Shown here: positions 1 to 64,000 of the stretch, piece by piece
Numbering within the stretch: the first letter of the stretch is position 1
How the letters are laid out: each line of letters starts with the position of its first letter
Source of the DNA: Spirogloea muscicola
Taxonomy: Eukaryota > Streptophyta > Zygnematophyceae > Spirogloeales > Spirogloeaceae
Length of the DNA: 64,000 nt
Assembly: GCA_009602725.1 (NCBI GenBank)
Contig: WELB01000194.1
Span: 1 to 64,000, forward strand
Direction of reading: 5' to 3'
The notes under the pieces: generated by a model
Database searches by the model: none
The model's input: only the letters and a program-made list of their open reading frames with translations
Told to the model about the DNA's origin: nothing
Program-made: the position numbers and the translations under genes

Positions 1-2756
1 TCCACTGCGACCTTGTGCTGTGACCGAGCAGGCGCTTCTCGTCCTCCTGTCACTGGCCCCAAGATGCTGGCTGCTCGCTTGTTCACATAGAGGTGGCTTC
101 ATGACTTGATAAGGCTGGTGATTTATGTTGCCTGCCGTTCTTTCACTTTGAGAAGTGTTTTCACAGATCCTTAAATTTGTTCTCCCCTGATGTCAAAGAC
201 AGACCACGAATGTGGAAGTTGACACGTAACATAGCTGCTAATTCGCAGCTATGCAGCATCTACTTGCATCAGCTAATGATGTAGTCGGACTCCACAGCAC
301 TGCTCTTGTTCTCCAGCTCTGCATGGGGACCATTTCCATCTTCTTAAGTCGCTTTCATGATGCCTCTTCTCTCGTCTTCCATTTCCAACCCCAGGTTCGC
401 CCATGTGCAGAGGCAGTGTAAATTACATCTGTTTGTAGTCATTGTCTGACAACCGCACCATGTGTAAATGCAAATTCTTGTGAGCGTAGTCCTCTAGTAC
501 CTTTTGCAGACGACACTGATGATGAGTGGCGTCTATACAAGAACACAAGAAATACAGCTCAGACAAAGTGTACAAGGGCTGGGGCAGCAAGGCGCCAGCA
601 AGGACTATGAGCAGCCCAATACATGTGGGCTGACGACCTGTCAGATGGGAAGCAGCCTTACGATAGGACATGCCAGTTGTCTAACCAGCTGCACAAGACC
701 AAGACCGTCTCCACCACAGGCGCCCATGCCTTGGCTAATGGGTCCTGTACTGTGCAAGATGTCAATGACGGGAGAGGATATCCAAAGGTGAGACACCCGC
801 CCAGTCTCTTAAATCAGTGGTCTGACTGCTGTTGACTAACTATGATCAGCTGGGTTCCGCTACAGTCACCGTCGCACCTGAATCTGAACTTGCAACCTGT
901 ACTTCGGTAGTTCATCAGTGTAGCGTGCAAAAGGTTCGAGCCTGGGCATGTTCCCCAGAGGATGCCCTATCTGCCCGGATCCTGGTGTCAACCTGTCATC
1001 GACCATGATATTGTCCACTAAGCGCTGTCTACTGGTTACCGCTGGGTCCACTACAATCCCGCGACAGACTAAAATGTCTCGTTGAGGAACTACTGCAGGT
1101 GTGCACCTCTTGCTTCCAGAAAGTGACCGACCAGCATTGCTTGCAGCTCTACCAGGAAAACGCAGACCCTGCTCATATCTGCCAACAATATTGCAGCGGG
1201 CACACCGCAGTGGCATAAGTCACCAACACTTTGCTGACCGTCCTCAATGAAATCACCATTTAGGCCCACCGACATCCTCTAGGCGAGTGAAGTCGACTTG
1301 CACCTCAATTAGAACCGCTGCCACACTTCCTCAACGAGTTGCTAGTCAACACAGGATGTAAACTCACGTGACTGTAAAAGCTCAGTCATGTGAGACATGT
1401 CAGAAATTAGAGGTACAGTTGAAAGGCAGATCAAGATGCCCAATGCATCACTTTCGTTAATCATGACATACACCTGCTTGGAAAGCAGCACAGTCTGATG
1501 GACCCATACCATACGCTTGTCACAGCAAGCCAGATCTATGCGCATGAAGCTGTGCGCGTACATCTAAGATGGTGGCTGTGACTGGAGCACTGTCAGACCT
1601 CCTGTTGAGGTCCCCAAGCTTTCATATCCTTTGAGCTTTGTGGCAGCGAGCGCTAGGGGAGGGGGGGACTGGATGTAGGGGCTCTGGGGGAGCTGGAGTT
1701 GGCCTGGTGAGTAGATACCCGTTGGCTGAAGGGCATACTGTGGTGGGCCTAAGGCTTGGGACTCCATCTGTTTGCCCTCTCTGTCAACGTACGGATGGGG
1801 AGCAGGCAGACCTAGGCTTGTTCCAGCTGATGAATACTCAGAAAGATGACTAGTGACTAACTTAGGCTGCTGGAAAGCGCCATCTGGAGTAGTATCTGCT
1901 TTCTCAGAAAGTGGAGGCTGATGATGAGGGAGCTGCTGTGGCAGCTGCTGAGAGGAGGGAGGTGCAGGAAGGGCCAGTAAAGTTGGTGTTGCTAACGGAT
2001 GTGGAGCAGAGGGGCCTCCAACAAGCCGGGGCGGAGCCTCTGTGATGGGAACCGCTTGATGGGTTGGTGGAGCAGACACTGCACCCAAGGTCTGGGCAGA
2101 CTGGGGAGCTTGAGACAAAGGGTTTGGAGTATTGCTGGGAAGAGCCAGAAGGGGCGCTTTGGACGCTACTGCATTTGTTAGTGCAAGCGCCTGAGATGCA
2201 ACTTCCCCAGGAGCAGCTGAGGAGGATGGAGGTGAGATAGCAATGCCAAGGGCAGCTCTGGTCTGCACCCCCAAAGCAACTCCTTCCTTGGGCTGAAGTG
2301 CTTGTATGGGTGCCAAAGGTGGCGTCCCTCCTGGCAGCTTTACAGCACGCTGCGCTCCAAAAGACGCCTGCTCGCGATTAAGTTTCCTATTCCATTGGTG
2401 CAGTATTCCTTTGAGGGTCGGCCTTCCATGTGCCTACAAGAATGTGTAAAGAGGTGAAGATTCACCATCAGGTTGTAGACATGCACATCAAGGCGTGCAT
2501 TGTCTACAACCTCTGTGACTCCTAAAGTCAGCGATCTGAACACATTCGCGAGTCCTCTTGCCAAGACATGACAAGAATTGAACAAGGGGAGTAAGGAGGC
2601 ATAGGAAACATCAAGAGCTGACGTATCAGAACCCCAGAATTCTGGCGTGTTCGTGTTGAGAGACAACATCTGTAGCAGCTCCAGGTGCTGTTCATAATTT
2701 ATAGCAGGATGACCTTACTAAGACATCTTCCTTCTTCTTGAATATCTTTGACTATT
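1..2756. repeat. Duplicated block, copy 1
   Basis: This stretch is colinear with 6178-8933 at a constant offset of 6177 bases. By eye I found about two dozen substitutions (roughly 1%) and no gaps. It carries the 3' side of the TWD40-1-like gene on the minus strand. Copy 1 begins before the window and ends exactly at the single N at 2757, inside an intron of that gene. The low divergence, lack of indels and abrupt end at an N fit an allelic contig left in the scaffold better than an old tandem duplication. Confidence 0.9.
1564..2433 (-). CDS. TWD40-1-like protein, last recognised exon (duplicate, partial)
   Basis: This is the duplicate of the exon at 8610-7741. The acceptor is a TAG at 2435-2434, and the frame stays open to a stop at 1564. 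It opens with AHGRPTLKGILHQWN, which matches the plant TWD40-1 block that follows the alpha-solenoid. A long Pro/Ala/Gln-rich tail follows, the low-complexity C-terminal region expected of this trafficking subunit. All upstream exons are missing because the block stops at the N at 2757. Differences from the second copy are a handful of substitutions, none of which closes the frame. It is probably the other allele of the complete locus rather than a second gene. Confidence 0.75.
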   Translation of the reverse strand, partial: AHGRPTLKGILHQWNRKLNREQASFGAQRAVKLPGGTPPLAPIQALQPKEGVALGVQTRAALGIAISPPSSSAAPGEVASQALALTNAVASKAPLLALPSNTPNPLSQAPQSAQTLGAVSAPPTHQAVPITEAPPRLVGGPSAPHPLATPTLLALPAPPSSQQLPQQLPHHQPPLSEKADTTPDGAFQQPKLVTSHLSEYSSAGTSLGLPAPHPYVDREGKQMESQALGPPQYALQPTGIYSPGQLQLPQSPYIQSPPPLALAATKLKGYESLGTSTGGLTVLQSQPPS

Positions 2757-2757
2757 N
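2757..2757. other. Single-N contig join
   Basis: A lone N separates duplicated block copy 1 from the branching-enzyme gene. To its left the sequence matches 8933. To its right it has no relation to the bases after 8933. It looks like a join of two contigs, and it removes the 5' part of the branching-enzyme gene and the 5' part of the TWD40-1 copy. Confidence 0.8.
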
Positions 2758-2836
2758 GGTTCTCTAGTATTGGTGCGAGTTGCGCTCATACTGCTTCTGC
2801 CAAAGCTTACGCGTGTCTCTTGTCCTCTTCCTGCAG

Positions 2837-5800
2837 TCATGCCTCCAACAACGTTCTCGATGGGCTAAACATGTTTGACGGCTCAAACTCACACTACTTC
2901 CATGCTGGAGAGCGTGGATATCACTGGATGTGGGATAGCCGCTTGTTCAATTATGCAGAGTGGGAGGTTCTCCGCTTCTTGCTCTCAAATCTGCGGTGGT
3001 GGATTGACGAGTACAAATTTGACGGATTTAGGTTCGATGGTGTCACCTCGATGATGTACACGCACCACGGGTTGCAGGTCAGATGCCTTCCTGTGGCATT
3101 GTGCTGTGTTTCCTGGGGGCGATGAAGTACCCTGATGTGCTGGGGAGCTAGCTGGCTGGCCTTCAAGGCTGTGCGTATTGCTGTGGCTTGCAGATGGATT
3201 TCACTGGCAACTACAAGGAGTATTTTGGTCTGAGCACTGATGTGGACGCAGTGAATTACCTCATGCTTGCAAATGAGCTTGTGCACAAACTTCTCCCCTC
3301 GGCCGTCACCATTGGCGAAGATGTAGGTGGAATCACTGTCAGCCAGTACATGTTCAGGCTGCCAGTAGCATGGCCAGCTGTGGTTGTTTCTCCCTGACTA
3401 TGCTGGGCAGTGCTAGCTGCGGAGGTATATACCATGATGATGTCAGGCTGTCATGGCATCTAGCACCATTCCACTTCTTCAGTGAAGGTGACGGGAGGAC
3501 AAGGGTGCAGGTGAGTGGGATGCCGACGTTGGGGCGGCCAGTCCAGGAAGGAGGAGTGGGCTTCGACTACCGTCTCCAAATGGCCATTGCCGACAAGTGG
3601 ATTGAGCTTCTCTCCAAGTACATTCTCGGCAGAACTCCTTCTGGGCTCGCCAAACATTTAGGAAACTCTTTACTCCACCAGAGCATGCACCATACCCCTG
3701 CATCACCCCCCTCCCCCTCCCCCCCCCCCTTGCTTCCGGCATCTCCGCTTGTCTTGACACCCTCAATGAATTGACTGCTGCCATGGTGCTCACAGGTTGC
3801 AGGACGAGCAGTGGGACATGGGCAACATTGTCTTCACATTGACGAATCGTCGTGCTGATGAGAAGTGTGTAGCATATGCTGAGAGCCACGACCAGGCACT
3901 AGTGGGCGATAAGACTATCGCGTTCTGGCTGATGGACAAGGTTGCCTTTGACTGCTCCCTTAGTGACCATCACCATGTCAGAACGGAACCATGCACAAGC
4001 ACTTCTAGTATCTGTGCCTTCTGGACAGTGCTGCTTCACTGCGGGACGAGTTATCTGTGGCTAGGGCTCACGTCAAGATTTGGTTCCGGACTTCATGGTT
4101 GCAGGACATGTATGACTTCATGGCACTGGATGGTCCCTCTACACCAGTTGTTGAACGAGGCATGGCACTTCACAAGATGCTACGCCTCCTCACGATGGGC
4201 CTCGGTGGAGATGGCTACTTGAATTTCATGGGCAACGAGTTTGGGCATCCCGGTACTACTACTTGTGCTCATTCGCAATAGCCGCTGTGTTGTTGGCAGC
4301 AGCTCGAATCTATCACATGTGCTCAGCTTGCATGCACGTCTAAGATTTGCTCCTTGCATGTGTCCTGGGCAGAATGGATCGACTTCCCTCGATGGGACTT
4401 CACAACACCGGCTGGGAACTTTATACCTGGGAATAACGGAAGCTATCACCTCTGTCGCCGCCGTTTTGATCTGGTACCAAGCAACTTGGAGACCGAGAAT
4501 AGCTTAAGCAAGCTTTATGCTTTCTCAATGTGGCCCGTTGATGACTGTCATAGAAGCTGCCTCCCTGTCTATTTGCTACAACTGCAGATTTGAGGTGCAG
4601 GTTGTAGGGAGGTTCCAGCACTTGTTGCATGGTGTGTTGAAGCTTTGGTGCTCGATGAGTCAAGCCTATTGGAAGCCTCAAGGCTTCCAATAGGCCTTGA
4701 GGCCCTGTGAAGAAGATGCTCAAGCTAACCACCTCTTGGAGATGGGTGTGGCAGGCCGATGCTTCATTCCTGCGCTACAAGTGCTTGCAGGCCTTTGATG
4801 AGGCGATGCAACATACAGAGGAGGACTACAAGGTAGCTCTGCTATCCTTGTGTTATGTGGCAGTGTTTTCACAGGCTTCATGCATTGTCATGCTAATCTC
4901 TTGTAACTGTTGTGCTTTGCATTGTGGGGAAAGCCCTTTGTCCACTGTGATTCCACAGATTGACTCAAGTGATCATTGTTGAGGGCCGTATTTGGCAAGC
5001 TCTTGTGTGGACGCATGTGTGCTCTACGCATGTTGGTCATGCATCCTACTAGATTTTAAGACAGAGAGCTCAACATCAACGATGATCCCTTATTTGTGGC
5101 TGGTTATCTGTTTTGCAGTTCATGTCATCATCTCATCAGTACGTGTCAAGGAAAGACGAGACAGACAAGGTGATTGTATTTGAGAGGGGCGACCTTGTCT
5201 TTGTGTTCAACTTTCACTGGGAGAAGAGCTTTGTGGATTACACTGTGGGTTGTTTGAAACCTGGACAATACAAGGTGTGCACACACATAAAATCGGTCTG
5301 TGCACGCGCACATGCTTGTCTGTACCTGTTCTTGTACCTGTTCTCTGCTTTGTCGTTTTGGACTTTGAGGTCTGGTCAAAGAGTTGTTGAATTGGAAGTG
5401 TACACTGTATGATTAGGTTGTGTTGGATACTGATGAGAAGGACTACGATGGATTCGGCAGGATTGACACCGCTGTTCCCTACTTTACCAGGGTAAATCAC
5501 ACATTGCACACTTGCATAAGTACCAGTCTTGTCTCCCTGCAGCTCTACAGCCGCATGTATGCGGCTGCTTTGCTCAGTAGTCTGTTCACAGTTGTGACGC
5601 TTGAAGTGAAGCAGGGGTTATGACTAACACAACCGTGCAGCCTTAGCATGCCTAAGTTTTCTGACGGCCTGGGGACCCCATGCACAGGAGGGATGGCATG
5701 ACGGTCGCCCTCATAACTTCATGGTCTATGCTCCATCAAGGACTGCTGTGGTCTACGCTCTTGACACGTCCTCTGAGAATCAGAAGCAGCCAGTGCAACT

Positions 5801-5912
5801 CCCAGCCTTTGACGAGCTGTCCCTGGGGACTACTGCGGCGCTGCCACCTGCTGCAGTCGAGGTGACCTCCGCACATAAGGACACGGGACCTGAAGCGGCT
5901 CCAGCCGCCTGA
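2837..5912 (+). CDS. 1,4-alpha-glucan (starch/glycogen) branching enzyme, 5'-truncated
   Basis: GH13 branching enzyme: it cuts an alpha-1,4 glucan chain and rejoins it by an alpha-1,6 bond, making the branches of starch or glycogen. Ten phase-consistent exons are seen: 2837-3077, 3194-3322, 3511-3617, 3796-3940, 4105-4252, 4373-4473, 4755-4832, 5119-5274, 5417-5491 and 5688-5912, about 468 residues. The catalytic Asp lies in [11 protein letters not shown], the catalytic Glu in TIGEDVSGMP (spliced across the second intron) and the third acidic residue in [14 protein letters not shown]. The C-terminal beta-domain has [15 protein letters not shown] and [14 protein letters not shown]. The family is usually 700-900 residues, so the N-terminal CBM48 and first barrel strands are missing, cut off at the N at 2757. 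All nine introns are GT-AG. It ends tail-to-tail with the TWD40-1 region. In green algae this enzyme acts in the plastid, but no transit peptide can be checked here. Confidence 0.93.
3697..3735 (+). repeat. Pyrimidine-rich C/T tract in an intron
   Basis: A run of mostly C with scattered T lies inside the third branching-enzyme intron, upstream of the acceptor at 3795. It is a low-complexity tract and lies outside the coding exons. Confidence 0.6.
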
Positions 5913-5925
5913 TGCGGTCCAGTGC

Positions 5926-6100
5926 TTACTTCTGCTCCCAAGCCCTGAGCTTCTGCTGAGCCTCAAGGCCTTGGCTGTGCTGTACCCGGCCAGCTAGGCT
6001 GACCCTCACCTGCGCAAGCTGCCTATTAGACAGCTTAGCTCTCTGTGCTTTACCACCGACATGATGCTTGCTAAAAGCTCTGGGCGCAACCCACTCCATC
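5926..6100 (-). CDS. Possible terminal exon of a minus-strand gene
   Basis: A minus-strand frame ends at a stop at 5926, only 13 bases beyond the branching-enzyme stop on the other strand. Its last residues (RVQHSQGLEAQQKLRAWEQ) have a helical, charged, non-repetitive composition. It could be the true C-terminus of the TWD40-1-like gene, whose body lies upstream on the same strand. I cannot connect it by recognisable exons, so it may be a chance open frame. Confidence 0.25.
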
Positions 6101-6177
6101 CGGACAGGCAGAAGCTGCAGTGTCCAAAGGATGCATGCGAAGGCCACCCCCACAAGCCCTCTGATGGACTCTCGCCC

Positions 6178-8933
6178 TCCACTGCGACCTTGTGCTGTGA
6201 CCGAGCAGGCGCTTCTCGTCCTCCTATCACTGGCCCCAAAATGCTGGCTGCTCGCTTGTTCACATAGAGGTGGCTTCATGACTTGATAAGGCTGGTGATT
6301 TATGTTGCCTGCCGTTCTTTCACTTTGAGAAGTGTTTTCACAGATCCTTAAATTTGTTCTCCCCTGATGTCAAAGACAGACCACGAATGTGGAAGTTGAC
6401 ACGTAACATAGCTGCTAATTCGCAGCTATGCAGCATCTACTTGCATCAGCTAATGATGTAGTCGGACTCCACAGCTCTGCTCTTGTTCTCCAGCTCTGCA
6501 TGGGGACCATTTCCATCTTCTTAAGTCGCTTTCATGATGCCTCTTCTCTCGTCTTCCATTTCCAACCCCAGGTTCGCCCATGTGCAGAGGCAGTGTAAAT
6601 TACATCTGTTTGTAGTCATTGTCTGACAACCGCACCATGTGTAAATGCAAATTCTTGTGAGCGTAGTCCTCTAGTACCTTTTGCAGACGACATTGATGAT
6701 GAGTGGCGTCTATACAAGAACACAAGAAATACAGCTCAGACAAAGTGTACAAGGGCTGGGGCAGCAAGGCGCCAGCAAGGACTATGAGCAGCCCAATACA
6801 TGTGGGCTGACGACCTGTCAGATGGGAAGCAGCCTTACGATAGGACATGCCAGTTGTCTAACCAGCTGCACAAGACCAAGACCGTCTCCACCACAGGCGC
6901 CCATGCCTTGGCTAATGGGTCCTGTACTGTGCAAGATGTCAATGACGGGAGAGGATATCCAAAGGTGCGACACCCGCCCAGTCTCTTGAATCAGTGGTCT
7001 GACTGCTGTTGACTAACTATGATCAGCTGGGTTCTGCTACAGTCACCGTCGCACCTGAATCTGAACTTGCAACCTGTACTTCGGTAGTTCATCAGTGTAG
7101 CGTGCAAAAGGTTCGAGCCTGGGCATGTTCCCCAGAGGATGCCCTATCTGCCCGGATCCTGGTGTCAACCTGTCATCGACCATGATATTGTCCACTAAGC
7201 GCTGTCTACTGGTTACCGCTGGGTCCACTACAATCCCGCGACAGACTAAAATGTCTCGTTGATGAACTACTGCAGGTGTGCACCTCTTGCTTCCAGAAAG
7301 TGACCGACCAGCATTGCTTGCAGCTCTACCAGGAAAACGCAGACCCTGCTCATATCTGCCAACAATATTGCAGCGGGCACACCGTAGTGGCATAAGTCAC
7401 CAACACTTTGCTGACCGTCCTCAATGAAATCACCATTTAGGCCCACCGACATCCACTAGGCGAGTGAAGTCGACTTGCACCTCAATTAGAACCGCTGCCA
7501 CACTTCCTCAACGAGTTGCTAGTCAACACAGGATGTAAACTCACGTGACTGTAAAAGCTCAGTCATGTGAGACATGTCAGAGATTAGAGGTACAGTTGAA
7601 AGGCAGATCAAGATGCCCAATGCATCACTTTCGTTAATCATGACATACACCTGCTTGGAAAGCAGCACAGTCTGATGGACCCATACCATACGCTTGTCAC
7701 AGCAAGCCAGATCTATGCGCATGAAGCTGTGCGCGTACATCTAAGATGGTGGCTGTGACTGGAGCAATGTCAAACCTCCTGTTGAGGTCCCCAAGCTTTC
7801 ATATCCTTTGAGCTTTGTGGCAGCGAGCGCTAGGGGAGGGGGGGACTGGATGTAGGGGCTCTGGGGGAGCTGGAGTTGGCCTGGTGAGTAGATACCCGTT
7901 GGCTGAAGCGCATACTGTGGTGGGCCTAAGGCTTGGGACTCCATCTGTTTGCCCTGTCTGTCAACGTACGGATGGGGAGCAGGCAGACCTAGGCTTGTTC
8001 CAGCTGATGAATACTCAGAAAGATGACTAGTGACTAACTTAGGCTGCTGGAAAGCGCCATCTGGAGTAGTATCTGCTGTTTCAGAGAGTGGAGGCTGATG
8101 ATGAGGGAGCTGCTGTGGCAGCTGCTGAGAGGAGGGAGGTGCAGGAAGGGCCAGTAAAGTTGGTGTTGCTAACGGATGTGGAGCAGAGGGGCCTCCTACA
8201 AGCCGGGGCGGAGCCTCTGTGATGGGAACCGCTTGATGGGTTGGTGGAGCAGACACTGCACCCAAGGTCTGGGCAGACTGGGGAGCTTGAGACAAAGGGT
8301 TTGGAGTATTGCTGGGAAGAGCCAGAAGGGGCGCTTTGGACGCTACTGCATTTGTTAGTGCAAGCGCCTGAGATGCAACTTCCCCAGGAGCAGCTGAGGA
8401 GGATGGAGGTGAGATGGCAATGCCAAGGGCAGCTCTGGTCTGCACCCCCAAAGCAACTCCTTCCTTGGGCTGAAGTGCTTGTATGGGTGCCAAAGGTGGC
8501 GTCCCTCCTGGCAGCTTTACAGCACGCTGCGCTCCAAAAGACGCCTGCTCGCGATTAAGTTTCCTATTCCATTGGTGCAGTATCCCTTTGAGGGTCGGCC
8601 TTCCATGTGCCTACAAGAATGTGTAAAGAGGTGAAGATTCACCATCAGGTTGTAGACATGCACATCAAGGCGTGCATTGTCTACAACCTCTGTGACTCCT
8701 AAAGTCAGCGATCTGAACACATTCGCGAGTCCTCTTGCCAAGACATGACAAGAATTGAACAAGGGGAGTAAGGAGGCATAGGAAACATCAAGAGCTGACG
8801 TATCAGAACCCCAGAATTCTGGCGTGTTCGTGTTAAGAGACAACATCTGTAGCAGCTCCAGGTGCTGTTCATAATTTATAGCAGGATGACCTTACTAAGA
8901 CATCTTCCTTCTTCTTGAATATCTTTGACTATT
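6178..8933. repeat. Duplicated block, copy 2
   Basis: Second copy of the block at 1-2756 (offset 6177). This copy is continuous on both sides, with branching-enzyme 3' sequence on the left and the rest of the TWD40-1-like gene on the right, so it shows the true local order. The window start falls inside copy 1, so a further copy of the branching-enzyme 3' end should lie just left of the window if copy 1 is an allelic contig. Confidence 0.9.
6280..7740. other. 3' flank of TWD40-1-like gene, unassigned
   Basis: I recognise no family here. On the minus strand two frames are open: one at 7393-7043 and one at 7452-7267 containing CGVPAAILLADMSRV. The second loosely recalls the C-terminal helical block of TWD40 proteins. 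The same frames are open in the duplicate (1216-866 and 1275-1090), but the copies are too similar for that to show selection. It could hold further 3' exons or 3' UTR of the TWD40-1-like gene. Confidence 0.4.
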
Positions 8934-11336
8934 CCAAGGGTTGCAATGCTTGCCTGTGCGTGAAGAGCAGCCTCAGGAAGCATATCAGTTTCCTGCCACG
9001 CCCTTTCTAGAAGGTTATCATCTCCCAGCAGAGCAGCTGCTAGAGCAGCCTCCCGACCTTGGCCAGCTGCCATCATGGCTTTGCACTGTACCTGCAACTT
9101 TGCCAGGCATACAAGAGGAGCAACTCAGAAGTAGAGCCCCTACGAGGGTAGCAAGACTGGCGGTGTGGCAGTAGATACCCTCTATGTTGGGGCCTCTAAG
9201 AGGACTTGGACAGACCCCTCAGGCAAAGCAACTTCGCAAATGTGACAACCTGCAGACGTGCATTGTCTCCATGAGTGGCAAGACGAAGCGCCAAGCCACG
9301 CTGCTCCTCTGATTCAAGTGCCCCCTCCACAGACCCCGCAACAGCAAGCTTCCGCAAAGCCTGAGCGGCGACCTCCGCATTGGCTGTGGCATCAGCTCTA
9401 TCCACTAGGTCCAAGAATTCGGTTGCAAACTTGGCTACCCCCGCCACAGCCTCCGCAGCACTGCACAAGAGGATGATAATGCGATTGACCACACAAGCCT
9501 CACTGCCAGCTTGCTGATCAGCTTCGAAAGCACAGCCTGCCTACTCGAGTCACAGCAACAGATTAGTGCACTGAGCAGGGAAATAATCTGTGCTACAGCA
9601 CATCAAGGACTAGCCATGTCTTGTGATGCCAAATGAGCTCCTCCGCAGAAGATGGTAGTTAGCAGCACTATAACCTGGCCTCATTGGCAACAAGAGCCAG
9701 TAGTCCATCGGCATCCTCGCCTCCTGCAGCAGCTGGGGCAGCTTTCACACCTCCCTCAGCCATGGCCACCAAGCACTGCAGTGCCCGGGGAAGGTCATTG
9801 CTCCTTATCGCAAGTTGGACCTCCAATCTCCTACTTAGACCTGGAAGGTGCAATGCCTCCTTGGCATGGCCCATGCCCACCAGAAATAGGGCAAGATCAT
9901 CATGGTGCTCCCTGCTGAGGCGGCTTGCCCACTTGACTGCTCCCACAGCATCGCCAAGGGCGCACAGGCAGCGACACCGTACGCCAGGGTGTGACAATGC
10001 TATGGCATGTGCAGTGAAGTAGCTGCAAAGAAGGCCGCCAGAAAGAGGTAAGAAACTTCAGCGTTTGACTCCACAGCCTCTTGAAAACAGCGAAGCTCAT
10101 TTCAACATTATTGTCATTGACAATACAATCTGAAAAGCGAGTGATGAAATTGGCTTTATAATTTCCAGTGCAAGCAGTCATGCACCGACATGCCACGTTT
10201 AAGTCTGCACAGTCAGGCTACATGGCACGGATAAGCAGGAAGAAATCTGCCTGGGCAAGCCAATGTCAAAGATGGGATAGTCAACCTGTCAACCAGCCAG
10301 AGGACGCCATCCCTGACCCCAACTACGATCAAAGGCCCCACCGGTCGCCGTTGCTCAAGGGGCAGTCTTGAGGCGGCCACCTGTATCCCGCCACCTGCTA
10401 CAGCCACCTCCCTCCTTGCTTCCATCAGCGACCTCTCCAAGAGAGCTCCTGCATCGAGAGGCTTGGGTATGTCTCCTTCATCTCCATCCTCCCTGTCGCT
10501 TTTCCGGCCTCCAGAGAGGGGAGGCACTGCAAGAGGCTGTTGGAAGGAGGCTAGGCGTACCACCTGCAATGAAGAACTTACAGACACAGTGAATGCGAAG
10601 AGAGGCCAGTCACACTTGATCAGGACGCTGTGCTGGGTAGGCTTGTCACTTGACACATTGTAGTCCTTGGAGTGGCAACGTACAGTGATACTCAGAAGCC
10701 TGGCAAATAAGCACGACTGTCATGACCCGAGATGGTGACATATTCACGTGTAAATGTGGTTGCTAAGATAAAGACGTCACAGACCTGCAGCATGGGTGGT
10801 CGGTACTGTGTGGCAACCACCAGTGGCCTTTGGCTGACGCGATCTAGAGGGATATCAAGGCTGAGAACGGCAAGCTCTCCTTGCTCAGTGATTAGCCTGG
10901 TCTCTGCGGCCTTGGCCAACTCCTCTTCCCTCTTTTGCATAGCTTCCACCTCCACCTTGCTCACACCTGCATCCACAAATATACACCTGCGGCCTTCCAC
11001 CAGTCAGGAAGCCCACTAAGAGATTGTTTTTCAATAAATGATTTTCTTACATTGAAAGGAAACATTTTATCACTTGCAAACTTACCGAAGAGATCGATTC
11101 CTGTAATAAGTGGTTTTCCATGCATACATCAAGGCTGGAAGACGAGTGCTGCGGAACTACACAACATACACGTCGCCTTATGCATAGGTCATCATGCAAA
11201 AGTAACTGACTTACTCTATTGTTGTGGGTGTTGCTAGGTATAGCTGGCGCCGATGCCAGGTGCCCCCTGTGGAGCCGCATATTGCTACATTGCCGAGAAC
11301 ACGGAACCGTGGTCTGAGAGCAATAATGACAATGTA
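7741..11336 (-). CDS. TWD40-1-like TPLATE/TSET complex subunit, 5'-truncated
   Basis: Large WD40/alpha-solenoid subunit of the TSET (TPLATE) adaptor complex, which acts at the plasma membrane in clathrin-mediated endocytosis. Exons: 11336-11215, 10986-10785, 10563-10286, 10022-9675, 9460-9250, 9091-8954 and 8610-7741, all in phase. Conserved blocks match plant TWD40-1 as I remember it: TWHRRQLYLATPTTIE, CIFVDAGVSK, PVGPLIVVGVRDGVLWL, HPGVRCRCLCALGDAV, WASRLSREHHDDLALF, ALHLPGLSRRLEVQLAI, KFATEFLDLVDRADAT and AALLGDDNLLERAWQ. The last exon is Pro/Ala/Gln-rich with a stop at 7741. The N-terminal WD40 propeller is missing: the first exon runs into the N at 11337, beyond which there is repeat sequence. 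The intron between 8954 and 8610 appears to begin with GC (CAG|gcaagc). The stop at 7741 may not be the true end, since further 3' exons are possible. Confidence 0.9.
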
Positions 11337-11337
11337 N
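11337..11337. other. Single-N contig join
   Basis: The N sits inside a TWD40-1 exon: the bases below it code for the Val-Ile-Ile-Ala-Leu-Arg-Pro block, while the bases above it are dispersed-repeat sequence that recurs near 11,749. The gene's 5' half is therefore probably elsewhere in the assembly. Confidence 0.75.
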
Positions 11338-12480
11338 AAAGGCAAGCACATTGGACAAATGTACGTCACCTGCTGCTAAGCTGACCCGCTCAGTAACCAC
11401 GAGTCAGCACATAGAGGTCGCTAGCTGACGCTCGAATACCGGACGGCAATTGACTAGCTCTTGTGCCAGCAGCTAAGGCTCGACCAGCTTTCTGATGCAG
11501 AGCATACGCCTGAGCCTGCAGCCGCGGCGCGGAGGAGTGCGCAAACCACCTGGCTGGCTGCGGTCCCTTCTTCTGATGTGCTTGCCTTGGTTCTTGGCCA
11601 TTTCGGCGTTCGTTTGTGGCCTTCAAATACACGAGTTTTCCCTTATCGGGTGAGCTCATCGGTGGACTATTCGGGAAGTGAGCTTTTCCACATTTCGTGT
11701 ATAGGAAACAAACTAAGGCCAAATGGCCAAGTACAATAGAAGAGAAGTACAAAGGCAAGCACATCTCAAGACCTACATAATCTACAGCAGATTGACCCGC
11801 TCAACAACCACGGGTCAAAACATGAAGGTCGCAAATCGATGCCTGAATACTAGATGGCAGATACGAAGCCCTTCTGCCACCAACTAGAGCTCGCCCAGCT
11901 TTCTGGTGCTAAGCGTTAGCCTGAGCACGCTGCAAACAAAGTGGGCGAGGGCTGTGTAAAGCCAGCCCGAAACGAAATGACAAGGTCCGAAGGGGCCCGA
12001 CGAGCCCTGAAATACGTGACTAAGCAAGTACCATGTATCCGAGCAGGCGTCAGATCTTCCTTCACATCCAATGTTTCCGGGTGCGGGAACGTCTCTCCAT
12101 GACATGCAGAATGCGGCTGCTGATCCTATATGAGCGGCTGGAAAAGAAAGCCAGGTGAGTACAGAGGGTATATATAGCGGATATAGCGGAGCCACCGGCT
12201 AGGCAGACAGGGCGCTCTTAGTAACCCCGTGTCAGCAATAGGAAGTCAGATGAGCTAAGGGGAGGAAGAGCAACCCAGGCGCGATGTGCTGGCAAAGTGT
12301 CCAAAGCCTTAGTGAGGCAACCGTGGCACTTGGGCCGCCTCTCGACCTCACCTGATCGAACGGACTAAGTACTGCAGTGCCCCTCGCCCTTGAGCTGCAA
12401 GAGTTGTAGTAAGCAACGACTGTATGGCTGGCGAACGGAGGCAGCCGGAAGCTTACTAGATAGCTGGCTATTCAGCAGGA
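11338..12480. repeat. Dispersed repeat copies (unnamed family)
   Basis: At least two related units, beginning near 11338 and 11748, share aaaggcaagcacat, then gacccgctca with an accacg motif, then cagctttctg. A third piece near 12,225-12,290 (cgtgtcagcaataggaagtc) recurs at 31,805. The segment aagccagcccgaaacg near 11,953 belongs to the same family as copies at 17, 18, 31, 41 and 42 kb. No coding function is recognised. Confidence 0.6.
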
Positions 12481-12855
12481 GGCGTGCGCTCTGCCAGATG
12501 CAATCGTTGCTGGGGCTGCGAAGCGCTCAACTGCCAGGCACGCTGCACTTGGCGTCAGCCACTGGCTAACCTGCGCTCTTTGGCAGCTGTGAGCTCACCG
12601 CTCCGGCCTCTTGGGCAACCGCTCTTACGAGGCGGCCAACACTGTCTTGGCTTCATCGACAACCATTGACCGGCTTCGTCTCATCATAATGGCCAGGTCC
12701 CTCGTCTCGCATCTCTTCCAGCAAGCATAACATATTTGTGCGCCACGGGCAGTCACGTCAGAGCTTGTGGTCTCCAAGGAAAATCTCTTCAGGCTGGTAG
12801 AATCTCAATCCCACAGCCTGCAGAGAGCGAAGGCACATATCCGTCTTAGATGTAC
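12481..12855. other. No recognised feature
   Basis: GC-rich sequence between the dispersed repeats and the last ZDP exon. I see no gene, RNA or clear repeat boundary. It may be the edge of the repeat cluster or ZDP 3' UTR. Confidence 0.4.
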
Positions 12856-15800
12856 CTACCACTGCATATTGATAACCTCTACTGGCATACTGATTTGCTG
12901 CAAAAGACAAATTCACAATGTGGCTGCCTCTTTAGTTATGATGTCGCCTAGCAAGCATCACCTAATCTGATAGTCGCCAACAACCTGTAGTACTTGCTGG
13001 CCTTCACAGTGAGACTATTAACAATGTCACCTAGAGTCCATAGCAGCGGCGAAAACGCTTACCTCAGCGAAGCCACGATCAGCTGCACTGTGATCACTTG
13101 CTCTGCCTGCCGCATCCCCAACATAAAAAGAACTGAAAGAGTAGCAACAAGAAGGTCAGAGATGCTTTGCATGACCTTGTAGCAAATTGTACTACTGTGT
13201 AAACAACAGCAGCAATTGGAATACCAAGTGTCAGAAGCCTCGTTCAATCTAACCCCATGTCTCAAGACAGGCTCCCAAAGAAGGCATTGAGTGTCTGCAA
13301 GGAGATGGCGTAGCCACCTCTCCAAGTCAATCTGGACACCTCCATTGAGGTGTCCCTGAAATATGTGCCACATGCCACTCCCGGGCTTTCTGGAAGGATC
13401 TCCCGTGTTACTCAGCCCACAAGCAACAAACATCTGTGGATAAGAAGCCACAGTGATTAAGACTCACAACACAGCAGGTATGTGTTCACACGGATGCCAA
13501 ATAGGCCTGCATGCTGTCAAGGCTACAGTGACTCTCGATATTGTTCATGTCTACACAATGTGCAGCATCGCCAGTGACTGCAGATGACTCCAGTGATTGC
13601 AGTTCAACAAAGTGACTCCCATACTATTTCCTGCATAGAATTCCAGCTTTTACATCTTTGCTGTTTCAATTGCATTGCAATGGACGATTTGTAACGTTCA
13701 GCACACCTGCTAAGAGAAGTGTACAAAGTATGTATGCTACTTTCATCAAAACAACTCAAAGCAGATCTGCGACGTGCCTGCATGGGCAGGCCAACTTTGC
13801 TGCAGAAGCCCTCCAGTCTTCCCAGCTTAGAATCAATGGCCTTTTGCCGACTTTTGGTCCATCTATCAATGTTTGACTCATTTGTGAATATCACCTGTTC
13901 AAGAACAGAGGAGGCTGCTGAATATCACCAGCAAGGGAGCATATCAGCTGCCTAAGGAGCAGTGATGTCTTGTACCAGAGTCCAGGCGCAGCGACTAGCA
14001 TGCATGAGCACTACTTGCAAGACAATGGAGCCAATGATCTCTAGATTTATGCACGCCTAAATTTATGCATGAAAGGTCCATACCAACTTGAAGCCAGTCT
14101 CAAAAAATGTCTTGAGCCGCCCTGGGATGGAGGGGTAAAGGAGAGCCCAGGCATCCGGACCGTGCCTGTATTCAACATCACTAACACTTGCGTTAGCAAG
14201 GCCTCAGCTGACCTTAATATCTTTGTGCCTCCCAAAGCCATGGTGACTTCACTGCGCCGCGGCCTTTTGACAATAAGTGCATGCTGCGACCAAGAGAACT
14301 GAATCTGAAGATGTGGAAGCATGCATGTCACACAAAAGAATGAGATCTAAATTGCTAGGTACAGGTCTAGCTTGTGAACTGCCTCTAGCACTTGCCGTTT
14401 CATAGAAGTCTGAGCAAGCGTGCCGTCAAAATCAAATGCTGCAATCTTAGACGATGGTATTCCTTCAGCCTGCCAAGCTGGTACAAAGTCCAGCAGATGA
14501 GACAATGAGGGTAGCTGGTTGTTGTCAGCATTGATGACCAGCTGCATGCATGCCATCAGTAAGTGACAAAAGCGTGCAATGAGCTACCAGATGGTGACCA
14601 AGCAGGTAGTGACCAAGCAAAGTATGTACCTCACTGAAGATGACGGTGTCAAATGACTTCCAACCTTTAGGTAAGTCCGCCCCCTGTGAAGCAATGAGCA
14701 CAGTGTCATGTCCAGGATCGATCTTAGCAATGTGAAGAGATCAGACTGAGGGTCATGCTGAGTCTACAAACTTGTGATGCCAAGGCCCCCTCTCTGACAT
14801 AATAAATGCACTTCTTCTGTAACATAGTCAGAGGAGGCTCACTATGAACCTTGTAGTAGCTTCTGAGTTGACTTTTTAAAAAATTTGCCAACTTCTTCTC
14901 CCATTTTCCAATGTCGTAAGTATCAGCCTGAAAATGAGGAGATGCCTAAAGCAGAAAGTACCACTATAATATCATTGCCCATGCTTTTCTGTTCTACGCA
15001 GTAAGCTCAGGACTGTAATCTGGCTGCACTCTCTCGTTTCATGACGAATTGAACACTCTTAACCTTCTCAAGTCAGCTACTCAAAATACTGTCAGTTACA
15101 GGTGAATAAACTGTCTCTAAGGTATGTTGCATTGGCCCAGCGCTTGTCACCTTGCCATCATCCTTTGACTCCCCATAGACAGGGAAAACTTCCTGTGACT
15201 CCTCACCCCCAGCGAAGCCTTCCACTTTCCTCCTCTTTGCTGAAGGTTCTAGCCCAGCCTTGCACCTTGCTGCTGCCAAGCCCAGCAACTGCGTCTTGTC
15301 GGGAGCCTGGGCATAGATGGGGCTGCGGATCAAAAATTGCCCCCAGATAGCCTCTTTCTTTCTAATCTACACAAGGACATCTCCAATTGCCTTGCTACCA
15401 GACTGCTAAGCGCATGCCATTATACTGCTTAGTGCAAGCTTATGCAATCCCGTTAGTTGAAGCCTGGATTTACCTTGAGGGCGTTGAATCCTGTAAGCTT
15501 CTCTACATCAGCCACAACATCACTGGTCCAACTTCGAAAATAGCAGGGAGGGTGGAACCTGCAAAACATAGAAGATCATCTGTTAACATTTGTACGGCAC
15601 CGCTGTGCTACACTGAAAATTGTTGCCTGCAGTGAGGGACTGAAAGATATTTGCTGCCCTGTCTCGGAATGCTTGGTCCTTAGTGATTGGACTGTGGCTA
15701 AGGCCAGGTCTTAAAGAGGAATGGGGAGCTGGATTCACCACTTCGTTGTGCTGAAACCTTCACCGCCCTTGCTTACACGGCCCAGTTGCAGGGCCCCTTT

Positions 15801-16534
15801 CAGCACCATGCCATTGCACTCCTGAAATATTCAACATAGCGAGCTGGCTCAGTGCACATATATCCACCATTTAGGATACTGATCGAGTCAGGAGAAGAGA
15901 TGAGCAGCTGTTATAGGCAGCAAGGATGGCTGTGCAAATGGAGCCGCTAGCCCCGTGCTTGTGCAAGGGATACAGTCTGCTGTTGTGGCCCGACACTTGC
16001 CCTTGCTCGCAGAACTCGCAGACCTGGTCTTGTGCAGGACCCTCTCCTTATTTGGATGACAAAGCAAAGGATCTCAAGGAGGAGTCCTGATGCCAGAATC
16101 ATGCAAGGCCGTCCTGAAAGCAGGTACTATTGGTTCCTATCGCAGGAGGACGGTAACGTCTGTGAAAGTGTGTGCCATCATTTGGCGGCAGCTGTATCTA
16201 TCAATCCCTGATGGCGAGCCTAGCATGTCCAGAACCGAGATAAAGGCTCAGGACTCGATCGCGCCTTGGAGACTCCAGCACAAGCTGCTCTTCTGAAGCT
16301 CTAACCAAGGCTCGTCAACGGCCACAGCTGGGGCCAAGAGCGCCGCCTTGGCGTCGAATGCTGCTGCTGGCCGCCAAGGAGAGCTCTAATGCCAAGCCTT
16401 TCTTGAACATGGAGGGTGACAAGCCCCCGACACCGCCATCGACGTTCAAAGACGACCGCGGCTCGGCCCTGCCTTTGCGGCGCTACCTTGCAAGCCCCCC
16501 GGGCGGACTTGGCGTACTCGGCCACGTCCCGCAT
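12856..16534 (-). CDS. ZDP-like polynucleotide 3'-phosphatase with PARP-type zinc finger
   Basis: Plant-type DNA 3'-phosphatase of single-strand-break repair and base excision: it removes 3' phosphates at damaged ends. Exons: 16534-16487 (start MRDVAEYAKS), 15821-15739, 15558-15474, a linker exon near 15345-15075 (limits unsure), 14683-14630, 14541-14396, 14165-14084, 13894-13778, 13433-13318, 13132-13063 and 12897-12856 (last one weak). The zinc finger is spliced from three exons: ACK then ECNGMVLKGALQLGRV then FHPPCYF. The linker holds a basic nuclear-signal-like AKRRKVEG. The HAD phosphatase motifs are AAFDFDGTLAQTS, VIFTNESNIDRW, MFVACGLSNTGDPSRKPG and SFYVGDAAGR. Two introns seem to start with GC: after 14396 (ACG|gcaagt) and after 13778 (CAG|gcacgt). 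Phase across both joins is right only with GC donors. No kinase domain is seen, as in plant ZDP. Confidence 0.92.
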
Positions 16535-16800
16535 CGCTGCCCTCGTCAAGGCTCCCGCCGTAGCCGCCGCCGCCGCCGTCGTGGCCGAGCGCACAGCGTC
16601 GGCTGGCTTTCACAGCCGCCGCTCAGCAGCCGCGTCCTCTCGTTGGCGGCGCGGCTTGGTTGCCGGAAATCGCGCCCGCAGAAGCTGGCGGCGGCGGCGG
16701 CGGCGGCGGCGGCGAACTTCGTCGTCAGCCAGACGCTTCCGCCTCCGTCTCCAGCCACCGGGCCACGAGTCTGCGGCTGCTGAGATCTAACGAGAGAAAG
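16535..16800. promoter_or_regulatory. GC-rich 5' region of ZDP-like gene with GCG repeat
   Basis: Just upstream of the ZDP first exon the GC content rises sharply and a (gcg)n run occurs at about 16688-16713. Similar CGG/GCC runs sit at the 5' ends of most genes in the window, so this is probably the promoter and 5' UTR. No TATA box or defined motif is visible. Confidence 0.4.
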
Positions 16801-18300
16801 GGCGCGCCCATTGAGCCGCTCTAACGAGCGGCTGTGAATGCCAACCAGGTGCATACGGAGGGTGTCGACACTGTCGAGGCGGAGCGACAAGCTTAGGTGA
16901 GCTGACCTTTTTGGCTAGAATTGGCCACCCTTTCAATGTCATGCGCACCGCGCGCCTTCTCTCTTTTGGCACTCATCTAGAGAATGTTCCCGTCCATGCA
17001 CTGCATTTGCTTGGCTTAGCCTCCCTTTCCCAGCCCCTACCTTCTATGGGCGAGCACTTCCTTCTTCGTTTCATGCTTCTTCGTTTGCGGCTATTATTAA
17101 GTCTGCAGCGCTCCCAGGCACTCGCCATTCACCACCGTGCTGGTCGTGCATTAGCCCAGGCTAGTGGCTTCCGTGGTGGTCGTTTGGCGCCTCAGTATAG
17201 CTTGCCAGATATGCATGTGCTCACTCGGGGATATTAGTGTCCTCCTTATCAGCTCATTACCAGCTCATTACCCAACAGGACATTCGTAAGGCTAGAATTG
17301 GCCTCCCTTTCAATTTCATGCGCACCGCGTGCCTTCTCTCTTCATGCGCAACTCGCATACGCTTCGACTAGCGTGGCACGCGGTGACTTGGAGGTTAAGC
17401 CCCTTTGAAGTCTGTTCATTCTTCATAATGGGCTGGCTGATCACAGCCATCGCCCTCTACCGGAAGAGTCGTTCTTCGTCAAGGCAGCATGACGAGCATC
17501 CCAATTACGGAGTCCGCCACATTGCACGCTCCTGTATACGGTAAGCGCCTCTCCATCTTGCTCCAGCCCGTTCAGGCATTTGCCTTGCATCTGCAGGCAG
17601 GCCACACCTTGGCTGCTGCTTCTGGGTTGCAGCTTGTACCTGCTGCCATCTCCAACTTGCGGCTATTGACTAGGTATTGAGCACCTCATTTGGGTAGCCA
17701 CTTGCACAGCTGCGTGACTTGTACCTGACCCTGTCGGACCTCGTCTAATCTTTCCTTGGGCTGGCTTATTCACCATTGTCATCGCCACCTTTGAAAGAGC
17801 TGCTCCTTCTCTATTGTACAGAGCTTCTAATCTTCATAGTGTGCTGTGCAATGGTCACGCAGACTTGCTTGCCGCGAGCAGTTTCTCACACCTGCTGCAA
17901 GAGGCAGCACTTCCTGCACATAGCGAATGGGTGAGCACTCTTTGCTCTCCCCGCTGGACCTTCTTTGATTTCATAACTCAACTGCAGCTGCCCGCACCCA
18001 CATGCAACACATGGACTGTAGTGTAGTTCTTTTTCGGCACCTCTTTCTTTGGCTTGGAATATTGTCCATTCTTTTTGGGCTGGCTTTGCCAGCCACTCTT
18101 CTCTATGGGCGAGCACTTCTCTCCACCTTTGCCAGTAGAGCTGAAGCTCAGCGGTTTCAACCCTCCTGCCATGATTGCCCCTTCTGGTGGCTGCTGCCTG
18201 CAGTGCCCATTGCGAAGGCCCATCCATACCTCAAGTGTAGTGCTTTCTCATCCATCCAACAACTCCACAGGGTAGATTAGTTGAGGAAGACTGTGGGTGC
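16801..18300. repeat. Cluster of dispersed repeat copies (unnamed family)
   Basis: At least three overlapping units. One near 16800-17235 contains gcggctgtgaatgcc and later ctatgggcgagcac, ending in a frame that reads HRAGRALAQASG then LTRGY. A second near 17280-17690 starts with ctagaattggcctccctttc and ends with a similar LTR-Y frame. A third near 17750-18190 contains gggctggctttgccagcc then ctatgggcgagcacttctc. The same words recur in both orientations at 11-12, 27, 31, 41 and 42 kb. No transposase or reverse transcriptase is visible, so this looks non-autonomous. Confidence 0.6.
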
Positions 18301-18593
18301 AAATGGCTTCATAGAAATCAAGCACTTTATGTTCCGGAGGCAGAATCTGCAGCCAGCACCTTGTATACAGAGGGCCGATGGTTTGCAATGTCAAGAATAA
18401 GGTCAAATCGTACAGTATGTATTGGAAGTGGCAAAATGCTAAATCTAAATTGCGAGGTCACTGCTTGGGAAGTAGTGGCTCTTGAAGTCCAACAGCTCTC
18501 CCTGGTTTGTTCGCCAGCTGCTTCTGCACCACGAGAAAGACGAAAGCGGGCCTTCAAGCCCTTGCACAAGCAGGTTATCTCAGCCTTTGATGC

Positions 18594-21500
18594 TTACTCA
18601 ACAACCAGATGGTGGTCTTCAAAGAAGCAATGGACAAGCTGCACATCTTGAAGTAATGTGAGGCTGGAGAAGCATACTCCGGGCCTGCTATCTTTGCCGC
18701 TCCGCTCCCTCCTCAGCTGGCCCCCTCCTGTGGCAACCTTGTCCTTGAGGGGGGCCTGCCGCGACGGCCCCCCTTGCAAGGCCCTGGGTAGCTTGGAAGA
18801 GGCTGCAACCCTAATCTTTTGGTGCACGTCAATGTACTCATCGGTTTCGTCCACAATCTCCTCCTGAGGATGCCATAGGAAATAGATCATGCTTTTGGAG
18901 AAATACATCATTAGCTTCTGACAGCCTAGACTCCATCTTCTTGAGTCCAGGACAGGTGCCTCATTGGTCAGTCTCCTTGTTAGCATAAGCTTTTTATGTC
19001 ATGTGGCAGCCTGAACAATGGAAGAGCCTCTCCCGTGTTGCAAGCGTACCTGCAGCAGCTCCTCAATGACGTCCTCAAGCGTGATGATTCCAATCACCTC
19101 CTCATTCTCCCTCTCCTCCATCCTCCAAGTCAGCCGCTCTGATTCCCGGCAGCTCTCCCCATTGGGCGGCTGTGAGCGGTCGTCGCCGATCTCTCTTCGC
19201 CCCGCATCAGAGCCTAAAGAGGACGTCCCATTTGGGTCGTCCTCACTGGGGTGATCCAGCCTGACATTGCGCGCACTGGAATTTAGCTCGTCGTTGCCAT
19301 TGGACCAGGCTTGTGGTTCGGTGCCTTCCCTCCTGCCCGCTGACAGCTCTCCTTTCTCAGCCAAGTCGCTGTCAAGCTCCGTCACCTTCTCGGCCCCCTC
19401 GTATGAGGCCCCTCTTGGTCGCTGGTCACTGCCCTCTGCAGCGCCGTTTCCCCCCCGCTCGACAGCGCTCATGGCTGCTACGTTGTCCTTGTGCGGGTCC
19501 TCCAGTGGCTGCCCCAGGTAATTGCCCTCCTTGAGCTTCCAGTTGCGGCCCTTCCCGCCCTTCACTACCGCTGCCATGTGAGAGCTCCCCTTCTGGAACT
19601 CGTTAAGCAGCGCATACAGAGGCATCTTCCCAGACACTCTGCAGCAAGTACGGGTCACATTCAAGCATCAGTCAATCACTTCAGTGATCAGCCCTCAGAG
19701 AGCATCCATCTTGTGAAATGATGGTACTCGATCCACGTGTAAGGCTCAACCTTATTGTCTTGAGGTATTGCTAATACAGCAGGCAGAGGCATCAGAGATT
19801 CTTCTTTGGAAGTTACAGTACTGGGTGTTATGTGACAAGGGTTGTCAGTAACAGCTCAAGAATCTGCTGTGCAGACATACCTGGGTATGCGCCGGATTGG
19901 GATCTCACTGAGAGCAGTCTCGTCCTCGGGCCTTACAGTGACTAGGCTCTTGACCTGCTTTTCTAGAAGGCCCGTCAGAAGGTGCTTGAACACTTAGAAG
20001 GTGGTTGAATACTCATTCTACTTCACTCCAGTAGAACATACTGATCAACTAGCTTAGACTAATCAGTGAGTCTCAGATCGTCAGACTCTTTGCTACACTC
20101 ATGTAAGCTGTCAGCGTCACTGCATGTGTAAAGACCTGCCCCAGCAGCACATCAACGTTCTGACAAGCTGCTCACATACTTATTTGCAAGGTCAAGGAGC
20201 GCTTACAAGGAGCAGGCCAATGATGTTCTTCAGACTGCCAGAGTGCACCGGGACCCGACTGTGACCTTTGGCGAGTATCTTATTCAGCATCTCCCTGCAC
20301 CTCAGATGGAAGTCCAAGTATGTTACCTCTTACTTGGGGGTTTGCCTAGATTGTCATCGATGGTGTCGTTGAGCGTAGAAGAAATGGTCAAAGCAACGCT
20401 TCAACTTTTGGCCGAGTCTATAAACAAAGATATTAAGGCGAACTCCTGTGCTTGTTATCCACGACTAAGCTTTAGAAAAGGGAGAGCGAGATAGAGAGAG
20501 CTTTTGGTACCAGTCCAACTTGGCATTGATGTCAAGTGAGAATGTGGACTCAATTGGCGTCATTGCCTCTTCTGCTGTCTGTGCAAATCAAGGTGCGGTG
20601 AAGGCGTCTTCTTGTGCAGGAACAAAGGTGCTATTGTCAAGCTGCTCAGGACAACAAAATGCTATGATAGCCCATATAGGAGCCAGGTACAGGAGCCAGC
20701 CCATTGACCAATCTCAAGCTGCTCTTGCACTGAGGCATCCAGTGCTTCTGTGCCTTGTATACGAGCAGCAACGATGATAAAAATATGACAAAGTGGCTCA
20801 CCAACAAAGGCAGTTGGCCCTGCTGACATTTTCACAGGAGCCTGACAGAACCCTGAGCTCTTCACCTTAATTGAATCCCAACCACCACATCTCAAAGCTA
20901 AAGCGTGGAAAAGCGCCCCAGTGTAGCACAGAGGCTGCTGGCAAGAAGCAAGCCTCTGCTTGTAGGTAGAGCACCTCACCTTCTCGGAGAGATCAAGGGC
21001 GCCGCTGATGATGGTCGTCTCATCATGCGACAATTCTCCACCGCGCCCCTCCTGCAGAAGAGAAAGGCCAACTGGCTTATAGGCTTGGCACTAATCTTAT
21101 GACCTGTCTTCTGAAGCGTGGCACCCTTGACGAGGAGCTAATGAATTCTAGGGACTGTTCATGTCACGAAAATGCACGTTCTTAATCACAGTGACCATAG
21201 AAACTGTAGTACACTTTGGCTCTTGGAAGACTGATAACTGCACTCTGCCTCTGCACTCTGCACTGGGTACATATACTCTCCATTAAGGATCTAACACACG
21301 TGCACGTGTCTGGTGGACGTGGTGACTCTAATTGCCTGGGTGCTGTGCCTGTTGAGCCTTCTTTGTGGCCTTTTTCTAGCAGTGCTCAGTCTAAGCCCAA
21401 AGCAATATCTATGCCCACATGATGCACCAAAGTGCAAGATTACCTCGAGGCCATGGATGGACACAAGAGCCTTGATCTGGGCGCGGCGGAAGAGGCCCTC

Positions 21501-22727
21501 GTCATGCCCCAGCATGGCGTCCAGCACCTGCCACGCTGGAGCCCAACAATGAGCAAACCATATAGAGCACCGTTGTGGCAAGACCCTTTGCACCTTCATG
21601 GACTGTCAGCTGTCTGAGCAGCTGTGATGCCAATCACCTTTCCCATGGGATAGGCGACCACCCAGCACACGAGCATGAGGCCGCGCACGAGCCAGATGAG
21701 GTTGGCACCGATAGCCAGGCCGTACTTGGAGCAGACTGCTTGGGGCACCACCTGCACCAGGGCAGGTCCTCAAGGTTGATGATTATTGACGACAATTATA
21801 GGCCAGGGTGAGCAAGAGCTGCATTATTCCTGTAAGCTCACAGCCCCGCAGCCCACACAGGGGCAGATAATTCCGGCAATTGCTCCTCACTGACTTCAAC
21901 GAGGTCCCTTTACTAACATCAGATTACCTTGACTCCATGGAGCATGCACAAGCCCTGCTCTACTGTCATGGTGGAAGGAGAGCAAGCTAGCAGAAGCACT
22001 GCTGCTTGCTGCTCTGTCTTCTCTCTGAGTACGGAGGTAGCTACAGAGGTTGTTACAACCTCACTCCTAAACCACTGGTTGACGCAATGTGGTGCAATGG
22101 CTACCTCGGCGCTCAGCTTAGTAGCTACATTGGTGCAGAAGGGTGACCAATGCGGGGCCAGTCAATTTGAGACGTGAGCTGCTGCAGCGCACCTCGCCAA
22201 AGAGGAGGACGAATGTGACGGAGAGGATGACGGCGAGGTAAGGGTTGAACATCTTGTCGAGGAAGATGGGCAGCGCCTCCATGGCCGCCGCATTGCACAG
22301 CAGCAGCGTGACCAGCAGCTGGTGCTGCTTGGTGACGACCGGCAGGATCGTGGCTGGCCGCCGCAAGAAGCCATAGTAATACACTACGACAGTGTCAGCT
22401 CAGCTCGACAAACGGAACCGGAGTGGCTACCTCCACGTCTGACAAGAGTCAGCTGGAACGGTCTAACAAGCGGAGAAGCCATGGCTGCGGTCACTTACTG
22501 GCCTGCTCCTGCTCGTCGGGGGAGCCGCTGCGCTGCAGCACCTCCAGGTCCACGAGGCCGAGGCTCATGAGGCCGAGCGTGAGGCCGGACATGAGGCCCG
22601 CGAAGACCACCAGCGCGCCGGAGACGGCGAAGTAGAGCCACCACGTCGGCGAGCCATACGGGACGTCCGAGGCGTGGCCTCCCAAGGCGGCCACCGCCGC
22701 CGTCGTCGCCGCCGCCGCGCCTTCCAT
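18594..22727 (-). CDS. CNNM-type DUF21/CBS-domain membrane protein
   Basis: Member of the CNNM/MAM3 family (DUF21 membrane domain plus CBS pair), implicated in Mg2+ and other divalent-cation transport. Exons: 22727-22499, 22383 (or 22353)-22193, 21751-21638, 21527-21444, 21051-20980, 20578-20511, 20300-20207, 19954-19881, 19638-19050 and 18863-18594, about 590 residues, all in phase and all GT-AG. The DUF21 segment includes GLMSGLTLGLMSLGLVDLEV, LLCNAAAMEALPIFLDKMF and VPQAVCSKYGLAIGANL. The CBS pair includes TAEEAMTPIESTFSLDI, AKGHSRVPVHSG, PIRRIPRVSGKMPLYALLNE, EVIGIITLEDVIEELLQ and EEIVDETDEYIDVHQ. Between LNEFQKGSSHMAAVV and IGIITLEDV lies a roughly 140-residue acidic, Ser/Gly-rich insert, typical of plant members though long. 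The start is the first Met before a short Ala-rich leader and lies 45 bases from the sequence gap. A longer C-terminus by further splicing is possible. Confidence 0.9.
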
Positions 22728-22772
22728 TGCGGCCCTGCGCCTTCAGCGCGCCGGGCGCCGCCGCGGCGCGCG

Positions 22773-23275
22773 NNNNNNNNNNNNNNNNNNNNNNNNNNNN
22801 NNNNNNNNNNNNNNNNNNNNNNNNNNNNNNNNNNNNNNNNNNNNNNNNNNNNNNNNNNNNNNNNNNNNNNNNNNNNNNNNNNNNNNNNNNNNNNNNNNNN
22901 NNNNNNNNNNNNNNNNNNNNNNNNNNNNNNNNNNNNNNNNNNNNNNNNNNNNNNNNNNNNNNNNNNNNNNNNNNNNNNNNNNNNNNNNNNNNNNNNNNNN
23001 NNNNNNNNNNNNNNNNNNNNNNNNNNNNNNNNNNNNNNNNNNNNNNNNNNNNNNNNNNNNNNNNNNNNNNNNNNNNNNNNNNNNNNNNNNNNNNNNNNNN
23101 NNNNNNNNNNNNNNNNNNNNNNNNNNNNNNNNNNNNNNNNNNNNNNNNNNNNNNNNNNNNNNNNNNNNNNNNNNNNNNNNNNNNNNNNNNNNNNNNNNNN
23201 NNNNNNNNNNNNNNNNNNNNNNNNNNNNNNNNNNNNNNNNNNNNNNNNNNNNNNNNNNNNNNNNNNNNNNNNNNN
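22773..23275. other. Sequence gap (503 N) over a probable bidirectional promoter
   Basis: A run of Ns lies between the start of the CNNM-type gene (minus, 22727) and the first visible exon of the plus-strand gene at 23276. Both edges are extremely GC-rich with GCC/GGC runs, which probably caused the gap. The 5' end of the plus gene and the shared regulatory region must lie inside. Confidence 0.7.
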
Positions 23276-25306
23276 GGTGGCGGCGGCGGCGGCGGCGCCT
23301 CGGGGGAAGCGGCCGCGGCCGCGCGACGCCGCGGCGGCCGCCGACGACGCCTTCACGCTGGACAACTACCACGCCAGCAAGCGGTACCTCACCGAGGTAC
23401 CGCTGAAACGGGGCCCCGCTCCGGCCACGCCGCCAACTACCACGCCGCTAACGGTACCGCCGTCGGTCTGGCCACCATTGCTGACGGTGGCTTTGTTGGT
23501 GGCGACCAAGCAGGTGATGGCGTCCAGCCTCAACGGCCTGCACATGGGCGAGCGCGCCGGCGGCGGCGGCGACGGCGGCAGCGGCGCCCTGCCGAGCCCC
23601 ACGGCGACCCCCTCCGCCACCGCCGCCGCCTCCGCCGACTCCCCCTCTGCGCCGACGCCCGCCGACAACGTCAGCGGCAGCGCCCGCTCAGCCTCGCCTT
23701 TTCCGAGCCTCGGGTCTGTGCTTACAATCCCAGTGCCTTCCTCCTCGCGTGGCCACACAGCATTATAGATGGTGGTTTTAGGTGCAACCTCGTTTGCCAG
23801 TAGTGGCTGGACGACCCATCTAAGCGAGATGGGTGCACCGGCAGCTCTTGCTCTGTGTCAAGGAAGACCGAGGTCCTTGCTCCTGCAGAATGCAATGCCT
23901 TGGTCTTACAAGGTGTGCTCGCGTGCTGGGCTTGGCCAGGGACGACCTGTCGACGCTCGACTCGACGATGTCCGACGACAGCGCCGACTCGGTGACGTGG
24001 AGAGCTTCACACCTGGATGCGACATCTCGAGCCCAGGGCGGCGGCGCGTCCTCCTCCACCGCTTTGCTCGCCGCTGTGAGCCCTTCCTCGTCGTCGCCGT
24101 TTGTCGGCCTTCACGGAAGCGGGGCCAGCACTATCTACGGCCCATACCGCAGTGGGGTGACAGTGCCACGGGCTATCCCATTTCGGCCGTTGCCGTACCT
24201 CGGCGACGTCGATGGTCGCCTGCCACCCTCGCCCAGCGATCCCAACCAGTCGGCAAATCTGCGGCGGGCTGCACTCCTGCGTTCGCTGCAAGTAAATCCC
24301 ATGTCTCTGCCAAGCTGCCAACCGGAGGATTCGTAGTGTCTGACAGCTCTTGGTTGGCACTCTTGGTTGGTTGGTTGCTTAGTATCCATCTGATAATACT
24401 GTCTGCTTGAGGAGACCTGATAAGCAATTGAGGATTCTGAAGATGATGCATGGCCGGCATGGCCTTCATGCTTGATGGCCACGAAAGCAAGCCCCACTGA
24501 TGTTGAGTTGTGGATGGCTGTGGCTGATGCAGATACGCACGCTGCCTAGATCGCCGGCGTCTGGCACGGGCATCGCAATCACCTCGCAGTCTGTGCCAGG
24601 CGTGACATATGCTGACTCGCTCGAGCGGCACTCGCCTCAGGAGCTGCCGCAGACCATGCATGCATTGCGCAGCATCAGCAGCGACAGCAGCAGAAGCGCT
24701 CATGGGTGCTCTGGGCCGCCGCTTCTGTTGTCCTTGGCTGTGCCTGCCGCATTCCGCTGCAGGCGTGCCACAAGCCCCTCACCTCCGCTGTCCAGCTCGG
24801 TGAGGCCGGACGCCAATTTGCTCGCCATGACGACGTCACCTCTGGAGGCTGGCGAGCGCTGCAGATCGTCGGAGGTGGCAGTTACGACGCCAGTTCTAGG
24901 TGGCAGCTTTTCTGGGCCAGAGATGTCACTGAGCCAGCCCAACGGGCTGTCGCAGTCTAGCACGGAGGAGTCAGCAAGCTGCACATCGCCTGCGCATGAC
25001 GAGGCCATGTCCAGTGGGGCCGGTGTGGGCAGCGCCAGTGCCAGCGTTGACGTAGGCTGGGGCTGGCGTGGCTTCCCATTGTACCTTGGCGGCCTGGCTA
25101 CTGGCCCACAGGTGCCGCCTGCGCCGCTGCCACGACCACTGCCACCGCTCCAGCTACTGCCTCCACCGCCACCTGCTACGGACCAAGACTTGCAGGCTGT
25201 GCCAGCTCGCAGGGACAAGCGTAGCTTGCAGAGAACCTCACTGGACCTTCTTGCTGAAAGATACGTGCAGGGCAACTCTGACCCACTATGCAGACCTCAG
25301 TTGTAG
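23276..25306 (+). CDS. Unknown Ser/Pro-rich protein with SKRYLTE-SSLNGL motif, 5'-truncated
   Basis: I do not recognise the family with certainty. Four phase-consistent exons: before 23276 to 23396, 23514-23713, 23940-24291 and 24533-25306. The visible N-terminus has a poly-Ala run, a basic patch GKRPRPRD and then NYHASKRYLTE, spliced to VMASSLNGLHMGE. This pair of motifs recalls short nuclear proteins of plants and animals that carry a KRYLSE-type element. Exon 3 is acidic (DDLSTLDSTMSDDSADS) and ends ALLRSLQ. Exon 4 is long, low in complexity, rich in Ser, Pro, Ala and Gly, and ends SLDLLAERYVQGNSD. No enzyme or membrane segment is seen. A role as a nuclear regulator is a guess from composition. 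It faces the CNNM-type gene head-to-head across the gap. Confidence 0.65.
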
Positions 25307-25584
25307 AAAATGTAAAATTATCACCTCAACCGGCAATCCATATCCAAGGCAAAGAGCCCTAGCTTAACGTCACTTTTGTTGTATCATTTTTACATTTGGC
25401 TACATGAGATGGTGCGGGCCTTGCACTTCTTGCAGCCATCACATACGTTGACAGACCGGACTCTCACTGTCGGAGAAGCTCCCTCATTGCAGACAATGCT
25501 CGCCCCACGAGCCGATGCAGCAGCCACTGAGCCACAATGGGCCAGTGGCGTTTCTGCTGCGCCTCTAGTGAATGATATTTAGAA
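25307..25584. other. Convergent intergenic stretch
   Basis: This stretch lies between the stop of the plus-strand unknown gene and the stop of BLOC1S1 on the minus strand. No feature is recognised. It probably holds the two 3' UTRs. Confidence 0.5.
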
Positions 25585-26761
25585 TTAGAACCTCAATGGT
25601 GAAACCCCTGGTGCTGCGGCAATGTGACCCAGCGCGGCTGTTACCACCCCCAGGTCATAGCTCATCACTTGGATCCAGTTCTCAAAGTCGCCAATCTCCT
25701 GAGCCAAGTGCGTTAAGGAAGGGGGTGATAAGTCGAGCATTCATGAACATGAGCATGACAACTGAAGCCTGCAGAATCTCTGGCCAATCCTGCTCACACA
25801 TAAGCTGCTGCTAGTAGGACGATGCTGGCTAGGCGTGCTTCCCAATCTGTGCACATGTTTTGCTTGAAGCCAAGAGCGATGCAGAGACTGGGAAGAACCA
25901 GAAGAGACGTCCTGACTCCTACTCAGTTTCACTCCTACCCAAACTTACTCTTACCTCCCTCAGAGCGCCATCACTGAATACACACTCCATTCCCTCCAGA
26001 GCTAAGGGAGGAGTTGGCTCGAGTCGGCTGGCTTGCCTTGAGGGCGCTGTCGAGCGCGTGGAAAGCGGAGAGCCAGGCTGCGGTCTGCCGCGCGTAACGC
26101 TGCACGGTCACACCGAGAGCACGGGCCTCCAGCTCAATGCGCTTCTCGTCCACAAAGACGTCCTGCACGCCGCTGTTTACGCCATTCACCAGCGAGTCGG
26201 CCACGACCGCAGCCGCCGCCAGCGCCTCCCGTCGTGCCAGCTCTGAACATTGGCGCAGCTGCCTGAGCGTGGATTGCTTCTACGAGCACTGTCACGGCGC
26301 TCCTGTGAGGAGCCTCCACGCCGCTACGGTGCTCGAAGGTCGGGCCTTCTCAACTTCGGCGCAGGTAATAGCTGTCAGCTACCAGTGCAGTGTAGTACAC
26401 CAGACCCAAATCCTTGATAGTAAGCCTGACTTCTTGAACCGGCGCGAAAGTCAGACCAGTAGTCACTCGAACTCGCCCACGTTCCAGAGACAGGGCTCGC
26501 AGCAGACGAGCCTCATCACCCAAGGCTGACAATGACGTACAGCGGGAGGAGGGCAGACAAGCGAGTGCCCTGCCCCATCTACTTTACCGCTCGTTCACCA
26601 TGCAGCGCAACGAGAGGAGGAAGCTGAGCTGAGCTGAAAGACGAGGGCAGCTACTCATGCTGGGCTGTGGAGTTTAGATGGCTTCGGCGGGGCGGCGAAC
26701 CGGTGGCCTCTTGCTGCTCGGCTTGCCGCCGAGCGTGCTCCGCGAGCAGGTCCGCGAACAT
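25585..26761 (-). CDS. BLOC-1 subunit 1 (BLOS1/GCN5L1) homologue
   Basis: Small coiled-coil subunit shared by BLOC-1 and BORC complexes, acting in endosome and lysosome/vacuole trafficking. Three exons: 26761-26701, 26242-26037 and 25698-25585, 381 bases in phase, 126 residues, which matches the family size. Exon 1 reads MFADLLAEHARRQAEQQEAT. Exon 2 contains ELARREALAAAAVVADSLV, then VFVDEKRIELEARALGV and WLSAFHALDSALK. Exon 3 reads EIGDFENWIQVMSYDLGVV. These follow the family pattern closely. The second intron begins with GC (AAG|gcaagc) and ends with AG at 25700-25699. No GT donor nearby keeps the conserved ALK-EIGD junction. The reading frame stays open upstream of the chosen Met through a CGG-repeat region, but I see no earlier ATG. 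Confidence 0.93.
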
Positions 26762-27190
26762 GGCCACTGGCGACGGCCCGAGCTGACGGCCAGGCTCCAC
26801 CGCCGCCGCCGCCGCCGCCGAAGCCGCCGGCCCCGGCGGCGATGCAGAACGAGGCGGCCTGGCCAGCACTTGAACCCCGGCGTTCTGACAGTGAATTTGT
26901 GACCCTACGTACCTCTAACCCATGTAGAGATAGTGGTTCGATTTGCACCGCTGTCCCGATCAGAGAGAAGGCGCGCGGTGCGCATGACATTGAAAGGGAG
27001 GCCAATTCTAGCCTTACAAAATGTCCTGTAAACCTGGTAAATGAGCTGGCTAAGGGGGACGCTAAATATCCCCGAGTAAGCACATGCATATCTGACAAGC
27101 TATACAGTACTGAGGAGCCAAACCACCACCGCGGAAGCCACTAGCCTGGGCTAATGCACGACCAGCACGACTAGAGAGACGTTAGCTATC
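26762..27190. repeat. GC-rich BLOC1S1 5' region, then a dispersed repeat copy
   Basis: Positions 26797-26830 hold a (gcc)n run next to the BLOC1S1 start. From about 26880 the sequence joins the unnamed dispersed family: gctaaatatccccgagtaag and the nearby words are the reverse complement of the unit at 17,000-17,240 (including atgcatatctgacaagctat and the tagcctgggctaatgcacg word). The whole gap between BLOC1S1 and the next gene is thus promoter plus repeat. Confidence 0.6.
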
Positions 27191-27199
27191 GATACGAAG

Positions 27200-27294
27200 T
27201 TGCCGTTCCCACGCACCGGCAGCCTTTCACTGGCGGGCCTGCCAGTGTACGAGGCGGGGCCTGGCCCAGGACCGCCGGATATTGCGGCGCGGCA

Positions 27295-27327
<33 letters not shown>

Positions 27328-28986
27328 GCAAGGATATGATGCGCGGCGGCCAGTGGCCGCTCGCCAGGGGGGGTGCGGCCGGCGAGGCNTCGCGGAGGGC
27401 ACTCCGGGAGGCGGCGCTTGCTTCAAGTGCGGCCAGGATGGCCACTGGTCGCGGGACTGCACAGCCGGCCCGGCCGGGAGGCCCGGCGACGGCGGCGGCG
27501 GTGGGGACGGCGCGGGCAGCGGGCAGCCTGTGGCGGAGCGCGCCTGCCCGTGCGGCGCGGGGCCCTGCGGAGTCCTGACGGCGCGCACGCCACAGAATGA
27601 TGGCCGCATGTTCTACCGCTGCCCCCTTCCAAAGGCAAGCTAGTCATCACTTATATGGCCCAGCTGCTAATTAATGTCTCTGCTTGAGCACTTCCGCACA
27701 TGAGCGGATTGAGCTTTAGAAGTCATTGTAAGCAATAGACAGACTATTGCATTACTTGATAGTCAGTCAGGTCATTATATCATGTCACTTCAAGCAGAGC
27801 TCTATGAGGTAAGCCTTATAGCAGGAGGCATCACACTGCGTGGAAGTGACCTACTTGGCGACCTTCGGGTGCTCGTATGCTTTATCAAACACAGTTGACT
27901 TATTAAGTGAATAGTTGTATGACTGATTGAATGATTGATTGAGATAGTGATTGATTGATTGATCGATCGATTGACTGATGATTGATTGATTGATTGACTG
28001 ACTGACTGACTGATGCAGGATGGAGGCAGCTGCAACTTCTTCCAAAGGTGTGACGAGAGTACCAAGCCTCGTTCCCCCAATCAGTCCTGGCCCGAGACGG
28101 ACTTTGGGCCAGAGCCTGACATGATGTGTCCCTGTGGTGTGGGACTGTGCCTCGTGCGGACCTCGAGGACTGAGAAGAACCCTGGTCGGCGCTTTTACAA
28201 GTGTCCACAGGAAACGGTGAGCTCAGTCTGATTACCTGCACACAACACCTCTTTGTCCTTGTTGCATGACTTACGAGACGCGCAAAGCATCCTCCCATCT
28301 TTGAGATGTCCCTGCAGCAATCATGCTCCGTGGCGTTTGAGGGGCATTAGAAGATTGTGGAGGCACTTCACTGTGTGGCGCCATTGCTTCATCGTGCGGA
28401 GCACACGGCACCGGCACATTCGTTGTGCTTTGTGCTTGCTTTGCTTGCTGCTAATGCCAATCAGGTGTATCTTTGCCTGTCTTGGCTACAGGGTTGTGGT
28501 TTCTTCTTGTGGTGTGACGAGAAGGCCTCCTCTGGCGGCGGCAGCAGACCGGCAACTGCCGCATGGCCTATGAAGACAGGGACCAAGCGGACAAGTTGGG
28601 ACAGTGGGGTGGGTCCTATTGGCTCAGCAAAGGTCATTGCTGGTGCTGCAGATGGACGCAAGGCCCCGAGAGCCATGGGCGGAGGTGGGGCAGGACGAGG
28701 CGAATGCTTCAAGTGCGGGCAGCCTGGCCACTGGGCGTCAGATTGCACGGGGGCAATGTCAAACAGCTCCTTCAGTGGGGGCTTGTACGCAAGCCCTCCA
28801 CGAGGCAGAGGGGCAGGCATATCTGCAGGGTGGCATGGACGCAGCAAGGGGGGTGGAAGTGGTCAGTTGCCAAGCGTGACGTGCTTTAAGTGCAATGAGC
28901 CTGGCCATATATCACCTCAGTGCCCATATGCAATAGCTGGTGCTCGGGTTCAGAGAAGTTCAGCTGGAAGGAGCTTTGCTGGGTGA
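27200..28986 (+). CDS. CCHC zinc-knuckle / GRF zinc-finger protein
   Basis: Nucleic-acid-binding protein resembling plant proteins that combine CCHC knuckles with GRF fingers. The tail of DNA topoisomerase III-alpha has a similar arrangement. Exons: about 27200-27634, 28019-28216 and 28492-28986. Domains in order: CCHC (CFKCGQDGHWSRDC), GRF split by an intron (CPCGAGPCGVL, MFYRCPLPK, then CNFFQRCDE), a second GRF also split (CPCGVGLCLVRTSRTEKNPG, RFYKCPQET, then GCGFFLWCDE), CCHC (CFKCGQPGHWASDC) and CCHC (CFKCNEPGHISPQC). The stop is at 28984-28986. GRF fingers usually bind single-stranded DNA. The first visible intron starts with GC (AAG|gcaagc at 27635) and the phase is kept. The start is not defined: the first exon has no clear ATG and contains an N at 27389, so an N-terminal part may be missing. 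Confidence 0.85.
27389..27389. other. Single N inside an exon
   Basis: A lone N lies in a GC-rich Gly/Arg-coding stretch upstream of the first zinc knuckle. Unlike the other single Ns, the flanks here are compatible with one continuous exon, so it may be an unresolved base or a small join. Confidence 0.5.
27928..28014 (+). repeat. (TGAT)n / (GACT)n microsatellite in intron
   Basis: Tetranucleotide repeats of tgat, gatc and gact type fill the 3' part of the first visible intron of the GRF/zinc-knuckle gene and run up to its acceptor at 28018. Confidence 0.85.
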
Positions 28987-30830
28987 CGGCCTACATTGGG
29001 CAGCCTTGCCAATCAGCTTTACAGCTGGAATATCCTTGCAGAAACTTTGTAGGATGTACAGTTTAGGAAATACATATTACACTGTACATGAACAGCTGAG
29101 GTAAATTGAGAGGTTGGTGTCTCTCTTATCCAGCGGTTGTCAAGCTCCAAGCATGTCTATCACAAGCCTAGCCAGCTCATTTATTTGTAGTCTACATCTG
29201 GACCATAGGCTTGTCATCTTCAGCTTGTCGTGCCAAAATCACGTAGATATGTTCGGCTCAATAAGCATGCATAAGATTCAGAGAGGTGCCTGGTGTAGAG
29301 ACTGTACTGCTCTGCAGTATCTGCAGTCTCTAACTTTGATACACTCAGTCAAGATGCTGAGCACAGCTGATGATTCAGTGCAACTTAGAAGTTTGGCCTT
29401 CGGTTTCGCACAATAGATCAAGTTTAGCTCAACACACTCACTGCAGAATCGTAGCTCGGCCTGCTACAGTTCGACCACTAGACCTCTCCATTTTCCAACC
29501 CCTTCTGGCTGGCGCCTTCTTGCATAAACTCATCAAGGATATCTGTAGAGCTTAAGGTCACCTATGCTTAGCAGCTTGCCCCAGGGAGGAGCTCTTCCAG
29601 CCAGTAGTCATATAGCAGCTGTTCACAATGTTGTATGTGCTCATTCTCATTCGTGTTGCCGCAGGCTAGAGAGCATCTTGCACTTTCCTGTTATTTGCAG
29701 AGGTCGCCACCCTTAAGTAGGTGAAGATTGATGTCCTTCACAGTAACGACAAATGGGGGCTTCAAAGGGGCACAGTCTACAGCAACTATTTTGCAGCATG
29801 TCAAAGGAGAAGGGCCATATCAAGAGCCTGTTTATGGCCCTGGTTACCTTGCCTGACTTTGGCTTTTCACATTCTCAACACGCCAAGTCATAACTTTTAT
29901 ACAAGCCAGAGCTAGCGGATCCAGTAATAGCAATTTTCGAGCTCATTGCCGCCCAGTAAGCCCTTGCTTACCCGTAGACGCAGGCACTATCAGCATAGAT
30001 GCACAATAAGCTTTGTTGACTTTACTGCAACGGCATGCTTGCTGCAAACGCGAATGACTCACAAGGGTTGACTCGGAGGCGACATTACCAGGTCCGCCCT
30101 TGTGGCCTGGGCTTGCATGCTATCTCGATGCATTCCGAGGCACTTCAACGTTGGCTCCAATCTTTAGGCCTGCACCTGTACGCTGCACAACTGAGCACAG
30201 CTACTGCTGCTCTGCCGCTGTTGCTGCTTCCGGTTTGCCGCCGTATATGGCATCAATATACAGGCCTAGTTGAGCTTGTATTCGGCGGCTACGTGCTGTC
30301 TGAGATTCAGGGTCGTAGCACTTCTTGATATGCTTCTCGTGAACACTCCTCTGCTCTTGCTGCTGCAGTGGTGCCTTAGATTCTTTGCGGCAATCATACA
30401 ACTGTGAGCTGGTGCTGCACTCTGAGGCACTTGACTGTGCGTTCAAGTTGCATCGCAGACACGCTGCATCTGGCAGGTCCTATGCTCGTGCCATGGCACA
30501 AGTACGGCTCGCCAGGACATGCTGCATGTGCCACAGTGCCATGGAGATGGATGCTCATTTGGATGCAGCTGTAATCGGATGGTCACATTGGCGATGCCGC
30601 CGCGCCCGAGAGCACCAGTCGTCAGCTCGTCGGCGAGACGTGCACATTGCGTTGTCGGGGCATCTGGGCGCAACGCCAGCGCCGAGGCGAACCTGCCAGC
30701 CAGGGCTCCGGCAGCTCCGAGTGCGCGCCTCGGATCCCCCATGGGCACGCCCAGTCACGCCCTCTCCAGCTCTCCCTCGTCTCTCCCCTCCTCTCCCTTT
30801 TATCAAGTGACTGTCCTACATGCTCCTTGC
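28987..30830. other. Intergenic region, nothing recognised
   Basis: No frame in this stretch shows a family motif or a convincing exon chain, and no RNA gene was recognised. From about 30,600 the sequence becomes GC-rich as it nears the dispersed-repeat cluster. Confidence 0.5.
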
Positions 30831-31990
30831 TAAAGTCTGCATTTCAGCCCTTTTTGGCCCCTTTGGACCTCGTCGATTCTTCACGGGCTGGCTCTTCACA
30901 GCCTCGCCTCCTTTTGGAAGAGCTCTTTTCTTTTCTGGGTTGGCTAATCACAGCCCTCGGAAAATGTGCTCGCCCATTGAGGATATGGGCTGGAAAAGCC
31001 AGCCCAAAAAAGAATGAACAAAGCACGAGAAGGGGGCCAGGGGAAGCGCTAAGGAAAACAAGCACAAAAAGAGACAAAGCAGCTACGAATCACTCAGTAA
31101 CCCCTGCTAGGCAACCGCAGATCAGAGATGCTAGGCTCCTGGAAGTGGGTCCCCTGGCCTGAGCCAGAGGCAGCAGCGAGGGCTCTGCCGGCACGAAGGT
31201 GCAGCGCGGGCCATAGACCTCTGCAGCGGGACGGCCAGGCGCATGCGGTACACTTGCGCCAGCGACCCGGCTGCGCCATCGCCCTCTACTGGACAGTCTC
31301 TCCTTCTCGCCCTCACCCCCCCTCCACTATGTCCGCCTCTCCTACTCTTATTACACAGCCACGCGGCTCGCCCCTTTCCATCCCTGCGGCTCCCCTCGGG
31401 CTGGCCTCTCACAGCCACCAGTCAATTTGGAAGCGCTGTCCTTTTCTCGCGCTCGCATTTTCTTCTCTCGCGCTCATCGCCTGCTAAGCCGCCTGGCAGA
31501 GCAGCAGCACCGACTCGAGGGGTCCTCACGACAGGCTGCTCTGCGATGCTTCTGGCGGGTTCGATGGAGGCCCTCCATGCATGAACGTGGGTGCTTCGCG
31601 ACGAACCCCAGCTCGACGACGGCGGCGCTTGGCGCGCCACCATCAGGATCAGGAGACCCGCCGGTCGCAATACGACAGGCTAGTCTGGGAGACGGAGGGA
31701 AGCGGCTGCTGATATGAAAGAATCGGCTGTGAAATGCCAGCCAGATGCATACAGGTGTTCATGACGGAGCCAAAGGCTAGGCAAACAGGGCGCCCTCAAT
31801 ACCCCCGTGTCAGCAGTAGGAAGTCAGATGAGCTGAGGGGAGGAAGAGCAACCCCGCTGCGCAAGCCAGAGGCTGCTGCAAGGGCGCGACCAGCGCGGCG
31901 GTGCAAAGCAAGCGCTTGGGAGCGCTGCAGGGACATAGACAGTCGCATACGGTAGCAGGACACCAGACCCAAAGGCACCGAGCCACCGGG
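30831..31990. repeat. Cluster of dispersed repeat copies (unnamed family)
   Basis: Several copies of the family lie here. Key words: cgggctggctcttcacagcc (30887), gcccattgaggatatgggct followed by ggaaaagccagccc (about 30969-31005), cgggctggcctctcacagcc (near 31398), gctgtgaaatgccagcc (near 31727) and cgtgtcagcagtaggaagtc (31805). Minus-strand frames end HLRAGRALAAASG and LHRRAGRALAAASG, each followed by an LTRGY- or SRGY-type end, like the copies at 11 and 17 kb. The copies are in different orientations and overlap. Confidence 0.6.
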
Positions 31991-31994
31991 AAGG

Positions 31995-32662
31995 GCAGCA
32001 CCCTGCTCCCGCTATCGTTCCGCCTCTATCTAACGCTCTGCCAATCTACGAGTCCCTTCAGCTTTCTGACAACCTTTTCCGCACGGGGCTCCACCACCAC
32101 CTTGGCCTCCCCCCCCCTTGCTTGGCTGGCATCCGCCAGTGCGAGTGTGGCCACATTGCCGACGACAAGCTCGCCTTAGCTTCGCACATGCTGAGGTGTG
32201 TTGAGGGGGGTGAGCGCATTGCCTCCCACGACCTACTAAGGGATACCATGTTTGGCATTGTGCGAGAGGCGGGATATCATCCGGCGATGGAGGTGTCTGG
32301 GATCATGCCAATCTCCTCAAGGCGCGGCAAGCCATACGTGCGGCGTCTGGACGTGGTCGCTACCCCGCGGGGCGGTGGGCCTCGTCTGCTCTTGGACGTG
32401 GTACTGATCGACGCATACAAGGCTGGCGCACCAACGTCAACCGTGTCTGGCTGGGCCACGTCCAGCGCGGAGCGCAAGAAGGAGCGGCACTACCATGATC
32501 ATCCTCGAGGGGACCATCTTTACCCGTGTGCCATGGATATCTATGGAGGCTACGGCGTGAAATGGTCCTCCCTGATCCAGCATCTGGCCCGGCTGGTTGA
32601 TGCGCGTCGTCGAAGTCGGGGGGGCAGCTTGGGCCACTCCAGCATTCCGCAGGCCTTAGTTG
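31995..32662 (+). mobile_element. C-terminal module of a probable non-LTR retroelement
   Basis: Plus-strand frame with a Cys/His cluster (CECGHIADDKLALASHMLRC), then GGERIASHDLLRDTM, then RRLDVVATPRGGG and LLLDVVLIDAYKAG. Modules with a C-x-C...H...C cluster followed by H-D/R-D and paired DVV motifs (PD-(D/E)XK-like) occur at the C-termini of some algal and protist reverse-transcriptase elements. Just upstream, the text around 32,060 recalls the FRTGL..LGLP segment usually seen before that cluster. No reverse transcriptase is visible here. The copy is cut at the N at 32663. A second diverged copy lies at 52.0-53.0 kb. Confidence 0.55.
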
Positions 32663-32663
32663 N
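32663..32663. other. Single-N contig join
   Basis: To the left is the retroelement C-terminal module on plus. To the right is intron and exon sequence of pantothenate kinase on minus. The kinase lacks all exons after its first recognised one, consistent with a join here. Confidence 0.65.
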
Positions 32664-32825
32664 TGCAGCATCAGACGACGAGCCAAGCGATCGGCAACGT
32701 CGTCGGCAGGGCTGAGATAGCCGACCGAGAGCCCCGAGCCCGTCCCACTACATCTGCTAGCAGGTCCTGCCAGGCTCAAGTGGTAATAGTGTTGACGACT
32801 GCAAATGTACAAACGGCTTGCTCAC

Positions 32826-33203
32826 CGAAGCGCTTGAAGTGCAGAGTGCCGCGGCCGAGCAAGCGCACCGGCGCGTGGCTGGGCATCCAGAGCTTCCGGA
32901 CGCCGCCGCCGCCGCCGCCGCCCCTGCCGGACGTGGATGGCATCTCCGCGCAGCCGCCGGCGGCCTCATCGTCCAGGACGGCGGCTCTGCGCAGCCGAGG
33001 CTCCTCGGCGGCGGCAGCAGAGGTCGCGGCGGCAGCGGGAGGAGAGCCGGCGCCCTCAGGCTCCAGGTAGACGAGCTTGCAGAGCGTGCCGCCAATGTCG
33101 AGGCCGAAGCGCGCCGCCGGCGCGGCGGCGCCCCGTGCACCACCTTCGTGCCCCGCGCCGACAGCATGCTCGGTTGCTCGGGGCCTGGACACGCCGCGCT
33201 TGA

Positions 33204-33239
<36 letters not shown>

Positions 33240-33507
33240 ACGCCGCGGCGCGCGGCCCCGCGGGCTCCGCTGCTGCCGGCAGGCGAGAGAACCTGCCGCA
33301 GGCGAGTTCGACCTCCGGCCCGCCCCCCGGCTCCGGCGGTCCTGGCGACGCTCCGGGCCGCCCACATTGCCGACGAGGACGGCCCCCGAGCTGCTGGGAC
33401 TCGCTGCCCGGCCTCTCCGTGCCAAGGCGGCGGCTCTTGGGGGACTTGATAAGCGCCTCTCCTGCACGTTGACACCGTTCTGCTCCTTGACCTGCTCGCG
33501 ACTTCAC
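32826..33507 (-). CDS. Pantothenate kinase (type II), 5' exon only
   Basis: First recognised exon of eukaryotic-type pantothenate kinase, the committed step of coenzyme A synthesis (ATP-dependent phosphorylation of pantothenate). The P-loop-like motif RFGLDIGGTLCKLVYLEPEG lies near 33115-33060, and LLGRGTLHFKRF sits at the exon end, where the donor is G|gtgagc at 32825. Between them is a low-complexity Ala/Ser/Gly insert of about 60 residues. Upstream is a poly-Ala tract from a (gcc)n run (33203-33240) and a Gly/Pro-rich leader. No in-frame ATG upstream of the motif was found, so the start, or an earlier exon, is unresolved. The rest of the kinase fold is absent: only about 160 bases remain before the N at 32663. 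Confidence 0.8.
33203..33250 (+). repeat. (GCC)n trinucleotide run in pantothenate kinase exon
   Basis: About a dozen gcc units give a poly-Ala tract on the minus strand, just upstream of the kinase DIGG motif. One of several CGG/GCC runs at gene 5' ends in this window. Confidence 0.8.
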
Positions 33508-34267
33508 AATGTGGGCCTCCTGACCGCTTGCAATACTGTCATTTCACAGTAATGAATGTGGTGTTTTGCCAGCATGGCCTTCTTACGATGCTTCTTACCC
33601 GAAGCAGCAGCCTGTCAAACCTTTTGTCTCCTCCTGGTGAAGTGAGTCAGTCTTTGACATTGGTCTTTCCAGTTCGGTTATGCATTGAGTAACCTACCAT
33701 CATTGAGTTATTTGCATCGAGCACCTCATCGGCTGCCTTTGGATGTTCATAACCTGCACGGCAACTATACACGGACATCATGACACGCAGGCCCTGTTTC
33801 TCTTGTCAGTGATCATCACCTATCAGTAACTCCAGTATGTTGACCCTTTGTTCAACAGGATGACTTTGTCACAGCTGCAAGTTGCAAGTGGTGTGTTCTC
33901 CTCGATTTACTTCATGACGTTCACTCAGGTCTTAGGGAGCCTTGTGCATCAAGAGCGTAAGGACAACCACCTGTGCTGCATAAGAGTCATATATGACTTA
34001 AAGTGTGCATGGCCTGCTTCGCAATTGGTCATCCAACTTGTCCAAATGTTTACCAGCTCAGCAGAAAAGGCCTTGCGAACGATATGGGCACAGCCTCATG
34101 ACAAGGCAGTGGTGGACATTGCATGTGCCCTTCTCACGTTTCAACCTCTTTTAGTTGCAGAACACCATGTTGAGTACATTGTACAACTACTGAGCTTCAT
34201 GCAGGAGCTTCCAAGAGGGTCCAAGGGTACAACCTGAAGTGGTTCTCATTGTGGTGGTCTTCTGCAG
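33508..34267. other. Region upstream of the LRR gene
   Basis: An open plus frame at about 33848-34237 contains a hydrophobic stretch near its start and could contribute a signal-peptide exon for the LRR protein. I could not define a splice join. Otherwise nothing is recognised. Confidence 0.35.
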
Positions 34268-37200
34268 GTCAAGCCCTTCTGGACCTGAAAGCCAGCATAA
34301 CAGCAGACCCCACCAGTTTCCTGAAGAATTGGACAACATCGTCTGAGCCTTGTACATGGACGGGCGTAGTCTGCTGCGGTATTGTGGGCCCAGACTGCAC
34401 TTATACTACGAACACAACCCTGGTGCAGCACGTGCAATCCCTGTAAATCATCGATGCCCTTCTCCTGTCATGAGCAGACTACTGATACATCAGTTATCTA
34501 GCATACGGCAGCAGCGACCTGAGCTAACTGGTCTGCACTTACGCAGCGCCCTTGGAGATAACTCGGGCTTGGATCTCATGCTAGAAGGCTCCCTTCCACC
34601 CGCTCTTAACAACCTAAAGTACCTTGACAACTTGTAAGTGCCAATGCAAGGCAGCAGATGCAGCCTTGTAACTCTTGTATACAGGCAGCATGAGTGGAGA
34701 TATGTCATTGTAAAGTTGCACACAACGTGGCCTCTTGACATGCATCTCTCTTTCACAGTAAGCTCTCGCATGAAATCAATCTTGGAGCATCTTGATTGCA
34801 CTAGCAAGCACACAAGCGCAGAACTTTGCAAGTGTCTCACAGGTGGAACTCCTCATGCTTCTCTGTAAAAGAAGCACAGACACTGTCTGCAAGGAGGAGG
34901 CCTAATAGTGACAAATTTTCAAGCTGAGCTTTCCCTTTGGCTATGCATGTGATGTGATGTAACCAGGGACGTGAGTCACAACCGCCTCAGCGGACCCTTG
35001 CCGTCATTGCCGAACATAAGTGCCTCGTACTTGTGAGTACGTGACTTCAGCTCAGTAGCACAATATATGATGATGGTGCATTCAACAGGTGCTCTGCACT
35101 TCTGTGCTTCTGGCCTGCAGGCTTCTGTTTGTCACAACTGAGGACGTTCCAGACTGCTTGCGTGTCATACAACTTGACTTGTACTTGTTGACTACTTTGG
35201 GTCTCCCTGCTTTTGAACAGCTTTCTAGGCAGGAACCAATTCACTGGGCTTGTGCCACAGGACTTCGTGAGCTCATCTACAACTCAAAAGCTTGTGGTGC
35301 TGTAAGCATACAGAGCACTCCACAATTTGGGTGCCATCCTCGCACTTGCTTCTAGCTTTGGCTGCCAGAGTTGTAGGTGTGTGTAGTCCAAGTACTCAAA
35401 TGTCACCTATGTCGAAATGCTTGTGGGCAGCTTGACTTACCGTGCACATAACACCATTTAATGTTATCCAGATCTCCTCACTGATGGGCTCTCCAGCAGT
35501 AGGCGGCTGATCTGCCTACCAGATTGATGCCATGTTCTGATGCTGATATGAGCCAAATGCATGCCCCTTGCAGGGAGCTCTCTGCAAACAGGCTGACTGG
35601 GCCCTGCCCGGCGTCATTGTTTGCTTCTACGCTACAGTACCTGTGTGGACCTTAACTGCCCACTCTGTCTGTCCTCAGATGCTAGAGTGGGGCTTCCCTC
35701 CAGTGTTATTGAGGACATCACACCTGGGATAGAATCAAGGTATTGGCATGCAAGCACCATCTTGCACTTACACAATTGTCCTGCTATTGTGTGCAGAAAT
35801 ATATCTGGGAACAGCTTCAATGGAAGTGTACCATCATTGGCCAACTGTACAGGCATAGCAAGCATGTTCGTTGTCTCGACGAGCGCACACTATGCCCTGG
35901 TGACATGGTTCTTAAGTGAATCCTTGCAATGCTGACCTAGAAGCTCGCTTAAGTTTTCAAAGCCTCGGATCATGTTGTGATATCAATTTCTTGTGCTACT
36001 GTATGAGCTCGCAGAGATGTGTCCAACAATGGATTCACTGGACAAGTTGGCACTATAGGCTCAGTCATGTTGTCGAAAATGTGAGCAGTTCATCACATGT
36101 TCCTGTCATGATTTAATTCAACCGGCCTTTAGTGGCGGAGATTTAGACAAAACTGCTCTTATATCGATATCGAGCTCTACAAGCTAGCCAATGGCAGGAT
36201 ATTGCCTCTCCTTGGCATGGTTGACTTCGTGCATTTGGATTCTGCCCCAGCACCTCACAGAAACTTGTATCACAATTGCAGATACCTGAATGACAATCAC
36301 TTTACAGGGCCTATCCCTGCCTCCTTGGCCACTGACTGCCCAACACTTTACAGCATGTAAAACTGCTCCACCGGAATTAGACATGCTTTAGCTGAATGAC
36401 TTTCATCTGGAATGCTTCTGTCCTCTATTAGTATTACGGTGCTATTGCCCAGGCTCGTGTCCATTGAAACGGTGTTGTTGTTGGCCCAGCAATCTCCAAA
36501 ACAACTCCTTCGGTGGAAAGATACCAGCTGATCTCCTCTCGCTGCTGAACCAGACCATTCCAATCACACTGTGAGTGAAGTATGTTGCCATGTAATATTG
36601 CTATTGCAATACTTGCCGTGTGCGTCCTTGACATATCTGGAGTGTTTTATTAACACCTGGTAACTGCCATGCCCTGTAGACCTTGGGTCTTTCTTTCTGA
36701 AAGTCAAATACTAGGGGATGGCTGTGCTTGTAAGAGAGCTCTCAGGCTCTGATGTGAGATTAAGGAAGGCTTGCATTGCCATGTCAGCAGGAATCTTGCA
36801 GATAATAATCTCAGTGGACCAGTACCAACTCAACTGCTACAAACACTCTTGGCCAATGCTGCTCAAATAGACGAGCTCTATCTGAATGCAAGTCAAAAAT
36901 CCATGTTGTAAGTTTGCTTCTTTGCTTCTGCACTTGATGCTGCTTGTAAGCTACAAGGATTGGCTTACAGCAAGAATCAGCAGAAGATGCGACTGCTGAC
37001 ATTTTTGAGTCTGTAATGTGTAACAGGAACGTGTCCAATAACAACCTCATGGGTGCAGTGAAGAACATATCCAACTCAAATTTCACATTCAGGTACTATG
37101 TACGATTTTACTTGCTAATGGCATGCATGGTATGGCCTGGGGCAACAATACGTGGTGATTAACTTGTATATCTTTAGGTGCTGTGTCCTTTCATCACAGA

Positions 37201-37585
37201 TGAGCTGAGTTACCTGTCAGCCTCAGAGATGCATGTTGCGGGTCACAAGCACCACACACCTACTGTGAACAGCCACTCCTTCATTGACCTCATATGTCCT
37301 AAAAGTCAAGCATGCACATCTGACCACCCGCTTTCTTGCACATGCAGCTATACAGGGAACGTGGGGCTTTGTGGGGCATCAGGTCTTGCAGCATGTCCCT
37401 CACCAGTAGCGCCCATGGCAGCACCGCATGCAAGCCCGCCAGTCTCACAGCAAGCCCCTCTGTCCCCTGCATCTGCCCCTGCTCCACAGCCAAGTAGTGC
37501 AATGCCTCCTCATGTCGTGAGCTCACCTCTTGCTCTTTGTGTTGCCGTCCTCGTCTGGACTTCAACATGCAAACTCTTGTGCTAA
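34268..37585 (+). CDS. Extracellular leucine-rich-repeat protein with C-terminal anchor-like tail
   Basis: Plant-type LRR protein without a kinase domain. Exons: 34268-34422, 34524-34633, 34967-35032, 35574-35642, 35797-35865, 36015-36071, 36282-36356, 36490-36570, 36791-36907, 37027-37092 and 37348-37585. The first is an LRR N-cap (QALLDLKASITADPTSFLKN, WTTSSEPCTWTGVVCC). Each later exon is close to one repeat of 22-39 residues, for example DVSHNRLSGPLPSL, ELSANRLTGPCPASLF, NISGNSFNGSVPSL, YLNDNHFTGPIPASL, NLQNNSFGGKIPADL, NLADNNLSGPVPTQL and NVSNNNLMGAVKNI. The introns between repeats are all phase 2 and GT-AG, as in land-plant LRR receptor genes. The last exon has a Cys-containing cap (YTGNVGLCG), a Pro/Ala/Ser-rich stretch and a hydrophobic end (SSPLALCVAVLVWTS) with almost no cytoplasmic tail, which looks like a GPI-anchor signal. 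The signal-peptide exon is not identified. Confidence 0.85.
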
Positions 37586-40500
37586 AGTTGCTTGTGACTG
37601 GTATTAAGTTGTACCATTGTGCCCAGTAATAGGGCCTTTTAACAAACGTTAGTGGTCACAAGCACGGGTTGTGGTATCTCCAGCAGTGACCAGTCTGGGC
37701 AAGGATAAGGAGAGAGGAGAGATGAGCAGGACCAATGCTAGCCTCATCTTACTGCCTTCCGAGTTGGCAGCACGTAGTTTGTGACACACGACACCGGTAG
37801 CTCCTTCCTTCTCAGCAGAGTGGATGGAAATTTGGGCTAGCAGATCGGGGGGTCATTTGACCAACGCATGCGGAGCGCTGACGACATCTCATCTTGGCCC
37901 TGGCTTAGTCAGCGCCTCAATTGAGCCACACTTGCAGCAGAATAGTGAGCAGCATGTGCATGCCTGAGAGGGTTGATATCGTGAGGGCATGGGCATCGTA
38001 TGCCCTGTATGAGAACGCAAGTGGTACACGCTGTGGCACATGCACTGCATGGAGTGCTCACAGAGAAGCAACGAGGCCCTTTCGGTGATGGTGCACAAGA
38101 AGCAAGCAAGATGATGGGTTGCGAAGGCGTCATTGTCCATTGCATGCACCAACAATGACGCCGCTCATCATGGCCACAATGAGCATAAGCCACAACGATG
38201 AGACAGCTTCAAGGCATTGGCCTGTACCGAGAGTGTGAGCCACTACGGCACTCACGACAAGCCCAAGGTAGTTAATCATATACAGAGGCTTTGGCCCCCG
38301 ATGGTCAGATTTGCAAGCTAGCTTTGCCCACCTTCTCCATGAAGCACGTGAGCCTTGGGGCGTTGCAAGTGCTTCAAATCAGCATTGCGTTGGCAAGTTG
38401 AATGCTACTGATATTGGTCAATGTTTGCGAGTGGCAAGCATCAAGTAAGGACCTCAGTGTGCATGCACGTACATGGCAAATGCGAGGATCTGCTCACTCC
38501 TGGGGTAGATTGACGATCAAGCATCATTTGTTAAGGACGTACCTCTTGATCAACAATTGACATTACATATATAAGCCGCCTCCTCGCAAAAGCAGAAATC
38601 TTGTGCATGTATGCGCGCATGAGACGAGTTTAAGACTGACAGTCAATGCCTTGCTATGGCCTGAATGATCACTGCTCCATGCTGCACTGTGTGGTGCAGC
38701 AGTTATGCTATATCACACAAGTCTCTCAGGAGCATAAGTTCAGACACTAGCATGGCAAATACGTTGTGCAGGACCCTCATACGCACCGCACCCTTCTTGG
38801 GACTGCGCAGGACCGCAGGCAGTCGTAGGACATGCCCCTGGTAAGGTGCTGCGCTTGAGCCTCAAGCCCATTAAGCGACAACAGTGGGGACGGGGCCTGC
38901 AGCTGGCCCCAGTAGTAGGCCTCCCGCCCCACTCCTATAACTCAGACGGCTGTGGTGGCACGCTTGGCTATGGCGACTCCCTCTTCTACAGCGGCAGCTG
39001 CATGCCGAGCACGAAACTCCGCTCGGTGCCGCAATGAGCGCCGCCGCAGCTGTGGGTGGCGACGACGGCCAGGCCCTGGCAGCGGCGCCAGAGGCCACCA
39101 TTGTTGCGGCTGCCGAGACCACTCCCAGCTTAGATCGGCTTCGAGCTGCCACTGCAACGGTGGTGGGTTTGACACGGCAATGACACCAATTCCTAGAGTA
39201 GGACATCCATCCAGATGCATCGTGATCAAGAGGGCCTAATGATTTGCTCTTTTTGCTGGTACTCAATGAGGCCCATTATACTTCTAATATGACGGCAATG
39301 TCTGCTGGCAGGTGCTTACTGATGCATTGACAGCTGCTTTGAGATGCAAAGCCACCCCTATGAATTCTACGTGGAGTTGCAGTAGTACTTCAAAAATGGT
39401 TGCTCGTCAAATGAGGAACCCAAGCCATGTATGCTATCCAGCAGGAAAGTGCCCTCCTCACAGACGAGGCCAAGCCGTTTAAGGCTTGCTTGATTGCGAT
39501 GGCTTACGAGCACCACAGTCAAGGAACTCCTGTGCACTTTTTGACTATGAATTGTGCTATGGACAGCCAACTTGACTGAACAGTCAGGCCTCCTGTCTGA
39601 CCTGACTGTACAGGTCGTACAGGTATCGTGCATGCAAGCACTAATTCTCGCAAGCATGGCCATGAGTAGCATAGCTGCACCACCGAAGGGCGGACTTCTG
39701 CATGGCACACGTTGCAGCAGCGAGGGAGGAAGCGAAAGCTCTTCATTTGACAAGGCAAGGCAACGGTTGAAGGCATTGCGCTACTACTTGCTTTGTGCCG
39801 CGGGTATGCACAACCGTCAGGCAGGCACGTAGGCTAAGAACATCCGCATGTTGCTAACCTTCCTTATCTAGTGGACTTCGTCGAGCTACAAATTCGGGCA
39901 CCTGTGGCCCTCTTTACGGTAAAGCAGCACTTTCACAGCAGGCTTGTTACCTATGTAACCCTGTGCTGCGCATGACGACTGGCCCATGAGTGGCAGTAAC
40001 AACAGCTGGAGACGTGCAAGAAAGCAACCAACATGCGAGACACGGCCTGGGCAACATAGAAGACGCGGCAGACAGGGAAGAGCGACTGTGAACAAAGCAG
40101 GGGGAGAACTTGAGTAGCAGCAGTGATAAGATCGTTGCACGTTGACGCTGCCCCAAGAAACTTAGAGCAACAATAATTTCTTCAGCCGTGGCCGTGCTTG
40201 AGCTTGAGCTTGAGCTTGAGCTTGAAGTGTCCAAGCAGATCAGCTTCGTGCGGTGGCAATACTGCGGGTTCACTGCAGTTCTAACAGCCGGGTGCATGAC
40301 ACGAAGGGGCATACAGTCCTCACTTGGTCTAGGTGGCTACATGCGGACTGAGGTGACGCAGTGCGACATTGACAACAACCTCCTAGCTATATCAGCTCTT
40401 CTGTTTGCTGCGCCATAGCATATATTGACGTGGTGAAACAATATCAAATAGAAATGCAGTTCCTTCATCAGTCCCAGACCTGCGAATGTATTCTGAATCA

Positions 40501-41699
40501 TTACCCTGCGACCTGCAAGATTGAGCACTTGCTGTTGCTATATCTGGTAATCCAACGAGAAAGCGCACTGTCACAAAGGGCTACAATTCCACATTCTGTA
40601 GACTACAACCACATCAGGCTCTATGTAATATGAATTGGAAGGCTACTTGTGAAGAATTTGGCACAGTGGGCATCTAACAAGCGGCTGACAATGTTGAAAT
40701 TTCAGTATTTGTTCTTACGAAGCCTGCTTGTGCTTCTTGAGAGGCATGTGGGCATACATTGTAGCGCGTCACAAACATCTGCTGGGAAACAGCACGAGGC
40801 CGCCAGCGAACTAGGCCTCTTGGCCGTAGCTCTTGCCCTGGCGCGCTGTATCCAGTTTCTCAGTGTCATATTCCATACCTGTATCATCATTTCCTGCTTG
40901 CAGTGGCTGCGCATGCAGGGCTACACTTCTACTCTTGCTCCTGATGCTGCCAAGAGGGGGTGACACAACGATGCCCCTTTGAGACGCAACGACACGAAGT
41001 ACTGTGGAGGTTGAGCTCACGCACAGCAGCAAGGTTATATACGGTGTCCAGCACCCAATTGCACGCTCAGACGTGTGTGAAAGATCACGGTGCGTGGAAC
41101 TGAGTGATACGGTGCTAATTTGTCAAAGCGAAGCCGTTGGGGCAGAGCATGCTGATGAGCAACATACCAGCACTTCTGTGACCGTCACATCTTCTTGGTT
41201 TTACTGGGTCGAAGCATTATCACATTCTGCAAGAGGCAGCCCACCCACCGGCTACTCATGCCACCCCTTCGTGTGTGTGGCCGGTGGCCTCCAGGTTCGC
41301 CACCAGCAAGGGACATCAACAGCCTGCACGGAGCAGGCAGCACTCATACGAAATTGTTGCGAAGGGTCTGTCTGAGACGGGCTTCACCTGACCCCTGGCC
41401 AAGCAACCCCAATGACAATTGCCCATCCAATGGCGGATGGTACAGTCACGAGCGGGTACTTAATGGCCCAAGCTCCCGCAGCTTACCAGCAAACGAACAC
41501 GGATAATTGAATAATTGAAATCCCAGGACTCTTCGGTATTCATGTGCAGTCGACGGGCTCTGATCCAAGCCGGCCAAACTCCAGGGAATCGACGGCTGGA
41601 GTATGACCTGGCAGGCTTACTTCTTACGCCGACTTGTGACTTGACATTGCACAACGAAAGCACACCAGGCCTACAAGAAACACCTGACGCCTTGGCAAT
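37586..41699. other. Gene-poor stretch, nothing recognised
   Basis: About 4 kb in which I found no exon chain with a known motif. Positions 40195-40223 hold a short (gcttga)n repeat. The segment 38,840-39,240 is GC-rich with open frames on both strands of low-complexity Ala/Arg/Ser composition, which I do not regard as coding without more evidence. Confidence 0.45.
40195..40223 (+). repeat. (GCTTGA)n hexamer repeat
   Basis: Roughly five tandem copies of gcttga. No gene is recognised around it. Confidence 0.8.
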
Positions 41700-42450
41700 G
41701 TCAGACGCCCACCACGTCTTTGAGAGGAGAAAGTGCTCGCCCATTGAGAATAGGAGCTGGAACAACCAGCCCGAAGAAAGAGAGAAGCGAGCTGCAATTG
41801 AGAGCGATAAGAGTTGCAAGATCGTAGCTCATCAAGAAGGCCCCATGGTGATAGTCCTCTAGGTGTTCCCGCCGCTTGTGATTTTGACCCGTGCCCGCAG
41901 CAATGTAGACCTCGAGAAGTAGGGATAACATCTGGAGAGCACCTCGAGAAGAAAATGTATCAGCATTGAGCGTAGCCGCAGCGACGGCCCTTACGAGGTT
42001 GGAAGTAGCTTCGTGGTGTGATGGTAACCAATGCTTGTCCGTCATCGAGCCACTCAACTTGATATTCTAGCTCAGCTGATGTTACCAAAGCCGCATTACC
42101 GTCCACTTCTCCCCAAAAAAGGCCGTCAGTATCGTCCTGCTAATAATAAAAGCCAATTGTGGCTCGTGTCAGCGTCATTGCGCAGGTGACGTGGGGTTGA
42201 CGTGCAATGTGACACGCTTGCCAGTGTGACACAGAGTCGTTGCAGTACTTGCGCAGGCGTGCAAGATCGCAGATTCTGGGCGAATCTGCCTCAACTCGTC
42301 CTCCTTAATCTTGCCAGGGGCGCGGCTGCCCAAGGGTGGGCATTGGAAAATACTATTCCACACCCCGAAAAGAAATGAGCTCTTCCAAAGGGCGTGGGGC
42401 TGGCCAGCCCGGAAAGAATGAACAAGGTCCGAAGCGCCAAATGACTGAAA
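41700..42450. repeat. Dispersed repeat copies (unnamed family)
   Basis: Two copies. One near 41735-41790 contains gcccattgagaataggagct and aaccagcccgaagaaagaga. One near 42310-42425 contains cccaagggtgggcattgg, gggctggccagcccgg and aaagaatgaacaaggtcc. The wording matches the copies at 18 and 31 kb. Confidence 0.55.
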
Positions 42451-43085
42451 CAGTGGGGTGGCTCATGAGATTTCACGGTCGATGACTTGAGACTGACTCG
42501 AGGAGGCATGAGGATCGGTGAGGCCCGGGGAGAGAGATGCAGACCTGCTGCCGCCTCCTGCGTCGCCGCAGCTCGCCGCTGGCTCGCTATCCTGCTGCCA
42601 CTCGTTACGCAGCCCATCACTGCAGCAGCTGGCGATTCTCTTTGATTAGCCACATTGCCGTGGCTCTGTGGGCAGAGTTGCTTGCTGGCCAGAAAGTGAG
42701 CTCGCCGCCAGATGGCGGCACCACAGGCCAGGTTCGTCGCAATAGGTGCACGCACTCCTTGCGGCGTGTGCGCGAGGGCTTCATGTTGTTCCTGCCTATA
42801 GCGCTAACTAGGCATTAAGGCGTCACACCCAAAACTCCGCCTACAGGCCAGGACTCTGCTTTCTTAAGTGGCAACAGCCTACCCTGCATGGCTCCACTAC
42901 CACGTGAGCAGACATGCAAAGAGGTGGCAAAAGCGTCACACACTGGTGTGCAGCCGGTGCTGCGCGCCGGTTACCAGCATGACCCGCTTTGGCGCCTTGC
43001 CGTTGACTGTACTGAGTCCATGAATGCCACGTTGAGAATGACCCCCACGCGGTCCGCTACCTGCCGATTGGGAAGCGACGGGCTC

Positions 43086-43997
43086 TGTGACATCTCTGCA
43101 TCTAATCACACAGTAAGAGTCAGGGTGTCTTGGTTTGGATTCGAGCATAGGGTGTTTTGGAGACAACCCTCATACAAAACAACGGCAACGCACATACGCG
43201 CACAGAGCGCAGCGGAAGTCTTACCCTGAGGCACCACCCTAGGGCGGTGACTCTACCAATGGACTTACGGAGAGCTGGCAGGGCCCGCAGCGATGAGCTG
43301 CGGCGACGGGCTGGCAGCAGGCGGCAGCAGCAGAGCTGTGGCGGCGGCGGCAGCAGCAGGCAGCAGCGGGGCTGGCTAGGCAGCAGCAGGGCTGTGTCTC
43401 TCTCGGGCGTTGGTCGCACTCCGGAGTCTGGCCAAGGCCTACTACTTATAGCTGTTATCCTGCCACCCCTCCCCCGAGGGTGTGACGAGGGTCGCCCCCA
43501 GGGCCCTCCCTCGGAGGGGCGGACAAGGGGACACGATGAAAACAAGAGGCTGGCACACAGGGCCAGAGGCCTGTAGCACGAGTCCAAGGGACTAGCGCCA
43601 GGAGGCCGGCGCGCGAGTCCAAGGGACTGGCGCGCTGCACAGTGACTAGCGCCAAGGAGGTGGCGCGCCAAGCCTACTGCCTGGCTCACGGGGCCAAGGG
43701 ACTGAGGCCATGAGGACACAGGACCGAGGCCATGCGGCCATGAGGCCCATAGAGCTGGCCAATCCGGCCAGCCCGCAGGGCGCTGGCCTGAGGGAGAGCT
43801 GACCACCCGGCCAGCCCGCAGGGCGTGAGCCCGAGGCGTGTGGACGGGATACGGAGCTCAAGACCCTCGAACCGTTCTTAGCTACACGGAGTGCAGCCAA
43901 GCTACCCGCACCGTTTGGGACTCCAAACGGTAGATACTCTACGTTCATGTGAGGTTATTGCGCACCGTTAGCACTCTCAAACGGAGGAAACGTTACA
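43086..43997 (-). mobile_element. LTR of Gypsy family A (copy 1)
   Basis: About 912 bases, bounded in the minus orientation by TG (43997) and CA (43086), and closely similar over most of its length to the LTR at 50460-51715. It contains a minisatellite-like inner part (gagctggccna-type units near 43750-43830). Fossil. Confidence 0.7.
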
Positions 43998-44501
43998 GGC
44001 TCCCCCTTGCATTGGGCAGCCCCCACGACACGAGTGCTTGCTTCATGCAGTTGCGCCACTGCCGCCAGCTATGTGGGCCGGAGTGCCGCAGCATCTGATG
44101 CAGGCAGCACATCAACTTCCCCCACCCCAGGACAGTCGATGGGTGCAGGCACAGCTTGAAGCGACCTGCAGGGCCCCATTTGGAGGCCGCAATAAGGGTG
44201 GAGGTGATCGGGGTGTCCGCTTCCGCGCGGCCTCGGGCGTCCGCCGCGTCGCCCTCCAGCATGCCCGGAAGGTGCTGCTGCAGAGCCTTCCTCAGCATCG
44301 CCTCCAAAAGGCCCACGTCCGCCGGTGACAGTGCTGGCGGCATGAGCGCAGCAGGCAGACAATGAGCAATGACGCGCCCGCCGCCCTCCCGGGCTACTGC
44401 AGGTTGCAAGCACACACAGTAGCTGAGCCTTTCGCCTCCCCCTCCGCCACCCGTGTAAACGACAACGAGTAGCGGAGCCCTGTTCCTCTTGTGACGGCCG
44501 T
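43998..44501 (-). mobile_element. Short internal region between two family-A LTRs
   Basis: About 0.5 kb between the LTRs at 44502-45185 and 43086-43997, all on minus. It holds a frame with a helical segment (ALSPADVGLLEAMLRKALQQ) that could derive from gag. Two LTRs around such a short interior resemble a deletion derivative or a TRIM/LARD-like unit. Broken fossil. Confidence 0.5.
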
Positions 44502-45185
44502 TGTAACGTCCCTGTCCCTAATCACACAGTCAGGGTCAAAACGTCCTGTTTGGGTTTCGGGCATAGGGTGTTTTGGGGACAACCCCCTTACAGAGTAGAA
44601 CGCCAGCGCACACATAAGCGCACATAGCGCAGCGGAAGTCTTACCCTGAGGGAACGCCGGAAGGCGGCGACTCGACCGAGGATCAGCAGCTGTCCCCGCA
44701 AGGGGCGCAACCATGGTACTTACAAGGAGCCGGCGAGGCCCGCAGCGACGAGCTGCGGCGATGGGCTGGGCAGCACGCAGCAGCAGCAGAGCTGTTGCGG
44801 CGGCTGCAGCAGGCAACAGCAGGGCCGTGCCTCTCTTGGCGTCACGGGTCCGATTGAGGAGTCTGGCCTCGGCCTACTACTGATAAGCATTGCATCTGCC
44901 ACCCCTCCCTCAAGGGTGTGATGGCGGTCGCCCCCAAGGTCCTCCCCCGGAGGGCGGGCCTGACAAGGGGATACGACAAATCCGCCGGACGCTACTGCGC
45001 GCGAGCGAAGCAGCGCCTCTCGGACAGTACGACTGGCGGTACAAACCCCAGGGCTTCGGACCTTACTTGGCTACACGGGGTGTAGCAAAGTACCCGCACC
45101 GTTTGAAACTCCCAAACGGTAACACGATCCGATCATGTAAGGTTACCGGCACCGTTGGCACGCCCCAAACGGAGGGCACTTTACA
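44502..45185 (-). mobile_element. LTR of Gypsy family A (copy 3)
   Basis: About 684 bases with TG/CA ends in the minus orientation, sharing the family-A blocks around the aagtcttaccctgagg and accgtttgaaactcccaaac words. It may serve both the short unit to its left and the pol-bearing element to its right. More diverged than copies 1 and 2, hence probably older. Fossil. Confidence 0.7.
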
Positions 45186-48100
45186 TAGCTCCCCACTTAG
45201 ATGTTCACGTCCTCGGGAACAAGAAGGGAGCACTACAGGAGGTCGACCCAATTAAGCCCGGCGAGAAGATACTGGACAATGGAGGGAAGAGGCAATGCGT
45301 CCTGTCAGATAGATACGACGCCTACGGAGAATGTCCCGGTGTGTCTCCTCCATTTGATACTCTTCCTCGCAAGGACGAGGGGAGGTGGGGGCACGGCCAT
45401 CCGCATGGTATGGCTCGAGCGGAGACACATGGAATATTAATTGTACCGGTGTATCGGGCTCATGTGCGACCTTGCCGACCAGGCGCACTACACGAAGGGT
45501 CCAATTCACTTGGCAGCAACTTGAGCTTACCCACAGCCCGCAAGGCTAGGTGCGTAGTGCTCAACAGCACATAGGGCACCCACGTCGAAAGACATAATCC
45601 TGAGACGGAGATTAGCAAACTGCTTTGGCCGGTTCTGAGCAATTGTCAAGAGTTGCACAGCCCTCCGCTGAGCCTCCAGGAGGTCACCGGGAAAACTTGC
45701 TGTTGTCAGAACGCGCTCTGGCCTCCCCACCTCTAAAGATGAATGGGAATGCTAACAGACAGGAAGCAGGGTGTGTTTGGTAGTCAGAAAAGGCGTTGTT
45801 AACAGCATCTCGTTGGAGCAAGCTACTCGTCCCAGTCAGCATGATTGGGTTTCACAAATGCCTTAGCTTGTCCGCTTCAACCTCACAGTCTGACCCTCTG
45901 GTTGTGGGTGCAAGGCTGTGGACATGGAGTGCTTGTGCCAATAAGCCTGCACACCTCTTTCCAGAAGTGACCCGTGAAGTGAGGACCGCGGTCAGATATT
46001 TAGCTCGGGTACTCCGTGCAATTTCCGTAGTTGGTCCACTGACATGCGAGCAACTTGGCAGGCTACGTTTGCCCTACAACTCTGGCAGGTGGCGCAAGTC
46101 CTCACGAAGACTCTACGTGGACTTCCAATTTGGCCACCATTAGAGAAGCTTGATAGCTTTTATTGTCTTCAATACCCAAGTGACCACTGTACTGAGCCTC
46201 ATGCGTCTCTTGCATGATACTAGTGCGCAAGGCATTGCTGTTGGGCACCACAATGCCGTCACCTCGCCACCAGAAACCTTGGTCACGTACTACTGTGCGT
46301 GGTTTGGTTGCTCGTGCACACCAAGCGTCTGTGCTATACATCACATATACGCACGTAAAGCTCAGAGTAATTGGTGGTGCACTGCCGGGCGGCCGCACGG
46401 GCAGGCCGCACGTCTGCGGTCTGAGCCCTTGTGGCACACAGGCAAGGCGCCACAGCAGCTCCTACCATGTTGCGGCCACCGGGTCCGTAGCATTTATACG
46501 TCCAGGGTGGTTGGTACACCCACTATATCAGAATAGTACCGTAATACTAGCCTACCAAGCGTAACGCCTGCTCAATTGCTGCTGTGTGTGAATAAAACTG
46601 GCTATGGCCCGTCACATCAATTAGCACCCTTGAGATAGCAACGCCACACATGGAGGGCGTGCACAACACCAACGAGCTCTTGCTCGGCCCGTAGTTGAGA
46701 TGCGCCCTGCAAGACCGAGCAGGCGAGTCTTAATTGCTACGGGGTTACCCTCCTGCAAGAGAACGGCAAGTGCCGATCAAAGAGGCGTCACACACATCTG
46801 ACTACTATGGAGCACCTTCTCGAGGCAATGCCCGAAACAGGTGGGGATGCTAGAGGTCGTATTAGTTTTCACAAATGCCCGCGGGCATTTGACGTCCACC
46901 CCAGGTTACGTCCTTACGAGTGAGCTCGTAAGAGGAGATGCCATACTTCCGTGTCTTTGCAGGAATCCTGACAGGAACGGGTACACTGTGCGAATCCTGA
47001 AAAGGAACGCAACTGCAGCACATTCCGTGGCACTCAGCCAGTCTATCACGGTCTGTGCAGACAGATGCAGCATGACTTGACTACTACTTCTGGGGTTTAC
47101 GCGAACCCAGTTTTTGCACACAAGACCGCCTACTACTGGTGAACACTTTTGGCATACAATTGATTGTACCGTCGCAAAGGCAGCACGAGCTGCAGGTGCA
47201 TTACGTAATCCTCGGGTGTTATACCAACACCGTGTTGTCATTCACGAATACCAGCACAGAGGCATACGATGGGGGCCAAAGACTCCCACTGTCACAGCCC
47301 GACACGGGGCTGGGAGGATCCGATCGGCGACAACAAGTTCACATCGGAGGTTTCCCAGCCGCGACACAAAGTTTGTAAGAAATGAGGATCGTCAAGCCCG
47401 AGGACAAGGCGTTGGTCTCACAAAGAAAAAGGTCGGAGTCAGCATTAAATGGGTCATACAAGGCAACAAGCCAGCGGTTGGAATACAAACAATACAGAAT
47501 ACAAGCGTCTGGGGGTGGGGCAGCTCGGCTGCTTCTCCCCTCGAGTATCCATCAAACTTCGCAGAGCCCTGCCTCCGGCCTCTTGGGAGTGTTGAGCGTT
47601 CTGCCACTTGCTACCAGCCCTCACAGAATATCCACCCGTGGCCGCCGCCTCCGCTGCTGGAGTCGCCGCCGATAGCGGACCCCATTCCAAATACTAATAC
47701 TGACAGAGTCTTACACTACTAGAAGTCTATCATCCGATTTGTGGCTTTGCCGCCGTCGCGCGCTGATATCCAGATTGCTCCCTTATCAGCTTCGCGCGCC
47801 ATTAGTCAGGTTTGCGCTTTATCCAATGTCGCGCGTTGTCCTTTGCCCGACTGGTGAGGTGGTTGGCCTCCTCTTTACCCTCCAGCTATCATTCCTGTGA
47901 TGTTAGAGTTCCACCCGTGTAACGTCGTTACAAAGTTGGTGATGACCTCTCACAAATCGAGGGAGCAAGTCACACGTGCTCCTTGGAGACGATCACACAG
48001 ATCATCAATGCTAGGCAAAGGGCACCGGTCCTTGACAATGAGCTTGATTATAGATCGATGCTGGATGCACATCCGATGACTACCATAGTACTTCGCAAGG

Positions 48101-49959
48101 AAGCGGATAGGTGCACCATACAGTGACTGAAATGGCTCACTATGCCCGTACTCTAGCAAGTCCGCCACTTAGGATTGCGTCTCTCAACACTCAAGAGTTG
48201 ATACTGAGTGCAGTACGACGGCAGAGCGCCGCACGTCATAGAACCACTCCAGATGAGGAAGCACCCGTCCAGAGGAGTTGAGGACATACATCCAATTACT
48301 TCGGTGACTGATTGTCAAGAGCCGCACCAGGTAAGGCAACCACACACACTACGGAGTCAGGGGAGACTCATTACTCATCATCAGAATCAGATTCACAGCC
48401 AGTGCTGGCTCCGTGTGAAGTTACATCCTCAACAACAGCTGTTGGTTGCAAAATGCAAAGATGCAGTTTTAAAGCATCCCCTACAAGTCGATCCTTAGGC
48501 ATTAATTGGCGGAGACAAGTACTCACCCAGAGTACTCTGATGCACTAGCCAGCTGCAGGCAGTTCAATTCCGGCAGCTTTCTAGCTACGAGTGCACAGGG
48601 ATACTCAGCACTTAGCTGGGCTAATGGTCCAATTCCCGCCATAGCAATACGGCCAACGGTACATACAGGCCACTCGGGCAGGACACTGGACCCACCTGGT
48701 CTTGTCCAAGCCCGCCAAGTATGGCATGACACGTAGCCATCTCAAGGGAAATACTGGCAAGGGAATGACCAAGCAGTGACTGCAGAGGGCGTTGACAATT
48801 TCTGCCAAGCCTTGCTCCGCAAGCTTACTCAGCCCACAGCTGTGATATCACATAATCAACAGCTGCAGAGGGTGAAGGACTTTCACTGGAAGTAGGTGAC
48901 ACCGAAGTGCCACTGACCAGGGCCCAAGGCCTTGCGGTTAATGAGGATGGCGGACAGCCACATTCCTCATCGCACTTCGTGCCTAGCACTATAGTGCCAG
49001 CATTTGGAGTGTGCACTCAGCGCAGACCAGGGTGAGGGCGCACCAGCCGCCAACACCCGAGGTACAGCAAGGCGAGGAGCAAAGCAGGGATCACCCATGC
49101 CGAGACATCACTAATGCGGATCTCACCACGAAGTCCACAACGTCCATGGGCACATAGCCACACTTAGGCCAGCTCAAGGCGGGTTGGACCACACCAGGAC
49201 CCACGTCTCACATACTAGACCGAGGGTTACTGGCCAGCTCGTGTTACACAGCAGCACAACTGATAGCTGAGACACAGGCGATGTCGTGCCTTGCAGTGGC
49301 ACATATGCCACTTGTTGCCAAGCGACGAATACCAAACCGGCAAGAATTTACAAATCGTTCAACGCCCAGGGCGCAGTGGCACACAAGCCAACTGTTGCCC
49401 AGACACTTGCCAAGTGAATGGCATTCTCTACATATGGTCAATGAGCTTGGAAGGAGTTGCCAATATCATGAAATCTCCAAGGGTGGACGTCTTCACTGGA
49501 GCCTGCCACTAGGCAGGGTCCCACACAGAGAGGTGGTCACATTCCCCACGCGGGATGTGAGGGCTTGCCGTACAAGCAAGCCATGCCGTTATCTTAAAGT
49601 CAGGTGTTGAGGCTACTCCTGTTTGCCATCCTAGCCGACACAACAGGTGGAGCGACTGGCCACACCCCTGTCGAGACTCCTGCAACAACAGTAATAGGCA
49701 GACATGGCTGGTAGAGACGGCTGGACACAATCTCAGTCGTGACTACGGATGCAGCAGGTGGAAACAGTTGGGCACATCCAACCATGGCTCCGGCAGCACC
49801 AAGCTAAGCCTACAAGAGATGCAGAAATCACTCGCCCTACAGCATGGGCGAGCAGTTTACACACATCTCATAGTACGCCCCCACACACAGGGGTTGCTAG
49901 CAGGTCCTCTCGGACCAACAGCCTAAAACTGCTCCGTCAAGCGCAGACCCCGCTGCACC
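45186..49959 (-). mobile_element. Ty3/Gypsy pol remnant (family A), minus strand
   Basis: Recognisable parts, in minus order: reverse transcriptase (around 48170-47950, with KDRCPLPSIDDLCDRLQGA), RNase H region (about 47.2-46.6 kb), integrase with its zinc-binding N-terminus (around 46.45-46.1 kb) and the integrase C-terminal/chromodomain-like end (around 45.5-45.25 kb), followed by the LTR at 44502-45185. The stretch above 48.8 kb is probably degraded gag/protease sequence. The element is heavily broken, with well over ten interruptions, and looks old. Confidence 0.7.
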
Positions 49960-50459
49960 TGTAACAATCCAGCCGTTTGCTCAAGCCACACGCTGCTGTT
50001 AGCGTTACCTAACCGCTTGCCGTTTGACGGCAAATGGGCCGCCAGTAGGCGGGCTGGCTGGCCGGGCAAGTGCGCCCAGGTGCGGGCCCCGCCCGTCCTG
50101 AAATGCTTCTCGATAGGACTCACCCGTTCATGGGAGGATCTTTGGCCCGCCGCGAGGCAGGCCATGGGGCGACCCGCTCACATCCCTGGAAGGGAGGTGG
50201 CACGGGGGAAGCACTGATGGCCTTGGGCTGAGACCCGACAGGAGTTCGAAGCGGTGAAGCCCAGAGCAGCCTTGCCGCTGCTCGCCGTCGCAGCCGCCGC
50301 CGCACCCTGCTGCTGGGCCTGCGCCAAGGAGGTGGAGTCGCCGCCGGATGGCACACGGCCAGTCTTCCGCTGCGCCGATGCGCTAGTGCTTGGCCTGTGT
50401 AGTGAAGTGGGTTGGTCCCTAAACCCCTTACAGCTGAACTCAAGAAGCGACTCACCCTG
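49960..50459 (+). mobile_element. LTR of family B (partial copy)
   Basis: Colinear with the family-B LTR at 58288-58827 from its TG start (tgtaacaatccagccg) through gtggagtcgccgccgga to the ttggtccctaaaccc word near the end. It then runs directly into the family-A LTR at 50460, so the family-B copy is incomplete. Fossil. Confidence 0.65.
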
Positions 50460-51715
50460 TGTGACATCTCTGCATCTGATCACACAGTTAGAGTTAGGGT
50501 GTCCTGGTTTAGATTCGAGCATAGGGTGTATTGGAGACAGCCCTCATACAGGAGAACGCCGACGCACATACGCGCACAGAGCGCAGCGGAAGTCTTACCC
50601 TGAGGCATCGCGCTAGGGTGGTTACTCTTTCAATAGACTTACGGAGAGCCGGCAGGCCCGCAGCGATGAGCTACGGCGACGGGCTGGCAGCAGGCGGCAG
50701 CAGCAGAGCTGCAGCGGCGGCGGCAGCAGCAGGCAGCAGCGGGGCTGGCTAGGCAGCAGCAGGGCTGTGTCTCTCTCGGGGTTGGTCGGACTCCGGAGTC
50801 TGGCCAAGGCCTACTACTTATAGCGGTTCGCCTGCCACCCCTCCCCTGAGGGTGTGACGAGGTCGCCCCCAGGGCCCTTTCTCGGAGGGGCGGGCCTGAC
50901 AAGGGGACACGATGAAAACAAGAGGCTGGCACACAGGGCCACAGGCCTGTAGCACGAGTCCAAGGGACTAGCGCCAAGAGGCCGGCGCGCGAGTCCAAGG
51001 GACTGGCGCGCTGCACAGTGACTAGCGCCAAGGAGGTGGCGCGCCAGGCCAATAGCCTGGCTCACGGGGCCAAGGGACTGGGGCCATGAGGACACAGGAC
51101 CGAGGCCATGCGGCCATGAGGCCGGGAGAGCTGGCCGATTCGGCCAGCCCGCAGTGTACTTCCGAGGGAGAGCTGGCCCACCCGGCCAGCTCGCAGGGCG
51201 CTGGCCTGAGGGAGAGCTGGCCCACCCGGCCAGCCCGCAAGGCGCTGGCCTGAAGAAGAGCTGACCCACCCGGCCAGCTCGTAGGGCGTGAGCCCGAGGC
51301 ATGCGGACGGGGTACGGAGCCCGGGAACCCTCGAACCGTACTTAGCTACACGGAGTGCAGCCAAGTTACCCGCACCGTTTGGGACTCCAAACGGTAGATA
51401 CGCTACGCTCTTGTAAGGTCATCGCGCACCGTTAGCACTCTCAAACGGAGACACCGTGCCACCACGGCCTCCTGCGCGACCACCTGGCCACGCCAGGTCG
51501 GTCGGGGCGGGGCGCCAGGTGGACACCGCGCCACCGAGGCCCCCGTGTGGGACCGCTTGGCCAAGCCAGGTCGGTCAGGGCGGGGCGCGCCAGGGTGGAC
51601 ACCGCGCCACTGAGGCTCAAGTACGGGGCCGCCTGGCCAGGCCAGGTCGGCCACTTGCCATTTAAGTAAGCGTTAATCACCTGGATCAACGCTCACAGTG
51701 AGTGGGAACGTTACA
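50460..51715 (-). mobile_element. LTR of Gypsy family A (copy 2, expanded)
   Basis: About 1256 bases. It is the closest relative of the LTR at 43086-43997 but longer, because it carries two tandem-repeat blocks: ~43-base units with gagctggcccacccggccag (about 51125-51290) and three ~75-base units with the ccaggtcggtc word (about 51450-51660). Fossil. Confidence 0.65.
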
Positions 51716-52015
51716 TACGAGCTTGATACACCGGTGCATTGTTCCTCAGTACGGACCATACCATTCGGATGGCCGTGTCCAACCGCCCCCACCTCCCCTC
51801 GTTCTCGACAACGAGGAAGAGCATCAAGTGGAGGAGATTTTGTCACACCAGGACATTCTCCGTGGGCGTCGTTAGTCCCGTGAGTACCTTTCGAGTGGCT
51901 AGGCTATGCGCCTGAGCACAGTTCATGAGCATCTGCGGTCAATCTTGCCACTTTCTCTTCCCTCGTTCAGAAGTATCTGACAGGAGGCATTGCCTCTTCT
52001 CTCCATTCTTCCGTA
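51716..52015 (+). mobile_element. Gypsy pol 3' fragment
   Basis: About 300 bases matching the C-terminal end of the family-A polyprotein (gagcttgatacaccggtgc and the Pro-rich stretch after it), in plus orientation, and similar to 54165-54300. A broken fragment. Confidence 0.6.
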
Positions 52016-53030
52016 TGTTACGGCCACTTAATTCCGAGGGGTTGTATCTCGGCCTCCTTCCACCCTGCCTAAGTGGCGTGCAGCAGTGTGAGTGTGGTGA
52101 ACGCAGTGCAGACTGAGGCGTCCTTGGCGGCCCATAAGCTCTGGTGCGCACGAGGAGGGGAGCGGACCGGCACCCACGACTTGCTGCGCATAGCCATGTA
52201 CGGCGTATTCGTGGAGGCCGGTTACACTGTGGCGCTGGAAAGTTCCAGCATTAGGCCTTTGAAAGCTGGGGCGGATAGCCGCCTCTGAGACGTCCTAAGC
52301 CCTATACACGCAGGTAGGGTGAAGTACGTCCTGGTTGATTTTGGTCGGTGGGGATTTCGATGCAAACCCCCTACAGTGAATTCAATATTACAGCACACAG
52401 TGGAAGTCTTACCCTGAGGCGCCGCCAACGTCGGCGACTCTACTGAGAGTCTGGCTTAAGAGGTGTCCCCGCGTGGGGCGCAGCCATGGTACTTACGGAG
52501 AGCCGGCGATATTTGTGATGATTCAATGCCAAACCCCCTCCAGGGTGTGTAGGAGCCGCTTCAAGGCCCACCCCGTCAGGGGCGGGCCTCACGAAAATCG
52601 GTCGCGGAAACATGTCACGTCCACGTGAAGACCTCGAGGGTACCGTAGGGTGGACATGTAACGTCCACGGGCGGACCGCGAGGGACCTGGAGGACAGGAG
52701 ACGTCCACGGCCAGACCTTGAGGATACCGCAAGACAGTGGTCACGCCAAGCGGCACGACGACACGACAGACACGACAGAAGACAATGCGCGCGGGAGAAT
52801 ACACGGAAATGAACCGCGCGACAGATGCCAGATGTACGCGATAATAGGAGGGTAATGCGCCCAGACGGGCAAAACGCTACAATCTCCACACTCGGCGGGC
52901 GCGATCTCGTTGCCAGCGCGCTCGGCAGGGGCCCCCGGTTCATTGTCGACGTCGTCACAACCGACTGCGTCGACTCAAGGAGCGCCCAACGCTCGTCGGA
53001 GGAGGCGGGCTACGCAGTCCGCCAGGCGGC
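52016..53030 (+). mobile_element. Second, diverged retroelement C-terminal module with LTR fragment inserted
   Basis: The left part (about 52060-52290) reads QQCECGE, GGERTGTHDLLRIAMYG and VFVEAGYTVALE, matching the module at 32122-32400. The right part (about 52880-52970) resumes with the LGRGPRFIVDVVTTD block. Between them (about 52300-52830) lies a family-A LTR fragment (gtggaagtcttaccctgagg) with ~42-base tandem units around 52610-52740. This suggests an LTR-type sequence inserted into an older non-LTR remnant. Confidence 0.5.
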
Positions 53031-54567
53031 GGGCTTGGTGGTCCACTGCCGAGCGGCCCCACGGGCGGACCGCACGTCTGCGGTCTGAGCCCTTGTGGCA
53101 CACAAGACAGGCGCCACGGCAGCCCCTACAATGTTGCGGCCACCGGGTCCCCAGCATTGTTACGTCCAGGGTGAAACACCAACTGGATGGGAATAGTACC
53201 ATACTACCAGCTCACCAAGCTTGACGCCTGCTCTTTGCTGTTGTGTGCGAAAACGTTCGACCTCTCTGAGCTGTATGTGCGTCTTTTTTATGGGTATGGC
53301 ACAGACCCTTGATTTGCACGAGCATCGAAACCACGCACAGCAGTATGTGACCAAGGCTTCTGGTGGCGAGGTGACGCCATGCTGGTGCCCAACTGCAATG
53401 CCTTGCGCACTAGTCTCATGTCAAGAGAGGCATGAGCCTCAGTACAGTGGTCACTTGGATATTAGAAGACCAGAAAAGCTATCAAGCTTCTTTATGGTGG
53501 CCGGTTCAGTGGAGTCTTTGTGAGTACTTGCGCCACCTGCCAGCTTAGTACGGCACGCTCTCCCAAGCCTGCCAAGTTGCTGGCATGTCTGTGGACCGAG
53601 TATGGAAACTGCACGGAGTACCGAGTGAATCCCTTAACGGCGATCCTCGCTCCACTGGTCACTTCTGGCAAGAAGTGTTCAAGCTCATTGGCATAAGTAA
53701 TCCATGTCCACAGCTTACCACCCTTTATAAGACGGTCAGACTGTAAGCGGGATTTGGCAGACATGGCATTTTGTCCCAGTCAGTCAGGCTGACTGGGACG
53801 AGTACCTTGCCCCAGCGAGTATGCTGTGACGAACGCCTTTCATGCCTCCCATGGGCACAACCTTCTTCCTGAAGGTCAGCATACCCGATCACCTTTGCAG
53901 GTGGGGAGGCCGGAGCGCGTTCGGTCCGCAGTAAGCTTAAATGGTGACCTCCTGGAGGCTCAGCGGAGGGCTATGCAATTCTTGACAATTTCTCACAACC
54001 GGCAGTAGCAGTTGCTGATTTCCGTCGCAAGGATGTGTACTTGAACGTGGGTGTCCTCGTGCTATTGAGCACTAAGCACCTAGCTTTGCTGGCTGTGGGT
54101 ACGCACAAGTTGCTGTCCAAGTGGGTTGGACTCTTTCGTGTAGTGCGCCTGGTCGGCAAGGTCGCATATGAGCTTGATACACCGGTACAATAGCAACTCC
54201 ATGTGTCTCAGCTCGGGCCATACCATACGGATGGTCGTGTCCAACCGCCACCACCTCCCCTCGTTCTTGACAACGAGGAAGAGATAAAGTGAAGGAGACT
54301 TTGTCCCACCAGGCCAATCTCCGTTGGCGTTTTAAGCCCCGTGAGTACCTTATCAAGTGGCTAGCCATGCGCCTGAGTACAGTACATGGGAATCTGCGAT
54401 GAATTTTGCCTTTTGCCCTTCCCTCGTTCCAGCGTATCTGATAGGAGTCATTGCCTCTGCTCTCCGTTATCCAGTAACTTCCCGCCGGGGTGACTCACCT
54501 GGTCGAGCCCCTGTAGTACTTACTCCTTTCTTCTTCCCGAGGACGTGAACATCTAAGTGGGGAGGTA
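53031..54567. mobile_element. Gypsy family-A pol fragments
   Basis: The segment 53031-53250 matches the RNase H/integrase boundary of family A in minus orientation. From 53250 to 54567 the orientation is plus: integrase N-terminal region (about 53.3-53.5 kb), central integrase pieces, and the C-terminal end (54165-54300), leading into the LTR at 54568. The head-to-head arrangement implies at least two separate insertions or a rearrangement. Heavily broken, more than ten interruptions. Confidence 0.6.
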
Positions 54568-55350
54568 TGTGAAAGTGCCTCACTTTGAGAGTGCCAACGG
54601 TGCCGGTAACCTTACACGATCATATCGTATCTATTGTTTGGAATTGCCAAACGGTACCGGTAGCTTGGCTCCACTATATGTAGCTAAGGACGGTCCGAGG
54701 CCCTGGGCTCCATTCCGCACGTGCTCCGTCCAGGAGGCGCCGCTTCGCGCCTCCTTGGAACAGCCCGAGGCGGGGCGTCGCGCCCCCCGAGGCGCCGCGT
54801 CGCGCCTCTTTGGTGCCGCCCAATGGGCGCCGCTTCGTGTCTCCTTGTACCGCCCAAAGGGCGTCGCTTCGCGTCCCAATTGGTCATGCCCGCCCCTCCG
54901 CGGGAGGACCTTGGGAGCAACCCTCGTCACACCCTCGGGGGAGGGGTGGCAGATGGAACGCTTATCAGTGGTAGGCAGAGGCCAGACTCTCAGTCGGCCC
55001 CGTGACGCCAAGAGAGGCACAGCCCTGCTGCAGCCTGCTGCCGCAGCCGCCGCCACAGCTCTGCTGCTGCCGCCTGCTGCCCAGCCCGTCGCCGCAGCTC
55101 GTTGCTGCGGGCCTCGCCGGCTCTCTGTCTGTAGTACCATGGCTGCGCCCCTTCCGGGGACAGCTGCTTAATCTCGGTCGAGTCGCCGCCTTCCGGCGGT
55201 CCCTCAGGGTAAGACTTCCGCTGCGCTATGTGCGCGTACGTGTGCGCTGGCGTTCCACTCTGTACGGGGTCGTATCCAAAACACCCTATGTCCGGTACCC
55301 AAATAGGACATTCTGACCCTAACTGCGTGTTTAGGGACAGTGACATCACA
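54568..55350 (+). mobile_element. LTR of Gypsy family A (copy 4), 3' LTR of the plus-strand fragment
   Basis: About 783 bases with TG and CA ends, in plus orientation. It shares family-A blocks (tgccaaacggtaccgg, taagacttccgctgcgc) and holds its own tandem units of about 45 bases rich in gccgcttcgc (54721-54880). Fossil. Confidence 0.7.
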
Positions 55351-55398
55351 GCCGTGGCGCGGAGGGCAAAGTTGCGATTGCTGCAATGCCACGTCCCT

Positions 55399-56319
55399 TG
55401 TAGCATCCCTGTCCCTAATCACACAGTTAGAGTCAGAATGTCCTGGTTTGGAATCGAGCATAAGGTGTTTGGAGACAACCCTCATACAAGAGAACGCCAC
55501 CGCACATACGCGCACAGAGCGCAGCGATTTTACCCTGAGGCACCGCCCTAGGGCGGTGACTCTACTAATAGATTTACAGAGAGCCGAAGGGGCCAGCAGC
55601 GACTAGCTGCGACGACGGGCTGGGCAGCAGGCGGCAGCAGCAGGCAGCAGCGGGGCTGGGTAGGCAGCAGCGGGGCTGTGTCTCTCTCGGGCATTGGTCG
55701 GACTGTGGAGTCTGGCCTCGGCCCACTACTTGTAGCATTTCTCCTGCTGCCCCGCCCCTTCCCAGAGGGTGTGACGAGGGTAGCCGCCAAGGTTCTCCCC
55801 TGGAGGGGCGGGCCTGACGAACAGGGATACAGGATTACGGATCTAGGGGACTGGCGCGTGCCGCGCGTAGCGCATGCAGCCCGTGCCGCGTGGCGCGTGC
55901 TGCTCGTGCACGAGCCTGACGAATGGGAAGGCGAGTCTCGTAGCGCGTGCTGCGCGTGGCGCGAGGCTGACGATTGGAAAGGCGAGTTGTTGAGCGCATG
56001 CTGCGCGTGGCGCGAGTCTGACGAATAAGAAGGCGAGTCGTTGAGCGCGTCCTGCGCGTGGCGCGCGCCCCACGTGGCGTGTGCAGTGTGTGTTGCGCGG
56101 CGCGTGCATTCAGCCCCAGATATGAACCTAAAGTGATGGAGCACACTGGCGCGTGCCGCACGTGGCGCGTGCCACACGTATCCAAGGTCTCAGCCCCAAA
56201 TTAGCTACACGGAGTGCAGCGAGATTACCCGTACCATTTGGAACTCCCAAACGGTAGATAGGATACGATCATGTAACGTTACCGGCACCGTTGGCACGCT
56301 GAAAGGGGGGAACGTTACA
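55399..56319 (-). mobile_element. LTR of Gypsy family A (copy 5), 3' LTR of the minus-strand element
   Basis: About 921 bases in minus orientation, sharing family-A blocks. Its inner part is a tandem array of ~47-base units rich in gcgcgtgctgcgcgtggcgc (about 55850-56180) at the position where the other copies carry different arrays. Fossil. Confidence 0.7.
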
Positions 56320-58287
56320 TACCTTCCCACTTAGATGTTCACGTCCTCGGGAAAAAGTAGGAAGCAATCCAGAGAGTCAACCCATAGGAATCAAGCCCGG
56401 TGGGAAGATAAAGGACGACGAAGAGTAGAGGCATTACCGCTCGTCAGATACTTCTAAACGCGGGAAGGACAATGGGCAAGATTGTCCGCAGGCTCCCATG
56501 TACTGTGCTCCGGCTTATAGCCGAGCCACTTGATAAGGTACTCACGAGACTTACGACGCTCACGGAGCTTGTCCCGTTGCGACAAAATCTCCTCCACTTG
56601 CAACTGTTTCTCGCCATCAATAACGAGGGGAGGTGAGGCCGGTTGGACACGGCCAACCGTATGGTATGGCTCGAGCTGAGACGCATGGAAAAATTTGTGG
56701 GTTTTCCATTGTTCCTGCGTATCCAGCTCATAGGCGAGCTTTGCCGATCAGGCACACGACACAAAAGGGTCCAACCCACTTTGGCAGCAACTTGTGCTTA
56801 CCCACTGCCCGTAAATAATATGCTTACTGCTCAACAGCACTTGGGCACCCACGTCGAAGGACACGTCTTTGCGACGTAGATTGGCATACTGCTCTTGCCG
56901 GTGCTGAGCAATAGTCAAGATTGCTTAGCCCTCCGCTGAGCTTCCAAGAGGGTACCGGAAAAGCTGACTGCGGCCGGAACGCGCTCTGGCCTCCCCACCT
57001 GCAAAGGTAATCGGGTATGCTGAATAAAATATAGCAAGAAGGGATAATACTGGTAGAGTCATAATAGGCAATGTTCACAGCATATTCCGCTGGAGCAAGA
57101 TACTCGTCTTAATCAGTTTGACTGGGGTACGACGAAATGCCTTAACATGTCTTCCAAAACCCGATTTATCCTCTCGGTCTGACCATCAGTTTGCGGGTGG
57201 AATAGAGTGAACATGGATTGCTTCGTGCCAAGTAGCCTGCACACTTACTTTCCAGAAGTGACCCGTGAAGCGAGGCTCGCGGACAGACACGATGCGCTCG
57301 GGTACTCCGTGCAGTTTCCATACTTCGTTCACAAATATGCCAGCAAATTCTCGAGCGGACACCCGTGTGGTCGTCGGAACTCGGCCTCGACCAGGTCTGT
57401 GTCATACCCATCACGAATACGCACATACAGCTCAGAGAGGTTGGTGGTGCTTTGCCCTGCGGCCCCACGGGTAGGCCGCACGTCTGCGGTCTTAACCCTT
57501 GTGGCACACAAGACAGGCGTGACAGCAGCCCCTACAACGATGCGACTCACCAGATCCGCCACATTGATTCCTCCAGGGCGGTACAACTGCTGGAACCGAA
57601 ATTGTGCCATACACTCTGCCCACCTAGCTTGACGCCTTTTCAATTGCTGCTGTGTGTGAAAGTAGGTCAACGAGCAATGATCCGTTCCGACCGTAATTTC
57701 AACACCCTCGAGATAGCATCGCCACACACGGAGGGCGAGCACAACAGCAAGGAGCTCCTGCTCTTCCGTAGTATAGATTCGATCTGCAGGACTGAGCAGG
57801 CAACTCTCAAATGCTACGGGGTGACCCGCCTGCAGGAGAACGGCACCGATGCCGATCAAACAGGCGTCACAGACTACTTCCAATGGCACGCCTTCTCGAG
57901 GCAAAGCCAAAACGGGTGGGGAAACCAATACCTCTTTTCTATCCTCGACTGCCTTCTGGCCTTCGGACGCCCTCCCCCACGATCCGTCCTTACGAGTGAG
58001 CTTCGTAAGAGGAGATGCCATGCTTCCGTATCCTTGAAAGATTTCACGAATATAAATTTCGAAACTCAGAAAGAAGCACAACTGCGGCACATTCCAGGGC
58101 ACAGGCCAGTCCCTTACTACTACTGTCTTTTTGGCGTCGACGCGCACCCCCTCTCTGCCCACCGCATGCCCCAAGTACGTCGATTTGGGCTGATTGAGTA
58201 CACATTGAATGTCTTGGCATACACATACTCTCACGTAGAAGCTGCAGGACTTTCCGCAGGTGCCGTACGTGATCCTCAGGCGTTTCA
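56320..58287 (-). mobile_element. Ty3/Gypsy pol remnant (family A), minus strand, interrupted by family B
   Basis: In minus order: the end of reverse transcriptase (QPKSTYLGHAVGREGVRVD), RNase H (PVAFESCLLS, TEEQELLAVVLALRVWRCYL, EITVGTDHCSLTYF), the linker before integrase (LSELYVRIRDGYDTD), and integrase C-terminal sequence toward 56,450, then the LTR at 55399-56319. The 5' side stops at 58287, where a family-B LTR begins in the opposite orientation. The RT-RNase H frame is the best-preserved stretch of the cluster, so this copy may be younger than the one at 45-50 kb. Still broken, several interruptions. Confidence 0.75.
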
Positions 58288-58827
58288 TGTAACGAACCAG
58301 CCGTTTGGTTAAGCCACATGGCTCTGTTTGCATTACATGACCGGCTATTTGGGACAAGTGGGCCCGCCAGGTGGCGGGCTGGCTTGCCGGGCAAGAGGCC
58401 CGCCCAGAGACGGGTCCAGCCCGTCCAGAAATACTCCTCGCCAGGATCCGCCCGTTCAAGGGAGGATCTTTGGCCCGCCGTCTGGCAGGCCATGGGGCGA
58501 CCCGCTCACACCCCTGGAGGGGGGGGTGGCACAGGAAAGCACGAAGAGCTTCGGGGCTGAGGCTTGAGGGAGTTCGAACCGGTGAAGCCCAGGAGCAGCC
58601 TTGCCGCTGCTCGCCGCCGCAGCCGCCGCCGCACCTTGCTGCGGGGCCTGCTGCGCCGGCCTGCGCCCAGGAGGTGGAGTCGCCGCCGGACGGCGGCGCC
58701 ACGGGGCCTGTCTTCCGCTGCGCCTATGCGCTAGTGCTTTGCCTGTGTAGTGGGTTGGTCCCTAAACCCCTACAGCCGAACTCAAGAAGGACTGCTCACC
58801 CTAACTGCGTGTGTAGGGCGAGGTTCC
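58288..58827 (+). mobile_element. 5' LTR of family-B element
   Basis: About 540 bases from TG (tgtaacgaaccagccg) to CA (gaggttccttaca), followed at once by a primer-binding site. It is inserted in the reverse-transcriptase region of the minus-strand family-A element. Fossil. Confidence 0.75.
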
Positions 58828-59698
58828 TTACAATTGGTATCAGAGGCGGTCTTGCATCCATCGCGCTTGTGACTTATTGTGCTCGCCGCTGATGATGCAA
58901 GGATCACCCTGATGCGCTGGCCTGACCTTTTTCTGTCAAAGATGAAGTGCTTGCCAGACGTTGGTCCGTGAGGTGCTTCAGCGGAAGCGCCGGGTGCGGA
59001 GCCCTCTTTGCGCAGTGAGCCAGCAACGACCAACGCCGACTGATCCTTGAGGGCCACTTGCTGCGTTCGCTTCTCTTGAGGTGTGGCTTGAGCCTGCAGC
59101 CTTTATGTGGTAAGGTCAGTCGTGTGGCCAGCAGTGACCGTGTGCCTCGGTCCTGGTCATATCTGCGGCTGTCTGCCTGCCTGCTGATTGAGGTGTGAAG
59201 TTGCGCGCTGCCTTGCTTGCTCGCTCGCTGGTGCACCAGTCTTGCGATGTCCTGCACTGCGGTATGGAGTGTGTGATTTGCTGACTGTCGGAGCCTGAAG
59301 TGATCACTCAGTGTCCTACAGCCAGCATGGTATCGCACACCTCCAGTGCGCGGCCCAGCCCTCCTCGGGAGAAAGAGCGGTCGGCTGCTGGGGCAGCGGC
59401 TGCTGCAGGGCCAGCTGCTGCGGCAGTGGCTGCTGCGGAGCACGCCCACGAGGGGCACGCCCACGAGGGGCACGCCCACGAGGGGCACGCCCACGAGGGG
59501 CACGTCGAGCTGGGAGCCGGAGGCCAGGAGGGCTTGTCGGCTGGGGACTTGCAACGCGTTGCACTCCTCACTCGGGATCTGGCAGCAGCCCAGTCAACGA
59601 CGGACCCAGCGCAATACCGCCTCCTTGCGAGGATCTGCGCGGAGCAGCGCGCCCTCCTCGTCCGGCAGCGCGCCGAAGAGCGGCGCATGCAAGAGGTG
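58828..59698 (+). mobile_element. Family-B primer-binding site, leader and gag start
   Basis: Directly after the LTR comes attggtatcagagg, the classic primer-binding site complementary to initiator methionine tRNA. A leader of about 480 bases is followed by a gag-like frame from about 59328 (MVSHTSSARPSPPREKERS), including four units of a 15-base repeat that reads HAHEG. The copy is cut at the N at 59699, so most of the element is not in the window. Incomplete fossil. Confidence 0.7.
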
Positions 59699-59699
59699 N
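59699..59699. other. Single-N contig join
   Basis: To the left is gag-like sequence of a family-B retroelement. To the right is a GPATCH11-like exon. The host gene's G-patch domain should lie just upstream but is absent, as expected for a contig join. Confidence 0.75.
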
Positions 59700-61058
59700 C
59701 AGGGCGGGGCAGGGGAGGGTGGAGCCCCTGGGCCTGGACCTGAAGCGCGGGCGCACGGGCCTTGGTGTGGACGAGCTGCAGCGTGAGCTTAAGCGCAAGC
59801 GAGAGGAGGAAGCTTCTCGGCAGCAGCTGAAGGTTTGACTATCGCTTCTTCTTGCCAATTTGGCAACTTGGCCTGTATTTTGCCCGAGTTACAACCTCTG
59901 CAGGGCGTGTGCACAACGTGTATTTTGTGCAACAAGTCTGACCTAAAACAAGCAAAGTGCATGCAGTAATACCTGGTGGCCGACATCGTCTTCTACATCA
60001 AGGAACGAATGTTCGTTCCTTTGGGCTATGTGCAAGAGAATCAGGACTGCATAGTAGCTTTGTGTCTGTCTGAGTATCTAGAGCTGCAATCAATTCTGGG
60101 TGTCTGAGTATCTAGAGCTGCAGTGAATTCTAGATACAGCAGCCCTGTTTTGCAGATGTTGGAGCAAGTCACAAAGCAAAGACGATTCTGTGTAGCTGTG
60201 CATGGCAGGCACAAGTGGAGCTTGAGGATGTTCGGAAGGGCTTCCAGACTCGCAGCAGGGGGCGGTGGGAGGGGCGGAAGCTCCGTGCCGACATCAGCCG
60301 AGCGCGGGCTAGCCTCGCCAGTTTGGGCGATGATGCAGAACCTGCAGCCGAGGCCAATCCTCTGGTATTGGGTGAGGCAGAGGAGAGGGAGGAAGCCAAA
60401 CTGGAACCCCTTGCAATCTTCCGACGCAGAGAAGGCGGCTTGGCAGATGTGGAGAGTAGCCCGCCGAAAGCGGCGACTGGGGAGGAGGAGGATGAGGAAC
60501 TATTTACCCCCGAGGTATGGAGGTCGTACAACTTTCACGATTTCTCACAGGTGTAGCTGTCTTGGCAGATGCAGTATAGTAAGCTTTGCTCCGACTGCAT
60601 GCCAAGCAGAGTCCTAACTTCTGGGACAGAACAGGTGGTATATCTGAGCTTACCTGCACCTGCTGTTAAGTAGGGCCACATTTGACAGTGCACATACGTA
60701 TAACGTATTGCTGACTTTAGACGTCTTCAATTGTGTTTAGGCAAGTTGGCTGCATGTCTCCTAAGCACCTGTTGTCTTGACCTCATCAGATCCTACACGA
60801 GCTTCTGGAGAGGCTGCGGTCACAGTATTTTTTCTGCATACACTGTGGCATCCAGGTGGACCTTTACACTCTGACCTTAGCTTGCATGTTCACAGCCTTG
60901 CTGTGACAGAGAGGGCTGTCGCTTTCCAATAAGCATAGCCTTAACTTGCTGATGAGGATTGTGCAAGTAAGCTCTTCAAATGCCTGCCTACAATGCAGTA
61001 TCCGAGCTTCCAACAAATGAACGATGAATGCCCCGGGCTGAGCGACGAGAACCACTAA
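59700..61058 (+). CDS. GPATCH11-like (G-patch / DUF4187) protein, 5'-truncated
   Basis: Homologue of G-patch domain protein 11 (CCDC75), a putative RNA-processing factor. Exons: 59700-59832, 60209-60550 (an alternative donor at 60514 keeps the phase too), 60790-60855 and 60999-61058. The first visible exon gives VEPLGLDLKRGRTGLGVDEL, the segment just after the G-patch, and a charged helix ELKRKREEEASRQQ. Exon 2 is helical and acidic (VELEDVRKGFQTR, EEEDEELFTPEVW). Exon 3 is ILHELLERLRSQYFFCIHCG and exon 4 YPSFQQMNDECPGLSDENH. Together exons 3-4 form the C-terminal DUF4187 with its CxxC...C pattern. The G-patch itself is lost at the N at 59699. The family is about 260-290 residues, so roughly a third is missing. 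All introns are GT-AG. Confidence 0.85.
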
Positions 61059-61549
61059 GAGAAGCTACTCAGCAGATGCGAATGTACAAGTGGGTGCTGC
61101 CTACAGATGGAGCTTGAATGTGGTCAGGTGATGAAATCCCTGCCTAAGTTGATAAACTAGTATGATGCTGTTGCATGAGGCCTACTGGCAGATGGTGCAG
61201 CTGCAGCAATTTATAGTCATGACTTCTGAGTGATTACAGCACAGACACAGGCGGTTGACAGAGTGCAGCTCCAGAGATTGCTAGCTCATGTGCCACTTAG
61301 CCAAGCTAATGCGGCAGTGTTGAAAGCATGCTCCACCACAAAAGGTTACGAAATATAGAAGCCCAAGCAGAAAGGTCCAGATCAATGTCAATGAAGCAAC
61401 ACTGTACAGATGTAAATGGATGTGGTGACATCTATCTAGGCATGAGTGCTGTAGGACTCAATCTGAAGTGCTGGTGAGCAAGACGAGAGTCAGCTCGATG
61501 ACTTCATGATCTCTGTTTGCAGCTCTTACTAGCTGAGATAGTGGCAGCT
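61059..61549. other. Convergent intergenic stretch
   Basis: About 490 bases between two genes that end toward each other. Nothing is recognised. It probably holds the 3' UTRs of both. Confidence 0.5.
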
Positions 61550-63014
61550 TTACTTTGGATCCTTACCAAACCCCATGATGGCATGGGTGAAGAGCATGTT
61601 CATCCGACGCCACCCTGTGGCAGCCCTGCCACCTAGAGGCAGGGGCACAGTTTCCCTGGACCAGAAGGGCCTCTTGTTCCACCTTCCCACATGAAAATGC
61701 CAAGAAATAAAGTCAACACTGCACCTAATTGCAATACCATAACTGCAAACTTAAGTAGACTCTGATGGTCAAAGAAGTATGCCGTGTCATGCTCACGCCT
61801 CACAGCGATGCAGGCCTAAGTAGCGACGCGACTGAAGTAAGTGTGCACTGGAAGAGACATTGCATTGCATCTATCTGCAACTCATGTACAGGCAGAGAAG
61901 ACTATGGATGCACTGTATCTTGTGGTTGATGAAAGTCAAGCATACCAATCCTCGTGGGAGACCACTTTGCCATCCAGAATCTACAAGTGAACAGTACAAA
62001 GGCAAATGAGGGACAAAGTTGATTGCTATGACAATTGTCTGTAAATCTTGAATTTTAAAAGCTCAACTTGTACTTGGTCCAGGCTTGACTTCAGCACCCA
62101 ATAGAAAGCCAAGCAAGATACAGCCAGCACAAGCTACTGCTTGGTGCCTTCAAAAAGACAGACGAGCCACTTCAGCAGGCTTGTGATAAGTGCTTACTTT
62201 CAATGTGATGATAGAGGGCATGTCGAACTCCTTGCCAAAAGCATTGTAATGTTGGGTATTGTCAATCTTTATCTGCACATAGTGACATAAAGATCAGCTG
62301 AGGTTGTGCATCAGTTCGAGTATTGCTAGACCAATCTGCGCCAAGTGTCCATAAGAAAGACCTGACAGAGGGGGATAACTGGAGCACTAACCTCCCCACA
62401 ATTAGGATCACTCTCAACCTCCTCCACGGTGTAATCAGCAATTCGAGATTCTCTGAATAGCTGTTAAGCAGGACAAAAAAAGATTGAGTCAAGGTTGACA
62501 CTTCACATGCAGCATAATATGCTTCTGTGAATGATGTTAAGTTGTCAAATGAATACGTAATCAAGTTGGATACCAATCTGATGGCATAGCATCCACTGCT
62601 TGTAGTATTTCAGCACATTTAGATGTCAACTCATCAGAAACTACACTATATTTCAATTCATAAGAGATGAATTTGAATACTACTGAATATCAATCTTACT
62701 TCACAAACAACTACAACAAGACATGATAGAGTGTCCAACAACGTAACAATGCCGCAGAACGGCTGAGACAGACAACCACCTTGGGAAGCGAGTAGAAGGC
62801 TGACTTGATCTGGTCCACCCTGCCAAAGCCCTCAGGTAATAATCATTCAACATGTAAGAATTGCGTGCAAGACAGTCATCCATAATGACAAGGTGCACCA
62901 AGTAAAGAAGGTGGCCAACAACATTCATAAGCTTGGCAATAACAACTGCGGCTCACCCATGAGCACGCATGAGGGGATCCTCGAAGGTTGCATTGGGAGC
63001 ATAGACTGCAAAAT
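61550..63014 (-). CDS. NTF2/SnoaL-like domain protein (DUF2358 type), 5' end unresolved
   Basis: Member of the SnoaL-like/NTF2-fold family of plant and algal proteins, some of them plastid-targeted. The molecular role is unknown. Exons: 63014-62957, 62819-62780, 62460-62392, 62272-62198, 61980-61946 and 61682-61550, all in phase and GT-AG. Motifs in order: DFAVYAPNATFEDPLMRAHG (the F-x-D-P loop of the family), VDQIKSAFYSLPK, ESRIADYTVEEVESDPNCGE, QHYNAFGKEFDMPSIITLK, ILDGKVVSHEDWW, NKRPFWSRETVPLPLGG and RRMNMLFTHAIMGFGKDPK at the end. The C-terminal THA-MGFGKDP signature is typical of the plant proteins. The first recognised exon starts mid-codon, so at least one upstream exon, with any transit peptide, lies between 63,015 and the window edge. 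Confidence 0.85.
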
Positions 63015-64000
63015 CTGCAGGTGTCGAAGTGCAATTGTATCTGGGAAAATAGCAGGGCCAAACATGTATAAGCACCAGTACTATCTGTCAGGTGCTGCCT
63101 ACACAATTGCTGTCTTGGCTAATGTCTTCAAGCAAGTATCCCTAAAAGACAAGGATAGATGCCCTTATGATTCCAAAAGGAATGACCCCACCAAAGCAAG
63201 GAAAAAGGCCAAGGCTGATTTGTTCACCAGCATGCAAAGAGTGCAACGGTAGCTGATGACATTCAGGCAAATGTAGTAGCATGTACAAAAATGCTCAAAA
63301 GGCAGGCAGCTTGTCATGCCAACTGTTGAATGGTCATGGAGACTGGCTGTGTGATTAGAACTTCTTGATCATCAGATCACCAAGTACTGAGCAGCTACAA
63401 GTAGCATCACGCATTGGGTCTGTATGCCTCACATGTTTATAATGTGAGGCACCACTTGCGACGACAGCTTCCCTAGGTTGGGAGGTCCAGAGGTTCCGCG
63501 AGCTTTGGAAGTCTCGGCTGCTTGCGTGTCCACCCCCATGGCTCTGATGGCTGGACAAGGGAGGTCTCTTAGAACCTGCAGCCGCCATCATGCATCTCAA
63601 TAATAGCTGGTCCTGCATCAGCATTCATCTGGTTGATTTCCGGTCACACAAATTTTGATTTGGCTTGAAACATCCTGCGCCAGTGTGCCAACATTTCAAG
63701 CTCTGATGGGAATTGAATGGAGATCGCTGGGGTCGTGTGCAATCCTAATTTTTCCACTCGCTTCCTTCCTGCGGAGGAGTACAGTCTGTGCCTCCGGGTG
63801 ACGCCGTTGGCTGAGAAGATTACACGCTGGTCAAGATTGGCACGAGGAACGAGCGCGACCGTGCCGCACCTGGAGCCCGTTCTATGGCGCTGGCAACGAG
63901 AAGGCCCTTCCAGCAGGAGGCGGCGGCAGCGCAGGAGAAGGAAGGGTGCCACGGCGAGCTCCGAGGCGCCTCCGCCGCGGGCCAGGACAAGGAGCTAGCC
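63015..64000. other. 5' flank of the NTF2-like gene, coding not resolved
   Basis: On minus, the frame from about 63952 to 63644 is Arg/Ser/Leu-rich at its start and could be a transit peptide for the NTF2-like protein. Another open minus stretch lies at 63600-63360. I could not find splice joins that link either to the exon at 63014. The last 100 bases are GC-rich with gcggcgg runs, as at other gene starts here, so the promoter may be near the window edge. Confidence 0.35.

What the first reader, a model, noticed from the sequence alone, without database searches (positions are those of the whole stretch)
8611..28018. Unusually many GC-AG introns
Five introns in four genes appear to start with GC: TWD40-1 (donor at 8953, minus), ZDP (14395 and 13777, minus), BLOC1S1 (26036, minus) and the GRF/zinc-knuckle gene (27635, plus). 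In each case the GC donor joins two conserved motifs in phase (for example ALK to EIGD in BLOC1S1, KR to HGPDAW in ZDP). Four of the five donors fit G|gcaag. The fifth is CAG|gcacgt. About 60 introns were traced, so around 8% are GC-AG, against roughly 1% in most eukaryotes. This points to a relaxed or specialised 5' splice-site system in this lineage.
Basis: partly seen in the sequence, partly recalled or inferred. Interest (0 to 1): 0.75.

Follow-up and report, generated by a model that had tools for sequence, protein, structure and literature searches.

The report
Five likely GC-AG introns, ordinary type
Four genes in this stretch of plant-like nuclear DNA contain five introns that very probably begin with GC instead of the usual GT; each looks like the well-known GC variety with strengthened neighbouring bases, and only their number is unusual.

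Summary
All five donors lie at the stated coordinates and join their exons in phase to an AG acceptor. I traced 46 introns in 8 genes; 5 start GC and 41 start GT: 10.9%, 95% interval 3.6-23.6%. This exceeds the plant mean of 1.2% (P = 0.0002) and Chlamydomonas at 2.1% (P = 0.003), but not clearly Euglena at 5.4% of conventional introns (P = 0.10). Support is uneven: decisive for BLOC1S1, strong for ZDP 13777, moderate for TWD40-1, signal-based for GRF, about even for ZDP 14395.

The GC donors are not relaxed: each matches 6 of the 7 other consensus positions, against a GT mean of 4.0; 1 of 38 GT donors reaches 6. A matrix trained on GT donors alone ranks 4 of the 5 GC donors above all 38. That fits ordinary U2-type GC-AG introns compensating for a U1 mismatch. 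A raised genome-wide rate is plausible but untested: the genome is not held, no RNA is available, and the window was chosen because of these introns.

The parts
8611..8953 (-). GC-AG intron (343 bases, phase 0) in the TWD40-1-like gene; donor CAG|GCAAGC, acceptor TTGTAG|G
   Evidence: TPR_COPA_B 19.0 bits with this join against 12.0 with the GT alternative AAG|GTCATC (both under the Pfam cut-off of 33). Donor outscores all 38 GT donors.
14166..14395 (-). GC-AG intron (230 bases, phase 2) in the ZDP / PNK3P-type DNA 3'-phosphatase gene; donor ACG|GCAAGT, joins MKR to HGPDAW
   Evidence: PNK3P 139.9 bits against 136.7 for the GT alternative CCT|GTACCT. Weakest of the five: 3 of 38 GT donors score higher, posterior 0.52 at a 1.2% prior.
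13434..13777 (-). GC-AG intron (344 bases, phase 0) in the ZDP / PNK3P gene; donor CAG|GCACGT, joins LPMQ to MFVACG
   Evidence: No gap at the join against PNKP 1yj5. PNK3P 139.9 bits against 134.0 and 129.6 for two GT alternatives.
25699..26036 (-). GC-AG intron (338 bases, phase 0) in the BLOC1S1 (GCN5L1) gene; donor AAG|GCAAGC, joins ALK to EIGD
   Evidence: Ungapped over the whole match to PDB 9tqb_G. GCN5L1 100.2 bits against 82.4 for the best GT alternative and 62.2 unspliced.
27635..28018 (+). GC-AG intron (384 bases, phase 0) in the GRF/zinc-knuckle gene; donor AAG|GCAAGC, joins CPLPK to DGGSCNFF
   Evidence: Protein score does not discriminate (55.7 vs 55.4 bits); splice signal does (7.3 vs -2.8 bits).
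12758..15330 (-). ZDP / PNK3P gene, traced in two unconnected pieces: 7 introns, 2 of them GC-AG; the first piece (intron at 15150) was not searched against any family
   Evidence: PF08645 138.5 bits for the second piece
27413..28986 (+). GRF / zinc-knuckle gene, traced part; 1 GC-AG and 1 GT-AG intron
3078..5687 (+). Comparison: branching enzyme gene, 9 GT-AG introns, 0 GC-AG (span of the traced introns)
   Evidence: PDB match E 2.8e-172
18864..22498 (-). Comparison: CNNM transporter gene, 9 GT-AG introns, 0 GC-AG (span of the traced introns)
   Evidence: CNNM4 match E 1.6e-50 covers introns 1-8
34634..37347 (+). Comparison: leucine-rich-repeat gene, 10 GT-AG introns, all phase 2, 0 GC-AG
59833..60998 (+). 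Comparison: GPATCH11-like gene (DUF4187), 3 GT-AG introns, 0 GC-AG

Best explanation
These are ordinary U2-type GC-AG introns in a plant-like nuclear genome. The C at +2 costs one base pair with the U1 snRNA 5' end. The site is kept usable because almost every other position that pairs with U1 (or later with U6 and U5) matches the consensus: G at -1, A at +3, usually A at +4, and G at +5. Shown here: the position, phase, AG acceptor and unusually strong flanking consensus. Inferred: that they are spliced in the cell, and that U1/U6 pairing is what compensates. Their share in this window is about 10%, which hints at a lineage with more GC donors than the usual 1-2%, but the sample is one selected window.
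For: Positions and phases. Each GC donor matches 6 of 7 consensus positions other than +1 and +2, against a GT mean of 4.0 and 1 of 38 GT donors reaching 6 (Mann-Whitney P 0.00014). A matrix trained on GT donors only ranks 4 of 5 GC donors above all 38. Pfam and PDB support for the joins. No U12-like donor among the 43 introns. With splice and Pfam bits combined, about 4.4 of the 5 are expected to be true even at a 1.2% prior.
Against: No RNA. One site (ZDP 14395) is a toss-up at a 1.2% prior, and from splice signal alone TWD40-1 is 0.37 and ZDP 14395 0.10. The family match behind TWD40-1 is below its curated cut-off. In the dinucleotide-blind join test, 2 of the 4 GC junctions tested (ZDP 14395 and GRF) were not the best-scoring GT/GC-AG join. 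GC introns are longer than GT ones (230-384 against a median of 198.5; P 0.008), which this explanation does not predict. Single positions +3A and +5G are not significant on their own (P 0.055 and 0.068).
Confidence: 0.85

Rival explanations
1. A lineage-wide shift: this genome uses GC donors in 5% or more of its introns because its spliceosome (for example U1C, PRP8 or U1/U6) tolerates +2C better or GT-to-GC mutation has accumulated, with compensation still needed at each site. (This adds to the best explanation rather than replacing it.)
For: 5 of 46 (95% interval 3.6-23.6%); P(>=5) is 0.00023 at 1.2% and 0.0026 at 2.1%. Rates above the usual are known: 446 of 13,950 (3.2%) in Phycomyces and 659 of 12,186 conventional introns (5.4%) in Euglena.
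Against: Window selected for this feature. All five fall in 4 of 8 genes and none in the 31 introns of the other four. The interval reaches down to 3.6%.
Confidence: 0.45
2. Chance cluster of GC-AG introns in a genome with an ordinary rate of 1-3%, brought to attention by scanning many windows.
For: At the Chlamydomonas rate of 2.1%, five or more among 46 has P 0.0026 and four or more 0.015; a scan of some hundreds of windows would turn one up.
Against: Needs luck at the 1-in-400 level or a very large scan; the number of windows scanned is not known to me.
Confidence: 0.45
3. Most of the five are mis-traced and use a nearby weak GT donor.
For: In-frame GT-AG alternatives exist for every site, best at ZDP 14395 (CCT|GTACCT, summed splice score 7.6 against 10.9) and TWD40-1 (AAG|GTCATC, 3.0 against 8.5). 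The GRF alternative 'PKASYCNFF' has a nearly equal Pfam score and scored 9 points higher than the traced join against NEIL3.
Against: Every GT alternative has a lower summed splice score, and each one given to Pfam a lower score, in GRF by only 0.3 bits; combined expectation 4.4-4.8 true of 5.
Confidence: 0.1
4. A relaxed 5' splice-site system like that of dinoflagellates or diplonemids, accepting many dinucleotides.
For: GT donors here are fairly degenerate (+5G in 21 of 38, +3A in 20 of 38).
Against: The GC donors are the strongest, not the weakest. 46 of 46 introns start GT or GC and end AG, though tracing favoured such ends. Degenerate GT donors also occur in plants (recalled; a passage of PMC11170887 says +5G is not prominent in Arabidopsis).
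Confidence: 0.04

Closest known systems
U2-type GC-AG introns of plants (PMC6310983, PMC7072748: passages read)
   Same: GC start, AG end, scattered among ordinary GT-AG introns. That GC sites carry strong flanks is recalled general knowledge, not taken from these passages.
   Different: Reported mean share in plants is about 1.2%; here 5 of 46 in one selected window.
Mammalian GC-AG introns (PMC7242645 passages; PMC2490688 abstract and outline)
   Same: GC donor mismatched to U1 at +2; GC sites arise from GT sites.
   Different: There about 0.8% of coding-gene splice sites, shorter than GT introns and with weaker donor scores that include +2; here longer, and stronger once +2 is left out.
Euglena gracilis conventional GC-AG introns (PMC11170887 passages)
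   Same: Share of several percent: 659 GC-AG to 11,527 GT-AG; +5G prominent in GC-AG.
   Different: Only +5G stands out there, whereas -1, +3 and +4 are strong here too. Euglena also has very many non-conventional introns; none were traced here, though tracing would not readily show them.
Chlamydomonas GC-AG introns (PMC2846911, passages and section 11 read)
   Same: A green alga with U2-type GC-AG introns: 532 of 25,585 (2.1%).
   Different: Lower share; the species of this window is unknown.

Membership tests
U2-type GC-AG intron | Begins GC, ends AG, joins coding exons in phase | tested here: met
   5 of 5; protein support decisive for 1, strong for 1, moderate for 1, slight or neutral for 2
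U2-type GC-AG intron | Compensating strong consensus at the other donor positions | tested here: met
   6 of 7 matches in each of 5 against a GT mean of 4.0; 4 of 5 above all 38 GT donors
U2-type GC-AG intron | Not a U12-type donor (RTATCC) | tested here: met
   No RTATCC start among the 43 introns
U2-type GC-AG intron | Spliced from mature mRNA at the GC site | not testable with these tools
   No RNA data for this species
Lineage with raised GC-AG usage | Genome-wide GC-AG share well above 1-2% | not testable with these tools
   Genome not held; window sample 5 of 46, interval 3.6-23.6%
Relaxed 5' splice-site system (dinoflagellate or diplonemid style) | Non-GT donors without compensating consensus | tested here: not met
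   GC donors are the most consensus-like
Relaxed 5' splice-site system (dinoflagellate or diplonemid style) | Other donor dinucleotides such as GA in use | tested here: inconclusive
   None among 46, but tracing favoured GT/GC-AG; in the blind test the traced join was the best GT/GC-AG join in 21 of 25 and tied for best of any in 12 of 25
U12-type GC-AG intron | U12 donor and branch site | tested here: not met
   No U12 donor in any of 43; of the five GC introns only the BLOC1S1 one has a TCCTTRAY match, TTCCTTAAC near its AG

The most novel reading that the evidence does not exclude
A green-lineage alga in which GC donors make up 5-20% of all U2-type introns, each kept by near-perfect U1/U6 complementarity elsewhere, so that the spliceosome has in effect two donor classes: degenerate GT sites and strict GC sites.
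Probability: 0.4. Interest if true: 0.5.

Novelty: new member of a known kind. Interest (0 to 1): 0.3.

Why it matters
GC donors are easily missed by gene finders (one such case in plants is described in a passage of PMC3161902), so a genome rich in them would have many broken gene models, including conserved genes such as BLOC1S1 and the DNA 3'-phosphatase seen here. A genome-wide raised share would also give a natural test of how much consensus is needed elsewhere to pay for a mismatch at +2. If the share is ordinary, the finding is only a local cluster of a well-known intron class.

Tried and rejected
Rfam on the window gave no hit at gathering thresholds, so no U1 gene was available. Guess of Mesostigma: its genome paper (PMC6947507, passages) reports a mean intron of 1,142 bases, unlike the median of about 200 here, and the find for 'splic' returned nothing; the species stays unknown. 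In viral contigs one stretch matched a pattern but none encodes a relative. Neither helped with introns.

Rejected: U12-type introns (no U12 donor among the 43 introns). The TTCCTTAAC in the BLOC1S1 intron was noticed after the fact and is treated as a curiosity. Sequence error turning GT into GC was not tested; it is thought unlikely because the five sites also carry the strongest flanks.

Gene searches that gave no intron data: Pfam on 15900-18600 both strands and 23601-25400 plus strand only, 29000-33980 (a weak pantothenate-kinase exon only), 38000-42900. One search scanned 18600-22740 minus, 33900-37900 plus and 59250-60700 plus, and one search scanned 59000-63990 both strands; the rest of the window, including the repeat-rich 43-59 kb, was not scanned frame by frame, and the genes there were found by reading. 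Introns left out before counting because their ends were ambiguous: the first intron(s) of the LRR gene, upstream introns of TWD40-1, ZDP and BLOC1S1, and the pantothenate-kinase piece.

Literature: nine searches ran; two searches found no paper. None of the listings, abstract starts or passages I saw reports a green alga or streptophyte with a GC-AG share near 10%. The library is open-access only, and 11 papers were opened, most of them only by find-passages.
Full report
What was checked. The window is 64 kb with 508 N and carries plant-like nuclear genes. No whole genome is held for it and no file could be laid, so everything rests on the window itself, on protein families and on the literature. 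The species is not known; 'plant-like' rests on gene content that I partly recall (TWD40-1, ZDP, starch branching enzyme).

Tracing. I read the three frames of each gene and fixed 43 introns in 7 genes: branching enzyme 9, TWD40-1 5, ZDP 7, BLOC1S1 1, GRF/zinc-knuckle 2, CNNM 9, LRR 10. Three more come from a GPATCH11-like gene. All eight spliced pieces are open. Of the 46 junctions, 29 lie inside a Pfam or PDB match: branching enzyme 9, CNNM 8, ZDP 5, GRF 2, GPATCH11 2, BLOC1S1 1, and TWD40-1 2 in a match below its cut-off. The other 17 rest on reading frame and splice signal: LRR 10 (Pfam matches to single repeats, not mapped to junctions), TWD40-1 3, ZDP 2, CNNM 1, GPATCH11 1. Introns whose ends were ambiguous were left out. 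Result: 41 GT-AG and 5 GC-AG; all 5 GC sites are among the 29.

Are the five joins right? BLOC1S1: the spliced protein aligns without a gap across the join to PDB 9tqb_G, and GCN5L1 scores 100.2 bits against 82.4 for the best GT alternative and 62.2 unspliced. ZDP 13777: no gap at the join against PNKP; PNK3P 139.9 bits against 134.0 and 129.6 for two GT alternatives. TWD40-1 8953: TPR_COPA_B 19.0 bits against 12.0 for the GT alternative, both under the family cut-off of 33, so this is supporting rather than proving; two PDB matches with E 0.7 and 1.7 are not meaningful. ZDP 14395: 139.9 against 136.7 bits, a small margin. GRF 27635: 55.7 against 55.4 bits, no discrimination; the case rests on the splice signal.

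Splice signal. A matrix trained only on the 38 GT donors, ignoring +2, gives the five GC donors 4.7-7.0 bits, against a leave-one-out GT median of 2.5 and maximum of 5.4; 4 of 5 exceed every GT donor, and 3 of 38 exceed the fifth (ZDP 14395). Among all 11,607 GC dinucleotides of both strands, the five lie in the best 0.01-0.61%. Within donor -36 to +129 and acceptor -75 to +39, each GC-AG join has the highest summed donor and acceptor score of all in-frame, stop-free GT-AG and GC-AG joins. The acceptor matrix was trained on all 43 acceptors, the GC ones included. Acceptors of GC introns are not stronger than usual: 0.9-6.6 against a median of 5.1. Matches to CAG|GTAAGT outside +1 and +2 (A also counted at -3) are 6 of 7 in all five GC donors, against a GT mean of 4.0 with 1 of 38 reaching 6 (P 0.00014). 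Single positions alone are not significant (+3A 5 of 5 against 20 of 38, P 0.055; +4A 4 of 5 against 18 of 38, P 0.19; +5G 5 of 5 against 21 of 38, P 0.068; +6T 2 of 5 against 15 of 38, P 0.67). GC introns are longer: 230-384 bases against a GT median of 198.5 (P 0.008, n = 5).

A blind check. For 25 of the 46 junctions, those with a PDB relative shown, I scored all joins within 21 bases of each end without regard to dinucleotides. The traced join was tied for best of any in 12 of 25, and was the best GT/GC-AG join in 21 of 25. The four exceptions were ZDP 14395, GRF 27635, and the fourth and eighth CNNM introns. For ZDP 14395 the best GT/GC-AG join kept the same GC donor with another acceptor; the animal reference is 3 residues longer there, and no GT-AG join fell in range. 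For GRF the best was another GC donor 4 bases on, with a GT join one point behind, while the traced join was 10 points lower; NEIL3 is one residue shorter there. These are results against a clean reading of those two sites. TWD40-1 had no PDB relative and was not in this test.

Combining bits. With a 1.2% prior for GC, the margins are: TWD40-1 +6.2 bits, ZDP 14395 +0.1, ZDP 13777 +10.9, BLOC1S1 +22.1, GRF +4.0, giving 4.4 true of 5 expected; at a 5% prior, 4.8. From the splice signal alone at 1.2%, TWD40-1 is 0.37 and ZDP 14395 is 0.10, so these two need the protein evidence. Each comparison is with one GT alternative only: the one of best splice score, except in GRF, where the one of best score (1.2) deletes the FYRCP motif and falls to 21.3 Pfam bits, so the next one was used.

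Is the number unusual? 5 of 46 is 10.9% (3.6-23.6%). P(>=5) is 0.00023 at the plant mean of 1.2% (PMC6310983, passages), 0.0026 at 532 of 25,585 in Chlamydomonas and 0.015 at 446 of 13,950 in Phycomyces (PMC2846911, section 11), and 0.10 at 659 of 12,186 conventional introns in Euglena (PMC11170887, passages); all P values. With only 4 true the Chlamydomonas value is 0.015. These P values take no account of the window being chosen because of its GC introns. All five lie in 4 genes and none in the 31 introns of the other four; the probability of that split is 0.0022 but the split was made after seeing the data.

How it works. The most likely mechanism is the ordinary one: U2-type splicing in which the mismatch at +2 with U1 is paid for by good pairing at -1 and +3 to +5. 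The consensus pattern is shown; the pairing and the splicing are inferred. There is no sign of U12 splicing at the donors: none of the 43 introns starts RTATCC. The BLOC1S1 intron does carry TTCCTTAAC shortly before its AG, which resembles a U12 branch site, but its donor does not fit and I regard it as chance.

Verdict. In detail: four sites range from moderate to decisive and one (ZDP 14395) is about even at a low prior. The class is well known. The claim of a relaxed 5' splice-site system is contradicted by the strictness of the GC donors; the claim of a raised GC-AG share in the lineage is open and cheap to test with the genome and RNA-seq.

Noticed in passing
1-2756 and 6178-8933: 99.2% identical direct copy (22 mismatches, no gaps) ending at the single N at 2757, beyond which a branching-enzyme gene is read: a scaffold join of two haplotypes or a tandem duplication. 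The copy holds most of the TWD40-1 GC intron but stops 20 bases before its donor.
   Followed up: partly
25699-25725 minus: The BLOC1S1 GC-AG intron carries TTCCTTAAC about 15 bases before its AG, like a U12 branch site, though its donor is not U12-like.
   Followed up: partly
33000-33140 minus: A pantothenate-kinase-like first exon (RFGLDIGGTLCKLVYLEP; Fumble 12.4 bits, below the cut-off); I saw no further exons by eye or Pfam in 29000-33200: possibly interrupted or a fragment.
   Followed up: partly
43000-59000: Many pairs of long, diverged direct and inverted repeats (about 73-92% identity), with reading frames that look retroelement-like by eye; not scanned for families.
   Followed up: no
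34634-37347: The LRR gene has 10 introns, all phase 2, 22-39 residues apart, close to an exon-per-repeat layout.
   Followed up: no
27920-28015: A run of TGAT/TGAC short repeats fills the 3' end of the GRF GC-AG intron right up to its acceptor.
   Followed up: no
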